Source: Chrysaora quinquecirrha
Lineage: Eukaryota > Cnidaria > Scyphozoa > Semaeostomeae > Pelagiidae
Assembly: GCA_014526335.1 (NCBI GenBank)
Contig: JACTAT010000010.1
Coordinates: 9,006,704 to 9,070,703, forward strand
Direction: 5' to 3'
Length of the DNA stretch: 64,000 nt
Part shown: piece after piece, positions 1-64,000 of the stretch
Layout of the letters: each line of letters opens with the position of its first letter
How positions within the stretch are numbered: the first letter of the stretch is position 1
Notes under the pieces: model-generated
Told to the model about the DNA's origin: nothing
The model's input: only the letters and a program-made list of their open reading frames with translations
The model's database searches: none
Made by a program: the position numbers and the translations under genes

Positions 1-175
1 AAATCTATTGTGACGTCATATAAAAATGTTATGCAGCAATTTTAGTTCGCATACAGTGAAGTAAAAATTGAAGTTGTTGCAAAACCCATAAATTTTAGAC
101 TCTTTTTCACAAGACTGTTGTTAGTCAAAACTAACATAAAAATTGTACCAAAAACAATAATATGGTAATATGGCA

Positions 176-610
176 CAAGTTTGTCCAGATTTTGGTCAGG
201 TAATTAGTGCATGCGCGAGGAAAGAAACTACTGGCAACTGCATTGTATTATTTTGAGTTTCTGTTCTCCTGAGAGTTGTGCGGCACGTGCATTCAGCAGC
301 AGGCAGCTGAAAAAGTATTATAGATCTTACTTTGAAATTGGCAATATAATTGTGAACACGTGTGTTGTAGGTTGATTGTAAAAGTTGAATTGTTTCAAAG
401 CCCCGAAAATCACAAATAATATGAAACAAGTCTGTCCAGATTGTGACCAGGTAATAAGCACATGCTTTTATTGTATTATTGTGAGTGTTTCCTTCTTCTG
501 AAAGCTACGTGTCACATGCATTCAGCAGCAGGCAGATGAAGAGGTATTATACGCAAGCATTGATAAACATTTTCTAAATGTGAACATGCGCCCTGCAGGT
601 GGATAGTAGC
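176..610. repeat. Two imperfect tandem copies of a ~245-bp unit
   Basis: Copies begin near 176 and 424. Both contain the run GTCCAGATT, a CAGGTAAT box, an AGTG/GTGAG block and the shared string CATTCAGCAGCAGGCAG, and both continue with GTATTATA. Between them the copies differ by many substitutions and short gaps, so this is an old duplication. No coding potential is seen. Confidence 0.6.
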
Positions 611-633
611 ATTTCAATAGCCCCCCCCCCAAC

Positions 634-636
<3 letters not shown>

Positions 637-667
<31 letters not shown>
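637..667. repeat. (TA)n microsatellite
   Basis: Uninterrupted TA dinucleotides preceded by a run of ten C residues at 621-630. Confidence 0.95.
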
Positions 668-670
<3 letters not shown>

Positions 671-759
671 TGTTGTGTGGAAAAAGCCACTTATATCAAT
701 CTAAAGATTGCAGAAGGTATGTATGATGATGCTGGTCTTAAATTGTATCCTATTTCAGA

Positions 760-3150
760 ATGGCATTATCGAAACCATTTCTCTCCGTTGAAAATGAGCA
801 GCAAGATACATGCTTACTTTGTGAAAATTTGATTACAAAGAAGTGCAAATACACGACCTTTAAATCAAACAGACGGCCCGCTTTAAAGGAACAAGCAGAG
901 AAGTGGTCGACACTCGATATTTCTTCTGACCTTTCCTTTTACAAAGTTTTTTAAAAAATAGAACATCATGATGTTGCATTCGCTCGGGCCATGTAAATTG
1001 CAGGGCTCCCTTTAGAACACAAATTGAAAAGTGTTTTAATAGGTATAGAAATGTACAAGAGAAAAAAGAGCAGAGCAGGGAAGAGGAGAAATGGGAAGGC
1101 TTAGAGGATTCTGAATACTTAAAAGGTAGTATTTCAAGACGATCTTCAAGTCAATATTTGTCTAACAAAGGACTTTGTTTTGTTTGTAACGTTTGATGTG
1201 TTTGTGACAACAAGCCTTCATCGCAAGCGGGTCTTGGGCCGGTGTTCTGAAGAAAGAGCAGCAACAAAAATTTTGGAACGGAAAGAGCAATTTTTAAAGG
1301 ATGTGCATCATAGATTTTTTGCCACAGCAAATCGATTACAAATGATTTTAGGTGGCGCGAGTCATGACATACTTGCAGTGGACTTATAATACCACAAGTC
1401 ATGTTATCTCAAATTTGCATTAAACCCCATTGAAAAACAAAGTTTGTCATCTGGATCTGAAATGTCAGATTACACGAAAGATATTACCACGGCCGTATGG
1501 AATGAATTTTTTAAAATCATAGAGAACAAAATCTTTAGGAAGCAACACGCTTACCTTCACGATATTCTCGATGATTTGAAAAACCTTAGTTTGGAAAACA
1601 GAATTGAGCCAGTTATCTTGCACACTGTGGGACTCAAACCGCTAAACTTTTACAATTATTTTGTATTCGTTTTCTTGTAGGTTGTCACTGTGCTAAAATC
1701 AGATCAACAGGCATTTGGCACACTGTTGAGCAAAAGAGTAAGTCTAGAGAAGGCATTCGAGTACCCAGTTACATCCCCACAACTGACAATTGCAAATCCT
1801 GATGCAACACTGGCAATCAATCCGACAATCAAGCAAGCATGTTCTGGGGAATTTTATGATAGAGAAATCAAAAGCAATAACTACGACTTTTCAAGATAAA
1901 TGCAGATGGATCATTGAGGGGATGGTCGCTATGCGAGCATTAAAAGCAAAGAAAACATACAAGGAGTGGATTGAGTCACTTATAAGGTTTGTTAATCCTG
2001 TTGATGATAGCAATGCAATCTGTGTGGAAATAGTGAATGATATGTACAGGAGGAACAGTGTAAAAAATGACACAAGAGCTAAAAGGGGCGAGGAAAGCAA
2101 AAGAATAGATCTCCATAGCTGCAATCAAATAATGGTCCAAGGAAACCAATGGGTGTCGTTTTTCAATAACATAGACAATAAGAATGACCTTATCGATGTT
2201 ACTGCTGAGTTTGTCAGAAATAGTGATGGCTAACCAAGACCTGTTATCATAAATTAGCATTGTAAAACTTGGAGAGTAACCAAAGATGACTGTGAACGAA
2301 TGTTTTTCTGCAATCACGAAGAGGCTGATACTAGGTTGATCGTACATGCTTCAAGAATTAAAGCAAACGTTGTTGTTGTTTCTAAAGATACAGATGTCCT
2401 TATTTTGCTTGTATACAAATTCTCCATTCAGAAGCCAACCTGTGAATTGTACATGAAGATCGACCAAAACAAATATGCTGACATTAGAAAGATTTATAAC
2501 CTCAGCTGCATGCTATAACTGGCTGTGATACGACATCACATTCTTATGGCGTCCGTAAAATCAAGATATTGAAGAAATTGCAAACAAATAAATCAAAACT
2601 ATCGCTATTGGATTCTATTGGGAAACTTGTTAATATAGAAGAGAAGGCTATACTTTATGTCATTAAATTTGTCCAAACTGTGATGTATAGTGGTCGAGGA
2701 GATACCACTGATACCAAGCAATGAAAACAAAATCTTCCCAGTCTTTGCCTCCAGATCAAGATTCGTTGAAACAAGCTATTTTTGGGGTGCAGTACCACGT
2801 TTACCACTGGTTACGATGCAGGGAACGCACTAATTCAAGCAGTTGAACTTACAAAGTATGGATTGAAAATCGATAATGATGGCTCAGTCGTTCCGATATG
2901 GCTCACAGGTATATTCTTAACACCTTTTGAAACTGAAAAGTATTGTGTAACCTCTTCTATCTATGCACAGAGTAAGCAAAACCTCTTAGAGGTGATATTG
3001 TATCTCTATCTCAGCTTGAAGTATGTGTCCTGTTTTAACATTTTGTGGGGTATAAAAACTCTAATTACAGCTTTCTATCACTTAGAAAATCAGCCACCTT
3101 CTTCGTTTACCAACAGGAAGTCCGCAAAAGTAAGAGAACCAAAGCAAAAG
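760..3150 (+). pseudogene. Decayed repeat-derived gene with HEEADTR...DTDVLIL block
   Basis: Short open segments in changing frames (760-954, 1444-1680, 1690-1899, 1790-2233, 2300-2518, 2782-3150) line up as pieces of one protein. The segment at 1790-2233 contains IIEGMVAMRAL and a later NSVKN...RAKRGEE stretch. The segment at 2300 contains CNHEEADTRL followed by SKDTDVLILLV, whose spaced acidic residues resemble a PIN/NYN-like nuclease fold. From memory this order of blocks belongs to a multicopy protein family of cnidarians and other invertebrates; I do not know its function. Stops and frame changes between all blocks mean it is not a working gene. Some breaks could be introns, but I could not place consistent splice sites. 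Confidence 0.45.
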
Positions 3151-4440
3151 TGAGCAAAACAGATGAATGATGATAATATTCCTCAATCCAGTAGCAAAGA
3201 TGATATAGATGAGATACCAAGTGATCTTGAGTATATATTTTTGGCAATTCTTTACGTGAGAGTGATTCTACCGATGAAGATAGTGACTGGGCTCTATGAA
3301 GTTTCAGAACATTTAGTTTTTTTAAACAATTTAAACACTGTTTTATTTTTTTTTCAATTACAATATTAACCATATGTAGATATAAATGTTGATAGTTGGA
3401 TGATGTCACTATAGATTTATGATGATCTCAACATAAATTTTGTGACTGTTTGCACATAGAAGTCGGGTTTTTACATGATTCTCACGTTTTACATGGTAAC
3501 AGCCTGATGATAAGTGATTTTGGCATTTTTATCGCCAGTCGCAAAGGTCCTGCAATTTTGATGACATCATCTTGATGTCATCAAGACACAGCAAATTTCA
3601 AAAATCTATATATCGTTGGAAAGCATATTAGGAGCTCTATCGATTGGTACTATTTTTGATAATATATTGTATTGTATATTCTGTATATTGTATATTCTGT
3701 AAAATCGTGCTGCATCAATCTTGGAAAATGAATCTCCGTCCTTCAAAGTATAACAATGTGGAGAAAAACTTCCGGTTAGGCAGTTTGTTAGATTGTAGCA
3801 AGAATTTTCCTGTCCATTTGATTCAAATCTTCTCAAGAGATTAGATGTATCAATTTTAACAAAATAGATTTAGGAACACCACAAAAAACTATGCCAAAAA
3901 TACACATGATGTGAAGGCTTAATGTATAACTTGTGTATGAACTTTCGCTACTTGTGTTCTGTTTTGTTACTTTTTAATTAGGAACCTGAACGCTTTAAAA
4001 CTCTTTTCTTTTTAAAGGTAGGAATCAAAGTCTTTTTCATTTTTGTTGTAAATGGTTTCATATTACAAATTTTTACCATATTCTTCGTAGTTTGATTGCT
4101 GTTAAAACAAGGTTTCTTTTAAGTATTCCATATTTGATCAACCGACAATTTAACCCTGCATGCATTCCCTTTCAAAAAAGCAGCAAAAGAGCATCACACT
4201 ATTTGATGATATTACAGAAATCACAAATACCAATGTTACCACAAATAAAATATTAAAGAATACTTAAATGGGAACAGATATCATACATTTTCAGCTTTTC
4301 ATGGTCTATTTTATGCATCCTTATATCCAGATGCTTATACACTGGCATACTTTTGACAGTTGTAATGGTAGATGCAGGCCGGGAGTGGCCTTGTGTTGTC
4401 CCAGCCCATGTAGCCAAATATCCATAAGGCTAACCAGCGA
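3151..4440. other. Gene-free stretch
   Basis: AT-rich DNA with no ORF that resembles a protein family and no inverted or tandem repeat that I could recognise. Confidence 0.5.
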
Positions 4441-5700
4441 TAATAACTGCCCTAATTAACGTCACAGATGGCATTCTAAGAGACATGGAAAGAGGTCTTG
4501 TTACATCACTTATACTCACAGACCTTAGTAAAGCATTTGATACAGCTGACCACAACAAATTACTTGTCAAACTATCAGAGTATGGTTTTGATTACCATTC
4601 AGTATTCTAGTTCAAAAGTCATCTATCATGTAGAGTTCAACATGTTAAGGTGGATGGCACACTTTCTAAGGAATCGCACTTATGAAACATGGCATTCTAA
4701 TATCGCACTTATGGCATTCTAAGAAACATGGAAAGAGGTCTTGTTACATCACTTATACTCACAGACCTTAGTAAAGCATTTGATACAGCTGACCACTACA
4801 AATCACTTGTCAAACTATCAAAGTATGGTTTTGATTACTATTCAGTATTCTAGTTCAAAAGTTATCTATCATGTAGAGTTCAACATGTTAAGGTGGATGG
4901 CACACTTTCTAAGGAATCGAATGTGGTGTCCCTCAAGGATCTGTCCTAGGTCCAGTTCTTTTTATGATTTATCTCAATGACTTACCATTAGCACTTGCAG
5001 AAAACATAAGGCCTTCACCATTTCCAACTCATCTCCATGGATATGCTGATGATACCCAGATGTACAATGCTGCACCTGCAAATCTAATTTCGGCAGCACA
5101 TATGCAGATCCAGGATGATGTTCATATTCTCATAGAGTGGCTTACTCACAATAAGTTGAAAGCCAATCCAGAAAAGTTTAAATACATGCTGATTGGCACA
5201 GCAGCCTTGTTAAAGAGAATTCCTAAAGAGTTCTCTAAAATTGAAATTGATAGCAACATTTTGACCAGGGCAGAAGTACCAAAAAATCTAGGTCTTGTTA
5301 TTGATCAGAACCTTAAATGGGATACACACATAAAAAGTATCACAAACAAATGTAATGGAATTGCTCATACAATTAACTAAAATTAGGAAATGCATGAACC
5401 CGAAAACATTCGAAAACTTAGTCAAAGTATCCTATACACGATTTGTACACAGAGTAAATCAAATTAGGAATATCTGACAGTATCCACAATATCTGACAGA
5501 AACTTTGACAATTAATAGTGACGTTCATCAATATTGTACACGTCAGTCCAATGACCTACACTTACCATCAGCTAAAACTAACAGCATGAAGAGAACATTT
5601 CAGTACATGGGATCTGCTGACTTTAATTCTCTGCCTACCTTAGCTCAGCGTACAACTAATAGTAATAGATTTTTAGCCCAGGTTAATTCCTTATTTTGAC
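4440..5700 (+). pseudogene. Non-LTR retrotransposon RT fragment (CR1/L2-like)
   Basis: Remnant of a LINE reverse transcriptase. The N-terminal part shows DLSKAFDTAD (the catalytic LxKAFD block) twice because of a local duplication. At about 4920-5380 one frame reads GVPQGSVLGPVLF, then HGYADDTQMY with the YADD catalytic pair, NKLKANPEKF and NLGLVIDQNLKWDTHI, which are RT motifs in their normal order. After a frame change, 5505-5699 gives a C-terminal block ending in FNSLP, typical of CR1/L2-type elements. No endonuclease and no 5' part are present, so it is a 5'-truncated, broken copy. Confidence 0.8.
4468..4919 (+). repeat. 243-bp tandem duplication inside a LINE RT fragment
   Basis: Copy 1 is 4468-4710 and copy 2 begins at 4711; both start ATGGCATTCTAAG and share CTTAGTAAAGCATTTGATAC, which encodes DLSKAFDTAD of reverse transcriptase. 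They are almost identical. A third mini-copy of ATGGCATTCTAA sits at 4689. Confidence 0.8.
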
Positions 5701-6286
5701 ACTTTTTTCATACCAACGATTTTCTTACCTCTAAAAGTTAAAAGGTTTTTCTATTTATTTTCATAGGTATTATGTAATAATCTTCTAATTTGTATCTTAA
5801 TTTTAAAGAAATTTTAATGCGTTATATTGTAAATTTAGGTAGCACTACGAAAAACCATGTAAATGGATAGTGTATTATTATTATCATTATCCGGAAAACC
5901 GGGATGTGGGACCCCTAGGTCTCAAACAGGAAATGCAAACGTGGCTATCTGCACAAATGTAACATTTGCAATAGTTTTCGTTGTAAGGCTTTAAGGCACA
6001 CCCAAACCCCTGGACGCCCTAATTCTAACCCTAGAATTCAACAACCTAGTGGTTTTTGTGCTGAAAATCGTCAGTCTAGACCTCAGGCTAATCTTGGAGA
6101 CGTTCCTAGTGATTCTAAATCTGATATACGTTCTTTAATTCGTGATGTTCTTGGTGAAGAACGAAAGGGACCTGTAGGCACGCATACACCCAGAAACGCT
6201 GAGCCTTCTCCCGCCCCCCAGGGTACTTCGCAAGAATCTCTTTACGGTATGCCCCCCTGGTATCCTTACCCTCTGATTTAAGTGTT

Positions 6287-6973
6287 TTGAATTTAGATCT
6301 TACGAAGAGAAACATTTTGTGGTGCTCAATTTCTTCTGCTGGGGTTTCTCTCCCTTTGCCCCTTGACACATGCTGCTCTGTGTCCCTTGTCAGCCAACAA
6401 CACACTGACACGATCCTTCAAAAATGCCCAGACCTCAAGTTTGCACAGTTAGAGCAGCCTATTTCGGTCTCTGTTGCAAACCCCTTGGCGTCTCTCAAGG
6501 CTGTAGGAAGTAGAAGTATGCAAGTTCCTATCGTCTTCGAAAACGGTCATAACGCTACTTTTACCATGCTTGTAGTACCTAATTTATCTTGGCCTATATT
6601 ATTTGGGCAAAATCATTTACGTATGACCGAAGCTCGCATTCGCTCTCATGAGCTCAAAGTGTATTTCGCTGACTTTAAACTTCAATTCGATGTTCAGTGT
6701 CACAATTCTAATCCATTAGACGCATTTTCATGTATATTGCCTTCGTCTCGCAGTGTTAACGCATCTGTAGCAAATGTAACATGCCATTTGACTGCAATGC
6801 CAATGCCCACACAACCATGTGAGCCTCTTTCCATCCATAAGGGTCTTAACTTCGTTACCATTTGCTTGATGCTTTCTGCATCATTGGTGGGGTCGTCGCT
6901 TTTTGGGGGTTCCTTGTGGCTGGAAGGGAATACGGTTTTCCCGGGGGTCCATACCCTTAGCGGGCCCATTTAG
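6287..6973 (+). pseudogene. Retropepsin-like protease region of the gypsy element
   Basis: 228 open codons. Residues 25-45 read SLPLPLDTCCSVSLVSQQ, which aligns with the hydrophobic-DTG-A/S motif of retroviral-type aspartic proteases, but here the Gly after DT is Cys. Downstream, ILFGQNHL matches the ILG-type flap and C-terminal region of gypsy proteases. The last ~100 residues are not recognised and include a hydrophobic stretch, which may be out-of-frame reading. The altered active-site loop suggests it is inactive. Confidence 0.6.
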
Positions 6974-7649
6974 CTTTCAGCTCTTTCCAGCATGGTACAT
7001 CTTTCGGGTAAACCCATGCCTCCCTTCTCTGTACCCAACCACCCAAAATGTCGCCCTAGTGGCCCCATTCCCACGGATGGCTTGCAAACAACAGGCATGT
7101 TGGCATCTCTCTCTCCAGGCGTTGACGCATTGAGTGACATACCACACAGCAATAGTTATTTTTACACCACTGCTGTCATTCACTCCATGCGTGACTTCGC
7201 TACCTTGCCTTTTAATGCCATATTAGGGCAAATTCGTGCATCGAACGATGCTGATCATCAGGTTTTTGAAAGTGCCGCTGAATTTACTGCCTCCCAGGTA
7301 GCTAATATCTGGTTTGACTCAGCTGTCAACTCGCAAGGTATTTCTGCGTGCCCTGCTGCTGTGCACGTGCACAGTCCTGGTGCTTCTAAACCTGATTGGT
7401 CACGTGAATCTGAGGGTCCAGATTCCAAGGACACACAGCAAATTTCTGGGTTAAAGTCTTCTGTGCTTGCGCGGTACCTTGAACAACCAGACTTAGAACA
7501 TGAACACGCCCTTCCACCTACAGGCAATACTTCCTTGCAGCCATTTTCAGAGGAATATTTTCGCAAGCTTCTTGCCGCCTTAGATTTCTCTACGCCTCAG
7601 TACGCGCATGTACCATCGGATTATTTTATCTCAATTCAGGTCTTTGCTG

Positions 7650-8935
7650 CATAAATACCAACAACATGTCTTCCATTTGCCAGACTCACCACTCTCTGTC
7701 ATTCAAGGATTCTTTCATAACATCGAAACAGGAAATTCTCCCCCTGTTTATCACTTGCCATATCGCAAAAGCCCTGCCGAACTTGCAGCGATCAAAGCAT
7801 AAATAGAACGCATGCTTAAGTTGCAAATCATACGTCCTAGCAAATCTTCTTGGGGCGCTCCCTGCATTCTAGTTCGCAAACCCATGGAAAAGGGCAAGCC
7901 CCAACCTCCCCGCTTTGTGGTGGACTATAGGGGCCTAAACGCAGTAACCTCTGGTGATGGGTATCCCATCCCCTCCGTCTCTGATATTCTAGACGCGATA
8001 AGTGGTGGAAAACTTTTTGCTAAGCTTGATCTTGCCAGTGGGCATTGGCAAATTCCTGTCAATCCCGACCACACCCACAAAAATGCCTTTGCCACGCACT
8101 TAGGATAATGGGAAAGCTTGCGCATGCCATTTGGTCTTAAAACCGCTGGTCAAACATTTCAAAGTGTTTTATATACCGTTTTCTCGGATTATCTATACAA
8201 ATGGCTCATCATCTACATTGATGATTGCATTTCTTGGTCTTCATCTTACTCCATGGCATTAGACCACTACGCTAAAATCTTTGAGCATGCTGCAAAATTT
8301 GGCATTCAATTTAAACCTTCGAAGTGTGTGTTTTTCTCTAAAGATCTTCAAATTTTGGGCCAGAAAGTCACACGTGAAGGCCGCTATCCTACTGAAAAGG
8401 GCACTGAAGCTATTTCAAATTTTACTTGGCCACACAACGTTTCCAGCCTCAAACGATTCTTTGGAATGGTTGGCTATTTTCTTGAATACCTTCCTAATAT
8501 GGGGGCTTGCTCTCAAAACCTTCGGGCTCTCCTTGCCAAAAAATGTCTCGTTTTCATGGTCACCTGCACATGAGGCTGAATTTATTGATCTCAAAAATGC
8601 ACTTCTTTCTCCGGATGTCATGTTGTACCACCTGGATTGGTATCAACCTTTCCAAGTTCACACCAACGCCAGCAAGGTCGGATGTGGTGCAATGCTCGCA
8701 CAATACCATCAAAATCAACTTAGGCCAGTCCGTTTTGCCTCACGGTCCTTCAGCCCAACAGAATCTTGCTGGCCTACTGCACACCAAGAACTTTTCGCAG
8801 TAAAATGGGCTCTCGAACGGTTCCGCCATTACCTTATGGGTCGGAAATTTATCGTCATCGAATCTCAAATTTCTCTCGTCTATTGCTCCGCAAAATTCCA
8901 AACTAGCACGCTGGTGTTTATCCCTCGCTGAGTTT
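7650..8935 (+). pseudogene. Ty3/gypsy reverse transcriptase and RNase H
   Basis: The reading frame crosses at least three stops or frame changes (near 7801, 8106 and 8570). Visible motifs are FVVDYRGLNAVT, KLFAKLDLASGHWQIP (first catalytic Asp), RMPFGLKTAGQTFQ, YIDDCISWS (YxDD), then SLKRFFGMVGYF and, after a frame change, the tether and RNase H start: FQVHTNASKVGCGAML, where Thr-Asn replaces the usual Asp, and FASRSFSPTE..W.T...ELFAVKWALE with its Glu. The RNase H Asp change and the stops mark it as dead. Confidence 0.85.
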
Positions 8936-9539
8936 GATTTTACCATCGAGCATCGTCCAGGAAAGGGAAGTGTAGTTCCAGACACCCTCAGCAGAGCTCC
9001 CTTAACGCTACCTTCACTCGCAGCAGACATGCTTTACATTCCACCCACTGAATGTACCCCGCATTTCATCACTGCACTCTCCTTAGATATACCTCACTTA
9101 GCTGAAACACCTAATGCTACCCTTGAATGTATATTGCTTGCCTGTAATGTAGCTCTCAATGATCTTCAGACCTGTCTAACACCCTCTAAACCTAACACTC
9201 CTACCCTTGCAGTTTCTCTTACTACTTTCACCCCCACCCCTTCTACTCCCACCCCTTCTACTCGAGCTCAAAGACCTAACCCTTCTCTAGAACCTCCGTC
9301 CGATCCCCTCTGGAACAGCGACTTAGAGTATTTACAACTGCTCAGCTTTAACCGCCTCGAGTTTGCAAAACTGCAACGTGCTGGCCCTTGGTTAGGTCCC
9401 CTTATCCTTTACATCAACTCAAATGCTTCTCCCACTGTCCTCTCCGCGTTAGACTCTAAGATAAAGTGCTCGGTCATTTCAACTGCTAAGCGCACCCAGC
9501 TCACTGACGGAATTCTCTTCTACTCTGATGAATTCATGA

Positions 9540-10425
9540 GTGACCCAACCCATCTGCGCATTTTCGTCCCAAGCGACGCAAAACTGCATAGGCATTTTCT
9601 ATACGCTTACCACAATAGCCCTTTAGGTATGCATCGCAGTCGCGACGCAACATACAATTGCCTATCACGCGATTTCTATTGACGCAATATGTCCAAACAT
9701 GTGCACAACTGGATTCGCCGCTGCGCAGACTGCCTCAAATTTAAAACGCTTAATCAGCCGCATGGCTCAATGCACATACGCGTTTATGAACAACACCCAT
9801 TCCATACTCTAGGTGTCTAATACGTAGGAGAACTCCCGCTTTTTCCCACAGGGAACAAATGGATAATTACGGCAGTATGTCCTTACTCTAACTTTCTTCG
9901 CGCGATTTCTGTTCCTAATAAAACTGCGACAACCGCAGTGCGCGCCTTACTCGACCACGTTTTATTTCAAGTTGGCTTTCCAACAGTCCTAGAAAGTGAT
10001 CGTGGTGGTGAATGGCTAAACGCTGTCTTCCACCTATTAACGCGCATGCTCTCAATTCGCCAGGTTTTCGTCCAGCGCTTAAACGGTGCAATGGAACGCG
10101 TCCACCGCTTTTTAAACAGCGCTATAGGCATCTTCTGTGAACAACATCGAGAGCTAGGAAGAATTTCTCCAACCTGCCGTTTAACACCGCAACCATTTCA
10201 GGTACCACAGACATAACACCATTCTTTCTTGTCTTCGGATGTCATGCTCCTTCATCTGAAACCATTTCACTCACTCTTCCCACCAATCCTTTACCAGCTG
10301 ATCACTACGCTCATAATCTCGTCTCTCGTATGCAGCAAACACGTGATCAATTTAGTGAGATAAAAGCTGATCTTCGTCGCCGCCAACCCGATCTCTACGA
10401 CGCCAAATCGTGCGATTTACATGTG
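9540..10425 (+). pseudogene. Ty3/gypsy integrase
   Basis: The Zn-binding head is seen as HRHFLYAYHNSPLGMH and then C..C (RRCADCLKF). In the catalytic core an in-frame TAA falls where relatives have the first Asp (HTLGV-stop-YVGEL), the second Asp is in ESDRGGEW and the Glu is in NGAMERVHRFLN. A tail with TPFFLVFG and PADHYAHNLV reaches about 10425, where similarity stops. It has two or more frame breaks and a lost catalytic Asp. Confidence 0.8.
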
Positions 10426-10429
10426 CATA

Positions 10430-11070
10430 GTATTGAACGCAAGTTTCACAAGGAATGCAAAATCAATACTGACTCAATTTTTTGCATAGATTATGAATCT
10501 GGGCGTTGCTTTGAAATGTATTCTCGTATATTGCTCTTAAAAAATAGTTTAGATTTTTTGGTAACTGATGATTTATTCTACTTTTTGACAAATCTTACCT
10601 TGTCGAAATTTTTTGGGGGAGACATCAAAATCCAGGGGGCTAACAGGGATAAATGTACAAGAAAACTGTGCCAGTAGTTTCTTAATCACATTTTTTCTTG
10701 AAATTTGACACATTTTGAACGCCTATGTCAAGTGTGTGGGTGTTCCAGAGTTGTTCCACTCCAATGCGTAGGGTGAACATTGTTCGTTAACTATATTTTA
10801 TTAACTATATTTAGCCTAAATGCAATTTCGGCCCCATGCATAGAGACCAAAAATTCCTGACAAAACAGTGAGGAGTACTGCCATAAATTCCACATGCCAT
10901 CGCTTCCTTCTAAAATGTTCCAACATCTAAAATAGACCTGTCAATCAATTGCAACCCTGATAATTGATTTGATAATTGGCTTATTACATCTGTCTAGTTG
11001 ATGCTGAAAAATAGACGCATCACAAAAAGGCTTTCATTTATCACGTGAGTGTACTTGTAGAGTGTACAAC
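10430..11070. other. Gene-free stretch
   Basis: No coding or repeat structure recognised. It links the truncated gypsy copy to the PIF/Harbinger region. Confidence 0.4.
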
Positions 11071-11074
11071 AGAA

Positions 11075-12127
11075 ATGGCTGATTTTATGACGCTTTGTCA
11101 ATCAGCATTGTTCTGAAAATGAAGGTTCGGTTGCTCAAGATACGGAATTCTGTGAAGATTCTCAGGAACAAGACCATTTTTCTACTCAGCCCCAATCTTT
11201 TATGGCACCAAGTTACAACAGAACAAGTACTCCATTTTTGTATTCCTATGCACCACCTCGATTTCGAATGCATGGATTTCCAATGCCATTGATACGACCA
11301 AGAGTTGGACCTCAAAGTGCCACTTCATTTGCACCATCCTTCTTTGAGCAATATGGACAAATGAGCAGCCAGCAAAGCAGTTTGCAGATGCAGTTGACAC
11401 CAACTGATGCATCGCCATTTTCAGCTGCAAGCTCTACAGTTCCTCCTGCCGCAGCTTCACAGAGAGGCAGAAGTTTATGGACAACAGGGCAGACAGATGT
11501 TCTTGTGAATTCTTGGAGAGACGCCTTTGTGGAGCTGGAAAGCAATAAGAACTCAAGGGCCTGGAAACGCATCTTGGAAAAGGTCAACAAAGCAGGAGGA
11601 AAGAGGACATTGGAACAAATAAAGAAGAGGCTGAGCTATCTGAAAGACAGGCACAAAGAGGCCAAGGCGAAAGAAGTGGCAAGGCAAGAAATACCCCACC
11701 ATATTATGATATATTTGATGAGGTTATTGGGGCAAGGAGTGTGGTTCAATTGGGGGAGGTTCGAGAGGCGGGTTTCGCAAGTGCGGCTGACTCTGAAGTG
11801 AATGATAATGATAATGATGTGGCTGAGATTGGAGAACTCAATGCAAATAGGCAAGAGATAGATTCCCAAGAGGACTGTTTTGCTGCTGCAAATCCACAGC
11901 CACAAAGAAAGAAGAGGAAGAAGGCATCAAAATCCTCCACAGCAACGCAACGTGCAGAATGCCTAACCAAGCTGCAACAAAAACAAGAGGATACGATGGC
12001 GAGGTTTTTAGGGGCATCCACAAAATCGATGAGCAGAACAGGAAGCACACTGGTAAAGTTCTTTTGCAAGTTGCAGAACTTTTCTCAAGAAGAAAGACAA
12101 AGGACAACGAGGATGATAGCGACTTAG
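11075..12127 (+). pseudogene. Myb/SANT-like (trihelix) protein of a PIF/Harbinger transposon
   Basis: Harbinger elements encode a Myb-like partner that binds the transposon ends and helps bring in the transposase. The longest segment (11202-11801) has a Pro/Ser/Gln-rich head, then SLWTTGQTDVLVNSWRDAF, AWKRILEKVN and TLEQIKKRLSYLKDRHKEAK, the three-helix SANT/MADF-type fold at about residues 90-155. Two frame changes are evident: upstream of 11202, where an acidic head read from about 11110 joins a start at 11075, and near 11697, where the family YYDIFDEVIG block lies in a different frame. The C-terminal segment is acidic, then basic (RKKRKK). Confidence 0.65.
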
Positions 12128-13270
12128 ATTAGGGACCAGTGACTTTGAAACATTGCCAGTAAAGAAAATTTTCCCGTACTGTTCTGTTACTGTTTCATAT
12201 TGTTATGTTCTTGTTATATTTCTATTGTTACGAAAAGATTAATTTGCTTGCTGTCTAAGGCTGTTTCCTTCGATAATCAGAGTATGCTCTTGTATTTCCT
12301 ATATTTCCGCAAGCTTTTTTATGTGAATGGAAATCGCAAGCCTTGCAGAGAAATGAGAAGAGGAAACATGTTGCAAAGGACCTTCTCTGCCATGGAAAGG
12401 AAGTGGCTTATGATTTAGAAAACGTATCCCATCCCCTCGAATTTTCTCACCAAATTTGCATGAATCTCAAGGAGCATCTTTCTAAAAAAGTGGGGGGACT
12501 ACTGCAGGGGTGTAGTGCTGAAGTAGTAACAAGGGGGCTGTAAAATCTGGTAGGTGAGCGAAGCGGTCCAAAATTTTTTTGGACAACGCCCTTGAGATTC
12601 ACTTAAACCAACTCTAATATATTTATAAACTGACTTTTAAATTAGAACCATATCTAAGTACAAGTTTAGGTTCCAACAAAGAAAGGGTAATTTTTCTACC
12701 TTTCCAATTATTGCCAATTAGGATACAAATTACAAAATGAGTTTTAAAGAGGGAATTTTGTGTTAGAGCTTCCACCCCTAACCCATTCTTTATTTTGAAT
12801 TGGCAGAAGACAAACTCGAAAAAGATATGAAAACTAAGTGTATCAGATATTCAGAGGGGGGCTGCGCCCCCATAAAAGTTCAGGGAATTTTAACAAGGTG
12901 GGCTGCGCACCCAGTACTACAGCCATAGGGACTAGTCCCTCATTCTCCCCGTGGCAACACCACTGATTGATACCCCTCCCGATGGCATGTCCCCAGTGCC
13001 CAAAATATACATAATGTATTATACCACAGGCTTTGCCCACACTGAACATGCATTGCTCATATAGACCGAGGAAGACAAAATCCTATTTTATTTCTGATTG
13101 TTGTTGTTGCTGTTTTTATTGTAGTGTGAAATAAGAAAAATTGCAGTGCATTGTGATTCCAAGAAATCAATTTGTTAATGTCACAACAGAATGCTTTATA
13201 ATAGCAAGAACACAATAGGTATGAACATTAACAGAACAATGAGAAGTAAGAAATGTATATAATGCAATGT
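12128..13270. other. Gene-free stretch inside the Harbinger region
   Basis: No ORF resembling a known family is present. A GC-rich patch at 12855-12965 is the only compositional change. It probably represents non-coding transposon DNA between the two convergent Harbinger genes. Confidence 0.4.
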
Positions 13271-13279
13271 TCAAAGTAG

Positions 13280-14240
13280 CTAGAGTGTCATACATGAATC
13301 GTCCTGCTGATTACAGAGGTAATCAACGAGAAGATCTCTGATCGTTTCACCAGATTCGCAAAAACTGCCAGCAAGGTTTTCATTTTCAATTTCGCCGTAC
13401 GGATCTCCAATCTCCTCCGCAGGTTCATAGCGTTCCTGGCATATATTGTGTAACACACAACATGCCATGACTATATCTGCTACATAAGATGGTTCCATGA
13501 AAACCTTTCCTAGCAACAGCCGCCATCTCCCTTTCAAGATGCCAAAGGCTCTCTAGATGGAAACACGGGCCTGTGACAGCAACAAGTTGAAAAGCTGCTC
13601 CTCATGATCCATGTTTTGCGAGTGCCAAAATGGTTTTATCAGCCAATTGCTTATTGGATAGGCAGCATCACCAACCAGAAAGGTATTCAAGGAGACTGTT
13701 GTCGATAGCTTGAACAGTTTGCAGAATCTTGCAGAATTTTGCCATCACTAGCATCTCGATAAAGCCGTGTATTCCTAGGATACGTGAATCATGTACAGTG
13801 CCTGGAAATCTGGCTGAGACACTAATGAATTTCAATGCCCCGTCGCAGACCCCTTGAACTCTGATGCTGTACCGTTGCTTCCGATCAAAGAAATCAACGG
13901 TGCTATCAATAAGGGGCTAAAATCTGAACATGCGTTCCATCAATAGCACTGAAAACATTTGGCAAAAGATCCTTTCAAATGTTTTTATTGGCTGCTGACA
14001 TTGTTCTTCAATTTCAGGCCAGGCAATAAACCTTTCTCTAAGGTGCACCAATGCACCAACCAAATCTTTGGTAATACAACCAACAATGCAGGATGAAATT
14101 CCAAATGTCTGACCGATTGATCTGTGTGACCCACCATTTGCAAGCCACCAGATGGCTACACCAACCCTTTTTGGAACAGGAATTCTCTCTCTCATATTGG
14201 TCTCTTCTCTTTTCATATAGCTGTGCACGACTGAACAAAT
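13280..14240 (-). pseudogene. PIF/Harbinger transposase (HARBI1-like, DDE), broken
   Basis: Read on -, the N-terminal HTH block (14228-13950) shows NMRERIPVPKRVGVAIWWLA and SIGQTFGISS. In other frames come AIDGTHV (first catalytic Asp, near 13935), RKQRYSIRVQGVCDG, FPGTVHDSRIL, and VGDAAYPISNW with the second Asp region. Finally FGILKGRWRLLLG and ACCVLHNICQ are seen at 13537-13430. An in-frame TAG occupies the codon two residues before FGILK, where active relatives have the catalytic Glu. Several frame changes are also present. It is convergent with the Myb-like gene, the usual two-gene content of Harbinger elements. Confidence 0.8.
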
Positions 14241-14599
14241 ATAGTCAAACGTATCTCAGGATACTCTAATAGTTAGGATCAAGGTCTTTGCTGGTATTGA
14301 CATCAGCATTGTAATAAACGTTGAATTGTTGTATTGTCGGTGAAAAGCCCAAACCTCTCTATCATTATAAGCCAAAACTGAACAGCCGCTTGTTGCATTT
14401 GTAAATTTTGCATTCTTATATATGCGGCAAAAAACAACATCATTCTTTGCAAGGAACGTTGGCGATTTTGTTCCAATAAATAAACGGTGAAAAGCAAGAG
14501 CATAAAAAATTCTTCGTTAGACATTGTGTTCTCGGATGAGTGTACCAAAATAGAAATGAGCGAAATGAGAGCAAAGAGATTGCTCGGAGATTGCAAACC

Positions 14600-15290
14600 T
14601 TAATCTTCGATGACACATATCACAGCGAAAACAGAAATTGAATTAGGATTGGGATGCTGCGGGCATTCCCAATACTAATTGAGTGGCCCTTTTCATCCTT
14701 ACTAGAATTTATGGCTGGCAGAGATGTCAAAAAGACCATGTGCACGGGAAAATGAGGGTGTTAAATTGTTAATCCCTACAAATATTTAGAAAAGTAGCTG
14801 GTGTACATGGGGCGTTTGTCAAAGGATTTTGCTCTTCTTTTTGATTGGTGAGTTTATATTTGGTAGCTATTTCGTTGTTTAAAACATTCTCATTTCAGTA
14901 GCATTGTTCGAAAAACCAACCCTGAGGTGTAAGCTTCCCTTCTTGATTAACTATTGAACTATTTTTGCTGTTTTGTAACTTAATGCCTCTATAAACCTTT
15001 TCGCTAAATTCTCAATAATATGGGCCTAGCCTAGCTGACCTTTTTGCCTTTTTACACCTCGTTGGTGGTAATCAGTCCTGGAGCTGGATGATACCACTGA
15101 AATCTGGCCAGCATTTAAGCAGGGCCCCTTGTAAAATATAGGTTATAAATTTATTAGTGTGAATGTAGTCTTTCAGCTTGTAATGCATCTTAACACCATA
15201 TTTGGTCCAATGCCTTTTTAATTGTAAAGCAAGCCCAGCTTTTTTCTCACTGAGCCATTATAGCCATTATATAATTTATTCATTTGCATT
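14600..15290. other. Gene-free stretch
   Basis: No coding segment or repeat recognised. The promoter or first exons of the following + strand gene may lie here. Confidence 0.35.
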
Positions 15291-15300
15291 GCTGCTCAAG

Positions 15301-18226
15301 GTACCCAAGAAGAGGAGATCAAAGAAAAACAAGATTTTTGAAGAATGTCTGGCTAGTCTTTATGACATTGATATCCCTGGAACCTCATCAAAGAAGAAGC
15401 CTCCAGTAAAATTCATAGATATTGAAACCGATTGTGCTACTGGCCAGAGAGTGCCCAAAAATACGAAAAAGTATCCCAGAGATAAATGGAAAAGCAAGGG
15501 AAAGAAACCTGTTGCTAAAGAAGGTTTGTTTGTTGAACTCTTTCCATTAGAAAATAAAGCTGTCAAAGTGAAAATAAAGCTGTCAAAGTGAAATGTTTTA
15601 AAATTCATTTAAGCTCTAATAATCATTTGTATGTTTTGTAGATCAAGCTGCCTCGTCTTCTGCTGCTGCTGCAGAGGAAGACTTAACAACTTATGACCAT
15701 GTGTATGATTCATTTGGTGGGGAAGTTAGTGATGGTAAGTAGAGATATCCAGAGGTGTAACTATCTACTATAAATCCTATTCTTTTCTCTCAATTTGCGA
15801 CTGTTAGATTCTGTTTATTGTCTTCACTTTTCTGATGAATGACCTTGAACTCTGTTTCACCATTTTACCATCTAATTATCAATATGCTGCCATTACAGAT
15901 AATGAATTAATTGAACCAGAACAGCTTGCTACAATAATCTCAGAACTGACTGCTATGGAGAACTCATTGCCCAGATTTGAATCCGAGTGGGAGCAGAGGA
16001 ATTGGCCCTTGATGAGAATTGGTCTGCAGTTAGGAATTACCTTTTCACTTGTCAGATTTTCAAAAACAGCATTCCCAGGACTCCGAATAAAAACGTTCTC
16101 GCAATTTATTTCATTCTGTTTATTGCGTTTGCTTTACATTTTCAAGAGAAACACTGTTAGTCCATCACCTTTAAATATGCACCTGTCTCATTTTCTATTA
16201 GCTCGCGTTGACATGTTGACTGAGCATACATTGAAAAAACAGATGAGGCATCCAGTATCATTTCAGGTAATCCTTTCTTATTACATTCAGAGTTTGTGTG
16301 AAGAGTATGAGAAAGAGAAAAATATAAACGGAGACGTTATTCAAATAGAATTGAATGGATTTTTGTTCATGTGGCTGTATCCCGGTTTGGGAGATGAATT
16401 AAAACATTGTTAACGGTATATGATATCTGCAATTTTGTTCTTCTTCCTTCTCGTGTTATTGTCCTTCTGGTAATATTTCTGTATTGTGAATCCACCCTTG
16501 AATTCGACATAAAAATTACAATCAAAACCATTTCAGGACAAGAAGAAATGTACAAAATGTTAGCCAATGCGCAAAAGGAAACCAAAAGAAAGAAGAAGAA
16601 GCTAAAATGATTGGAACTTCAGTTGCTTGCAGGAGGTTATGAAAAGGAGGAATTATTAGTTGATGGGCGAAAAATTCTCACCGAATGTACCCTTCATCTG
16701 CTTAAAACAAGGATCGTAAATCACTACTTAAACATTCAGCAGCAAAGCATTGAAATTTCTCGCCTTGCCGGTAAATCAGCTTAAGGGTTCTTTGATTCTA
16801 TGTTTTTGTAGCTCCTATGACTAATATTCTTAGCTATTGTGCCCCATTATGTACCAACGCTGTAAACGTGTAGAGTGCTTGATTGAGATGACATGCACGT
16901 CAAACTGGAAACTTATATACACTGAACAAAACGAGAGGAGGGAGCCTGAATTTTTAGTTTTAGAGCGAATGTAATAAGAATATACATGATGCTATGATTT
17001 TATTTCACTCCATCGTAACAAACCATTCCTAAATGATATGCTATTTCCTGCATAACGAGAATGGAAGCACCAATTTATCTGGATATGCATTCGAATAGCT
17101 CCTGCAATCTGTTGCTAGTTATCTTTTGCTTCTGACTTTTTTTGTAGACACTTTGCAGAAAAGAATTAAGATTCGTGGGTCCATGGCGAATAACAAAAAA
17201 ACGCTGGAGATGCTTGTCGATAAATATAACGTTGTATCACGCCTACCTGTCATTTCTACAGTCCAGCTTGACAAGTGCGACATAGCATCAGGAAAGTTTG
17301 CATGGCAACGGGAGAAGGTAGAAATTTTCTATTATTTCTGGTTTACTGTATATTTTTAATAAAAAGCTTTTAAACCAGTAACTTTTGTTCTATCTAAAGT
17401 GGATGGGATGGTTCCTCACTGGCTTAGAAAGCAAATCATCGATAAATTTGTAATTATTAAAAGATGTCAAGAAGAACTCAACCTGTGTATGACAGAAATG
17501 CAGGCATACGTTAAATTTTACAAGGAGAAACAGCATGCTCTCGAAAACTATATCAGCTCTATTGACAATTCAGTTTCAGGTATGAAGCTAGTTCTCTAGT
17601 GTTAGATGCTACCAAGAAAATCGTTTTTCTCTTGAGTGTTCACGAAACAACATTACCCTGTCTTATTCATTGTAGATATAGTGTCCAATGACGTATTCAC
17701 ACCTGTGAATTTACAATTAAGTGTACAGTTGCATCGGGAAATTGAGGTACTTTTGTTCTTCTTGGGATGACAAGATAAATATGGGGCTGGCAGTAGAAGA
17801 ATATTGTAGTGCTTTAATTTATTCAAATCTATGCGTAATATTTCTTGTTGCCTTATATTTTTGTGTGCATATTGATGACAATGAAAACTTTAATGGAAAC
17901 GTAAGCACTAGTAAAATGTAATGTAAAAATCACCTATTCAGACTCTTTTTATCGTCCAAGGAGATTTCACTACACCGGCAGACAAAGACAGTAATTTTCT
18001 AAAGCTTCGTGGTATGTTAAGTCTGAGGCGACTGGGAGCAGCCGTTTGCAGAAGAAGACTGGCAAGCTGTGCAGGGATATTTAAGAAAGCACTTGGCCCT
18101 GATTATGATAAACTTGTTCCTGCAACTGAAGAAGAAACGGATGACAGTGACGATTCTGCAGACGAAGATGGAAACTACGTTGAGGAAGAAGATGATGAAT
18201 TAGATAGCATACTTGCGACTGTGTAA
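15301..18226 (+). CDS. Multi-exon gene with KDZ-transposase-like C-terminal half
   Basis: Several coding-like blocks are bordered by good splice signals: about 15301-15523 (basic, KKRRSKKNK), 15642-15734, from 15899 to about 16020 (DNELIEPEQLATIISEL), 16202-16266, 17149-17316 (KKTLEMLVDKYNVVSRLP...GKFAWQ), 17400-17580 (DGMVPHWLRK...RCQEELNLCMTEM), 17677-17746, about 17942-18011 and a last exon ending at 18226 with a very acidic tail. The pattern of a YN-P region, G-K-F-x-W, then RC-EEL-L-xEM resembles the C-terminus of Kyakuja-Dileera-Zisupton transposase-like proteins of animals; this is inference from memory. The start is unknown. Exon phases were not all verified, and the 16.3-16.6 kb blocks may be exons or noise. 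Confidence 0.45.
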
Positions 18227-18229
18227 ATT

Positions 18230-19150
18230 AGTCCTTATATAATTTCGTTACTCCAAGTTTAATCAGTTAAATCTTTTAGGCGGTTTTCGGTTCAGAAAAA
18301 GTTTGGTTTGGATAAGACATGCGTCCGATTTTAAGTAATAAAATTCAAGGATTAACGAAGGGAAGAAACTTTGTCCGTCCTTCGACAGTCAACTAGATCA
18401 TGCAAAAAAAAAAGAATGTCAAGTGGAAAATTCAGGCCCAAGCTATGACATAAGAGGTTAAAAATTTTTTGTGTAACATCCATAGTTTGCAGCACCGATG
18501 CGAGCTTTTTCCGAATCTTAGCTCCACGCATATATTCTGGGACTTTTTGTGTGATGGGACCACCCCACTGGGTCAGCAAAGGTGCAGGGCTCGAAATTTT
18601 TCAATTAGCCAATTACCAATAATAGACTTTTTACCTGAGTCCCAAATCAAAATGAAATCGCTCCTATGGATCGCTCCAACTGGTAGTTGCTGCAGGGTGT
18701 CGGTTTGGTGGAGGAGCAGCGGAAACCAACGACTCAAGCAACAGCAACAAGCAAGAAGATATTGAAATTCTTTACCTTGATTGGTGCAGCTCAGCTCAAC
18801 CAACCAAAACTGTTTTGTCATGAGTTGATGTCTGGTGTGGGTGGTCGGTCTGGTAATGTAAAGTTATGGTGATGCCAGCTGTAGTTCACTTGTCACTGAA
18901 GGTTGCTGAGAAAATAATAACTACCAAGCAGAACGGATTCGGATCCAGAAGTATTAGATTGGATAAACACGCTGCCGGGTAACATCAGGCGAAGGATAGC
19001 AGTACCAATTAAAAACGACACGACCTGCATGCGCCAACTCGACAAAATGTCTCTTGCAGGCCTAAACAGCTAAACGTGGCAACTGGTGTTATATGCACAT
19101 TCGTGTTATATATCTAGCACCAGTTGTGCCGTGCCATGATCTTATCCTAT
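18230..19150. other. Gene-free stretch
   Basis: No gene is supported between the multi-exon gene and the LINE 3' end. Confidence 0.45.
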
Positions 19151-19436
19151 TCCTATTTTTTTTTTTTTTATTTAATCATGGTGTTTAGGCCGAGATGGCC
19201 CCTAACCAATTATAAATTGTTACTAAATTCTAATACATAAAATTGTAAATCAATTAGTTACAGAAGTATATTGGAAGGTGTTAATTAAAGATACATGAGT
19301 GCTCAAAAGGATTAAAACTGTTTTACATACAAAAAATAATACAAAATCCACTATAATCTACATCTACGAAGCTATAAACCAATTTTTTAATTTCAACATT
19401 ATTATTGTTTTTTTTCCTTGATATGTTAATTATCTT

Positions 19437-22400
19437 TTAATTGCTTACACCATTTATATCTAAAAAAGACTCAGGTCTCTGTATAAATTTGTTTCTTTTT
19501 ACCAATGAGTTATAACAGAAATACCCTAGTTTTGCTGTTACATCATTTTCCTCTTGGGACATTAGCCATGTAAACATATTTTTATCATTAAGGGAAACAG
19601 TGTTTGGAAACTTTTGAAATAGATAATCTACCATTTGTTTTCTTTCGTTTTCGTAAAGAGAACAAGAAGTTATAAAATGAATTTCATCTTCAATTACGCT
19701 TAGGCCTTTTGTTTTACAGTAGGGACAAAATCTCTCTTCCCTTGGCGTTTTGTTCTTTCCAAATCTTCCTGTTTCTATATGAAGATTATGGGAACTAAGT
19801 CGTAATTTTGCAACAGTGGATCTAATCTTGTAATCTACTAGACTATCGAGATAATGTTCAAATTTGAAGGAAGACTTATAGGATGCGTACACTTTCAGTT
19901 TCTTATCTTCAGTGATCTGAGTCCTAAGGTTGTTTAAAACTTGGGATTCAAACATTTTCCTAACCTTTGTTTTAATGATAGTCGAACTATCAGAGTCTTG
20001 GATGCCATACACTGTTTGGAGATTACGAGCTTTTAAAACCCAATTCGAGATACCCTCATCAGCATCTATACTAAGACTTTGATAAGCTAGACTAGCATAA
20101 CGAACATCTTCTAATTTAGATAAACGAAATAAGAATTTGATTATATTAACATGCCTGTTATATTTTAAAGACGTTCTGCCTAATTCAGCATATACTGCAT
20201 CTGTTGTTGTATTAGATTTGACACCTAATGCGTATTTGCAAGCCGAAAGATGCAGTGTTTCTATTTTAACCCAATCGTCAAAACCCCAAATTTCAGAACC
20301 GTAGTTCAATATTGGTACTATTGTGTGATCAAAAAGATAAAGGAAAAGTCTTGGCTGAAACCCACCCCACTCTTTGCTTTTTGATAGAAGACTATAATAA
20401 GACTTCTGGGCTTTTTCTTTGATTTTGTCAATATGATCAGAAAATGAACCGTTAGATTTTATTGTAACCCCAAGGTACTTGTATGACTCGCATTGTTTTA
20501 CAACTTTATCACCTAGTTTCCATAGTTTCTTACTTTCACGAGACTTCCGAACTTTTTTATTTTTCCTAAGAACCATGATTTTTGTTTTATCCATATTGAC
20601 CTCCATTTTAACCAATTTGGTGAAAATTTCAAGTTTATCTAGTTGGGATTGAAGGTCACGGGGATCTTGAGAAATCAAAACGAGGTCATCTGCATATAAT
20701 AATGAATGAATGACTGTATTACCTAAGGATACGCCCCCTGAAGAGTCTTGAATATAACTATTTAGATCATTTAAAAACAACGCAAAGAGAACTGGACTAA
20801 GGAGACATCCTTGTCGAACGCCTCGTGAACATGAGAAAATTTCGGTCAGCCCATTATTACCCCTAACGCAAGATTTAACTTTGTCATAAAGTGAACCTAT
20901 TACTTTTAAAACATTTCCTTTAATACCGTAAGCAGCTATTTTATGAATTAACTGTTTATGGTCTACAGAATCAAAAGCTTTTCTAAAATCTACGAAGCAT
21001 AAATAAAGAGAGCCGCCTGTTTTTTCGAAAGTTGTGTCTATTAGGGCTCGAAGAGCGAAAATATGGTCGGAGGTTTGATAGCCTTTTCGGAATCCAATTT
21101 GATTTTCATCCAGAATTGAATTCGTTGATATTACAGTATTTAATCTTTCTAGAAGAATTCCAAGAAAAAACTTTCCAAAGATGCTTAGCAGCGTGATACC
21201 CCTGTAATTATTTAGATCGGATTTGTCGCCACCTTTGAAAAGAATTACGATGATACCTACGGACCACTCCTCTGGAAATTTTCCAGAATATAGGATTTTG
21301 TTGAAAAGTTTAGTAAATACCAGAAGGAATTTACCGTTAAGATTCTTTAGAAGTTCAGCGCTCAGCATATCAATCCCTGCCGCCTTTCCGTTTTTAAGTT
21401 TTTTGCACATATTTTTTACCTCTTCGAAAGTAATATCACGATTTAAAGATTCATGAATCAGTTCCTGTGTTAGGTTGTCAGGGGAGAAAGCAGGATGTAC
21501 AATTTCACTATTCGTAATGGCATTAGTGTCTGCAGCGTTATTTGAATCTAAAAGATCAGAAAATAATTACGCAATTCGTTGTTAGAAAATTCTAAGCTAG
21601 TTTTTGGTTTTTTTGTTTTTAATTTATTCCAGAATATCTTTGGCTCTTGTCCTCGTAATTCCCAAAGTTTTTGTTTTTCAATTTCTAGAAAGCTTTTACG
21701 TTTCAATTTTAAGATTTTTTTATATCGTCTCCTTTGCTCAAAATATTCTGATCTGAGTTTATTTATTGCATCTGTTGTTAGATTATTAGTAGAGGACTTA
21801 AGAGCAGCCTGATAAGATTTTCTATTCCTATTTAACATTGATTTGTTTGCCCTACACTCTTGATCAAACCAAGGGCAATGATGTTTGTGTTTTGATGTTT
21901 TTTCTACAAATATCTTTCTGGAATTCAAATTATTTTCAGAAAGTTCAATAATTTTGGATCTTAATGATTCAATCACTGTTTCTATATGCATTTCATCGCT
22001 ATCAAGCTGCAAGGAAATGTTATCCAGAAAGTTGCTGGTATCTTCGCTTTCTAAAGCAATAGCTAAATTTTCTAGTAGCAAGTTATCCTTTATATAAAAT
22101 TGTTTACTATACTTTTCTTTTAATTTATCGTTTTTGGAAATAGGAGCTTCACTAGAGTTAAGTGTTACTTGTTCAAAAGTTTCACTATTGTTCTTAGGAC
22201 ATTTTAAAGATATTTCAAGAGGACTATGATCTGTTAGTTCGCATATTTCACCTACACGTAATGATTCAACAATTTTAAAATACTCTTCTTTTAAAAGGGC
22301 ATAATCTACAACACTATTGCCATTAGTTGTGAAACAAGTAAAATTACTAGAAGTTTCTTTATCGATACGCCCATTAAGAATGCGGTATCCAGACGTTTTA

Positions 22401-23113
22401 CAAAAATCGATGAAAGCGGTTCCGTTTGTGTTAACAGGACTGACGTCTTTGTTAATCCTTTTTTCCATCTGATGATCTGGTTCATAACTGACGTCAAGAG
22501 GCAAAAATTCATCAACCTCGTCATTCTCAATATAGTCATTAACGGTATTTGTTCTAGCATTAAAATCTCCACATAAAAGAACCCACCCATCCCTTTGATA
22601 AAAAGCACATTCCGACTGTAGTTTTTCAATGGTAAGAGATTGCCCAGACCTTAATAAAGTTGATGTATTTGGCGGAATGTAAAGAAAACAAATAAATAAA
22701 TCTGATTCCCAACCATAATCATTTTTCTTCACCCTACACCAAAAATGATAACTATCAGAAGAGAGAATAGAGAAATTATTAAGAACTGATTTCCTCACAA
22801 GGAGAGACAACCCCCCGGATGACCTTCCTGCTAAATGATTTCTGTATCCCAATTCGTGGAATTCCGAGAAATCATCATCAAGATTAAAAAACGAGGTATC
22901 ATTTTTATCCCTCCATGTTTCCAAAAAACAAACCAGATCATTGCGTGCTAAAATTTGTGCAAAGAACTCACAGCCAGTTTGTTTGATACGTTGTGCCTTT
23001 GAACTCCTAAAACCGTTAAAATTCCACGCGCAAGCCCTAAGAGTTTTGTAATTTTCCTTAGAAGTTTTTTCTTTCAATTTTTCTTTCTTTCTTATGTTAT
23101 TTCTAGTTGACAA
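19437..23113 (-). pseudogene. LINE ORF2: endonuclease and reverse transcriptase, one frameshift
   Basis: The endonuclease part (23113 to about 21560) shows AWNFNGFR, VCFLETW with the catalytic Glu, LLCGDFNART, SVVDYALL and LTDHSPLEISL, the APE-type metal and His sites. The RT part (open to 19437) shows KNGKAAGIDMLSAELLK, FKGGDKSDLNNYRGITLL, GFRKGYQTSDHIFALR, FVDFRKAFDSVDHK, GVRQGCLLSPVLFALFLNDL and YADDLVLISQ, then a CPYC...H...C tail. The frames differ by one base; the change falls in a T run at about 21562-21566, so it may be a real one-base loss or a sequencing error. The remainder is intact. The clade could not be decided by eye. Confidence 0.85.
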
Positions 23114-23146
23114 AATGGAATTTAATTCACCATCTCGGCCAAAAAC

Positions 23147-24202
23147 CTAATATCCAAAATTATCATGATTAAAGGGATTCATTAAATTTGCATAATCAGC
23201 GTAAGATCGAATTTCGAATACCTTTTGATTACCGTTCATTTTAAACTTTATTCTTCCGTCTATTGTCCATACTTTTTCCACATTTATTCTCCCTTTATCC
23301 TTGAAAATTTTATTTACCATTCCTTTAATTCCAGGAGCAAGATCTTCTTTCACTCCGATGTTTTTTGCCTCTTTCTTCTTTCTCATGATTTTTTCCTTTG
23401 ATTTGTGACAGAGGAATTTTATCAGAATTCCTCTAGTCTCACCATCCTTTCGTTTGCCAACCCGGTGTACAATGTCTATATCTTCAGGATTTATGTCCAC
23501 GTCCATTTCTTTCTTTAAAACATCAATCACAAGATCCTGGCAATTTTCGTTTTCTTCCTCTCTAACATCATAAAGCCGAACAGAGCTTTTTCGCGAGTAC
23601 TGTTCTTGCTTGTCGATCAGGAATGTCAAATCAGAAATCTTGCTAAAAGCCTCATTTCTTACAGCATTGATTTCTTCTTCTGCTTTCTCCTGCCTTTCAT
23701 GAATCTGACTGATATCATTTTTCACTTTTTCGAAGTCAGCTTCTATTTTCGAGAGCCTTTCCAGCATCTGATCCTGCTTCTCACCCATTTCACCTTGTTT
23801 TGCCTCGATTCTCTCCAGGGATTCAATAACTCGAATCAAACTGTCCTCTCTTTCTCTTTCGGTTTTCGATTTAGAACCAGATGCAGGACCTGGGTTTAAT
23901 TCCACATCTCCCGATAATAACAAGAGCAAGTCGAGGGAAGGATTATCATTATTAAAAACGGACGAAAACTGACTTACATTAGTAGAGCATCTCGATTTCC
24001 GCATTAGCTTTCTTTGACGTTTGTTGAAGATTTTCTTCAGAAAATGCTTCTTCGATAAAGATTTAACCATTACACTCCTACGATTCATCCATAAACCCAT
24101 TCTATCAACTGTATCATTCTTTCCTGACCCAAAAGGGGCAGAAAAAGAACATACAAACAGTACAAGACAGAGCGACACAAAAACACGTCCTACTCCTTCC
24201 AT
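23147..24202 (-). CDS. LINE ORF1 protein with hydrophobic leader and 2A peptide
   Basis: 351 aa. Residues 1-27 form a hydrophobic leader (VFVSLCLVLFVCSFSA) like a signal peptide. Residues 40-72 are very basic. Residues 91-106 read DLLLLLSGDVELNPGP, a canonical 2A motif (D-V-E-x-N-P-G-P), at which ribosomes of many eukaryotes skip a peptide bond before the last Pro. Residues 115-200 are a Glu/Lys-rich coiled coil. Residues about 205-330 look like the RRM and C-terminal nucleic-acid-binding domains of L1-type ORF1p (SVRLYDVREEENEN, DIDIVHRVGKRKDGETRGILIKF). 2A peptides, some acting also as targeting signals, are known from non-LTR elements of sea urchins and other invertebrates. The frame is fully open. 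Confidence 0.85.
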   Translation of the reverse strand: MEGVGRVFVSLCLVLFVCSFSAPFGSGKNDTVDRMGLWMNRRSVMVKSLSKKHFLKKIFNKRQRKLMRKSRCSTNVSQFSSVFNNDNPSLDLLLLLSGDVELNPGPASGSKSKTEREREDSLIRVIESLERIEAKQGEMGEKQDQMLERLSKIEADFEKVKNDISQIHERQEKAEEEINAVRNEAFSKISDLTFLIDKQEQYSRKSSVRLYDVREEENENCQDLVIDVLKKEMDVDINPEDIDIVHRVGKRKDGETRGILIKFLCHKSKEKIMRKKKEAKNIGVKEDLAPGIKGMVNKIFKDKGRINVEKVWTIDGRIKFKMNGNQKVFEIRSYADYANLMNPFNHDNFGY

Positions 24203-24310
24203 GACTAAGCTTTAAACAAAAAGTTAGTCTGATAGTTCCATATGTTCAGCGGCTTCCCTGTCACTGGTACTACATCGTTCCATGTACGTCTTTCTGGCAC
24301 TGGAATAAAG

Positions 24311-25936
24311 TTATGACATCCTATCACCGACTTCAGAATTATCAGGGAACCCTTCAGCAACAGTGATTACCTCCTCGATCGTGCGAAAGGCTAATCTGTT
24401 TCGTAACTTCGTTTTGTTGCAATTGATTTTAGAAAAGGTTCTCTCTACTGCTGCAGTGCTTTGAGGCAGAGCAGTTACCTCAAGCATGAACTTCCCAAGA
24501 GTGCTATAGCTTTCCATCTTGCTTATGGATTTCCAAAACCCTTCAATCTTGACATCCTTCCAGTTACCGCCCAGCACCTCGTCATCTAATAAAAGTCAGC
24601 GCCACTGTCTGTCAATGGTTTGTATGCATTCACCTGCGATTCTTGGAAGGCGTTGGTAAAGCACCGATGCAGCATTAAGCAAGGATTTCTTCTCAACGAT
24701 TGCAGATTGATGGATGCTTTGTATTGCTTTCAGAACAGGATCTTCAATATCAATGTGGGACAAAATTTGCTTTACTGCTTCGATATACCAGTCCCGGCAT
24801 CTTGAATGAAAGCTTTCCTTCTTGTGTGGCTTGAGGATTTTTATGGTCTGGAAAGCTAAAATTCCAGGGAATACCTTTTCTAAGGGAACCCATTTGGATG
24901 TGTATTCCACATCTATATTCTTGAGATCTTTGATTGCATTTCGATTCATGAAATTATTCGCAAACATCCTTAGAACTCTCACTACTTCAAGAAGGAATCT
25001 CTGCAGTTTGAAATCATTGGACTGGAATAACATATTCAACCCAGAAAGATCTCCAAGCACATATTGCATGAATTCCAGAGTGGCCTGCATGTATTGCGAT
25101 TTTATTGACTGAAAGATTCGAACTGCCTGTGGGGACTTTGTCTCAAAAACCTCTGCGGTAAAGAACATCTCAAGAGGCTTCCACTGTGCCAGAACTCGCG
25201 TCACACATTCAGAGACTGACAACCATCTTGTCTGGCAGGACTTTAAAACATTCAAAGGCTTATATTCTAAGAAATGCTGGAACTCCTGAAAAGATTTTTT
25301 TCTGTTGGGAGAGTTTTTAAAGTAATTATAAACATCATGAAGAAGTTGCTCGGATGACTTGGAAATTGCCTTACATGCATGACTTGCTACCAGGTGAAAG
25401 GTATGACAATAACACTTTAAAACATATAGGTTTGGTGCTTTATCCTGCATTCTCGTCAGAAACGAATTATTCGCACCCTGCATCAGGTTTTCCCCATCGG
25501 ATGCGTAGCTGACAATTCTGTCCCAACCTATCCCATCATTTCGTAAGGCTTGCTCAAGTAGTAGAAACAAAGCATTGGCTCCTCCATCAGAATCAACCGA
25601 TAGCAATCGATATAGCCTAGTTGCTGGCATGCTTGATTCAGCATCAATATAGCGCACATTTACGCAAAAAGTCTTATTCATGGTAATATCCGTGGCCTTG
25701 TCACATAAAATTGAGAACCCTTTTGCAGCTTTCATGTCGCTTACTAGTCTCTCATGGACATCAACAGAAAGGCATTCCGTCAGTAGGTAAGTTCCTTTTG
25801 TGCGGTTACATGCCATATCCTTGATTGCTTTTGATTCATCACCAATGAAATGCAGTGTTGGCAGTAAAGAGTCAAGAAAATTAAACGAAATGTTTCTTCT
25901 GGCTATCAATGCAACGGTATTAAGCTCCGCTACCAT
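24311..25936 (-). pseudogene. hAT-superfamily transposase, one in-frame stop
   Basis: DDE/D transposase of the hAT superfamily. Motifs seen are FSILCDKATDITMNK (first Asp region), DRIVSYASDGENLM, CYCHTFHLVASHACK (the conserved CxxH/H-L block), SCQTRWLSVSECV with the R-W pair, and the C-terminal dimerisation block ALPQSTAAVERTFSKIN...KLRNRL. Both parts share one frame and are separated by a single TGA at 24596-24598. The N-terminus with the usual BED zinc finger is missing, as a stop lies just upstream of 25936; earlier exons could lie upstream. It abuts the 5' end of the LINE. Confidence 0.85.
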
Positions 25937-26550
25937 CTTATATTTGTTTTAAACTTCAAAGACATCACTAATTACACGATTAGAACTTACTTGTCTTGGA
26001 CGATTCACATGTATAGAGGTTTTCGAGTGAGAAATCAATTCAGATTTGCCGGCTATCAAATCTCGATATCAATAGCGACAATATTCCTTTGAGGAAAGAA
26101 AAGAGTTGTTAATGCTGGGATCCAAGTTATAGTTTCCGTATATGTTTTAATCGGAATGCTTCAAAGCAAAACTACCGCGACAAGGTCAGGTCAAGAAGAA
26201 AAAACCTGTAAGATCACATTTCGTTCATTTCACTGTTTCTTGTAAAACATGACAGTAAACTCATCTCATCAACTCTTCGACGATTCTTTGGAATTTAGAT
26301 TATACCTACAGCATAAACGATTACTACCTACATTTTGCAATTTATCCCATAGGTATATCCCTACACCCTACAAAAGGCATAAAATCCCTACTGTAGGTAG
26401 AAATCCCTACGAGTGGCAACCCTGTAATCATACCTTTTTGCAGGTGCAGTATCTTTTGGAATTTGAGCTCCTTGACCTAGTGTTCTTGGGCTCTTGACAT
26501 TTTTTCTTATAAGCTGGCCCTAAAATAAGTTACACAAAATGATATTGCAA
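25937..26550. other. Gene-free stretch
   Basis: No supported gene and no clear repeat. Confidence 0.4.
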
Positions 26551-26861
26551 GCAAGCAATCGAATGCCAAATGGTGCAATTTTCGTAGAAGAAAGGTTACT
26601 GAATAATGGCAATGTGTTGGGAATTTTACCAGAATTTTCAGCAGTTTTATTCAAAGCATCTTGTAGTTCTGTTGCACAACTTTGCTTCTGAGAGGATCCT
26701 GCATCAAAATACACTTTAAATTGCAACCTGAAGCAACTTTGATAATTCAACATGGGAAATATTATGATAATAACGGAAGTACAACAGCATGCAGATTGAC
26801 TGCCAGAAAAAAATTGCTGCAGAAAAATCGGAAGAAATGGCCAAATTGTTGTTCATGCTTA

Positions 26862-29800
26862 CCACCAGTTTCTGCAGCTGTCTCTTCATTATCTTCTTCC
26901 TCACTGGTCAAGAAACTCTGTTGATTTTCAAAGGGTCCAGCTATGAAAGCAAATTGACAATAAGCATGCTGTAATACTAATGTTCTGTCCTTCTTAAGTG
27001 TAGCTGCTGTTTGAAGGAATCCCTATCTTCCGTTAGCAAAAACATCAACAGAAATTACTTTGACGTACTGGTTGTCAAGAAAAAATTACCATCTACCAGG
27101 TACAAATTTTCAATAGTTGCTAAAAGTGGTTCAAAGTCACCTCCTATAATTTTGAAAGGTGATAGCAAGAATGCTTTGATACTTCTCCATTCTTCAGTGA
27201 AGTTATAACAAAACTTAAATGTCAATAGTGATTGCTTACCACAGGGCACAGCACCCAATACATTTTCAGGGAAAAGCCTGTGATTCACTTGGCCACCAGC
27301 AACATGCTGCTGTACTTCATCATCTGGCTCAATGATGTCTTTATCTGGCTCCACCAATGGCTGCAACAATGGCTCAGTTTGTTCAGCAAGCTTTTCAGCA
27401 TATCGAAAACCCTTTGAAAAGAATTAGATTTTTTGAAGATTGCATGACAGCAAGCTGGTAAAATTTAGATTACTGATGGAATTATCTGTTGGACTCAGCA
27501 TGAAGATTTTTTGCCAGCAAGACATAAACAGACTTGCAGTACACTAGCTCTTAGTTCACAAGATTTAGTTACTACGTCTCAAGGGCATTCAATATACAAC
27601 TTGGGCTGGAGAGTGCTGCTAGCACATAACCAAGGGTGGAATAAAATTACTTTTCTCCAGGTTTCATTTTCCAACTTTCATTTTCAAGTTTCCACAGGGA
27701 CAAATTTCTCTTGTACATCTGTAATTCAAATAAGTAGTAGTAGCTGAACACACCTGTTTTTATATATTCTTTTAATTTGTCTGAGAATCTGCTCAGTGGA
27801 ATTTTGTGCCCTGAAAAATAGAAAAATCTCTCTTATTTATTTATTTTACTCATCCAGCTAGATACTTTATTCTGTTTTGGACCAAAGATTGTGATTACCT
27901 CTAAGTGAATCTGTTGTTTCGGGGTCACTTAACTTTTGCTGTAACTTTGTACAAGCAACATTACTTTTCTGGAAGTATGTTGATACTGAGATGGCATTTG
28001 CCAACCCACTGACTTCATGTTCCAGTTCCTTGGAAAGAAGAAGAGAATTCTAAGAATTATTACCTGCTGTTCTTAATTGCTGGTCATAAGTTGTGATTGG
28101 AGGGAAAAAATGTGAAACATATTAGCCTACAAATACTTACAGATTTGTGGACATTTTCCAATTCATCGAATGCTTTTGTTTTTATAGACAGAACATCTAC
28201 CAACTGGTTTGTAGATCTGACTCTTACTCTGATCTGCCAGTTCAACCAGGTCAATGCCTTGGAAAAAGATGCGACATTAGTGATACATGGCATGCAGAGT
28301 GAAATCTCTTACTTATGCTGCAATGAGCTTAAGTAAAGCAATAAAGTATGAAACATTCAGCTGAAGACAGGAATGTCATGAAACCCTTCACATATATTTA
28401 AATTGGGTAAGAGATTGCAACTTTGAATTAACTAGCTAGGAAGGAAAGATGTCTTATTCTTCATTTATTTTCAGTTTCTATGGCAACATGCTACTTGCCA
28501 GCCAGACCAACATGATTAATAAATCAACTTCCTTCACTTTCTGTGTTACAGGGAAATTTTGAGTGCAAAATTCTACAAAACTATATTGATATTTGTAACT
28601 TTAGAACGGTAAAATTAACCTATTGTATCAACATCTACTGTCCATAGCTGGAAATAACAATTTTATCTCGGACCCTCTAAGCAATGAGATGCATAATTGG
28701 TGTTGGATTTTGACTGAGATTCAATGAAATTTGTCGATATGCCACAAAAAGCTGTTTCATATTTTTCCAGCTTATAATTATGAAATGAAAATGTCTTGTT
28801 CAGTGCGTTCAGTGTCACTTGTAACTCATCATTGACAACAAATTTTTGTAACCTATAGTTGTTTTCTTGTTATTATATTGTATATGTCCTTTTTTACGTT
28901 GCAAGACATATACTGCAACAATTATCTCATTAAACTTGAAGGATACTTACACTGTGCTCTTCATTTCGCAGCTTGTCAAAGATTCCATCTTCAAGCCTTT
29001 CCATGAAGCTGCCTCTTTCAAAGCTTTCGTTGGGCTGGCTACGCAAGCATACCAGAAGATATTCCACCATGTTTGCTGGTCGATGCAAGGAGCGAAGATA
29101 CTAAAGAGTAATAGCAAACAAAATATTGAATCAGTACTTCTCATCCTTTGAAAAAGACTAAAGTTTCCATTTAATCAAGAGTAAGAAGAGAAGAGAAGAT
29201 CCCACCATCGCCTTTGTATAAATAACTAGTGCCATGCCATGACACCAGCGCTGCTGCTTTCTCTTAAGACATCGCATGAGGATCTCGCTTATCTTTCTCT
29301 GTGCAATCTTTGAAAACACATCCCATATTTCTTTATTGTGTGGGACCCAAGCAAGAAGGTATCCCTACAAACATAAAAGGAGAATTCATGTATGAATTCA
29401 TGTATGAATAGTACTTGTAAAACAGTGATCAACCTTATATAAAAGAACTTTTAGAATGTGCAGATATTTTGTGTTGATTATCATCTTCTATGACTTACAT
29501 GGTAGTTGTAGCACATCTCCTTCATATCATGCAACTGGACTTTGTCTTCAGTGGAAAGGGCTTTGCAGTGATAATCCAGCTGTATAATTCTACCCTTAAG
29601 ACTGTGGAAGTATATTATTTGTCATTAGAATCGCAGCAGTGACTGGCAAACTATAACCAATATATTAATGTCCACTGTTTCTATTTGATAGCAAACCAAC
29701 AATCTTGGACGCAATATTATGAGACATGCGAAAAAAATCTGAGTACAATTAGAAATCCCTTAACTTTGGCTTTGCTAGACAATAACTGATTCAACCTCCT

Positions 29801-32800
29801 CCCTTCCATCAATGTTGAGTGATAATGAAACAATTCTACGGCATTTGATCAACATTGAGTGAGGGAAGTCTTTCAATCATTTACCATGTTTTAGTATAAA
29901 CATCTCCATAAGGTGACCTGAAATGGGTTGTTTTATGATAATTCTCTGGTATAGAAGCAGAGTTTTGATTAGGAGTGTTTCTTCGTTATGTTGCTGTAAT
30001 TCTGTGAGTTTTCTTTTCATCAAAAGGATGTCTATAAGTAGGTTCCATTATTAAGAAAACAACGTGAACTTGTTTTATTTGCATGTTAGAATAGAAAAGG
30101 ATGCAATTTTCAATTCCTGTATACCCACTGGTTGGGAGTGGCTTGATTGTATGATATTACTATACCACATGTCTTGGGGCTGCCCCTGCCACGACTTTCT
30201 GAGCCCTGTCTACAACCTTCGTTGATGTGTAGCAGATTGTCTGCTATAGACTTATTGTCCATCGCATCATTCAAATTTAAAATGAAGGAGCTTCTCATGC
30301 AGTAGGAGAGAACCGATTTCCTAAAAGGTTCAAAATAAATAATATTGGTTTTCAATGAAGCCACATATTAACTGGTAGTTACTTGAGAAACTGTTACTAC
30401 ACTCTTTTTTTATAAGAACACACTTTATAAGAACATTGAGAAAAGATTTGCCAAAAAATAAGAACAACGTAAGAACATTTCCAGCCTCGCCTGAAACAAA
30501 AGAAGTAAGAAACTGTGTTTTTAGAAATTTTAATCTTGTGAACAAAACAAATTTTTGAAGTAACTTGCTAAACAGTACATAGAATAGCCTCAATTATTAA
30601 AAAAAAAGAACATCGAGCCTCAGCAAGAATTATCTGGTTCTTATAAAAAAAGAGTGTAATGCAGGAAAACCAATGGTCATTGCCTTAATGACGTATTTTT
30701 GTCAGATACAAGTCTTTGTTGAATACTCTGTTTGATACTAATTTCAATGCAAATCAATCAGAAATTCTCAGCTGTATGGCCCTGTATTACTGTATGTAAC
30801 TAGTTGTAACTATTGTCATTTTTTTTGCTTTGTAACCAAAATGCATCAGACTCACGTGGAAGACCCTGTAGTTGTTGCATTTCCGGCTGAGAGAAGCAGG
30901 TCATGAGAAACTCTGTCTGCGCCCTGACCAAAATGGACGATATGTTGCATCAAAGTCTTTCCCACATTTTTGTCCCCAAACAAAAGAATCATATTGGCCT
31001 CTCCTTTGCAAAGAATGAAAGATAGAAAAAATTAAGTTTTCTTACTTAAATACACTATATTGTAAAATGGAACTTGTATTTATTTTATTATTTTATTTTA
31101 TTTATTTATTATTGTATTTGTAACAGAAGTATTTATTTATGCTTGAGCGGTGTATCACAATTTGCGATTTTAAAGGGGTTTGCACAATCCTTGTATGCCA
31201 TCAGCTTTCTGATCACGAAATTGAGCATAAACTGTATTACGTGGAAAAATGTAGCACAGTGTATAATGAGGTTTAGCACTTGCAGTAATTATTTGCATGT
31301 TGTCGTGATTCGATTCATTAGTCCGTATCAATCTGTTAATGCAGAAGATTAGTGACAAAGTTGTATATCAAACTAAGTACACTGCTTTGTATGGACATGA
31401 ATTTGTCATCTCAGTGTGGAAAGAGTAACGAGTGCCAACAACGCTAACAAAAGTGAGGACACGTTTATATTAGGATATAAATAAGGATTTTAAATGACTT
31501 ACCGTTGCTTATTGGTTCAGAGTCGCTGTTTGCTAACTTTAGAAGTCTCGCTAGTGCAAAAGCCAATGTGGTCTGGATTACCCTTTCATTCACACCACAG
31601 TGCTTGGTATAGTCGATCAGCCAAGTAAAAAGGAATTTTCGATCCATGTTTATTTCATTGATAGCTGCATCCACGAACCCGTAGTACACATATTTCTTAT
31701 AAGAAACTAAAAAATCCTGCCAGGCTTGAAAGTTTCTTAGAATTTTCAGATTGTGAGTACTGGAAGTTTCTTACGAGTTGCTTGAATGCTACATTCGCGC
31801 GTTAGGAATTCTATCTGAATGATGTTTTAAACCCATTCATCTATTCTGTTTGAATGCTGGCTTTCCATGGTCCGCATGTCACAAGAGTACTTTGTTGCAC
31901 ACGCACAGGAAACGAAAGAAACAATTTCACAGATGGAGGTGAAAAATTTGTTTGGTAAACGTTTTCCAGTACTGGAGTTTCCCAAATTGTTGGCCATTCC
32001 AGAGTTTGGGTTTCTTATAGAGAGTTTTTTATAAAACAACATTCGTGGATCTGCTAACTTGATCGTTATGAAACTGTAAATTTTCTCGCCTTACATCTGG
32101 TTTATCTCAATGCAAATTTCTTTCATCAAGAGCTCTCTTGCCAAACTGACGTGCATTTCCTTTAAGTCGTAGACGTTCTTCGTCATGTAAAGACATTCAT
32201 TTGGGTTCAGGAATCGCTTGTTCTGAATTTGGACCTTTAAAACCAGAAATTCATTTCAGTTCATTTCATTCATTTTTCGTAAATTCCCTTAATATAAAAC
32301 AATATAATATTAAACAATGAATAGCTTAGCAATTTTACCTGAAAAATATCATGCAGCGTTGGGATTTTTAATTTGGAGAAGATAGGAGTAGAGTCTGAAG
32401 CAGAGTGTTCAAAAGTTATCGCCCTTATAATCCTGTTCTGTAACAAAAACACTGGATGCATCTTAGAGGAAACTTTGCCGCCAAATCAAGCATAATAACC
32501 CACCATTGTAGCGCTTATCCACCACAGTACGCCAAAAATACCACCACCCACCTCTAGCATAATAACCCACCACCTCAAGCATAATATACCACCACAGAAG
32601 TGCGTATAGATTTGCTAGGGTGAGCAATGAACTTACTTCTGGAGAAAGGAACCAATATCCTTTTCCCATGTATCCAATGTGATTTGCCATACTGAAGCAC
32701 TTGGGCTCCCCTTGCTGATGTAATTGTCTTTCAAGAACATCAGATAGTCGGATAGGTCGCCTTTCCGAATAGAGCCATTGATGATTATACCAGTGCCAAA

Positions 32801-32845
32801 TGATGCATTTACTCTTTGGAGAACCTTGACAGATTTCCGAAACAG
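26862..32845 (-). CDS. Multi-exon gene with a P-loop motif, function unknown
   Basis: On - at least thirteen blocks with matching GT-AG borders form a gene. Approximate exons are 32845-32640, 32235-32093, 31690-31507, 31007-30872, 30323-30120, 29605-29502, 29365-29205, 29100-28950, 28270-28141, 28040-27899, 27812-27756, 27412-27238 and 26943-26862. The exon near 30985 encodes MILLFGDKNVGKTLMQ, a Walker A P-loop (GxxxxGKT). The next exon reads FILNLNDAMDNKSIADNLLH. The middle is rich in basic and coiled-coil-like helices (KISEILMRCLKRKQQRW; LEDGIFDKLRNEE). The last blocks are acidic (EEEDNEETAAE). I do not recognise the family. Phases were not all checked, and the start and stop are unknown. 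It may be joined to the exons further upstream at 36-41 kb. Confidence 0.5.
30400..30656. mobile_element. MITE with TA target site, copy 1
   Basis: 257 bp bounded by inverted repeats CACTCTTTTTTTATAAGAAC and its complement, each flanked by TA (30398-30399 and 30657-30658). It lies in an intron of the P-loop gene. Non-coding; TA duplication suggests mobilisation by a Tc1/mariner-type transposase. Confidence 0.8.
32270..32480 (-). pseudogene. LINE RT C-terminal scrap
   Basis: Read on - it gives LLQNRIIRAITF..., then TPIFSKLKIPTLHDIFQVKLL, the block found after the RT thumb in CR1-like LINEs. It is a short intronic fragment between exons of the P-loop gene. Confidence 0.5.
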
Positions 32846-33378
32846 TCGATATTTATTTGAAATAATATAAAGGAATAACTAAGAAATAAACCAGTAGTCG
32901 CACAACACGCAGTCAATGGTGACGAAACGAATCGGGGCACCACACAGCTACCAAAGTGCCTAATGGGGCGAAATAGCGCTCGATCGAGTGATCATATTGC
33001 AAGGGCGCGTAGGTGTGCGCGAAGGTTGTAATCAATGACGGCAGTCAAACAGCATAGACAAATAGAAGGTAGAGTAAAGTTGTTTGTGCGAATCATCAGC
33101 TGCCAACCCACAACTGCGTTTGGGGGTTAAGACAGTACGCGAAGATGTTGTGGGCACCCCCAGCGCCAAAAGGCACCTTCGCACGTTAAGAAGTAGCCAC
33201 AAAAACAGCAACCGCAAAGAGAAAAAAAGGAGCATAAACTGCGTTATGCGCATGTGCATGGTTCTTCAGTAAAGCTAATAGCAGAAAGGGACATTAAAGT
33301 GAATTGTTTTTTCAAAAATATTGAATTGAATTTATATTAAGGATCAAAATAAATTTGGCGGGTTAATGTTTGTGTTTG

Positions 33379-34366
33379 TTATTTAAATTTCGTCTTAACC
33401 AAGATGTCACCCATGTTTCTGTTTCTTTTTAATGCTAGGACTGGTTCCTCCTCAGCCAAATACGTCAGTTCAGGATCGTCTTTAATATAATGCCAGTGTC
33501 TTTGGAGTATCCGACCTATTCCAGTAGTGTTCACGTTAAATGGTACAATGAAAGGTAATTTGTTCTTTTCTTGTTTAGGCCTATCTCTAATAAGATCGCC
33601 CTGAGATAGCTGTTTCACTTTTTCGAAAATCGAAGTAATAAGACTCAGGTTGTAACCCCTTTTGACTAGTCAATGTGACAGGTTGTTTAGTTCCTCTGAG
33701 AGGTCATTATCATTTGAAATTATACGTCTGTAACGGAGAGCTTGGCTGTAGATAATACCTTTCTTACAGCTAGAGGGATGGAACGACTCAGCATGAAGAA
33801 GGGAGCATATGTCTGTCGGTTTTTTGTAGAGGGTTGTCCTTATGGAGCCCTCATTTTTGTTTAGGATAGTCATAGTGTCGAGGAAAGCTATTTTCTCTCC
33901 TGAATAAGATATTTCAAATTTTATTGTTTCATGTAATGAATTCATGTGTGTGTGGAAGGTACGGAGGGCATCTTCTCCCTCAGTCCATATTACATAAATG
34001 TCATCTATAACGTTTCCATAAAAAAGGAACCCTTCTTCCAGGAGCTGTAGCCAAGATTTGTTTTTCAACCCTGTCCATAAAGAGATTAGCATAGTTGGGA
34101 GCAAAGGATGAACCCATTGCCGTCCCTGTAAGTTGAAGATAAAATTCCCCATTGAATTCAAAGTAGTTATTCTTCAGTATAAAGTTTAGTATCTGTTCCA
34201 TGTGTTGAATAGGTAAGGGTAGATTGCTATCATAGAATTCTAGTAGTGCCCTTAATGTGTACTGTATACCAAGATCAGTTGGTATGTTGGTATAGAGGGA
34301 TCTGACATCAAACGTAACTATTAGGGCATCTGGTGGGATATACTGCCCCCTTGCCCTCGTCAACAT
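33379..34366 (-). pseudogene. Penelope-like element RT fragment
   Basis: Three overlapping frames on - give one RT. 34366-34001 reads VTFDVRSLYTNIP and YLQLTGTAMGSSFAPNYANLFM. 34161-33670 holds the YIDDI-type box (NVIDDIYVIW) and IAFLDTMTILN, LYKKPTD and SFHPSSCKKGII. 33618-33379 gives VPFNVNTTGIGRILQRHW. These motifs and their order fit Penelope-like elements. Frameshifts separate the frames, the N-terminal end is cut near 34370, and no GIY-YIG endonuclease follows. Confidence 0.75.
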
Positions 34367-34615
34367 TGCATAATTGTTTTATTTCCGTAATCTATTGTTT
34401 CCCACATATTGTTTTGGCTCTGGTTTGTTGCTTCTGCTCCCACCGCCTTGTGTTGATTGCGGCGCTCCTGAGCTGTCTCACACCGCAAATGCTCCACATT
34501 TTCAAAGGACTTGCGTTTATCCAACATCTGATTCTTAAGCTTAGTTTAAACACGATAGCAATTCAAGTCACATTGCTATCGTGAATCTATCTATTCTTCA
34601 ACATTGTGCCTACAA

Positions 34616-34619
34616 CATG
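34616..34619. repeat. Target-site duplication CATG (left)
   Basis: CATG here and at 36142-36145 flank the LTR element directly. Confidence 0.7.
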
Positions 34620-35015
34620 TTTAGTAAAAACAAAAATATATGTATAAAATGTGTCTTTACTAATCTTGACTGCGTGCGAAGATCGTTGTTTCAAGTCTTG
34701 TTTAACGTGTAGAAAACACGGAGCCAGAGAGAGAGAGACGTGATTCATGATGTAACTCTGTTGATGACTATTGCTATTGCTATTGCTCAACTGACTGACT
34801 TATTTTACAATACAATACAATTTATAACGAATTACTTGGTTTCGAACCGACATGAATAATTACGAAAACTGTGAACAACAACAAAGGTTAAAAAGAAGTA
34901 AAAGTGTCAACGAGGAGGAAAACGTATTGAAAGTAAAACAAAACAAGCGAAAGTTGTTTACTAGCAACGATGTTGTTTTGCGGTTGCTAGTGTAGCTAGT
35001 AAGAGTGACGCTACA
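34620..35015 (-). repeat. 3' LTR of the TRIM
   Basis: 396 bp, begins TGTAGCGTCACTC on - and ends TACTAAA. It matches the other LTR over its whole length by eye. Confidence 0.85.
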
Positions 35016-35027
35016 TAGCTCTCCCCC
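35016..35027 (-). other. Polypurine tract of the TRIM
   Basis: On - the sequence AGGGGGAGAGCTA lies directly before the 3' LTR, as expected for the plus-strand primer. Confidence 0.6.
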
Positions 35028-35726
35028 TAGAATATTAATGAAAATGAAAACATTCGATAAAAAATGAAAATGTTAGCAATGAAATTAAAGTTTGTAAGTA
35101 ATGAAGTTAAGTTTTCAAAAATTTACTGTTCATATTGTTCTGTCCCAGAACCTTGCCAATCAGTTTTGATGTTGATTGAATACAGTGAGGTTTTGTGTGT
35201 AGGCTTACCAGGAACCTTGAGATGACGATGATGATGGTGGTGTGGGCGTTGGCACGTTGTATGTGTGTGCTGCTACCAGCTTCTTTCCAAGTCTGTAGCG
35301 ATGTGTTGGCACTGTTAGCGACGAATGCTGCGTTGCTGTCAGGGTGATGCAGTGTAGCACTGGTTGAGGTTGAGGTTGAGATCCGGCGGAGTGCTGTGTG
35401 ATGCTGCAGTGGTGATTGACAGTGGATGGCACTGTGCGTCGAGAGTGATGCTGTGCAACTACAGAAAACTTGAAATTGTGAGGAATAAGATGAATGGCAA
35501 ATACTTGATACTTTGACGAAAACAGGAGCAGTTGTGCAGGACGAATAACGGAATGCGGACGAATGACGACGGGTAGAAACAACGACGAATGGTGAACTTT
35601 AATTTTGAAGGTTGAGTGCTGGATGTGCTGCAGAAGTGAAAATGTCTTTTTCCGTGAGTCTTGCTGACTCAGACAAGTCCGCTGGGTGCAGGAGATCTGA
35701 ATCCAGTGAGTGATAAAGGCCTTCGA

Positions 35727-35744
35727 GTCACGTCGTGGTCACCA
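35727..35744 (-). other. Primer-binding site of the TRIM
   Basis: On - TGGTGACCACGACGTGAC follows the 5' LTR by one base. It starts with TGG, the complement of a tRNA CCA end. The tRNA was not identified. Confidence 0.65.
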
Positions 35745-35745
35745 A

Positions 35746-36141
35746 TTTAGTAAAAACAAAAATATATGTATAAAATGTGTCTTTACTAATCTTGACTGCG
35801 TGCGAAGATCGTTGTTTCAAGTCTTGTTTAACGTGTAGAAAACACGGAGCCAGAGAGAGAGAGACGTGATTCATGATGTAACTCTGTTGATGACTATTGC
35901 TATTGCTATTGCTCAACTGACTGACTTATTTTACAATACAATACAATTTATAACGAATTACTTGGTTTCGAACCGACATGAATAATTACGAAAACTGTGA
36001 ACAACAACAAAGGTTAAAAAGAAGTAAAAGTGTCAACGAGGAGGAAAACGTATTGAAAGTAAAACAAAACAAGCGAAAGTTGTTTACTAGCAACGATGTT
36101 GTTTTGCGGTTGCTAGTGTAGCTAGTAAGAGTGACGCTACA
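35746..36141 (-). repeat. 5' LTR of the TRIM
   Basis: 396 bp, direct repeat of 34620-35015. Its outer end lies about 22 bp from a splice donor at 36163-36164 of the neighbouring gene. Confidence 0.85.
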
Positions 36142-36164
36142 CATGCACAATAGTATGTACATAC

Positions 36165-39100
36165 CGAGTTTGGTTGTTTTGATGCATCTGGTTTTGCAAA
36201 GCAACCATGGTACTCTCTCCAATATTCTTCGGCCAGGTCTGGTACACAGTTGTTGATATGGCTTACTAGTGTACAAGGAGTATCGCAGACAAAGGTAACG
36301 GGTGGATACTTTAAGGATAACCAAAGGTCTGCAGCATCTCGCACCGACTCTGTTAACATCAGGAACTTTGAAGCAACAGTACACTGTAAGATAACATATA
36401 TCACATGAGGGTAGTTGTGGATCCTGTTATGATTACAATGTAAGTAATCAACTTTCATGCGTTTACCTATAGCTTCTGTACGGGTACTTACACCGTCTGG
36501 ACATACAATGTGGTAAAAACCGCCTGTATGTCCTGGAGATTTGGTGAAGGCGTGACAAGCCGATTTTCCTACCAGAATTGTTGCATAAAGTTGTTGCAAT
36601 TCAGCTTTCAGCATACTCTAAAAGCAGTATAAACTACCCGCATAAGTTAGATGGAAAAGTTAATAGCATTTTGACAATAAAAAATAGTAAATATAGAACT
36701 TTTGCGATACCAGGCATAGATGAATACATTAAAAGAGAAAATATCCTTAACTTATGAAGTAGTAGAATTTCACTGCGCAGAGAAAGTCATTAGCGTCTGG
36801 CTTCTAGAAAAACAATGCTACATGTGCATAAGATTGGCGTCCTCCTTGTCTCGAATTATTAAGTACTTACAATTGATTTTTTCCCAATTTTTATCTTGCA
36901 GCTTTTAGCTAGTGTAGTCACATCTTCCGATGTCATAGATTCTACATCAGTGATACTGATTTTTCGACTTCTTATAAACTGTGATAGTATCATAGCATCT
37001 CCTTAAAATGTAATGACAATGAAGAACTAAGACAGCATGTACGACTTTGGCATAACTTGCTACAGTTTCCCTTATCCAAAAGTATATCGTTCACGCATTA
37101 CAAGGGATCTTTCAATGGCCATAGTGAAAGAACATTAATGTATCATAGCGAAATACACTCTTTTTTTATAAGAATACTGTTTATAAGAATATTGAGGCTC
37201 AGGATCATCCAATTTTTAAGAATATTGTAAGAATGCTGCTCAGCCTCAGCTCGCATTATTTGTGTCTCGTTTTTCATAAGTTGCCTGTTTTGCAATGTTA
37301 AAACGAAACTTCATGTGATTTTTATCAACATTCTTATTGTTATATTTCTTTCTCTCAACCATTTCCTCGTAAAGAGATAATTTTTCTTTTAATTATATTC
37401 CCCTGAAACCATATCAGGTTTAAAAAATTAAGAATACTTTCAGAATATATTCCGGCTCAAAACAGACAATTCTTAAGAATATTGAGGCTGGACAAAATTT
37501 ATAGTATTCTTATAAAAAAAAGAGTGTAGCAAACTTCAGGATAACAATGAATGCGAGTGTTTTTGTCTTCGTGTTTCCGCGAACCTCATCAACAACAACA
37601 GGGGGGACCCATTCTCATACTCAAAATGCTGCTTTGTGTTTATTGTCCAGAACATCTGGTGTGAAAGGACTGGTGATGCATTACAAATTGTTTTCTAGGC
37701 ATTGGCACATAAATAATCTTTCGCCTAAGGTTATTAAAATGCAGAAAATGGCAAAAAGTATAATACTGCAATTTTTGTAACATGGAATACAAAGTCTGCA
37801 TATGCAAATTTACGATGGTAACAATTACCCTCGATATTGCTGGCATCCTTCCTCAAATAAACGCTCTCTTTTTCATTTTCGGTGTTCAGCTCCTGGTTGC
37901 GCTGCATTTGAAGTATAACTGGAAGAATCTCACTCATATGTATATTGAACTCTAGCTTTGGCTTAGCAAGTGTACACTTCTGGAATATGTGAAGACGAAT
38001 TCTGTCCATGAAGCATTCTAGCTTGTTTGGTATATCTAAATCGTCCTGTTTAGGTTCATTTATGTGATCCACAGACACCTATGAAGACACAAATAATATT
38101 CAATTAGTGTTTTAATGTGGAGAATTTTCGTAAGCTTAGAGGCTCGGAGTGGATGTGGAATCGAGGATAAGAAGATGTCGAACAATGTCATTTTTATAGC
38201 CTTTCTTCCAATTACGGGAAAAGTAAATACTGAAAAATAGCATAGAATAACACAAATGCAAGACAATACTGTGGCGGCAGGCATGTCGAGCGGTAAGAGA
38301 CAATGAAACAAACAGTTATGTATTAAGCTGCGCCTCGTCGAATCAAATCCTGATGAACTACAAAAGTACTGAGTTTAATAAATAAGAAATTACATTGACG
38401 AAATAACTAGATTCACCAATAAGAATCAAAAACAACGAGAAAGGCTGGATAAATAAAACTATGTAAAATATAAGCACGAGTAGGGAGAAACTACGTATAC
38501 GGAATGACTAGCAAGGGAAACCAAACAAGTGTGCTGGAAGTAAAGTTACGAACGAAAAATAAGAAAAACAAGTTTAGTGATGTGGGAAAGTAAAAAGCCG
38601 TAAAACATGAAAGAGAGGATTAAGTAGAAGAAGAAGTAGATCGAGATGAATGAGAGAAAAGGGGGTATCATGACAATACTGCTGAAAGATACCGTAGCGT
38701 TAGGGAACATATGACATTACCTCAGTTACAGAGCAACAGTTCTTCTCGTTTCCGTCTCCAAAGTAAACTTTACCACTGATTCCACATAGACCACATATGC
38801 GGTTGTTCAGATTACGTACGGTCATGCACTCGAAGCCGTAGAATGCATTGTACGAAATGCGCGCATACTTCAGGAAATCACCCTGGCTTAAACGTTGTTC
38901 CTGTTAATAGAAAGGATGGCATTGGTTAGCTTTGCCTTCATCTGGTTTTCTCTCAATATTACCATCAAAACCTACATCTTCCCTACAGCACTATATCACA
39001 TCTGCAAATAATCTGAAACTGTAAGAATCGCAGGGCTTCGGCCTTTTAATTCAAATAAAAATAAAAAAGTAACTGCCGAGGAAAGGAAAAAGAATGAAAT

Positions 39101-41596
39101 TATATGCATCCTTCCAGAATTACCAAATGATGACCAAGAACTACAAGAAGAAAGAAATTTCACCAAAATGCTCACATATAGCTGCCAACAATCATACCAA
39201 CCTTTGGAATGCTCCTCTCCAATGCTGTCATTTTAGCCTCAATAATATTCGTAAGTGGCACGCCGTCTTTGAAATACTCTCTCCACTCCAACAATATATC
39301 GAGCCAAATAAGGACCTTGTTACAACAGTTAAAGAGACCTGAAATAATAATTCCGTGTAAGTGTTCATTTATTTAAACCTGATATTTACCTATCTTTTCG
39401 TTTGATGTGCATATGACCCTAAAAAAAAAGATTTTGAGGTGGTTGCTGCAATGAACACCTGCGAGGTTAATAGCAGTAGCGTATAAAGACAATAATGATA
39501 ATATATCATACAAGGATGCTTTTTTTATTTCATTTAAAATGGATTTCATAAACATTAGATTCATACCTATGTCGTATGGGAATATTTGATTTACTGCACA
39601 GCAATCTTTGTTTTTACACTTTTTAATTTTTATTGAGATTCCTCTGAACGGCTGAGCATGAGTAATGAGCATGCCATTCCCTCCAGCGGCACTACATCCT
39701 TGAGGAAACACAGATTTACCTAAAGGGCTTGAGCAAAGATTACATTTCTGATGCACTGGTTCGAAGATCGGTACTCCAGAAACTCCACACTTAGTGCCAT
39801 AGTGCAAATTAGTTGAGTTATTAACTATGTCCAGCTCGATTTCGTAAGCAATCTGTCTTTGCATTTGTAACCGCAACGTATTTGCATTGGAAGTAGATAG
39901 CCCTTGTAGCTCATCTTCCCACGTTCTTATGATGTCCTTCCTGCTTCTAGCAATCTGCTCACCTCCTCCAGTTTTCTCTCCCCCCACTTCTACGTTTTCT
40001 TGATTGTCTTCTCTTTCCATCTCTTGGCCTCCTTCAATATTTTGTCCTTCTCCTTCAACATGCACATCTTCATCCATTACCTCCAAGGCCTCGTTTTCGT
40101 TTTCTTTAAGCTTTCTCGCAAATGCAAGGAAATGCAAATGAACACACAGTTGTCGTCGTTTCACCAGGAAAAATACACTCTTATTATTTTGTAACAAAGC
40201 TAACTTACAGAAACTAAGCGACTTTCAATCTGAGTTGAGGTTGTAGGCGGTCCATCTTGCAGAAATGAGTCTGATTTTCCTTATTGTTCATTGCATTATC
40301 AAATTCCAGGAACAGCGACTTTGCGACTCACATCACCGCAAAGGCTACTCCCACAAGCTGCAATAGTGAGAATAGAGAAGGGCTGCGCAACTTCTTGTAC
40401 CAGTGTTAGCAGCCATAGGAGTAGACAAAAGGGGGATATGGTTGAAGATGACGAATGTTTGAGCTATCAGATATGTTGTTAACGGGTGTATTTTAAAAGC
40501 AAAGTATCAGGCTAATTTCAGGGAATATGTGAGAAGACGTCAATTTGAGTAAAATTGAGCTGTCGGAACATAGACTTATCGGGATTATATTGTTTCCTTA
40601 GTTTTCCTCTGAGCTTGGACAGTTCTTCAACTTCCCTATGCTTTTTGGGAAATCATATGGCCTTGCTGGGATTTGCATGCAAGAATAAACTTTTTGCATT
40701 GTGGTTCCTAAGAGTTTATGACAATTCATGAGATGATTGTTGGTTTTGTTCCTTTTCGTGAGTACTAAATCTACAAAATACTCATTATAGGGTTATAGTG
40801 ATTCGACCAGACGACACGACCAGAGAGGTTGCAAAATTCTTACCTGCTTTGTTCTGCCAAATTTCTTCTTACATTTATTGAAGTAGCACTGCACTTTTGT
40901 AATCTTTTTGCTTGGTATTTTCGTCACCATCGCATGAGCGTACTCCATTGTATTTGAGGTTGATGCTGGTCCCCTGATAGCATAGGTCTTGTGAGAAACC
41001 TTCACAACAGTTGGGAACTCTGGACGTTGGCATCTCTGCATAATGTCTTGCACCTGTTTATCTGGTGTGAAACTTTTGATTTCAGAAGAAGTGAAAGACA
41101 CAGCATAAACTGGCGATTCAGGGGTCTCCCTCAAATGTTTGCATGAAAATTGTGCAAGTCAGCAACTATTTACATAACTGCACCTTACATGCAAACAGCT
41201 GGCTTGAAAACAAATTTTACCTGTACCATCAATGTATGAAAATTGTCTTTCGTCATTCGGGGTTACCTTCACTGACTGGAGCATTTCTCCAGCTTGTGTC
41301 TCGTATACAGTAACACAGACAGGAGTCTTCGACCTTCGTAGTTTATCTTTTTTTCCGAAGGAGCCACCCAGTTCATAACCACATTCACAAAATCTTGGTT
41401 TGTGCCTGTTAAGATATGGTTTTCTGCATGACTGACATTTTCCGTATCCTCGCCCGGTCCCCTTACTTTCCTTCAATAGAGATTCTGCCATGCTACTTGT
41501 TGGAACGCTATTACAGAATAACAAATTCTGCATTCGCCATTTATACTTATTCAGAATTGCCCACACCTGTTCAAATTCAGATGAGGGTGCTTTCAT
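36165..41596 (-). CDS. Multi-exon gene with KDZ/HMGXB3-like segments
   Basis: Blocks on - with clear GT-AG borders: 41596-41221, about 41130-40844, about 40165-39567, 39338-39202, 38900-38721, 38078-37829, about 36600-36492 and 36383-36165. The first has a zinc-ribbon-like CQSCRKPYLNRHKPRFCECGYELGG region. The third is acidic, then has C..C blocks (CNLCSSPLG; CKNKDCCAVN). The sixth is highly charged. The last shows LTESVRDAADLWLSLKYPP then TFVCD, the DDE-like core of KDZ-type transposase domains, as in animal HMGXB3-like proteins (inference from memory). A MITE and the TRIM sit in introns. It could be a domesticated transposase or part of one long gene with the P-loop exons. Phases were not all checked. 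Confidence 0.45.
37156..37526. mobile_element. MITE with TA target site, copy 2
   Basis: 371 bp with terminal inverted repeats CACTCTTTTTTTATAAGAA and complement, flanked by TA on both sides (37154-37155, 37527-37528). Same family as 30400-30656 but longer. Confidence 0.8.
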
Positions 41597-41639
41597 ACAT
41601 TCTTATGTTCTTATGTTGCATTTCCTGGACGGAACACAA

Positions 41640-42409
41640 GAAATTTGAATTACACGCTTTTAATTTAATATAATTTAATTAAGTGTTACTATCTCTGGGC
41701 TTCTATTATTGATTTTCCAAGCTTTTAAAGTTTATGATTTAAGGGCTTCAACCGGGACCGAGTGGGGTAAAAAGTTTCACCAACTGATGACCTTTCAAAG
41801 TTCCCGATTTTTGGCGATCTAGTCCTGAAAAGAATTGGGAACTTTGAACGGTCATAAAATTAAGAACACAATCGCTATCGGACAGTCAAACAATGTACGT
41901 AGACCAACTTTTGGACGATTTAGCTATACGATTTTGGCATCAAACTATATATGCTGTGATTTCGAAAAATTTCAATTCTGTCGGCCGTTTACCAAAACGA
42001 AAAGGTAAATTGTTGCAGATTTGAAAGCGTCCGGGGAATTTCATTGCAAACGAATACATTAATACTAAATTGTAACATCCTTGGTGCCCACAACAATTGA
42101 CCCCATCTCAACAAACAGTCAAATGGAGCATAACTTGATCATTTCCGCAAAAATTGAACATGTCTGACTTCCAGATTGTCTTTGTAAATCCAGTTAAATG
42201 GCTTTCCGATTTTTGGATTGTTCTTTCTCCACTGAATCATTGTACCTAATGCATAGCCAATAAATGATGGTCGTGAAAATGAATTGTGAAATGGATCAAT
42301 TCATGTTCTGCTTTCTCTCCGACCTATCCATCCATCCATCCATCCATCCATCCATTCATTCATTCATTCATTCGTTATGCATCTCATTCATTCATGGTGT
42401 ATCCACTAA
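41640..42409. other. Gene-free stretch before the Polinton
   Basis: No coding signal. It contains the microsatellite at 42327-42395 and otherwise nothing I recognise. Confidence 0.5.
42327..42395. repeat. (TCCA)n/(TTCA)n microsatellite
   Basis: Tandem TCCA tetramers change into TTCA tetramers. It ends about 20 bp from the Polinton insertion point. Confidence 0.9.
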
Positions 42410-42415
42410 CCTGCA
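42410..42415. repeat. Polinton target-site duplication CCTGCA (left)
   Basis: CCTGCA directly precedes the left terminal AGTAGG. The same six bases follow the right terminus. Six-bp duplications are the Polinton hallmark. Confidence 0.9.
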
Positions 42416-42670
42416 AGTAGGATGCAAAGGGGGGTACCGGCTGGCATGGGGGTACGGCTGTCAGTGACGTCATCAGTGACGTCATCATGTCGCGCTATAG
42501 TGCGACGGTTTTTAACCGGTTTCTCCAACCTCGTTTTCAAGAGTCCCAGATCCTAGCGCACGCCGCTCCTACTACCAATAACGTCATAAGGTCGCGCTAT
42601 AGTACAACGAGTTTCTCCAACCTTAACCGTTAACCTCGTTTCCGATTTAACAATCTAGAACTTTCCAGAA
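42416..42670 (+). repeat. Left terminal inverted repeat, 255 bp
   Basis: Matches the complement of 61334-61588 base for base as far as I can read. It holds two CRE-like TGACGTCA octamers and ends inside a heat-shock-element array. Confidence 0.95.
42465..42484. promoter_or_regulatory. Twin CRE/ATF octamers in left TIR
   Basis: Two perfect palindromes TGACGTCA at 42465-42472 and 42477-42484, 12 bp apart. A third lies at 42680-42687, just outside the TIR. The mirror copies in the right TIR are at 61520-61527 and 61532-61539. This is the consensus for CREB/ATF-type bZIP factors. Confidence 0.65.
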
Positions 42671-42676
42671 TGTTCC
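42657..42676. promoter_or_regulatory. Heat-shock element array 1 (4 units)
   Basis: Four perfect alternating pentamers nGAAn/nTTCn straddling the inner end of the left TIR; a fifth imperfect unit (GAT) follows. Confidence 0.7.
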
Positions 42677-42720
42677 AGATGACGTCATCAAGTCATAACG
42701 CAGATGTTAAATAATAAAGA

Positions 42721-42835
42721 GGTTCAATTCAATTCAACAATTCAATTCAATTTAACAATACAATTCAATTTAATTTAATTCAATTTAACAATACAATTCA
42801 ACAATACAATTCAATTCAATATTTAATTCAGGGGC
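42721..42835. repeat. AATTC-rich minisatellite
   Basis: Irregular tandem units of CAATT/CAATTCAA/AACAATACAATTCAA. Confidence 0.8.
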
Positions 42836-42854
42836 AAGAAACGATTATCATCAA

Positions 42855-42986
42855 GAAGACATGTTATCTAGATATCAAAAGAACGCTCACGAAGAACTTT
42901 TCGATGGAAAAAGTTTAAGTCAACACCAAAGCTAATACCAATTCATTTTAAATGAAGATGGTATGGAAAGAAACATTCATGTTTAA
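42855..42986 (+). pseudogene. PolB-derived DNA scraps
   Basis: 42858-42947 matches 48856-48947 of the polymerase gene with few changes (for example TCAACACCAAAGCTAATACC). The next ~30 bp (GAAGATGGTATGGAAAGAAA) matches the non-adjacent segment near 47820. Two separate PolB pieces were therefore joined, and neither is translatable as polymerase. Confidence 0.7.
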
Positions 42987-43477
42987 TAACATGAAGGCAT
43001 GCTATCAGAGCACCAACGGAACACCGATAGAGAAGAGACAGAATCAGGGGTCTACCCTCAGATAGCGTTAGCGATGGAACACCTACTAAGAACTCACCCA
43101 TTCAACACCACCCGTCACTCCTGACCATCGAACGCTATCTGGCGGTATCTTTCATTTCGATACTCAGAAGAGAACTGGGGCAAGTGTTTTCCAGAAATAT
43201 TGTATCAGTTGGAAAAACATATAAAGCTGAAACTTGTTCAATCAAATTCCAAAAATTAACAAATGGTCTATTTGACGAGAACCGGGGCTATATTTTTAGA
43301 GCCTAAATTGCAAGGGAAATCTAGAAATCTAGTCTATATTGTATATGAAAATCACGATTCTGTTGGACAATGGAGAGGGCAAGCTGATAATTAGACGATG
43401 GTTATTTTTATTCACAACCTAGAATACGAGCCGGTTGGAGCAGCATTTTAATGCATCTATTCAGTTTAAATAATAAA

Positions 43478-43815
43478 GGACATCTTAACATGGAATGGGA
43501 TCGAGTCAGTGTTTTTTAAAGGTGGGCAAGTTGAACGAGAACTTTGCAAACGAATACTAAATAAAGAATTTAAGACGCCGAGACAACAACACACACAACC
43601 CTCTAAAAGAACTACAAGAACATTAAAACTAATTATATTAAATTTTTACCTTTTAAAAAGTTATAATGCTCCTGCAGTTCTTTTAGAGGATCGTGTGATG
43701 TCGCCTTTGGCGCCCCAAATTCTTCAATATTTTGGCTGGCTATTCCGATTCGTTTGCAAAGATCTCGCTCGACCTGTCCACCTTTATAATATACCATTGT
43801 AACTCCATTCCATGT
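43478..43815. repeat. Imperfect inverted repeat at the 3' end of the DEDDh-like gene
   Basis: The left arm (43478-43625) reads AACATGGAATGGGATCGAGT...GGTGGGCAAGTTGAACGAGA on +; the right arm (to about 43815) carries the same text on -. The arms meet near 43626. It is a hairpin made by copying the 3' third of the adjacent gene in reverse. Confidence 0.7.
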
Positions 43816-44097
43816 TAGAATGTCTTTAATGATAGATGGTGATTCGTTGCATTTAAGTGCTCCCTTTGGTTCATATTCAAGACCGTGAAGGTTATGATAG
43901 CACCACTTATATGCTCCCCTCCACTTGGGCTCCAGCTTTTTTTCGTCAATACATGGCTTGTACTCCCTTACAAAGCTTGTTATGCCATCATCTAACAATA
44001 TAGCAATCTTCCTCGTACACTGCGTATGATCTTGCTGTTCTGTTATTTCACCCAAGGTCTGCACATATTCGATATCCATTAAGGCTATTCTAGTCAT
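43633..44097 (-). CDS. Possible DEDDh-type nuclease-like protein
   Basis: 154 aa from an ATG at 44097. Residues 5-15 read ALMDIEYVQTL, a hydrophobic-D-x-E motif like exonuclease motif I. Residues about 105-118 read VYYKGGQVERDLCK. Near the end, SHDPLKELQEHYNFL resembles the HxxxxD-type third motif, though the spacing is not exact. An RNase-H-fold nuclease of the DEDDh kind is the best guess, from motif pattern only. It lies alone in the insert of the left arm on -, away from the capsid chain. Part of its 3' end is duplicated as an inverted repeat just beyond the stop. Confidence 0.4.
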   Translation of the reverse strand: MTRIALMDIEYVQTLGEITEQQDHTQCTRKIAILLDDGITSFVREYKPCIDEKKLEPKWRGAYKWCYHNLHGLEYEPKGALKCNESPSIIKDILTWNGVTMVYYKGGQVERDLCKRIGIASQNIEEFGAPKATSHDPLKELQEHYNFLKGKNLI

Positions 44098-44310
44098 TCT
44101 AGAAAAACAAGGTGGAATAAAAGACGTTAAAAAATTGCTGAAATTAATAGGGGTGGTTCAAAGCATGTTTACTATCCTAGTTCATCAAAAAGATCGAATA
44201 ATAAAACACGAACTTAACGGGGCCTTGATGAGCAGCATATGTAATAAAAATACATACCTTATTTCTTCTATACACAACTAAAAAATAAAGAATTAGAAAT
44301 TTAGTTGAAA

Positions 44311-44665
44311 GAGTTGAAACAAAGAATTGAAGCCAAGATTCTTAGGCCCGGTCGGGTCTCGAAGCTTCATAAGTTTCACGGCTTTTAGAATAAGTTTTGG
44401 TCGGGTAAATAAAAATAAAACATCCTTAAATAAGCAAGAAACATTTATTATAAGTTTAAATGGTAAGAAAACCTACATTTCTATGAAAAAGTAAGAGTTG
44501 AAACAAAGAATTGAAGTCAAGATTCTTAGACCCGGTCGGGTCTCGAAGCTTCATAAGTTTCACGGCTTTTGGAACAAGTTTTGGTCAGACAATTAAAAAT
44601 AAAACATCCTTAAATAAGCAAGAAACATTTATTATAAGTTAAAATGATAAGAAAACCTCGTTTCT
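44311..44665. repeat. 184-bp tandem repeat, two copies
   Basis: Copies start at 44311 and 44495 (GAGTTGAAACAAAGAATTGAAG). Each contains the palindrome ACCCGGTCGGGT or a one-base variant (GCCCGGTCGGGT), CTTCATAAGTTTCACGGCTT and an AT-rich tail AATAAAACATCC. No coding function is seen. Confidence 0.85.
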
Positions 44666-44729
44666 AACACTTTTCTGAGAAAAAGTAGAGAAAGTTAAAG
44701 ATACTTACCAAAATTCGAGACAATCTAGA

Positions 44730-44749
44730 AGAACTTTCCAGAATGTTCC
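44730..44749. promoter_or_regulatory. Heat-shock element array 2 (4 units)
   Basis: Four perfect alternating pentamers, the duplicated flank of the insert. Confidence 0.7.
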
Positions 44750-44788
44750 AGAGTTCCACATCCCTAAGAATCCCTTATCTGATTGGTT

Positions 44789-44833
44789 AGAACTTTCCAG
44801 AAAGTTCCAGAAAGTTCCACAAGATTCTAGAAA
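44789..44833. promoter_or_regulatory. Heat-shock element array 3 (9 units) with CCAAT boxes
   Basis: Nine contiguous pentamers alternating GAA and TTC in exact 5-bp steps; only the seventh (aCAAg) deviates. ATTGG (CCAAT complement) lies at 44782-44786 and again at 44853-44857. Located about 130 bp upstream of the ATG at 44951. Confidence 0.8.
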
Positions 44834-44878
44834 CGAGAAATCCTGCAATCTGATTGGCTAATTATGATAGCGTAATAA

Positions 44879-44936
44879 TTCGAACGCGACGTTCGAATCG
44901 TTTATGAAAATCGAGGCGTAAAGCGAAATCAGTTCA
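44879..44936 (+). promoter_or_regulatory. Core promoter of left solo zinc-finger gene
   Basis: A palindrome TTCGAACG-CGA-CGTTCGAA (44879-44897) is followed by a weak TATA (TTTATGAAAA, 44901-44910) and a doubled initiator TCAGTTCAGTT (from 44929) about 30 bp downstream, 20 bp before the ATG. Confidence 0.6.
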
Positions 44937-44950
44937 GTTAGAAATTAATC

Positions 44951-45631
44951 ATGAAGAGAAGTAGTCAAGAAGCAGGTTTTGGTCAACAAACTTCATCAAA
45001 GAAGAGAATTCGATTTTCTTGTGATGTTTGTCAGAAACACTTTAGCTCAAGAATCAAAATGAGATGCCACATGATGTCTATACATTCAACTCCATCTATT
45101 CTATCAACTTCTCAAATTATTCGTGATGGAAAGTATTTACAACTACCTACGTACATCAAAAACAAGCAAGCCGTTCTCAATGTACAGAACAGAGACGATA
45201 AATGCTTCATCTGGGCAATCCTATCCCGTCTACATCCACGATCGCAGAATCCAGAGAGAGTTGCAAAGTATTACTCATACTGGGATGAACTTAACTGTGA
45301 AGGATTGTCATATCCAGTAAATGCATCCGATAAAAAGATGATTGATACATTTGAAATAAACAACAACATTTCAATCAATATCTATATGGATGAAGATGGC
45401 GAAATTGTGCCAGTAAGAATAACTGAAAATAAACGTGAAAAACATGTGCATTTGCTATTAGTATTCAATGACGATGGTGAGAGCCACTATTGCTGGATAA
45501 AGGACTTGAGTCGTCTTTTAGCAGGTCAAGATGGTCACAAACGTCATGGAAAACGTTTTATCTGTCCTCTATGCTTATCAGGATGTACAACTCAAGAAAA
45601 TTTGGAAAAGCATGAAAAGTTGTGTAAATAA
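44951..45631 (+). CDS. Solo PolB N-terminal zinc-finger protein, left copy
   Basis: 226 aa. Residues 23-45 form a C2H2 finger (CDVCQKHFSSRI..CHMMSIH). Residues about 57-175 are the domain seen at the N-terminus of the element's own polymerase (KCFIWAILSRLHP, FEINNNISINIYMDED, HYCWIKDLSRLL). Residues 199-225 form a second C2HC finger (CPLCLSG...HEKLC). The gene stops directly after this finger, exactly where the polymerase goes on to its exonuclease domain. It lies inside the extended inverted repeat with its own HSE-CCAAT promoter. DNA binding, perhaps to the element ends, is inferred; no enzyme part is present. Confidence 0.7.
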   Translation: MKRSSQEAGFGQQTSSKKRIRFSCDVCQKHFSSRIKMRCHMMSIHSTPSILSTSQIIRDGKYLQLPTYIKNKQAVLNVQNRDDKCFIWAILSRLHPRSQNPERVAKYYSYWDELNCEGLSYPVNASDKKMIDTFEINNNISINIYMDEDGEIVPVRITENKREKHVHLLLVFNDDGESHYCWIKDLSRLLAGQDGHKRHGKRFICPLCLSGCTTQENLEKHEKLCK

Positions 45632-45841
45632 AAGACATGTTTTTAATTTCCTCGAAACATTCGTTTAAATACTAACATTAGAATATCTATAAATTGTTTT
45701 AAAGTTTTTGTAAGTTCTATAGAAATTGTTATTATTCAATTACTCAAGATGTACAAGAGTTTAATTACTAAAGACTCCTCCTCCTCAGCGTTAGATTCGC
45801 AGCGTTAAAAATGATGTAAGAATCCTCTTATCTGATTGGTT

Positions 45842-45866
45842 AGAACTTTCTAGAAGTTTCCAGAAA
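45842..45866. promoter_or_regulatory. Heat-shock element array 4 (5 units)
   Basis: Five perfect alternating pentamers, preceded by ATTGG at 45835-45839. Confidence 0.75.
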
Positions 45867-45934
45867 TGAGCGTAATAATAGATTCGAACGCGAAAAGAAA
45901 TAAAAAACATAATAATCCTGCAATCTGATTGGCT

Positions 45935-45979
45935 AGAACTTTCCAGAAGTTTCCAGAAAGTTCCACAAGATTCTAGAAA
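45935..45979. promoter_or_regulatory. Heat-shock element array 5 (9 units), PolB promoter
   Basis: Nine contiguous alternating pentamers with one deviant (aCAAg), an ATTGG box on either side, and a further TTC-GAA pair at 46011-46020. It is about 140 bp upstream of the PolB ATG. Confidence 0.8.
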
Positions 45980-46069
45980 CGAGAAATCCTGCAATCTGAT
46001 TGGTTAATAGATTCTAGAACGTAATAATTCTGATTGGTTAATAATTCGAACGTCATCGATCGATCAATC

Positions 46070-46105
46070 TATAAAATCGAAGCGTAAGTCGAAATCAGCT
46101 CAGTT
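46070..46105 (+). promoter_or_regulatory. TATA box and initiator of PolB
   Basis: TATAAAA at 46070-46076, then TCAGCTCAGTT from 46095. The TATA-to-initiator-A distances are 27 and 32 bp, correct for RNA polymerase II. The ATG follows at 46117. Confidence 0.75.
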
Positions 46106-46116
46106 AGAAATTAATC

Positions 46117-49100
46117 ATGAAGAGGTCACACGTAGAAGAGAGCTCAGCTACTAATAATAGTAAGCAAAGAAAAATCGCTTGTGATGTGTGTGGGAAATTG
46201 TTTGACAGAATCTTAAATCTCGCATCACATAACAAACAGCGCATGATATACACCCGTCAACAGCAGAACAAAATAAATTAGTCAGTGAAGGTAAGAACAT
46301 GAACAAGATGGATAAGAAAGCATTTAGAATATATACCGAAGAAGAAGATATCAAAGACTGGGCAAGAATCACACAGCATACTATTCGAGAAATTAAAGAA
46401 GAATTGCCAAACCACAAGCAGGGGATAAAGTATTATGTCACTATCGATGCCGAATTTAAAAAGTATGGTGATACGCTTATCGTTACAGAACCACCACCCA
46501 CATTCAGAACCACCGTGCAGGCGTTGTTAAGGACAGAGTATGACTATGTTGAAGATCAGATAGTTGAAGCTATCAACACACTACGAGATAAGATTGATGA
46601 ATTCTTGGAGAATGGAAGTGGTTGGATATTTACAAAGTTTACCCAACTGCAAGTGAAGATGTTTGATTATGATGCAATTCGTGGTGGAAAGTATTTGCAA
46701 CTACCAACATACATTAAAAACAAGCAAGCCGTCATCAATGTACAGAACGAAGACGATAAATGCTTCATCTGGGCAATTCTATCTGCTCTACATCCAACCA
46801 ATCAACAGAATCCAGAGAGAGTTGCACCGTATTACGATACTTAGATGAACTTAACTGTGAAGGATTGACATATCCAGTAAAAGCATCCGATAAAAAGATG
46901 ATTGATACATTTGAAGTCAACAACAACATTTCAATCAATATCTATATGGATGAAGATGGCGAAATTGTGCCAGTAAGAATAACTGAAAATAAACGTGAAA
47001 AACATGTGCATTTGTTATTAGTATTCAATGACGATGGTGAGAGCCACTATTGCTGGATAAAGGACTTGAGCCGTCTTTTAGCAGGTCGAGATGGTCACAA
47101 ACATCATGGAAAACGTTTTATTTGTCCTCTATGCTTATCCTCGTGTACAACTCAAGAAAGATTGGAAAAGCATGAAAAGCTATGTAAGGCTCCTCAAGCT
47201 GTTGAATATCCTAAAGATACAGAATTAAAGTTTGAACATTTCAAACATCAGAGCTTGCTACCATTTATCATCTATGCAGATACTGAATCCATTCTGGAAA
47301 GCTCAAACAAAAGAGCTGCTTATCAAGAACACAAGCCGATCAGTTATTGCATTTATGTCAAATCAATCGATGATAGATGGCAACAACCGCTGGAATGCTA
47401 TACTGGTGAAGACTGCATGGAGGTGTTGATGAATCGACTAGATGAATTGAATGAGGAAATCCGAGCAGTGTTCAAGAAAACCATGCCGATGATTAGATTA
47501 ACACCCGAAGAAAATGCAAGACATGATATGGCTACACACTGCTATTGCTGCAAGCAGCTATTTGATGGTAACAATAAAAGAAAAGTCAAAGATCATTGTC
47601 ACATTACTGGGAAATACAGAGGACCAGCTTGCAAGTATTGCAACTTCAAACATCTAGATATAATAGCAAACACTCACACGATCCCGATCGTCTTCCACAA
47701 TCTCAAAGGGTATGACATGCATCATGTTCTGAAGAATTTGAAAGGTAGAAATACAAAGATCATTGCCAATTCGAAAGAAAAGATCATGACTGCACAGATT
47801 GGTTCTCATACTGATGTGAATGAAGATGGTAAGGAAAGAAATATTCATGGGATCAAATACATTGACTCCTTTGCATTTCTGAGTACAAGTTTGGCAACAC
47901 TAGCAGGCAACCTACCGAAAGAACAATTTGTCTCTATCAAAGGTCACCTACATGATGAGATTACTCAACAGCAGTACCCTAGTGTACCGAGAAATGAACA
48001 GGAAAGAGTTGCAGAATTGAAAAGAGAACGCCAAGGAATGTTTGAGCCTGGTGTAGCATGTAAAAACTCGCTAAAAGATGAAGATGTTCTAGATTACAGA
48101 AATTGGAAAATACCACCAAGGAGAGATTTGACAGATGCTGAAGCTGAAGAAGTTGAGAGAGCATTTGAGTTGCTGACAAGAAAAGGTGTTTATCCCTACG
48201 ATTGGGTGGATAGTGCAGAGAAAATGGAAGAAACATCTCTACCACCGAAAGAAGCATTTTACAACAAACTCTGTGATTCTGACATCAGCAATGAAGATTA
48301 TGAACATGCTCAGCAGGTTTGGCGATACTTCAACTGTCAGACTTTTCAAGATTATCATGAACTGTACTTGAAAACCGATGTGTTGCTGTTGACTGAAATA
48401 TTCGAGTCGTTCAGAGCACAAAGTCTGGAATTCTACGGACTCGATCCTGCACATTATCTAACCGCTCCTTCGCTGGCCTGGGATGCGATGCTGAAGATGA
48501 CTGGTGTGAAGCTGGAATTGTTATCTGAAGAAAAGAAGGACATTCTACTTATGATTGAAGATGGCATTCGTGGTGGTGTCTCGATAGCAGTGAAACGGCA
48601 TGCTAAATCAACAGAAAACAACACGCTGATGTATCTGGATGCAAACAATCTCTATGGATGGGCAATGTCGCAACCAATGCCGTATGGTGGTTTCAAGCAG
48701 TTTACACAAGAAGAAATCAGAAATACAGACATCCACGCTTTGCTGACAAGATCGAATGAAGATGTTGGTTATATTCTCAAAGTCGATTTGGAATATCCAG
48801 CCGAATTACACGATCATCATGCAGATCTACCATTGGCGCCGCAAAGATTACAAGTTCAAGAAGACATGCTATCAGAACATCAAAAGAACGCTCACGAAGA
48901 ACTTTTCGATGGAAAAAAGTTTAAGTCAACACCAAAGCTAATACCAAATCTATTCAACAAAGAAGAATACCTCATGCATGAAAGAAATTTGAAGCAGTGT
49001 TTGGAATTGGGTTTGAAGCTGACAAAAGTTCATGAAATCATTGAATTCAAGCAAAGTCTATGGTTGAAAGAATACATTGATTTTAATACCCAGAAGAGAA

Positions 49101-49939
49101 CACATGCAAGAAACGACTTTGAAAAAGATCTGTTCAAGTTGATGAACAATTCCGTGTTCGGGAAGACGATGGAAAATGTTCGAAATCATGGACGTTTTGA
49201 AATCTGTACTGATGGAGAAGTCTTGAGAAAATGGGTAAGAAATCCAAACTTTTACGGAGTAATTGAAATCAACGAAGACACGCTTTTGGTTGAGAAAAAG
49301 AAGAAGAAAGTTACACTCAACAAACCAATGTATATTGGTTTCAGCATATTGGATATTAGCAAAACATTGATGTATGATTTCCACTATAACTTTGCAAAGC
49401 CAAACCTTCCAAATGTTGAGTTATGCTACATGGATACTGATAGTTTCATCTACGACATACCAATGTCTAAAGATCAAGTCGATAAAGTATTGAAAGATCA
49501 CGAAGATGGATTCGATTTCAGCAATTATGATAAAGAACATCCAAATTACTCTACAAGAAACAAGAAAGTTATCGGGAAAATGAAAGACGAGCTTGGTGGT
49601 GTGGGAATGAAAGAATTTGTTGGATTGAGATCAAAGATGTATAGCTGTCAAATCAATGATGGAAATACAATCAAAAAAGCGAAAGGAATCAAAAAGTATG
49701 TTGTGAAGAAGCAAATGAAGCATGAAGATTATGTGAAATGTTTGATGGAAATGAGAGCAGATGCACACATTCAACGCAACATTGAATCACACTGTCACAC
49801 CATCTACACTACGGAAAGAAAAAGGACATTGCTGAATCCCTTTGATGATAAAAGATACATTCTTGATGATGGATTTAACACGCTGCCATATGGGCATTAT
49901 TCGCTAGAAAGACGCTGTGAAGAAGAAAACATTGATTGA
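46117..49939 (+). pseudogene. PolB: Protein-primed family B DNA polymerase, two frameshifts
   Basis: Replicates the element from protein-primed ends. Frame 1 (46117-46281) has the first two Cys of a C2H2 finger; a shift near 46230 moves to the frame of 46299-46844, with KCFIWAILSALHP; a one-base loss near 46838 moves to the long frame ending at 49939. In that frame (numbered from 46760) are Exo I IIYADTESIL (~170), an endonuclease-VII-like HNH block CYCC...KDHCHITGKYRGPACKYCN (~260-293), Exo II HNLKGYDMHH (~313), Exo III YLKTDVLLL (~536), motif A DANNLYGWAMSQ (~627), motif B NNSVFGKTMENV (~795), motif C YMDTDSFIYD (~890) and a KxY-like SKMYSC (~957). All catalytic motifs remain. Both shifts lie in the N-terminal part. 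Confidence 0.95.
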
Positions 49940-50045
49940 ACTGTTTTAACAAACTATTTTAACAATATTCTAAACTAAACTGTTGTAACAAACTGTATTA
50001 ACAAACTGTTTTAACATTATTCTAACAAACTGTTGTAACATTATT
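49940..50045. repeat. Short tandem units between convergent PolB and protease
   Basis: Repeats of AACTGTTGTAACAAACTGT-like units, with TAACATTATTCTAA, fill the gap where the two gene blocks meet tail to tail. It may hold the 3' ends of both transcripts; no clear AATAAA was placed. Confidence 0.6.
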
Positions 50046-50531
50046 CTAAACTGTTGTAACAAATTGTTTTAACAAACTTAAATTATATCTTCGTTTAACA
50101 TAGTTGTAAACAAATAAATCGTTATCTAACTTGTTCTGAATGTTGAAATATTTATTAACCATTGAGTTCATTGAAACGTTTTTTGTTCTATTAATTAGAA
50201 AGAATATGCAATGTTGTCCACATGTAGCAGTCTCATAGGATTGAACTTGAACCTTGTTATAAGCGAGCTGGAACGGTCTAATAAAATCTAGAAATTCTTT
50301 CAACATAGGAGGTTCACCAAACGAATCATAGAAATCCAATCGACCATCATCAGCAATATAGACAGCTACCCAGTGGGTTCCTTTACCAGTAAAATTATCT
50401 TCATTGAAAATAAATGAACAAGGTAGAGAATGAATGTCGATGTTTTTGATTTCATCTTTCCCAAATACACCATGGAAATGAGGTAGCTTTTCACGTTTTA
50501 CAAGTAAGTTATTAATCGTTATATCATCCAT
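50046..50531 (-). CDS. PRO: Adenovirus-type maturation cysteine protease
   Basis: 161 aa from the ATG at 50531, 2 nt after the stop of the capsid gene. It would cleave virion precursors. Visible catalytic residues are His53 in THWVAVY, Asp69 in DFYDSFG, Gln97 and Cys104 in QSYETATCGQHC; the Gln-to-Cys spacing of seven matches adenovirus protease and the Ulp1-like fold. Length is near that of adenoviral proteases, a little shorter. It is the last gene of the - strand structural chain. The frame is intact. Confidence 0.9.
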   Translation of the reverse strand: MDDITINNLLVKREKLPHFHGVFGKDEIKNIDIHSLPCSFIFNEDNFTGKGTHWVAVYIADDGRLDFYDSFGEPPMLKEFLDFIRPFQLAYNKVQVQSYETATCGQHCIFFLINRTKNVSMNSMVNKYFNIQNKLDNDLFVYNYVKRRYNLSLLKQFVTTV

Positions 50532-50533
50532 AA

Positions 50534-51844
50534 TTACCAATCTCGAATGATGTTTTTATGACTATCAATTTGAATGACTCTATCAAATTCACCCAAAATT
50601 ACAATGTTCATCAAACTGTCAACAGCGTTTGCAAAATTTATACTGATTCTCAGGTTACCCTCTCTTTTAAGCAAATATTGCTCATCTGCACAGTTTCCTT
50701 TAGGTGTCAAATCAAACCCATAGATTGCCGATCCTTGTTTGAATCTATCATAATCAATTAGACTAGGTGAATTATTCAAGCTGGTCACCAAGCGGCTGTA
50801 GGCATCAAAGTAATCATCATCATCATAATTCAATCTTAGAGGTGGGGTAATTTCTTGATTGTCAACAGTCACTTGAATGGCAGAAACAGAAACATGTTCA
50901 AACTCAAACGGATTTCCTTCATCCGCTCCATTGAATGATGAATTATCAACCAACGCAAAAAACAATCTGTTTGGAATCTTTCCATTGAACACATTATCTT
51001 GAACCCAGTTGGTTGTTGCAGCATTGATTAAGTAGCTTGCCATGTGAGGTTGACAGACTGGGTAAACCGCATTCGTTTTCATCAGTGTTCTTTCAATTCC
51101 TTTCAATACATCATCTTTAAGATGTATGTGACGAAGCACCAGTTTCACTTCGGAAATGTATAAGCGTGAAGTGTTTCCTGTCTTTCTCATCAAACAAAAC
51201 ACATCACTGTTTGGACTCAATCGCCATTGAAGACGAACACCAGGCAGCAAGTATTTGCTTTGATTGCAAATGTTGACATGAGGTTTTGTCAACACTTTAA
51301 CCTTTTCACTATCATCAAATGGTGCAGATCTTGCATTTAAACCCAGATTTTTTAACGTTGCGGTTGTTGGAAAACCAACATTTTCTTTGCCAATCGTATC
51401 ACTGACCCAGTTTGTCATTTTCAAATAGTTTTTAGCTCTGGTTTCATCAAACGTCAGAATTGTTTCCAAGTAAGATTGGTAGGCATACATTCCATTTGCT
51501 TCTGTGACGGGAGTGTCATTCAAAACCAACTCTATCTGCTTCCACATGGATTGGCCAATATTATTTATTACTCCAGCAAATTCTGCAGTGGTTTTTCCAA
51601 TATTACTTCCATCGACTCTTTTAATAGCTAGAGTCGAGACGAAATAAGAATGATTCAAGTCAATCATATGATCAGGCTGAGCAGGAATGTCAAACACAAC
51701 AGTTTGTTTTGAGGCATTGAGAGCAGCAGTTTGTGGAAAATATTCAACATCTTTAAAATACTTGACATCGTTTTGAATTACTGGTGGGCAGAATAAATCC
51801 AAACTTTCACTAGGACATTCAGTATATTCTGGCTTTATGCTCAT
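50534..51844 (-). CDS. MCP: Major capsid protein, double jelly-roll
   Basis: 436 aa, intact. Conserved Polinton capsid features seen: an N-terminal YFPQTAALN and VVFDIPAQPDHMIDL, INNIGQSMWKQIELVLNDT, the ANGMYAYQSYLETIL block, LQWRLSPNSDVF, and YISEVKLVLRHI; β-rich throughout. This is the family found across invertebrate genomes as Maverick major capsid protein, related to hexon-like double jelly-roll proteins. Its ATG overlaps the stop of the upstream gene as ATGA (51841-51844). The open frame suggests recent activity or selection. Confidence 0.88.
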   Translation of the reverse strand: MSIKPEYTECPSESLDLFCPPVIQNDVKYFKDVEYFPQTAALNASKQTVVFDIPAQPDHMIDLNHSYFVSTLAIKRVDGSNIGKTTAEFAGVINNIGQSMWKQIELVLNDTPVTEANGMYAYQSYLETILTFDETRAKNYLKMTNWVSDTIGKENVGFPTTATLKNLGLNARSAPFDDSEKVKVLTKPHVNICNQSKYLLPGVRLQWRLSPNSDVFCLMRKTGNTSRLYISEVKLVLRHIHLKDDVLKGIERTLMKTNAVYPVCQPHMASYLINAATTNWVQDNVFNGKIPNRLFFALVDNSSFNGADEGNPFEFEHVSVSAIQVTVDNQEITPPLRLNYDDDDYFDAYSRLVTSLNNSPSLIDYDRFKQGSAIYGFDLTPKGNCADEQYLLKREGNLRISINFANAVDSLMNIVILGEFDRVIQIDSHKNIIRDW

Positions 51845-52437
51845 TGTTGCAAATTCTTCTTCAACAGTTTCTTCAACAAAGTTTTTTTCAAATCAGGTTT
51901 CTTAGCTTTCTTAGCTCTTCCTTTCTTCACCGGCTGCTTAGGTATGAATATCCCTCTCATGGTGCTTTCTTTTATAGATCTTTTAGGACGAACTCTTGAT
52001 TTCTTACCAGCAGTCGATTTCTTACCAGCAGTCGATTTCTTACCAGCAGTCGATTTCTTACCAGCAGGCGATTTCTTACCAGCAGGCGATTTTTTACCAG
52101 CAGGCGATTTCTTGACAGATTTCTTCACAACATCGGCGATTTCTTCAGTAGCCTTCCTTTTAATTCCTCTCATAGAAGATTTGGTAGTATCTTTTACAAC
52201 TTCTCCAACATTCTCACCAGCTAATATCCGATCGACTGCCTTCTCTCCTTCTTCTTCTAAAACAGGTTTCAAAATTTTCTCAGCAGCTTTTACACCTTGT
52301 TTCTTTATTGTTGGCATTGCAGCTTTAACAGCTCTTTTAAAAATAGATCCGGCTTTCCTGAAAATACTACCAACTCCTCTTCCACGCTGGTAGGTGAAAA
52401 AATACGGAGTTGATTTGTAAATTGGGAAATCATACAT
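51841..52437 (-). CDS. Basic core or pVI-like virion protein with KKS(P/T)AG repeats
   Basis: 198 aa, strongly basic. Residues 18-45 form an amphipathic stretch, GRGVGSIFRKAGSIFKRAVK, like the short membrane-active or core peptides of adenovirus-type virions (inference). Residues 110-145 are six tandem hexapeptides, KKSPAG three times then KKSTAG three times, as in histone-H1-like tails, followed by a basic C-terminus. A role in condensing genome DNA or in membrane lysis is likely; which one cannot be told. It overlaps its upstream neighbour by 8 nt and its downstream neighbour by 4 nt. Confidence 0.65.
   Translation of the reverse strand: MYDFPIYKSTPYFFTYQRGRGVGSIFRKAGSIFKRAVKAAMPTIKKQGVKAAEKILKPVLEEEGEKAVDRILAGENVGEVVKDTTKSSMRGIKRKATEEIADVVKKSVKKSPAGKKSPAGKKSPAGKKSTAGKKSTAGKKSTAGKKSRVRPKRSIKESTMRGIFIPKQPVKKGRAKKAKKPDLKKTLLKKLLKKNLQQ
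51999..52111. repeat. 18-bp tandem repeat encoding KKS(P/T)AG
   Basis: Six head-to-tail copies of an 18-bp unit (TTACCAGCAGTCGATTTC and a G variant), in frame within the basic protein gene. Copy number probably varies between element copies. Confidence 0.9.
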
Positions 52438-53434
52438 GTTTTCTTCTAAAGTGTAGCAAGAATGTTGTCTTTGTTTTGTAGAATTGTATCTCTTTTCCCA
52501 ACTCGTTGTAGACTTTTATAGTAAATTCGTTGATATCGTTGTCTAATAATGGATAGTAGAACAAATTTTCAAATTCCACAAAATTTACAACGTGCTTGTT
52601 AATTTTCAACGGAATGAAGCGTAGCAGTGGCGTGCTAATTTTTCCAACTACACGATAGTCTAACAACGAGCAATATATAAACATATTCTTTCCTTCTGCG
52701 TTGACTTGGAAATGTTCATCACCCACCACATCAGTCTTTCTTTCGATTGCATTGAATACATAATCTGTTAATGCCTTGTCTAGATAAGTTCCAGTAAATG
52801 GACATGGTGTCCATCTCACATCTCTGTAATAAACATTATTCATGTTTTTATTATATTCTTCTGTAGCTTCAACGAAACCAAACAATTTGCACAAATCTTT
52901 TCCCAATGCAACTCTTTTAACATACTTTGGAAAGGTTATCTTGATTTTTGAATCTACAATTGAAAACTGTGGCAGACCTTCGTAAGGCAAACCTAATTCT
53001 TTTACATATTCTTTTACTCTTCCCTCTTGTGCGCGAATGTCTTCATTCATAATTGAAACAATTTCTCTCATTGTTAATTTGTGAACGGTATCTCCCTCTG
53101 AGATTTCACCAATAAGGTGACTAAGACGTACATAATACTCGCGCTTATCAGCTGCCTGATTCCATTTCTTTGTATATTCATCAGATATTACCAATCTCAC
53201 GTTCAAATCTTCAAAACCAACCTTGTCGGTACCAATTTGGAAAAATCCCATCATTCGCCAGGGTTCATATTTCCCATATTTGAATTCTGCGGGATTAAAT
53301 ACAAATCTATCGCTCAGTTCGTAGACCATTTCCACTAATGCCACCTCCCATTTTCCATGTAAATGTAATTGTTCTTTAAGTTTTATTGCTGAATCTGAAT
53401 CGTTGGAACATGTAAGATTAAAGTCATTAATCAT
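52430..53434 (-). CDS. Minor capsid (penton-like) protein
   Basis: 334 aa from the ATG at 53434. An upstream ATG in frame at 53524 is possible but would overlap most of the previous gene's end, whereas 53434 overlaps its stop by only 8 nt (ATGATTAA). Residues near the start, FNLTCSND..., and GKWEVALVEMVYEL are the conserved N-terminus of the Polinton minor capsid family. The end shows YCSLLDYRVVG, PLLRFIPL, YPLLDNDINEFTIKVYNELG and LHFR. It would occupy capsid vertices. The frame is intact. Confidence 0.75.
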   Translation of the reverse strand: MINDFNLTCSNDSDSAIKLKEQLHLHGKWEVALVEMVYELSDRFVFNPAEFKYGKYEPWRMMGFFQIGTDKVGFEDLNVRLVISDEYTKKWNQAADKREYYVRLSHLIGEISEGDTVHKLTMREIVSIMNEDIRAQEGRVKEYVKELGLPYEGLPQFSIVDSKIKITFPKYVKRVALGKDLCKLFGFVEATEEYNKNMNNVYYRDVRWTPCPFTGTYLDKALTDYVFNAIERKTDVVGDEHFQVNAEGKNMFIYCSLLDYRVVGKISTPLLRFIPLKINKHVVNFVEFENLFYYPLLDNDINEFTIKVYNELGKEIQFYKTKTTFLLHFRRKHV

Positions 53435-53790
53435 CTTTGCTGAAAAACAAGTCAATCTGACAATTGTCTTCAAATTTATCCGATATATCTTCCAACGTTT
53501 CCCAGTTGATGATTTTAATATCAAATGATTTTATATGAGATCTTGTTACTCTATACGATGCAGGATTTATAGTTGATCTATGAATCGATTGCGAATCGTC
53601 AATAACTAGACCCAATAGAGGAACAGCATCCTTACTTATAATGAAATCACAACAAACAGCAAACACTTTTTCATTCTCATCTTTTTTCTTTTCGATATAG
53701 CGTACAAGCAATCATGCTACATTTCCAACTTGTATCCACTGGAAGTGGATTAACAAAATTTACATGTCTATTATTTAAAGTTACATTCAT
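53427..53790 (-). pseudogene. Small ~120-codon gene, one frameshift
   Basis: Reading from the ATG at 53790 gives NVTLNNRHVNFVNPLPVDTS; near 53712 the frame must change to continue into RYIEKKKDENEKVFAVCCDF and end at 53427 (...LFFSKDD). The downstream frame has no ATG of its own after the preceding stop, which supports a single gene with a one-base shift. Function not recognised. It sits between the two minor-capsid-like genes and its stop overlaps the start of the second. Confidence 0.55.
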
Positions 53791-53805
53791 ATTACCGGTC
53801 TAATT

Positions 53806-54822
53806 CTAACTGTTAGTGATGTTTCTCCAATATATTGCTTTGCGGAATAGAGAGATGTTAATTTTATAGGATTCCCCTTCATCATCTACCAATCTTATTG
53901 GAATTTGTTGAAACTGCAACCTCTCCAATGGTGTGAAAATTATATTCTTTGGAGCATAATATCTAACATATGTATCGAGATCTGTATCGTAAAATGTTAG
54001 TTTTCTCAAAACTCGCCTTTTCTCAATACCACCAAGATAATTACTTTCCAATAGATCGCATTCTATATTTATAGATGTATGTTCATTTAAATGAACACCA
54101 TCCTTTATTCTACTCAAACAGTTGATCTTTCCTCCAGTTAAAGGATCTCCATCTGCCTTCTTCTTATATACAATCAGATACATAGCCTGGTGAGGTTGTA
54201 TACTGTCAGAAGTCTTGTATTCAAAGTATGTTAATGTTGAACCATTTGGCAATGTGTGATTCATTTGATCTTCCAAACCAAGGAAATGTGCCAAAGGTCT
54301 TGAAAATTTCATGAGAAGTGCACTGGTAAATTTCATCGTTTTACCGTGATAAGTTGAATATCCCAATGATTTCAAATCATCTTTCATTTCAAACTGTATC
54401 TTTCCATCAATCAATGATACTGATAACATGTTTTTCAACTCATAACCAAACTCAGGGAAATTCAATACCCTGTCATTGAAAAGCCTTTTGAATTCATAAT
54501 ACATGAGAGTATTATCGCGTGTTTCAATAATTTCTTTATCAAGATAGATTTTTTCATTAAAAAAATCATTTATACCCCAATCAAGCAATTTTCTCTCTTG
54601 ATCCGTGACTGTAACATACTCATTTGCTATTGAAAATCAATATTGATCTTGCAGTGATTTTTCTCCTCTATCCGGCAACGTCATTTGTAACAATGCCATT
54701 TCCCATTTTCTCTTATTGTTTAATTGAAATACGTGAGGTAAATCAACTGTGAAATCTACTAATTTCATTCTATCGGTAGCAAATCCCGAAGGAAGAACCA
54801 AATCAAATTCTTCATCAATCAT
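53806..54822 (-). pseudogene. Second minor-capsid-like protein, in-frame TGA
   Basis: A 339-codon frame from the ATG at 54822 to 53806, broken only by a TGA at 54637-54639. Both halves are in the same frame. The start, FDLVLPSGFATDRM...NNKRKWEMALLQMTLP, parallels FNLTCSNDSD...GKWEVALVEMVYEL of the neighbouring minor capsid gene, and the end QQIPIRLVDDEGESYKI parallels its FTIKVYNELGKEIQF. Length is also the same (338 versus 334), so the two look like paralogues. Its ATG overlaps the integrase stop as ATGA (54819-54822). Confidence 0.65.
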
Positions 54823-55858
54823 ATTGTCTCCAATTGACTTTCAGCTACCCACTCATCAAATTGGGGAGGATAACCTCTCCATCTGATTAAATAGAAGTTT
54901 TTGCCCCTCTTCTTCTTAGTTTTCAACACTTGCTCCACAACAAATGTTTTTGGAAGATACACACGTTGTAGCTCTTCTTTGTAGAAACGATAAACTATCT
55001 TGTCACCTTGTAGATCTTCAATTTCATACATTACTGGATATCTTTCTTTAAAGACTTTACTGATCTTGAATATTTCTTCAGTGTAATTTTGCAAGAAACC
55101 TTTCTTAAACATTCTCTTCTTCAAACTTAATCTTACATAAACTCCAGTTTTGAAAAGCTTTTTATTTTTCTGGTTTCTTTTTCGAACAGTGTAGACATTT
55201 TCTTGGTTGACTTCAGAAGGTCTCATACCAATAGATCTGTGGTATGTATTATTGTATGAGTTGACCAAATCTTGCAAATTATCAATGTATCTCAACGTAT
55301 TTCGTGCTTTAAGGTATCTATACATTCGTCCTTTTAATGTTCTGTTAAATTGTTCAACAATTGCTGCCTATACTTCATTATTTGCAGTGTAAAACCCAAT
55401 ATCGTTTTTCTTCAACAAAGCTTGGAATTCTTTGTTTATAAACTCGCTGCCTTTGTCGGATTGTACCTTTTTAGGTTTTCTTTCGGATAAGATTTCTTTA
55501 AACGCATTGACAATTTCTTTTGCAGTTTTTCTTTTAGAGGCTTTACCCATGCATACTTGCTAAAAGTATCAATACAGCATAAGAGGAATGTAATGTTGTC
55601 GTTTTCTTTTTTCAAATGCGTCATATCAACAAGATCACATTCCCACAAATAGTCAATGTTATTGGTTAGTATCCGCTCCCGTTTAAAGTTCTTCCTACTT
55701 GGTTTGTGCAGCGAATAGGCAAGACTAGTTTTACTCCATTCTTCAACATCTTTCCTTTTCAAATTAGGAATTACTTTTTTGAATTCCCTATACGCTTTAT
55801 CCAAACCCCCGAGAGAACCCGGAACAGAAGGATCAGAATATAACTTTTCTAAACTCAT
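54819..55858 (-). pseudogene. INT: Retroviral-type integrase with chromodomain, broken
   Basis: Inserts the element and makes the 6-bp duplication. The N-terminal part (55858 to about 55530) ends in DYLWECDLVDM with Asp75, the first catalytic residue, and FSKYAWVKPL. A one-base shift in an A run near 55529 moves to the frame with SDKGSEFINK (second Asp). An in-frame TAG at 55368-55370 then interrupts just before AAIVEQFNRTLK, which holds the catalytic Glu. The remainder is in the same frame: YNNTYHRSIGMRPSEVN, an SH3-like region, and a chromodomain FVVEQVLKTKKKRGKNFYLI with WRGYPPQFDEW. All DDE residues survive, but the gene needs two repairs to be read through. Confidence 0.93.
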
Positions 55859-56025
55859 AATAAATCAATTAACAATTCTAACAATTTAACATTTGTACAC
55901 TTTTTTCTTCGTCGCTTTCTTTTCTTGCACTTTCTTCCTTTATTTATAACCTTTTTAGGCTTTTTCTTCACTGGTTCATCATCAGATTTGCTTGGCTCCA
56001 TGACTATCTTTTCAAAAGAATCCAT
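55855..56025 (-). CDS. 56-aa highly basic protein
   Basis: ATG at 56025, stop TGA at 55857-55855 overlapping the integrase ATG as ATGA. After an acidic head (SKSDDEPV) it runs KKKPKKVINKGRKC then KKRKRRRKKC, and ends in a Leu-rich helix (KLLELLIDLL). About 40% of residues are Lys or Arg. It may be a small DNA-condensing core peptide, by analogy with the basic core peptides of adenovirus-like virions; this is inference. The precise overlap with the next gene supports a real gene. Confidence 0.55.
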   Translation of the reverse strand: MDSFEKIVMEPSKSDDEPVKKKPKKVINKGRKCKKRKRRRKKCTNVKLLELLIDLL

Positions 56026-56053
56026 TTTTACTGTCCTATAGAATTGTTGATCT

Positions 56054-56726
56054 CTATTTATAGCCTTTTTTAGACTTGTACACCACTAAAGGAGCTTCAT
56101 TAGGGAAAATATTAGTGCGAAATCTCATATCTTCTCCAATCGATTGTGTGAAATCACAAAGTAAGTAGCCGTACATTCTTGCTGTTGCATCATTGTAAAT
56201 GTCAAGGAATGTTTTTGGAGATGAGGGCATAATTTGTCGTGCAAGAAATCTAATTTGACTTCTATCTCGAGGATTCTTGAAAAGAACTTGATACTGAGTA
56301 TTGAGAGCTAAATTTCTCATTTCTGTTCCTCTTGGAAAAGGGTTTTGCATCATAACAATTACATTGATGTTTAGATGAGATCTTCCTTTTGTGAACAATT
56401 TTCCCAAATCTTTAAAGTTGGCAATTTCATGCATTAAATCATCGACAACAATAGTTAATCTTTTGTCCGATCTTTCGATTTCTTCGTACAAGTTTTCAGG
56501 TAGCTCAGTAATAAATCTACAATTCCGTTAAAACTTTTTTAACGCGCTCAAACAATTCCGGTTGATTTGTTCCCGAGATCCACATAAGATTGGGATATTG
56601 TCTGCCATTATCAATTATATTGTTATAATTTTTCAACAGATTTTCTACCCAAGTCGTTTTACCGCTTCCGCTTACTCCAGATAAAATCAAAGAAAAAGGT
56701 GCTTTAAATCTCAAATCATAACTCAT
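56054..56726 (-). pseudogene. ATP: Genome-packaging ATPase (FtsK/HerA type), one frameshift
   Basis: Pumps DNA into the capsid. From the ATG at 56726 (preferred; an ATG at 56753 lies in a motif repeated in the spacer) residues 16-26 read SGVSGSGKTTW, the Walker A loop. The frame ends at 56517 with a TAG; a one-base shift near 56516 opens the frame to 56054. There the Walker B LTIVVDDLM, a VIVMMQNPF sensor strand and NTQYQVLFKNPRDRSQI are seen, typical of the adenovirus/Polinton A32-like clade. All motor motifs remain. Confidence 0.88.
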
Positions 56727-56905
56727 ATTTATAACAAATTTTAAACATCTCATACAACAGGTAACATCTATTTATAACAAATTCTTTACATCTAGCTACA
56801 ACATTGAATAATATCTATAACATCAAACTAATATCTATAACATGGAACTAATGTTCACCTAATTTTAAACATCTCATGAATAACAACTGTATAACAACGT
56901 TCAGT
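56727..56905. other. Repetitive AT-rich spacer
   Basis: Near-repeats of TATAACA(T)C and TTTTAAACATCTCAT (56740 and 56861). It is the only sizeable gap in the long - strand chain and could hold an internal promoter; nothing more definite is seen. Confidence 0.4.
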
Positions 56906-57888
56906 CTAGGCAAATGCCATGATTAAATTGTTTATTATTCTGCTCAATATTTGCAACAGATACATCGATGTGAAGAGACTTGGATGAGATAATTCATCAT
57001 GCAGATTTTCAACTCTGGATTTGATTGTTTGATTCAGTCGACCATTCTTCTTCTTCAGCTCATCAAACATTGATTTCTTAAACGATTCTTTCCCTTCAGC
57101 CAGCATGTCGGAGTTGACATAACTAATGTGAAATGTTAGAAATCTAAAAGCATTATGTACCATACAATCTTGCTTATGATCAGCAGCATCAATTTGTTTT
57201 GCCCACATCTCTGTAGTTGCACACTTTTCACAATACTCTTTTGCTTTGTTGAAAATATATTTCAGGAGAATTTCGGCATATGCTTCTTGCACTTGAACAT
57301 CAATCTTTGCCGGATCTTCTTCTTCTTGTTTCTTTTTCTTCTTTTGAATCTGCTCATCATCATCACTCGCTGGTCTTTTCCGGGATGGTTGTGGAAGCAT
57401 TTTCAGATCAGCAACCTTTCCATATAATGCTTTCAGCATTTCTTCTTTTAGATTTATTCCCGTCTTTGATGGCTTCTCATTCTTCCATCTTCGGATTCCA
57501 AGACAGAGTCGTAGAGGGAAATCACCATTTTTCTGCAAATAGATTTCCAGCTTATCCTCATACGCTTCTTCTTTACTCAAAACTTCAGTGTATAGTGTTA
57601 GAAACTGTGTGATTCTGCCAAAGTACTGCTTTGATTGAATGTGTGCTTTGTTCTTCTCAAACAGACTTTCAGCATCTTCTCCATGAACTGTAATTGATCG
57701 TTTATGTTTTCACCAACTATTTCCAAGAGACGAGACAGTGCTGCATGAGAAATAGCCATTGATTTAACAGCTAATCCATCTTTAATTGTATCTTTCACCA
57801 CTAACAACCATTTGTTAGAACCGGGTTGAACAGCAAATGATGACTTGATTAGGCCCTCTTCATCTCTAACTTCATAAATTGTAGCCAT
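56906..57888 (-). pseudogene. Unknown Polinton protein, ~327 codons, one frameshift
   Basis: The first frame (57888-57598) starts MATIYEVRDEEGL and includes WLLVVKDTIKDGLAVK. Near 57670 the reading must move by one base into the frame that stays open through 57580 to 56906. The second part has GDFPLRLCLGIRRWKN, an acidic then Lys-rich linker (SDDDEQIQKKKKKQEEED) that looks like a nuclear localisation signal, and a helical region with three Cys. No family recognised. It is the first gene of the chain and is driven by the HSE/TATA promoter at 57938-58072. Confidence 0.6.
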
Positions 57889-57937
57889 GACTCTTTAATG
57901 ATTTTTTAAGCTCCGCACTCTACGACGACTTGTTACA

Positions 57938-57972
57938 ACTGAACTGATTTGATTTTACGCATCGGTTTTATA
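57938..57972 (-). promoter_or_regulatory. TATA box and initiator of the structural chain
   Basis: On -, TATAAAA at 57972-57966 followed by the doubled initiator TCAGTTCAGTT at 57947-57937. The distances of 27 and 31 bp are as for PolB. A palindrome-like CGAACG...CGTTCG lies just upstream (57980-57994). Confidence 0.75.
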
Positions 57973-58027
57973 GTTTGATCGAACGTGGCGTTCGAATTAT
58001 TAACCAATCAGATTGTAGGATTTCTCG

Positions 58028-58072
58028 TTTCTAGAATCTTGTGGAACTTTCTGGAAACTTCTGGAAAGTTCT
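58028..58072. promoter_or_regulatory. Heat-shock element array 6 (9 units)
   Basis: Nine alternating pentamers with one deviant (cTTgt), flanked by CCAATCAGATTG on the left and CAATCAGATTG on the right. It lies between the - TATA at 57966 and the + TATA at 58124. Confidence 0.8.
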
Positions 58073-58098
58073 AGTCAATCAGATTGCAGGATTTCTCG

Positions 58099-58130
58099 TT
58101 TCTAGAATCTTGTGGAACTTTCATATAAAA
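58099..58130 (+). promoter_or_regulatory. Heat-shock element array 7 (5 units) fused to a + TATA box
   Basis: Five pentamers (one deviant) at 58099-58123 run directly into TATAAAA at 58124-58130. This points right, so the region is a divergent promoter. Confidence 0.65.
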
Positions 58131-58199
58131 TAAAGTAAGGTGTTGAATCATTTCTTTAATTTATTGCAGTTATATTGTCCTGAAGTATTTACTTTCGTC

Positions 58200-58440
58200 A
58201 TGGATCTAGAATCGTCTAAACTTGAAGGAGGAGGAAAAGAAGGAAAGATTGTTTTAAAGAATGCTGTGGTGGCTTAATAAGGAATTTTTTACTTTAGCTA
58301 CATTGTGTTCTGGTATTGTTTCGCTTCCTTTAACAGCAGCTTGATGGTTGATATGGATAATTTACATACTATTGTATGGAAGATGCGATATGACTTATTG
58401 AAGCACAGATCTTAAATAACACTATGGTATGATTTAATAT
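58200..58440 (+). pseudogene. Decayed small + strand gene
   Basis: ATG at 58200 opens 25 codons with an acidic then GGGKEGK head and stops at TAATAA (58275-58280). In the next frame a hydrophobic stretch (TLCSGIVSLPLTAA, then WLIWIIYILLYG) follows after one stop. This looks like a small membrane protein broken by a shift and a stop. It is downstream of the + TATA at 58124. Weak evidence. Confidence 0.3.
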
Positions 58441-58466
58441 AGATTGAAAGTTTAGTGAAAATTTAC

Positions 58467-58880
58467 TCAAGCAGTTTTTCTCTTCTTTCGTCTACGTTTT
58501 CTGATTGTTTTCCTACCACCATTAAGTCGCTTTCTACGCTTTCTTCTCACACCACCACCAGCTAATTTTCTTAAACCAGTCTCAACACCTAAACCAGTTG
58601 CAGCTATGGCACCGCCTTTTGCAGCTGCTTTTGCTCCTTTTAATGCGAATTTCTTTACGGCTTGTTTGCTAATATTTCTAGTCACTGCTCTTCCTCCTTG
58701 CTTAATTGCTTGTCTAACTGCTGCTCGCGCTAATGCGGACCCCATCTTTCTAGAATTTTCTAATGTTGACTTCCTTTTATAGCCACCTCTCATCAACTCG
58801 GTTGCTTCCTGTCCACCATCATTTTTTAACATATCATCAATAATCATTGAAGCAATAATAGTTCCTGCTAGTGATGCCAT
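58467..58880 (-). CDS. Basic virion-core-like protein, 137 aa
   Basis: Intact. The N-terminus is hydrophobic and acidic (LAGTIIASMIIDDML), the middle basic and Ala/Gly-rich (ARAAVRQAIKQGGRAVTRN; ALKGAKAAAKGGAIAATGLG), and the C-terminus a run of Arg and Lys (RRKRRKRLNGG, KRRRKKRK). It looks like a DNA-packaging core protein with a possible membrane-inserting helix. Its ATG overlaps the stop of the preceding gene by one base (TAATG at 58882-58878). Confidence 0.55.
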   Translation of the reverse strand: MASLAGTIIASMIIDDMLKNDGGQEATELMRGGYKRKSTLENSRKMGSALARAAVRQAIKQGGRAVTRNISKQAVKKFALKGAKAAAKGGAIAATGLGVETGLRKLAGGGVRRKRRKRLNGGRKTIRKRRRKKRKTA

Positions 58881-59173
58881 TATTTGAAATCGGATTTTTT
58901 AGCATATGCGAATTTATCTAGCGTTTTCTTTGGTACCCCAGCAGCTCTCCAGACTTCTCTAGGGATAAATTGTAAAGGTTTATCTTTTTTCCACCCCTTT
59001 TTCCTAATTCTCGGTTTCAATTCGCGCTGTAAGCCTGGTAATGGTGTAATGCCAATCGCTGTTTTGACAATCCAATTTTGTAGGTTTTTAAAAAGACCTT
59101 TACCTCTAATTCTCTTTATGCGTCGTCGCTTTGTACGCTGTTTCTTTCTATCCTGTCTCTTACGCTTACCCAT
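58880..59173 (-). CDS. Basic protein, 97 aa
   Basis: Intact. The first 25 residues are almost all Lys/Arg (GKRKRQDRKKQRTKRRRIKR). After a helix with NLQNWIVKTAIGITPLPG comes PLQFIPREVWRAAGVPKKT, a globular-looking tail. Starts 2 nt after the Fic gene stop. Probably a virion DNA-binding protein; family not recognised. Confidence 0.5.
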   Translation of the reverse strand: MGKRKRQDRKKQRTKRRRIKRIRGKGLFKNLQNWIVKTAIGITPLPGLQRELKPRIRKKGWKKDKPLQFIPREVWRAAGVPKKTLDKFAYAKKSDFK

Positions 59174-59175
59174 CT

Positions 59176-59685
59176 TTAATTACTAGGTGCATGCATTGTA
59201 TTTATAAGAGATTTGAGATGACTTAGATATTCTTGTAAACTTTTATCAGATTTTCTTAAAGCCTTAATATACTTTTCTTGATCTTCCCATATTACACATT
59301 TATTAGACAGGAAACAATACAAGAGTTTCGCCAGTCTACCATTACCATCCGGAAAAGGATGTATTTGTAAAAACTTTCGCAGAAATTCGTGAGGTTGAAT
59401 ATTTCTATCATCTAAGAGTTTAGCAAGTTCTTTCTCAATATCTTCAGGTTTACAATATTCAAAGTATTCTTCATTGAAACATGTTATTCGAGGGTTTTGC
59501 GCAAATTCGCCATAGTTTTCGTATATGATAAAGGAATGCGCTTCTTTTATTATACTAATTGTTAATCGATTGGTATATTCTCTTATAGTTTTTAAATAGA
59601 TATAGATATCATGTAAATCACCAACTTCATTTTACGTTTCATTAATCGAATTTAGCATTATTTCTATATAATTGAATGTAGTCAT
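59176..59685 (-). pseudogene. Fic-domain (AMP-transferase-like) protein, in-frame stop
   Basis: 169 codons from the ATG at 59685. The C-terminal half has FLQIHPFPDGNGRLAKLLY, the Fic signature HPFx(D/E)GNGRxxR, with His as the catalytic base; the final Arg is Lys here. Upstream, LTISIIKEAHSF...GEFAQNPRIT fits the Fic helix and β-hairpin that precede it. Fic enzymes transfer AMP or related groups to Tyr/Ser/Thr of target proteins. A TAA at 59634-59632 (codon 18) breaks the frame. Further upstream, to about 59920, other frames hold plausible coding scraps, so the gene may once have been longer. A TATA box lies at 59954-59948. It leads the second - strand chain. Confidence 0.75.
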
Positions 59686-59947
59686 TTAAGACATGCTTTA
59701 CATTGATTTCTTCTTTTATTTCTTCATGAAACAATCAGAGTCAATTGAAAAAGTAGTTTTTCACCCCAATCTCCTAGATCTGCATCCAATAATAGTATGA
59801 ACTGTTGATGGGGATTGATTGTTTTATGCAACTAGATTCTTTCTAGTTAATTCCGCTCTTTCTTCACAGCGTTGAATATGAGGTAAGCTAGTGAAATCAT
59901 CTTCGCATCTATCGAGTGGTATGACCAGACTGTTGCTTCTTCTCGAT

Positions 59948-59954
59948 TTATATA
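59948..59954 (-). promoter_or_regulatory. TATA box upstream of the Fic chain
   Basis: TATATAA on -, about 75 bp inside the nearest heat-shock array (60031) and about 265 bp before the Fic ATG. Confidence 0.5.
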
Positions 59955-60030
59955 GCTATACTATGGAGATTCTCTGTTAAATCAGGCGTGACGTTTGAAT
60001 TATTAATCAATCAGATTGTAGGATTTCTCG

Positions 60031-60075
60031 TTTCTAGAATCTTGTGGAACATTCTGGAAGTTTCTGGAAAGTTCT
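60031..60075. promoter_or_regulatory. Heat-shock element array 8 (9 units)
   Basis: Nine alternating pentamers with one deviant (cTTgt). Mirror of array 5 and placed upstream of the Fic chain. Confidence 0.8.
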
Positions 60076-60178
60076 AGTTATCCAGATTGCAGGATTATTG
60101 TGTTATTTTATTTCATAAACGATTCGAACGTCGCGTTCGAATTATTATTACGCCATCATAATCAATCAGATTGTAGGA

Positions 60179-60213
60179 TTTCTGGAAACTTCTCGAAACT
60201 TCTGGAAAGTTCT
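60179..60213. promoter_or_regulatory. Heat-shock element array 9 (7 units)
   Basis: Seven perfect alternating pentamers followed by CCAATCAGATTG at 60217. A palindrome TTCGAACG-TCG-CGTTCGAA lies at 60123-60141. Confidence 0.8.
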
Positions 60214-60427
60214 AGCCAATCAGATTGCAGGGTTCTTACATAATTTTTTAACGCTATGAATCTAACGCTGAGGAGAAGGAGGAGTCTTTAGTAATTAAAC
60301 TCTTGTTAATCTTGAGTAATTGAATAATAACAATTTCTATAGAACTTACAACAACTTTAAAACAATTTATAGATATTCTAATGTTAGTATTTAAACGAAT
60401 GTTTCGAGGAAATTAAAAACATGTCTT

Positions 60428-61114
60428 TTATTTACACAACTTTTCATGCTTTTCCAAATTTTCTTGAGTTGTACACGACGATAAGCATAGAGGACAGTAA
60501 AAACGTTTTCCGCCGTGTTTGTGACCATCTTGACCTGCTAAAAGACGACTCAAGTCCTTTATCCAGCAATAGTGGCTCTCACCATCGTCATTGAATACTA
60601 ATAACAAATGCACATGTTTTTCACGACGAACTTTAGTTATTCTTACTGGTACAATTTCACCATCTTCATCTATATAGATATTGATTGAAATGTTGTTGTT
60701 GACTTCAAATGTATCAATCATCTTTTTATCGGATGCTTTTACTGGATATGTCAATCCTTCACAGTTAAGTTCATCTAAGTATCGCCGGTACGGTGCGGCT
60801 CTCTCTGGTTTCTGCGATCGTGGACGTGGATGTAGACGGGATAGGATTGCCCAGATGAAACATTTATCGTCTCTGTTCTGCACATTGAGAACAGCCTTCT
60901 TGTTTTTAATATACGTAGGTAGTTGTAAATACTTTCCATCACGAATAATTTGAGAAGTTGATAGAATAGATGGAGTTGAATGTATAGACATCATGTGGCA
61001 TCTCATTTTGATTCTTGAGCTAAAGTGTTTCTGACAAACATCACAAGAAAATCGAATTCTCTTCTTTGATGAAGTTTGTTGACCAAAACCTGCTTCTTGA
61101 CTACTTCTCTTCAT
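60428..61114 (-). CDS. Solo PolB N-terminal zinc-finger protein, right copy
   Basis: 228 aa, near-identical to the left copy (44951-45631) but two residues longer around a PRPRSQKPERAAPYRR stretch. The same two Cys/His fingers and KCFIWAILSRLHP domain are present, and it stops at the same point after the second finger. Both frames are open although the full polymerase gene is broken. It lies in the extended right inverted repeat, transcribed inward, with arrays 10 and 11 upstream. Confidence 0.7.
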   Translation of the reverse strand: MKRSSQEAGFGQQTSSKKRIRFSCDVCQKHFSSRIKMRCHMMSIHSTPSILSTSQIIRDGKYLQLPTYIKNKKAVLNVQNRDDKCFIWAILSRLHPRPRSQKPERAAPYRRYLDELNCEGLTYPVKASDKKMIDTFEVNNNISINIYIDEDGEIVPVRITKVRREKHVHLLLVFNDDGESHYCWIKDLSRLLAGQDGHKHGGKRFYCPLCLSSCTTQENLEKHEKLCK

Positions 61115-61129
61115 GATTAATTTCTAACT

Positions 61130-61186
61130 GAACTGATTTCGCTTTACGCCTCGATTTTCATAAACGATTCGAACGTCGCGTTCGAA
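61130..61186 (-). promoter_or_regulatory. Core promoter of right solo zinc-finger gene
   Basis: On -: palindrome TTCGAACGCGACGTTCGAA (61186-61168), a weak TATA (TTTATGAAAA) and a doubled TCAGTT initiator just before the ATG. Mirror of 44879-44936. Confidence 0.6.
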
Positions 61187-61231
61187 TTATTACGCTATCA
61201 TAATTAGCCAATCAGATTGCAGGATTTCTCG

Positions 61232-61276
61232 TTTCTAGAATCTTGTGGAACTTTCTGGAACTTTCTGGAAAGTTCT
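61232..61276. promoter_or_regulatory. Heat-shock element array 10 (9 units)
   Basis: Nine alternating pentamers with one deviant (cTTgt); CCAATCAGATTG directly on each side. Mirror of array 3. Confidence 0.8.
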
Positions 61277-61302
61277 AACCAATCAGATTGCAGGATTTCT
61301 CG

Positions 61303-61347
61303 TTTCTAGAATCTTGTGGAACTTTCTGGAAACTTCTGGAAAGTTCT
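61303..61347. promoter_or_regulatory. Heat-shock element array 11 (9 units)
   Basis: Nine alternating pentamers with one deviant (cTTgt), running across the inner border of the right TIR. Confidence 0.8.
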
Positions 61348-61588
61348 AGATTGTTAAATCGGAAACGAGGTTAACGGTTAAGGTTGGAGAAACTCGTTGT
61401 ACTATAGCGCGACCTTATGACGTTATTGGTAGTAGGAGCGGCGTGCGCTAGGATCTGGGACTCTTGAAAACGAGGTTGGAGAAACCGGTTAAAAACCGTC
61501 GCACTATAGCGCGACATGATGACGTCACTGATGACGTCACTGACAGCCGTACCCCCATGCCAGCCGGTACCCCCCTTTGCATCCTACT
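61334..61588 (-). repeat. Right terminal inverted repeat, 255 bp
   Basis: Complement of 42416-42670, no gap needed. Carries the twin CRE octamers at 61520-61539. Confidence 0.95.
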
Positions 61589-61594
61589 CCTGCA
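61589..61594. repeat. Polinton target-site duplication CCTGCA (right)
   Basis: Identical to 42410-42415. Confidence 0.9.
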
Positions 61595-64000
61595 GTACTC
61601 TTAGGTGCCTAATTGCTAGGGGGTCGGAATAGGCGGGGGTGGGGTGGGGTTGGAACTCCAGTCTGGATCTAATTAGCAGGGTGTCGGAAAAAAAAGGGGG
61701 GTTGGAATTTGTTTGACAAACTTTTCCAGGCCATTGCTGAAATGCAGAGTGAGGGGCCCTATAGTACTTATAGGCTAATGAAATCCATAGTTCTAACCAA
61801 CAAATAGAGTATACAAGTGAAATTTCACATCAAGAACTTTAGAGTAAGTTAAGCCAAAAATATCAACATCAATATCAAGAGTCTGTTCATTAGCAAAAGA
61901 CAAAGACGTTATCTGAGATAAAAATAGATTGAGCATACTGTATGTCACATTTATGGGTGTCGATTCCCTTTAAGGGAGCCAAAACTTGCAGCCCATTTGC
62001 TGCTATTTTCTGTTTCATCGAACTTCTATAAGATCAATTTGACTAAATAAAAATGTTTTAATAACAGCATCCTTTCTTTTGCAAAAGTCATGTGCACATG
62101 TCAGGGCATGTCAGTACCATAAAGCTGGAAATAACAAGGGGGGCCCTACCTTATTCTGAGGAACAGAATACGTGAAGGCGCACAGAGCACTGGAGTCAAT
62201 GAAGGGGAATAAATTTTCAGTATACCGCCTCCAGATTGCCTTGGATTGGCTGTTGAAAGTTTCCCAAAACTATGGCTTGGTATGAGAAGTGATATGAACC
62301 TCGAAATACTGTGTAAAAGGGGGGTAAAAGGTTGCAAGGAAAATACATGTACTGTAAGGAAAATTTTATATTTCCCACAACAGCTTGTATATTTCTGGAG
62401 AAAGATTGACAATAACACTTGGAGAATGAACAAAGAAAATGAAGTGTTTTATGCTTAGGGCAACAAATCTTGAAAAAATATCTAGGGGGCTGTGAAGTCC
62501 AAGCACCCCAGCTCTCCGCCATGTTCATGATACTATGTAGCTCAGTAACTAAAATGAGCTTGCAAGGAACAAGAATAGACAATGGAGAAATCCAGACAGA
62601 CAGCATGCTTTTGGAAGAAGTAAGATAGCACTGATTCCCTGTTCTTATATTAAAATTCGCTGAAGTTCTTGGGTTGTAGGACATTTTGTAATTTTTTTGT
62701 GAAAAAGTATTAATTAAAGAATAAAAAGCACAAACAAATTAATTGAAATAATAGGTTTGGCAGATCATCCCATCCTTTTAGTTCCATGTTACACAATATT
62801 GTTGACATTATCTGATTTCAATATTAAATTTAAATAGCATGGATCAATCAATAATGAGTTATGTAAGTTGCTATTTTGCTACAGTATTCCATTTCTCCAT
62901 GTATCAAGTTAAATGCAACTTAGGAGACACTGCTGACATCTGGGTTCTTTTCTTTTCCTTTTACATTTTTTAAAGAAGGCAAATAAGAAAGTCATCAGAG
63001 AATAATTTCAGAGACATTTTTTGCTTATCTTAGCAAATCAGATGAAACTTGTACACATTATATGTTATATAAGGAATTTCTGAATTTGACCATTGCACAA
63101 TGGTTATTCTTTGCACAGATGTTGCATAATGAAAGGCATTTTTTTCTGTTTCGATCTTTTAGGCTACATTTTTGTAACTCAGTACAAAACTGGTAAACAG
63201 GACCAACTGCGGTTGTCTTTTTTTTAGTCCATGTTCATTCAGACACTAATGGCTCTGTTTTCTGTTCACATGAAGTGACTTGTGAATTATTCCTCAGCAG
63301 CCACACTGATCCTGACTTCTCAAAATATGCCTGCATGAAAGAAAAACCAATTTACTTACGTCAATGAGTGTAAGGAAAACATAACATCAATTAGCTAAAA
63401 ACAATCCAATTTTATGGAGAAAATGAATTTGTTCACTCACTAACAGCTTCTAAAATAAAATTAATGGCATTGAGCACAGTCTGAAATCAGCAACATTCCA
63501 TAAAAAATAAAGTGCAATTTTCATTCTCACAAGTTGCTTTTTCTTGTTCAGGTTCAATTCATAACCATCATATTATAATTGTTTATATTTCAAATTGTAA
63601 ATAATTTTAAAATTTGTACATCCTATTCCACTATATTGAGGGGCATAAGGTAAAAAATTCAATTGCAATATAGTTTGTTTTTTATGTATACATAGAAATT
63701 CGGTCTCTGTAGATCTGTGTTGTAGACAAAATTCAGTTTCAGTATCATATGTATTTTGAATTCCAGTACACATATTTATACATACAATATACATTCATAC
63801 ATATACTATAATTCATTGCAGACAACTTTACAGAATACAAAATTATGACAAAAAATATTGCAACATCTCAGATTAATAGACCTGAACAAAGTCGCAATAA
63901 TGAAAAAATATATGAGCAAGTGTATGCCATGCCATGATGGCACATAACAGCAATAACTTTCTAAGACATTAGCTGAATAGTAGAATATATTTCTGTTTCA
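61595..64000. other. Gene-free right flank
   Basis: Apart from a G-rich patch at 61617-61660 I see no coding, RNA or repeat feature. Short open frames here have the composition of non-coding DNA. Confidence 0.5.

Follow-up and report, generated by a model that had tools for sequence, protein, structure and literature searches.

Polintons (Mavericks) and adintoviruses combine terminal inverted repeats (TIRs) and a 6-bp target-site duplication with genes for a phi29-like DNA polymerase B (PolB), a double jelly-roll capsid protein, a protease and a chromodomain integrase. What wakes integrated Polintons is, to our knowledge, an open question. Polinton particles were reportedly suspected but had not been observed (PMC8097293). 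In Caenorhabditis, Helitrons can account for the majority of heat-shock elements (HSEs), with a share of 61.4% in C. elegans; occupancy of the heat-shock factor HSF-1 increases upon heat shock, and mRNA of the Helitron transposase is up-regulated (PMC6927752). ONSEN, a copia retrotransposon of Arabidopsis, has HSEs recognised by heat-shock factor (HSF) in its own promoter and is activated by heat (PMC8376061). Integrated virophages of the mavirus type reactivate upon giant-virus infection (PMC8547959). HSF2 controls lytic genes of gammaherpesviruses and promotes exit from latency, and the excerpt of that account describes no long HSE arrays (PMC12047821). We searched the literature for an HSE-bearing Polinton and found no case. 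Here we analyze such an element in a 64,000-nucleotide stretch of Chrysaora quinquecirrha DNA (the window).

The element and its genes

The element has long TIRs (262 of 264 positions identical) and is flanked on either side by the same 6-bp target-site duplication, as is typical of Polintons/Mavericks. Coordinates of all features are listed in Table 1. The fold of the PolB model (pLDDT 80.1) is that of a protein-primed family B DNA polymerase, with phi29 DNA polymerase at ranks 1–9 of a fold search of the PDB. Sequence searches gave no DNA polymerase B match in the PDB and, for any of 20 members, none to the Pfam family at E 0.01. The capsid model, which is of low confidence, points to a double jelly-roll major capsid protein and matches the capsids of Sputnik (Foldseek E 1.6e-12), mavirus, PBCV-1 and iridovirus; a protein search found close relatives of it (up to 84%). 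Outside its chromodomain the integrase is interrupted and has no integrase match in Pfam. The C2H2 matches of the zinc-finger gene are weak and fall under the curated cut-offs. This copy has interruptions in the frames of Fic, the integrase, the 57888 gene and the 5' end of PolB, so that our conclusions on HSE control concern the Polinton family.

Table 1. Features of the Polinton, in window positions.
Feature	Position	Strand	Remarks
Polinton/Maverick element	42416-61588		ends AGTAGG...CCTACT; 19,173 bp
TIRs	42416-42679, 61325-61588
Target-site duplication CCTGCA	42410-42415 (left), 61589-61594 (right)		6 bp; both copies identical
HSE array, 4 exact units	42657-42676	+	inside left TIR
HSE array, 4 exact units	44730-44749	+
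HSE array, 9 units, unit 7 deviant	44789-44833	+	left zinc-finger gene promoter
HSE array, 5 exact units	45842-45866	+	PolB promoter, distal
HSE array, 9 units, unit 7 deviant	45935-45979	+	PolB promoter, proximal
HSE array, 9 units, unit 7 deviant	58028-58072	-	promoter of gene starting at 57888
HSE array, truncated module, 5 units, one deviant	58099-58123	-
HSE array, 9 units, unit 7 deviant	60031-60075	-	Fic side
HSE array, 7 exact units	60179-60213	-	Fic side
HSE array, 9 units, unit 7 deviant	61232-61276	-	right zinc-finger gene promoter
HSE array, 9 units, unit 7 deviant	61303-61347	-	overlaps inner end of right TIR
CCAAT boxes (CTGATTGG) flanking module	44779-44857	+	similar layout at other promoters
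Palindrome TTCGAACG-CGA-CGTTCGAA	44879-44897		full or half sites at other gene promoters
TATAAAA and TCAGTT initiator	46070-46105	+	PolB promoter; 30 bp apart
Stand-alone zinc-finger gene, left	44951-45631	+	ORF; duplicate of PolB N-terminal region (repeats I1-I3)
Zinc-finger gene, second (right) copy	60428-61114	-	ORF and repeat comparison
Protein-primed DNA polymerase B	46117-49939	+	interruptions near 5' end; open frame of 1059 aa at 46760-49939
Probable adenovirus-type cysteine protease	50046-50531	-	PF00770 E 0.0094, under cut-off; PDB S273R E 0.0013
Major capsid protein, double jelly roll	50534-51844	-	structural model, pLDDT 59.4 (low confidence)
Probable integrase, C-terminal chromodomain	54819-55864	-	two separate frames; PF00385 E 3.7e-9 on 54819-55367
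FtsK/HerA-type ATPase candidate	56054-56527		partial ORF; no Pfam match, assigned by eye
57888 gene, function unknown	56906-57888	-	MA.IYEV start; interrupted here; opens capsid-strand block
Fic-domain ORF	59176-59631	-	PF02661 E 5.8e-11; stop-to-stop frame, no in-frame ATG before domain

Arrays and promoter cassette

All eleven arrays of alternating nGAAn and nTTCn units listed in a preceding sequence-only reading were recovered, and all lie within this one Polinton. An HSF target has three or more such units; ten arrays contain exact runs of 4–7 units, and the weaker one at 58099 has no exact three-unit run. The deviant seventh unit of the six nine-unit arrays is ACAAG in every case. Exact runs of at least four alternating GAA/TTC units occur 10 times in the window, always in the element; the expectation, averaged over 200 dinucleotide shuffles, is 0.025. 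With 4 units and one mismatch allowed, 11 arrays were found in 976 bp of promoter segments, which were drawn around the arrays themselves; the remaining 63,024 bp (18,197 bp of element and 44,827 bp outside it) gave no hit. The earlier impression that the other 45 kb of the window hold no arrays was correct at this stringency. Scans with 5 units/2 mismatches and 6 units/3 mismatches gave the same result. Looser settings did give background: with 3 units/1 mismatch there were 13 hits in the element beyond the promoter segments and 15 outside it, with 4 units/2 mismatches 2 and 6. The eleven arrays do not represent independent events: they arose by copying of a single ~71-bp module (CCAAT, nine-unit HSE, spacer, CCAAT) and of subterminal inverted repeats, so that the shuffle null fits one array and not their number.

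The promoter cassette consists of CCAAT, nine-unit HSE, CCAAT, TTCGAACG palindrome, TATA and initiator. The element holds 10 of the 13 CTGATTGG matches in the window (100 shuffles: mean 2.68, largest 10) and all 9 TTCGAACG matches (0.73 expected). TATA and initiator are 25–32 bp apart at four promoters. The proposed hsp70-like layout is present at promoters with HSE, CCAAT, TATA and initiator. Neither CTGATTGG nor TATAAA lies near the left-TIR array at 42657. Taken together, these motifs support an interpretation of the arrays as HSEs in hsp70-like promoters. Joint induction of the capsid genes, as suggested earlier, lacks support: the capsid/protease/integrase/ATPase block shows no HSE array and no CTGATTGG box ahead of its own genes, and in the capsid-strand block only the first gene (start 57888) has an HSE promoter. 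The zinc-finger genes, which have HSE promoters, are duplicates of the PolB N-terminal region.

Core constraint, genomic spread and host factors

A comparison of the left and right subterminal repeats resulted in 0 differences at 81 core positions, 8 at 54 spacer positions and 57 at 501 other noncoding positions (core versus spacer, p 4.7e-4). When the 44730 array was left out, as its partner may not be the true counterpart, the counts were 0/69 and 6/46 (p 0.0033). We further compared 57 copies of the module, which comprise 26 distinct sequences and come from 38 loci. Variant letters, which are non-independent events because the copies share ancestry, amount to 4/624 in the core (0.64%), 52/416 in the spacer (12.5%) and 16/416 in the downstream flank (3.9%). 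Variable positions number 3 of 24 in the core versus 10 of 16 in the spacer (p 0.0017). That GAA/TTC cores vary far less than the two-base spacers supports the view that the cores are under selection. A looser cut admits shorter arrays, which raises core variation to 6.0%, more than in the flank (3.5%). The flank is conserved as well, and so is the deviant seventh unit, none of whose 5 positions varies; hence more than HSF may bind the module.

The host genome contains 1,084 exact six-unit matches, compared with a single match of the reversed control pattern. We placed 50 of these 1,084 matches, located on four contigs, and all 50 belong to this Polinton family. About a thousand strong predicted HSF-binding arrays are found within one 328-Mb genome. 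Elsewhere, 37 more copies of the promoter were compared: 33 precede PolB, its stand-alone zinc-finger duplicate or the 57888 gene, one lies before the Fic side, and three are unplaced. An exact array of at least six units is kept in all 37, a retention that is partly ascertained, as an HSE-containing query was used to find them. The host encodes HSF (at least two HSF-type DNA-binding domains), and one host hsp70 promoter carries two exact three-unit HSEs and CCAATCAG. No three-unit run was present in three other stretches at hsp70-family genes. We do not claim capture of a host hsp70 promoter by the element: module plus core promoter outscore most shuffles in an alignment with the right hsp70 promoter, but 8 of 300 shuffles equalled this (182 of 300 for the left promoter), and what is shared is mostly HSE.

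The sequence-only reading had proposed a scan of related Polintons. Ten pieces with distant Polinton PolB relatives (L016, L017, L023-L030; mostly short contigs, 75,137 bp) contain not a single three-unit run and so give no support to the idea that such arrays are general among Polintons; all evidence for the trait comes from the examined family. In IMG/VR, six-unit arrays occur at 15 loci (L001, L011 and L014 look like one sequence by eye) and the palindrome at 5. These contig pieces gave no tblastn match to element proteins (for the array loci, eight proteins at E 0.01). Viral contigs yielded no match with a single PolB query or the capsid alignment and two with the PolB alignment. The latter also found 8 loci on metagenome-assembled genomes in GTDB, probably eukaryotic contamination.

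Proposed control and comparison with known systems

From the arrays, their layout, core constraint and genomic spread, together with the host HSF and the HSE-bearing hsp70 promoter, we infer binding, induction, an order of expression and a consequence for the element. Probably, the arrays are functional HSEs in a cassette copied before the non-structural genes, where host HSF would bind and drive early genes. The cassette would have been copied before PolB, the zinc-finger duplicate, the 57888 gene and the Fic side. Host HSF trimers would occupy the arrays once HSF is active, i.e. upon heat, proteotoxic stress or infection, possibly also in gametogenesis. HSF and a CCAAT factor would then drive these genes early, and late genes would follow via replication or read-through.

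HSF also has developmental roles, and HSF5 in male meiosis is named in the title of PMC11059408. The arrays could thus bind germ-cell or early-embryo HSF for germline expression, where transposition pays. The same sequence evidence and the two or more host HSF-type domains fit this reading, but the promoters, with their long perfect arrays, CCAAT and TATA, look like those of inducible hsp70 genes, and we regard it as a possible but rather doubtful alternative; it is compatible with stress induction. The cassette could also be left over from HSF control in the past and have fallen silent in degraded copies, which would agree with the interrupted frames and with stops in many other PolB copies. 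The near-identical TIRs, the intact target-site duplication and several PolB matches at 96–98% identity without internal stop make this unlikely.

The characteristic signature of HSF is a five-base alternation across many units with free spacers, and its presence argues against binding by another factor, or by the element's own zinc-finger protein, with an incidental likeness to HSF sites. The deviant unit and the flank are conserved or enriched, as is the TTCGAACG palindrome, and the element encodes downstream a protein with weak C2H2 matches; this would be in line with such a binder, which we nevertheless judge quite improbable. GAANNTTCNNGAA serves as the canonical HSE in PMC13104882. Least probable is a 10-bp minisatellite grown by slippage and HSE-like by accident. 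Tandem Repeats Finder gives 10- and 20-bp periods at several arrays and array length differs among copies, but core letters vary ~20-fold less than spacer letters, dense arrays occur at promoters only, and in-phase units resume after the deviant unit.

For the preferred explanation, HSF-driven early expression, the position of the arrays before the polymerase and a few other genes suggests that cell stress turns the element on. More tentatively, and with some doubt on our side, it might be an HSF-gated provirus that stays quiet until the host stress sensor is on and then expresses replication genes first, its roughly one thousand arrays having reshaped or soaked up the heat-shock response. A Polinton family with an HSF cassette common to its replication genes would supply a host trigger. 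If the family holds most long HSE arrays of a genome, it would join the Helitrons as a mobile element that supplies the heat-shock network.

The element shares TIRs, duplication, PolB and capsid, and probably also protease and chromodomain integrase, with Polintons and adintoviruses; the HSE promoter cassette, the PolB N-terminus duplicated as separate genes and the Fic ORF set it apart. It would resemble mavirus-type virophages as an integrated relative reactivated by a changed cell state, although its trigger would be host HSF. In gammaherpesviruses host HSF promotes exit from latency, but these are herpesviruses. ONSEN is an LTR retrotransposon with its HSE in the LTR, whereas the Polinton is a DNA element with eleven arrays. 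Like the HSE-bearing Helitrons (PMC6927752) it is a DNA transposon with clustered HSEs; it differs in belonging to another superfamily, in encoding a capsid, in carrying its arrays in copied promoters of several genes and in that their function is predicted. Helitrons and ONSEN can be taken as precedents for HSE-bearing elements.

The element and its promoter cassette

The element is filed as a Polinton. It carries a chromodomain integrase that is split over two frames here and a probable protease recognized by a weak sequence match. Outside the chromodomain the integrase has no integrase match in Pfam, and a partial ORF taken by eye as a putative ATPase has no Pfam match. The terminal inverted repeats (TIRs) of the element share 262 of 264 positions, and CCTGCA flanks it on either side. 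The element further encodes a phi29-like polymerase (PolB, assigned by fold), a double jelly-roll capsid protein (from the fold of a low-confidence model) and a Fic-domain ORF. In the window copy the frames of the integrase, Fic, the 57888 gene and the 5' part of PolB are broken, so this copy is probably not autonomous. The Fic motif reads HPFPDGNGRLAK, with K at one residue where the consensus has R. Coordinates are collected in the table, together with two other mobile-element traces. Polinton-type PolB is also encoded at eight loci (L023–L030) on contigs of bacterial and archaeal metagenome-assembled genomes; these are probably eukaryotic contamination.

Features of the Polinton and of other mobile-element traces in the window
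Feature	Position	Remarks
Polinton element	42416–61588	starts AGTAGG, ends CCTACT
Heat-shock-element (HSE) arrays, starts	42657, 44730, 44789, 45842, 45935, 58028, 58099, 60031, 60179, 61232, 61303	
Zinc-finger genes	44951–45631 (+), 60428–61114 (−)	
PolB	46117–49939 (+)	
57888 gene	56906–57888 (−)	
Fic-domain ORF	59176–59631 (−)	
Palindrome TTCGAACG-3-CGTTCGAA, full sites	44879–44897, 60123–60141, 61168–61186	at HSE gene promoters
Palindrome halves	45883, 46045, 57989	at HSE gene promoters
184-bp direct duplication	44309–44666	between left TIR and zinc-finger gene
TGACGTCA (CRE-type) sites	42465, 42477, 42680, 61520, 61532	in or adjoining TIRs; two further sites in the window outside the element
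LINE-type reverse transcriptase ORF	19437–21410	PF00078; best matches 62–69% identical
RNase H-like domain of a reverse-transcribing element	8287–8931	

The eleven HSE arrays (alternating nGAAn and nTTCn units) that a sequence-only reading had located in the element were all found there. They are copies of one cassette comprising CTGATTGG, nine HSE units, a 16-bp spacer and a second CTGATTGG; at 61208–61348 it is repeated in tandem with a period of 71 bp. The seventh unit is ACAAG in all six nine-unit arrays of the window. Downstream of the HSE modules, full or half TTCGAACG palindromes gave nine matches, all within the element (0.73 expected; none elsewhere in the window), and the element's own zinc-finger protein is possibly their binder. 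In four promoters the palindromes are followed by TATA, a TCAGTT initiator at 25–32 bp and the ATG. Both zinc-finger genes duplicate the N-terminal part of PolB (repeats I1–I3), and subterminal inverted repeats of ~1.2 kb double three of the eleven arrays. Together with the copying of the cassette, this means that the eleven arrays reflect fewer copying events.

Occurrence in the window and in the genome

Ten exact alternating GAA/TTC runs of at least four units occur in the 64-kb window, every one within the element, compared to 0.025 expected from 200 dinucleotide shuffles. The eleventh array, at 58099, is truncated to five units, one of them deviant. The shuffles are a suitable null model for a single array, but not for how many arrays there are. 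In a scan for four units with up to one mismatch, the promoter segments (976 bp) contain 11 arrays and the other 63,024 bp contain none; since the segments were delimited around the arrays themselves, the density ratio is descriptive, whereas the zero elsewhere is not so limited. Background appears in looser scans. At three units and one mismatch, 13 additional hits fell elsewhere within the element and 15 beyond it; at four units and two mismatches the corresponding counts were 2 and 6.

In the genome assembly (328 Mb, 740 contigs), an 89-bp module query yielded at least 81 matches, a lower bound because 40 of 587 candidates were scored. PolB had at least 55 matches with 82–100% identity, including the window's own (43 of 1,022 candidates scored). 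The exact six-unit pattern matched 1,084 times and a reversed control pattern once; the arrays are fewer than 1,084, because overlapping matches within longer arrays were counted separately. The first 50 matches listed, which are no random sample, lie on contigs C2, C46, C86 and C91, seven of them in the window element and 43 in 27 partly overlapping loci. With the HSEs masked, all 27 loci match the element. An exact run of at least six units was kept in 37 of 37 retrieved promoter loci (six units in 20, seven in 14, eight in 3), which is partly expected because the query contained HSEs. As judged from the sequences, the HSE promoter cassette is real, conserved and genome-wide in a Polinton family.

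Constraint on the HSE cores

A comparison of the left subterminal repeat with the right one shows differences at 0 of 81 core (GAA/TTC) positions and at 8 of 54 positions in the two-base spacers (p = 4.7e-4), with the left arrays selected for intact cores and the right ones unselected. Differences were also counted at 57 of 501 other noncoding and 45 of 681 coding positions. Omitting the left array 44730, which was possibly not paired with its true counterpart, gave 0/69 for cores and 6/46 for spacers (p = 0.0033).

To collect modules genome-wide, the flank downstream of the HSE served as the anchor rather than the HSE itself (119 anchors). A cut of at most five differences from a window module in the 45 bases before the anchor retained 57 anchors, corresponding to 38 loci and 26 distinct sequences; the other 62 are, by eye, mostly other-register arrays or anchors without a directly preceding array. 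Changed letters amounted to 4/624 in cores, 52/416 in spacers, 16/416 in the flank and 6/208 in the CCAAT box. Cores differed from spacers with p = 1.6e-17 by letters and 0.0017 by positions, the position count being safer since letters share ancestry, and from the flank with p = 3.1e-4. At a looser cut of 15 differences (65 modules, 34 distinct), variation was 6.0% in cores, 17.6% in spacers and 3.5% in the flank. Cores and spacers were still distinct (p = 2.2e-11), but the cores were more variable than the flank (p = 0.04) and the position test gave p = 0.056. The deviant unit 7 (ACAAG, e.g. 44819–44823) showed no changes in the 26 distinct sequences, despite breaking the HSE pattern; at the looser cut three letters differ.

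Proposed control and comparison with known systems

In the host, two DNA-binding domains of heat-shock factor (HSF) are clear, scoring 93.9 and 80.4 bits, and four further matches are weaker; the best domain matches solved HSF structures. Host HSF most likely drives the element's non-structural genes. By best BLAST match, the genes downstream of the 37 promoter loci are the PolB start (12), the 57888 gene (12), a zinc-finger gene (9) and the Fic side (1), where the frame is broken in the window copy; three were unplaced. The sequence-only reading had proposed joint induction of capsid, PolB, Fic and zinc-finger genes. HSE promoters are indeed present at the last three, but the capsid-strand block (capsid, probable protease, integrase and putative ATPase genes, 50046–56434, minus strand) has no HSE array in the mismatch scan and no CTGATTGG box, its upstream stretches having also been inspected by eye, so induction of the capsid together with the others is unsupported. 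The 57888 gene, the first strand neighbour of this block, has an HSE promoter, from which read-through into the block is possible.

Between the genes of a divergent hsp70 pair of the host, each with one open frame, lie a CCAATCAG box and two exact three-unit HSEs, towards the right-hand gene. Neither the left promoter nor any of three further stretches at hsp70-family genes showed an exact three-unit run. The HSEs of this pair are shorter than the Polinton arrays.

An HSE-bearing Polinton was not found in the listed titles and abstract openings of the open-licence literature on Polintons/Mavericks and heat shock, heat stress or transcription-factor sites, nor in passages of PMC6505742, PMC13104882, PMC10680173, PMC11125864 and PMC11071213. 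According to PMC6505742, low pH raised one Polinton-like transcript among others, and hsp70 was also up in the same animals. For the principle of HSE-bearing mobile elements, Helitrons (PMC6927752) and ONSEN (PMC8376061) are established precedents; the HSE promoter cassette in a Polinton family is a new combination of known things.
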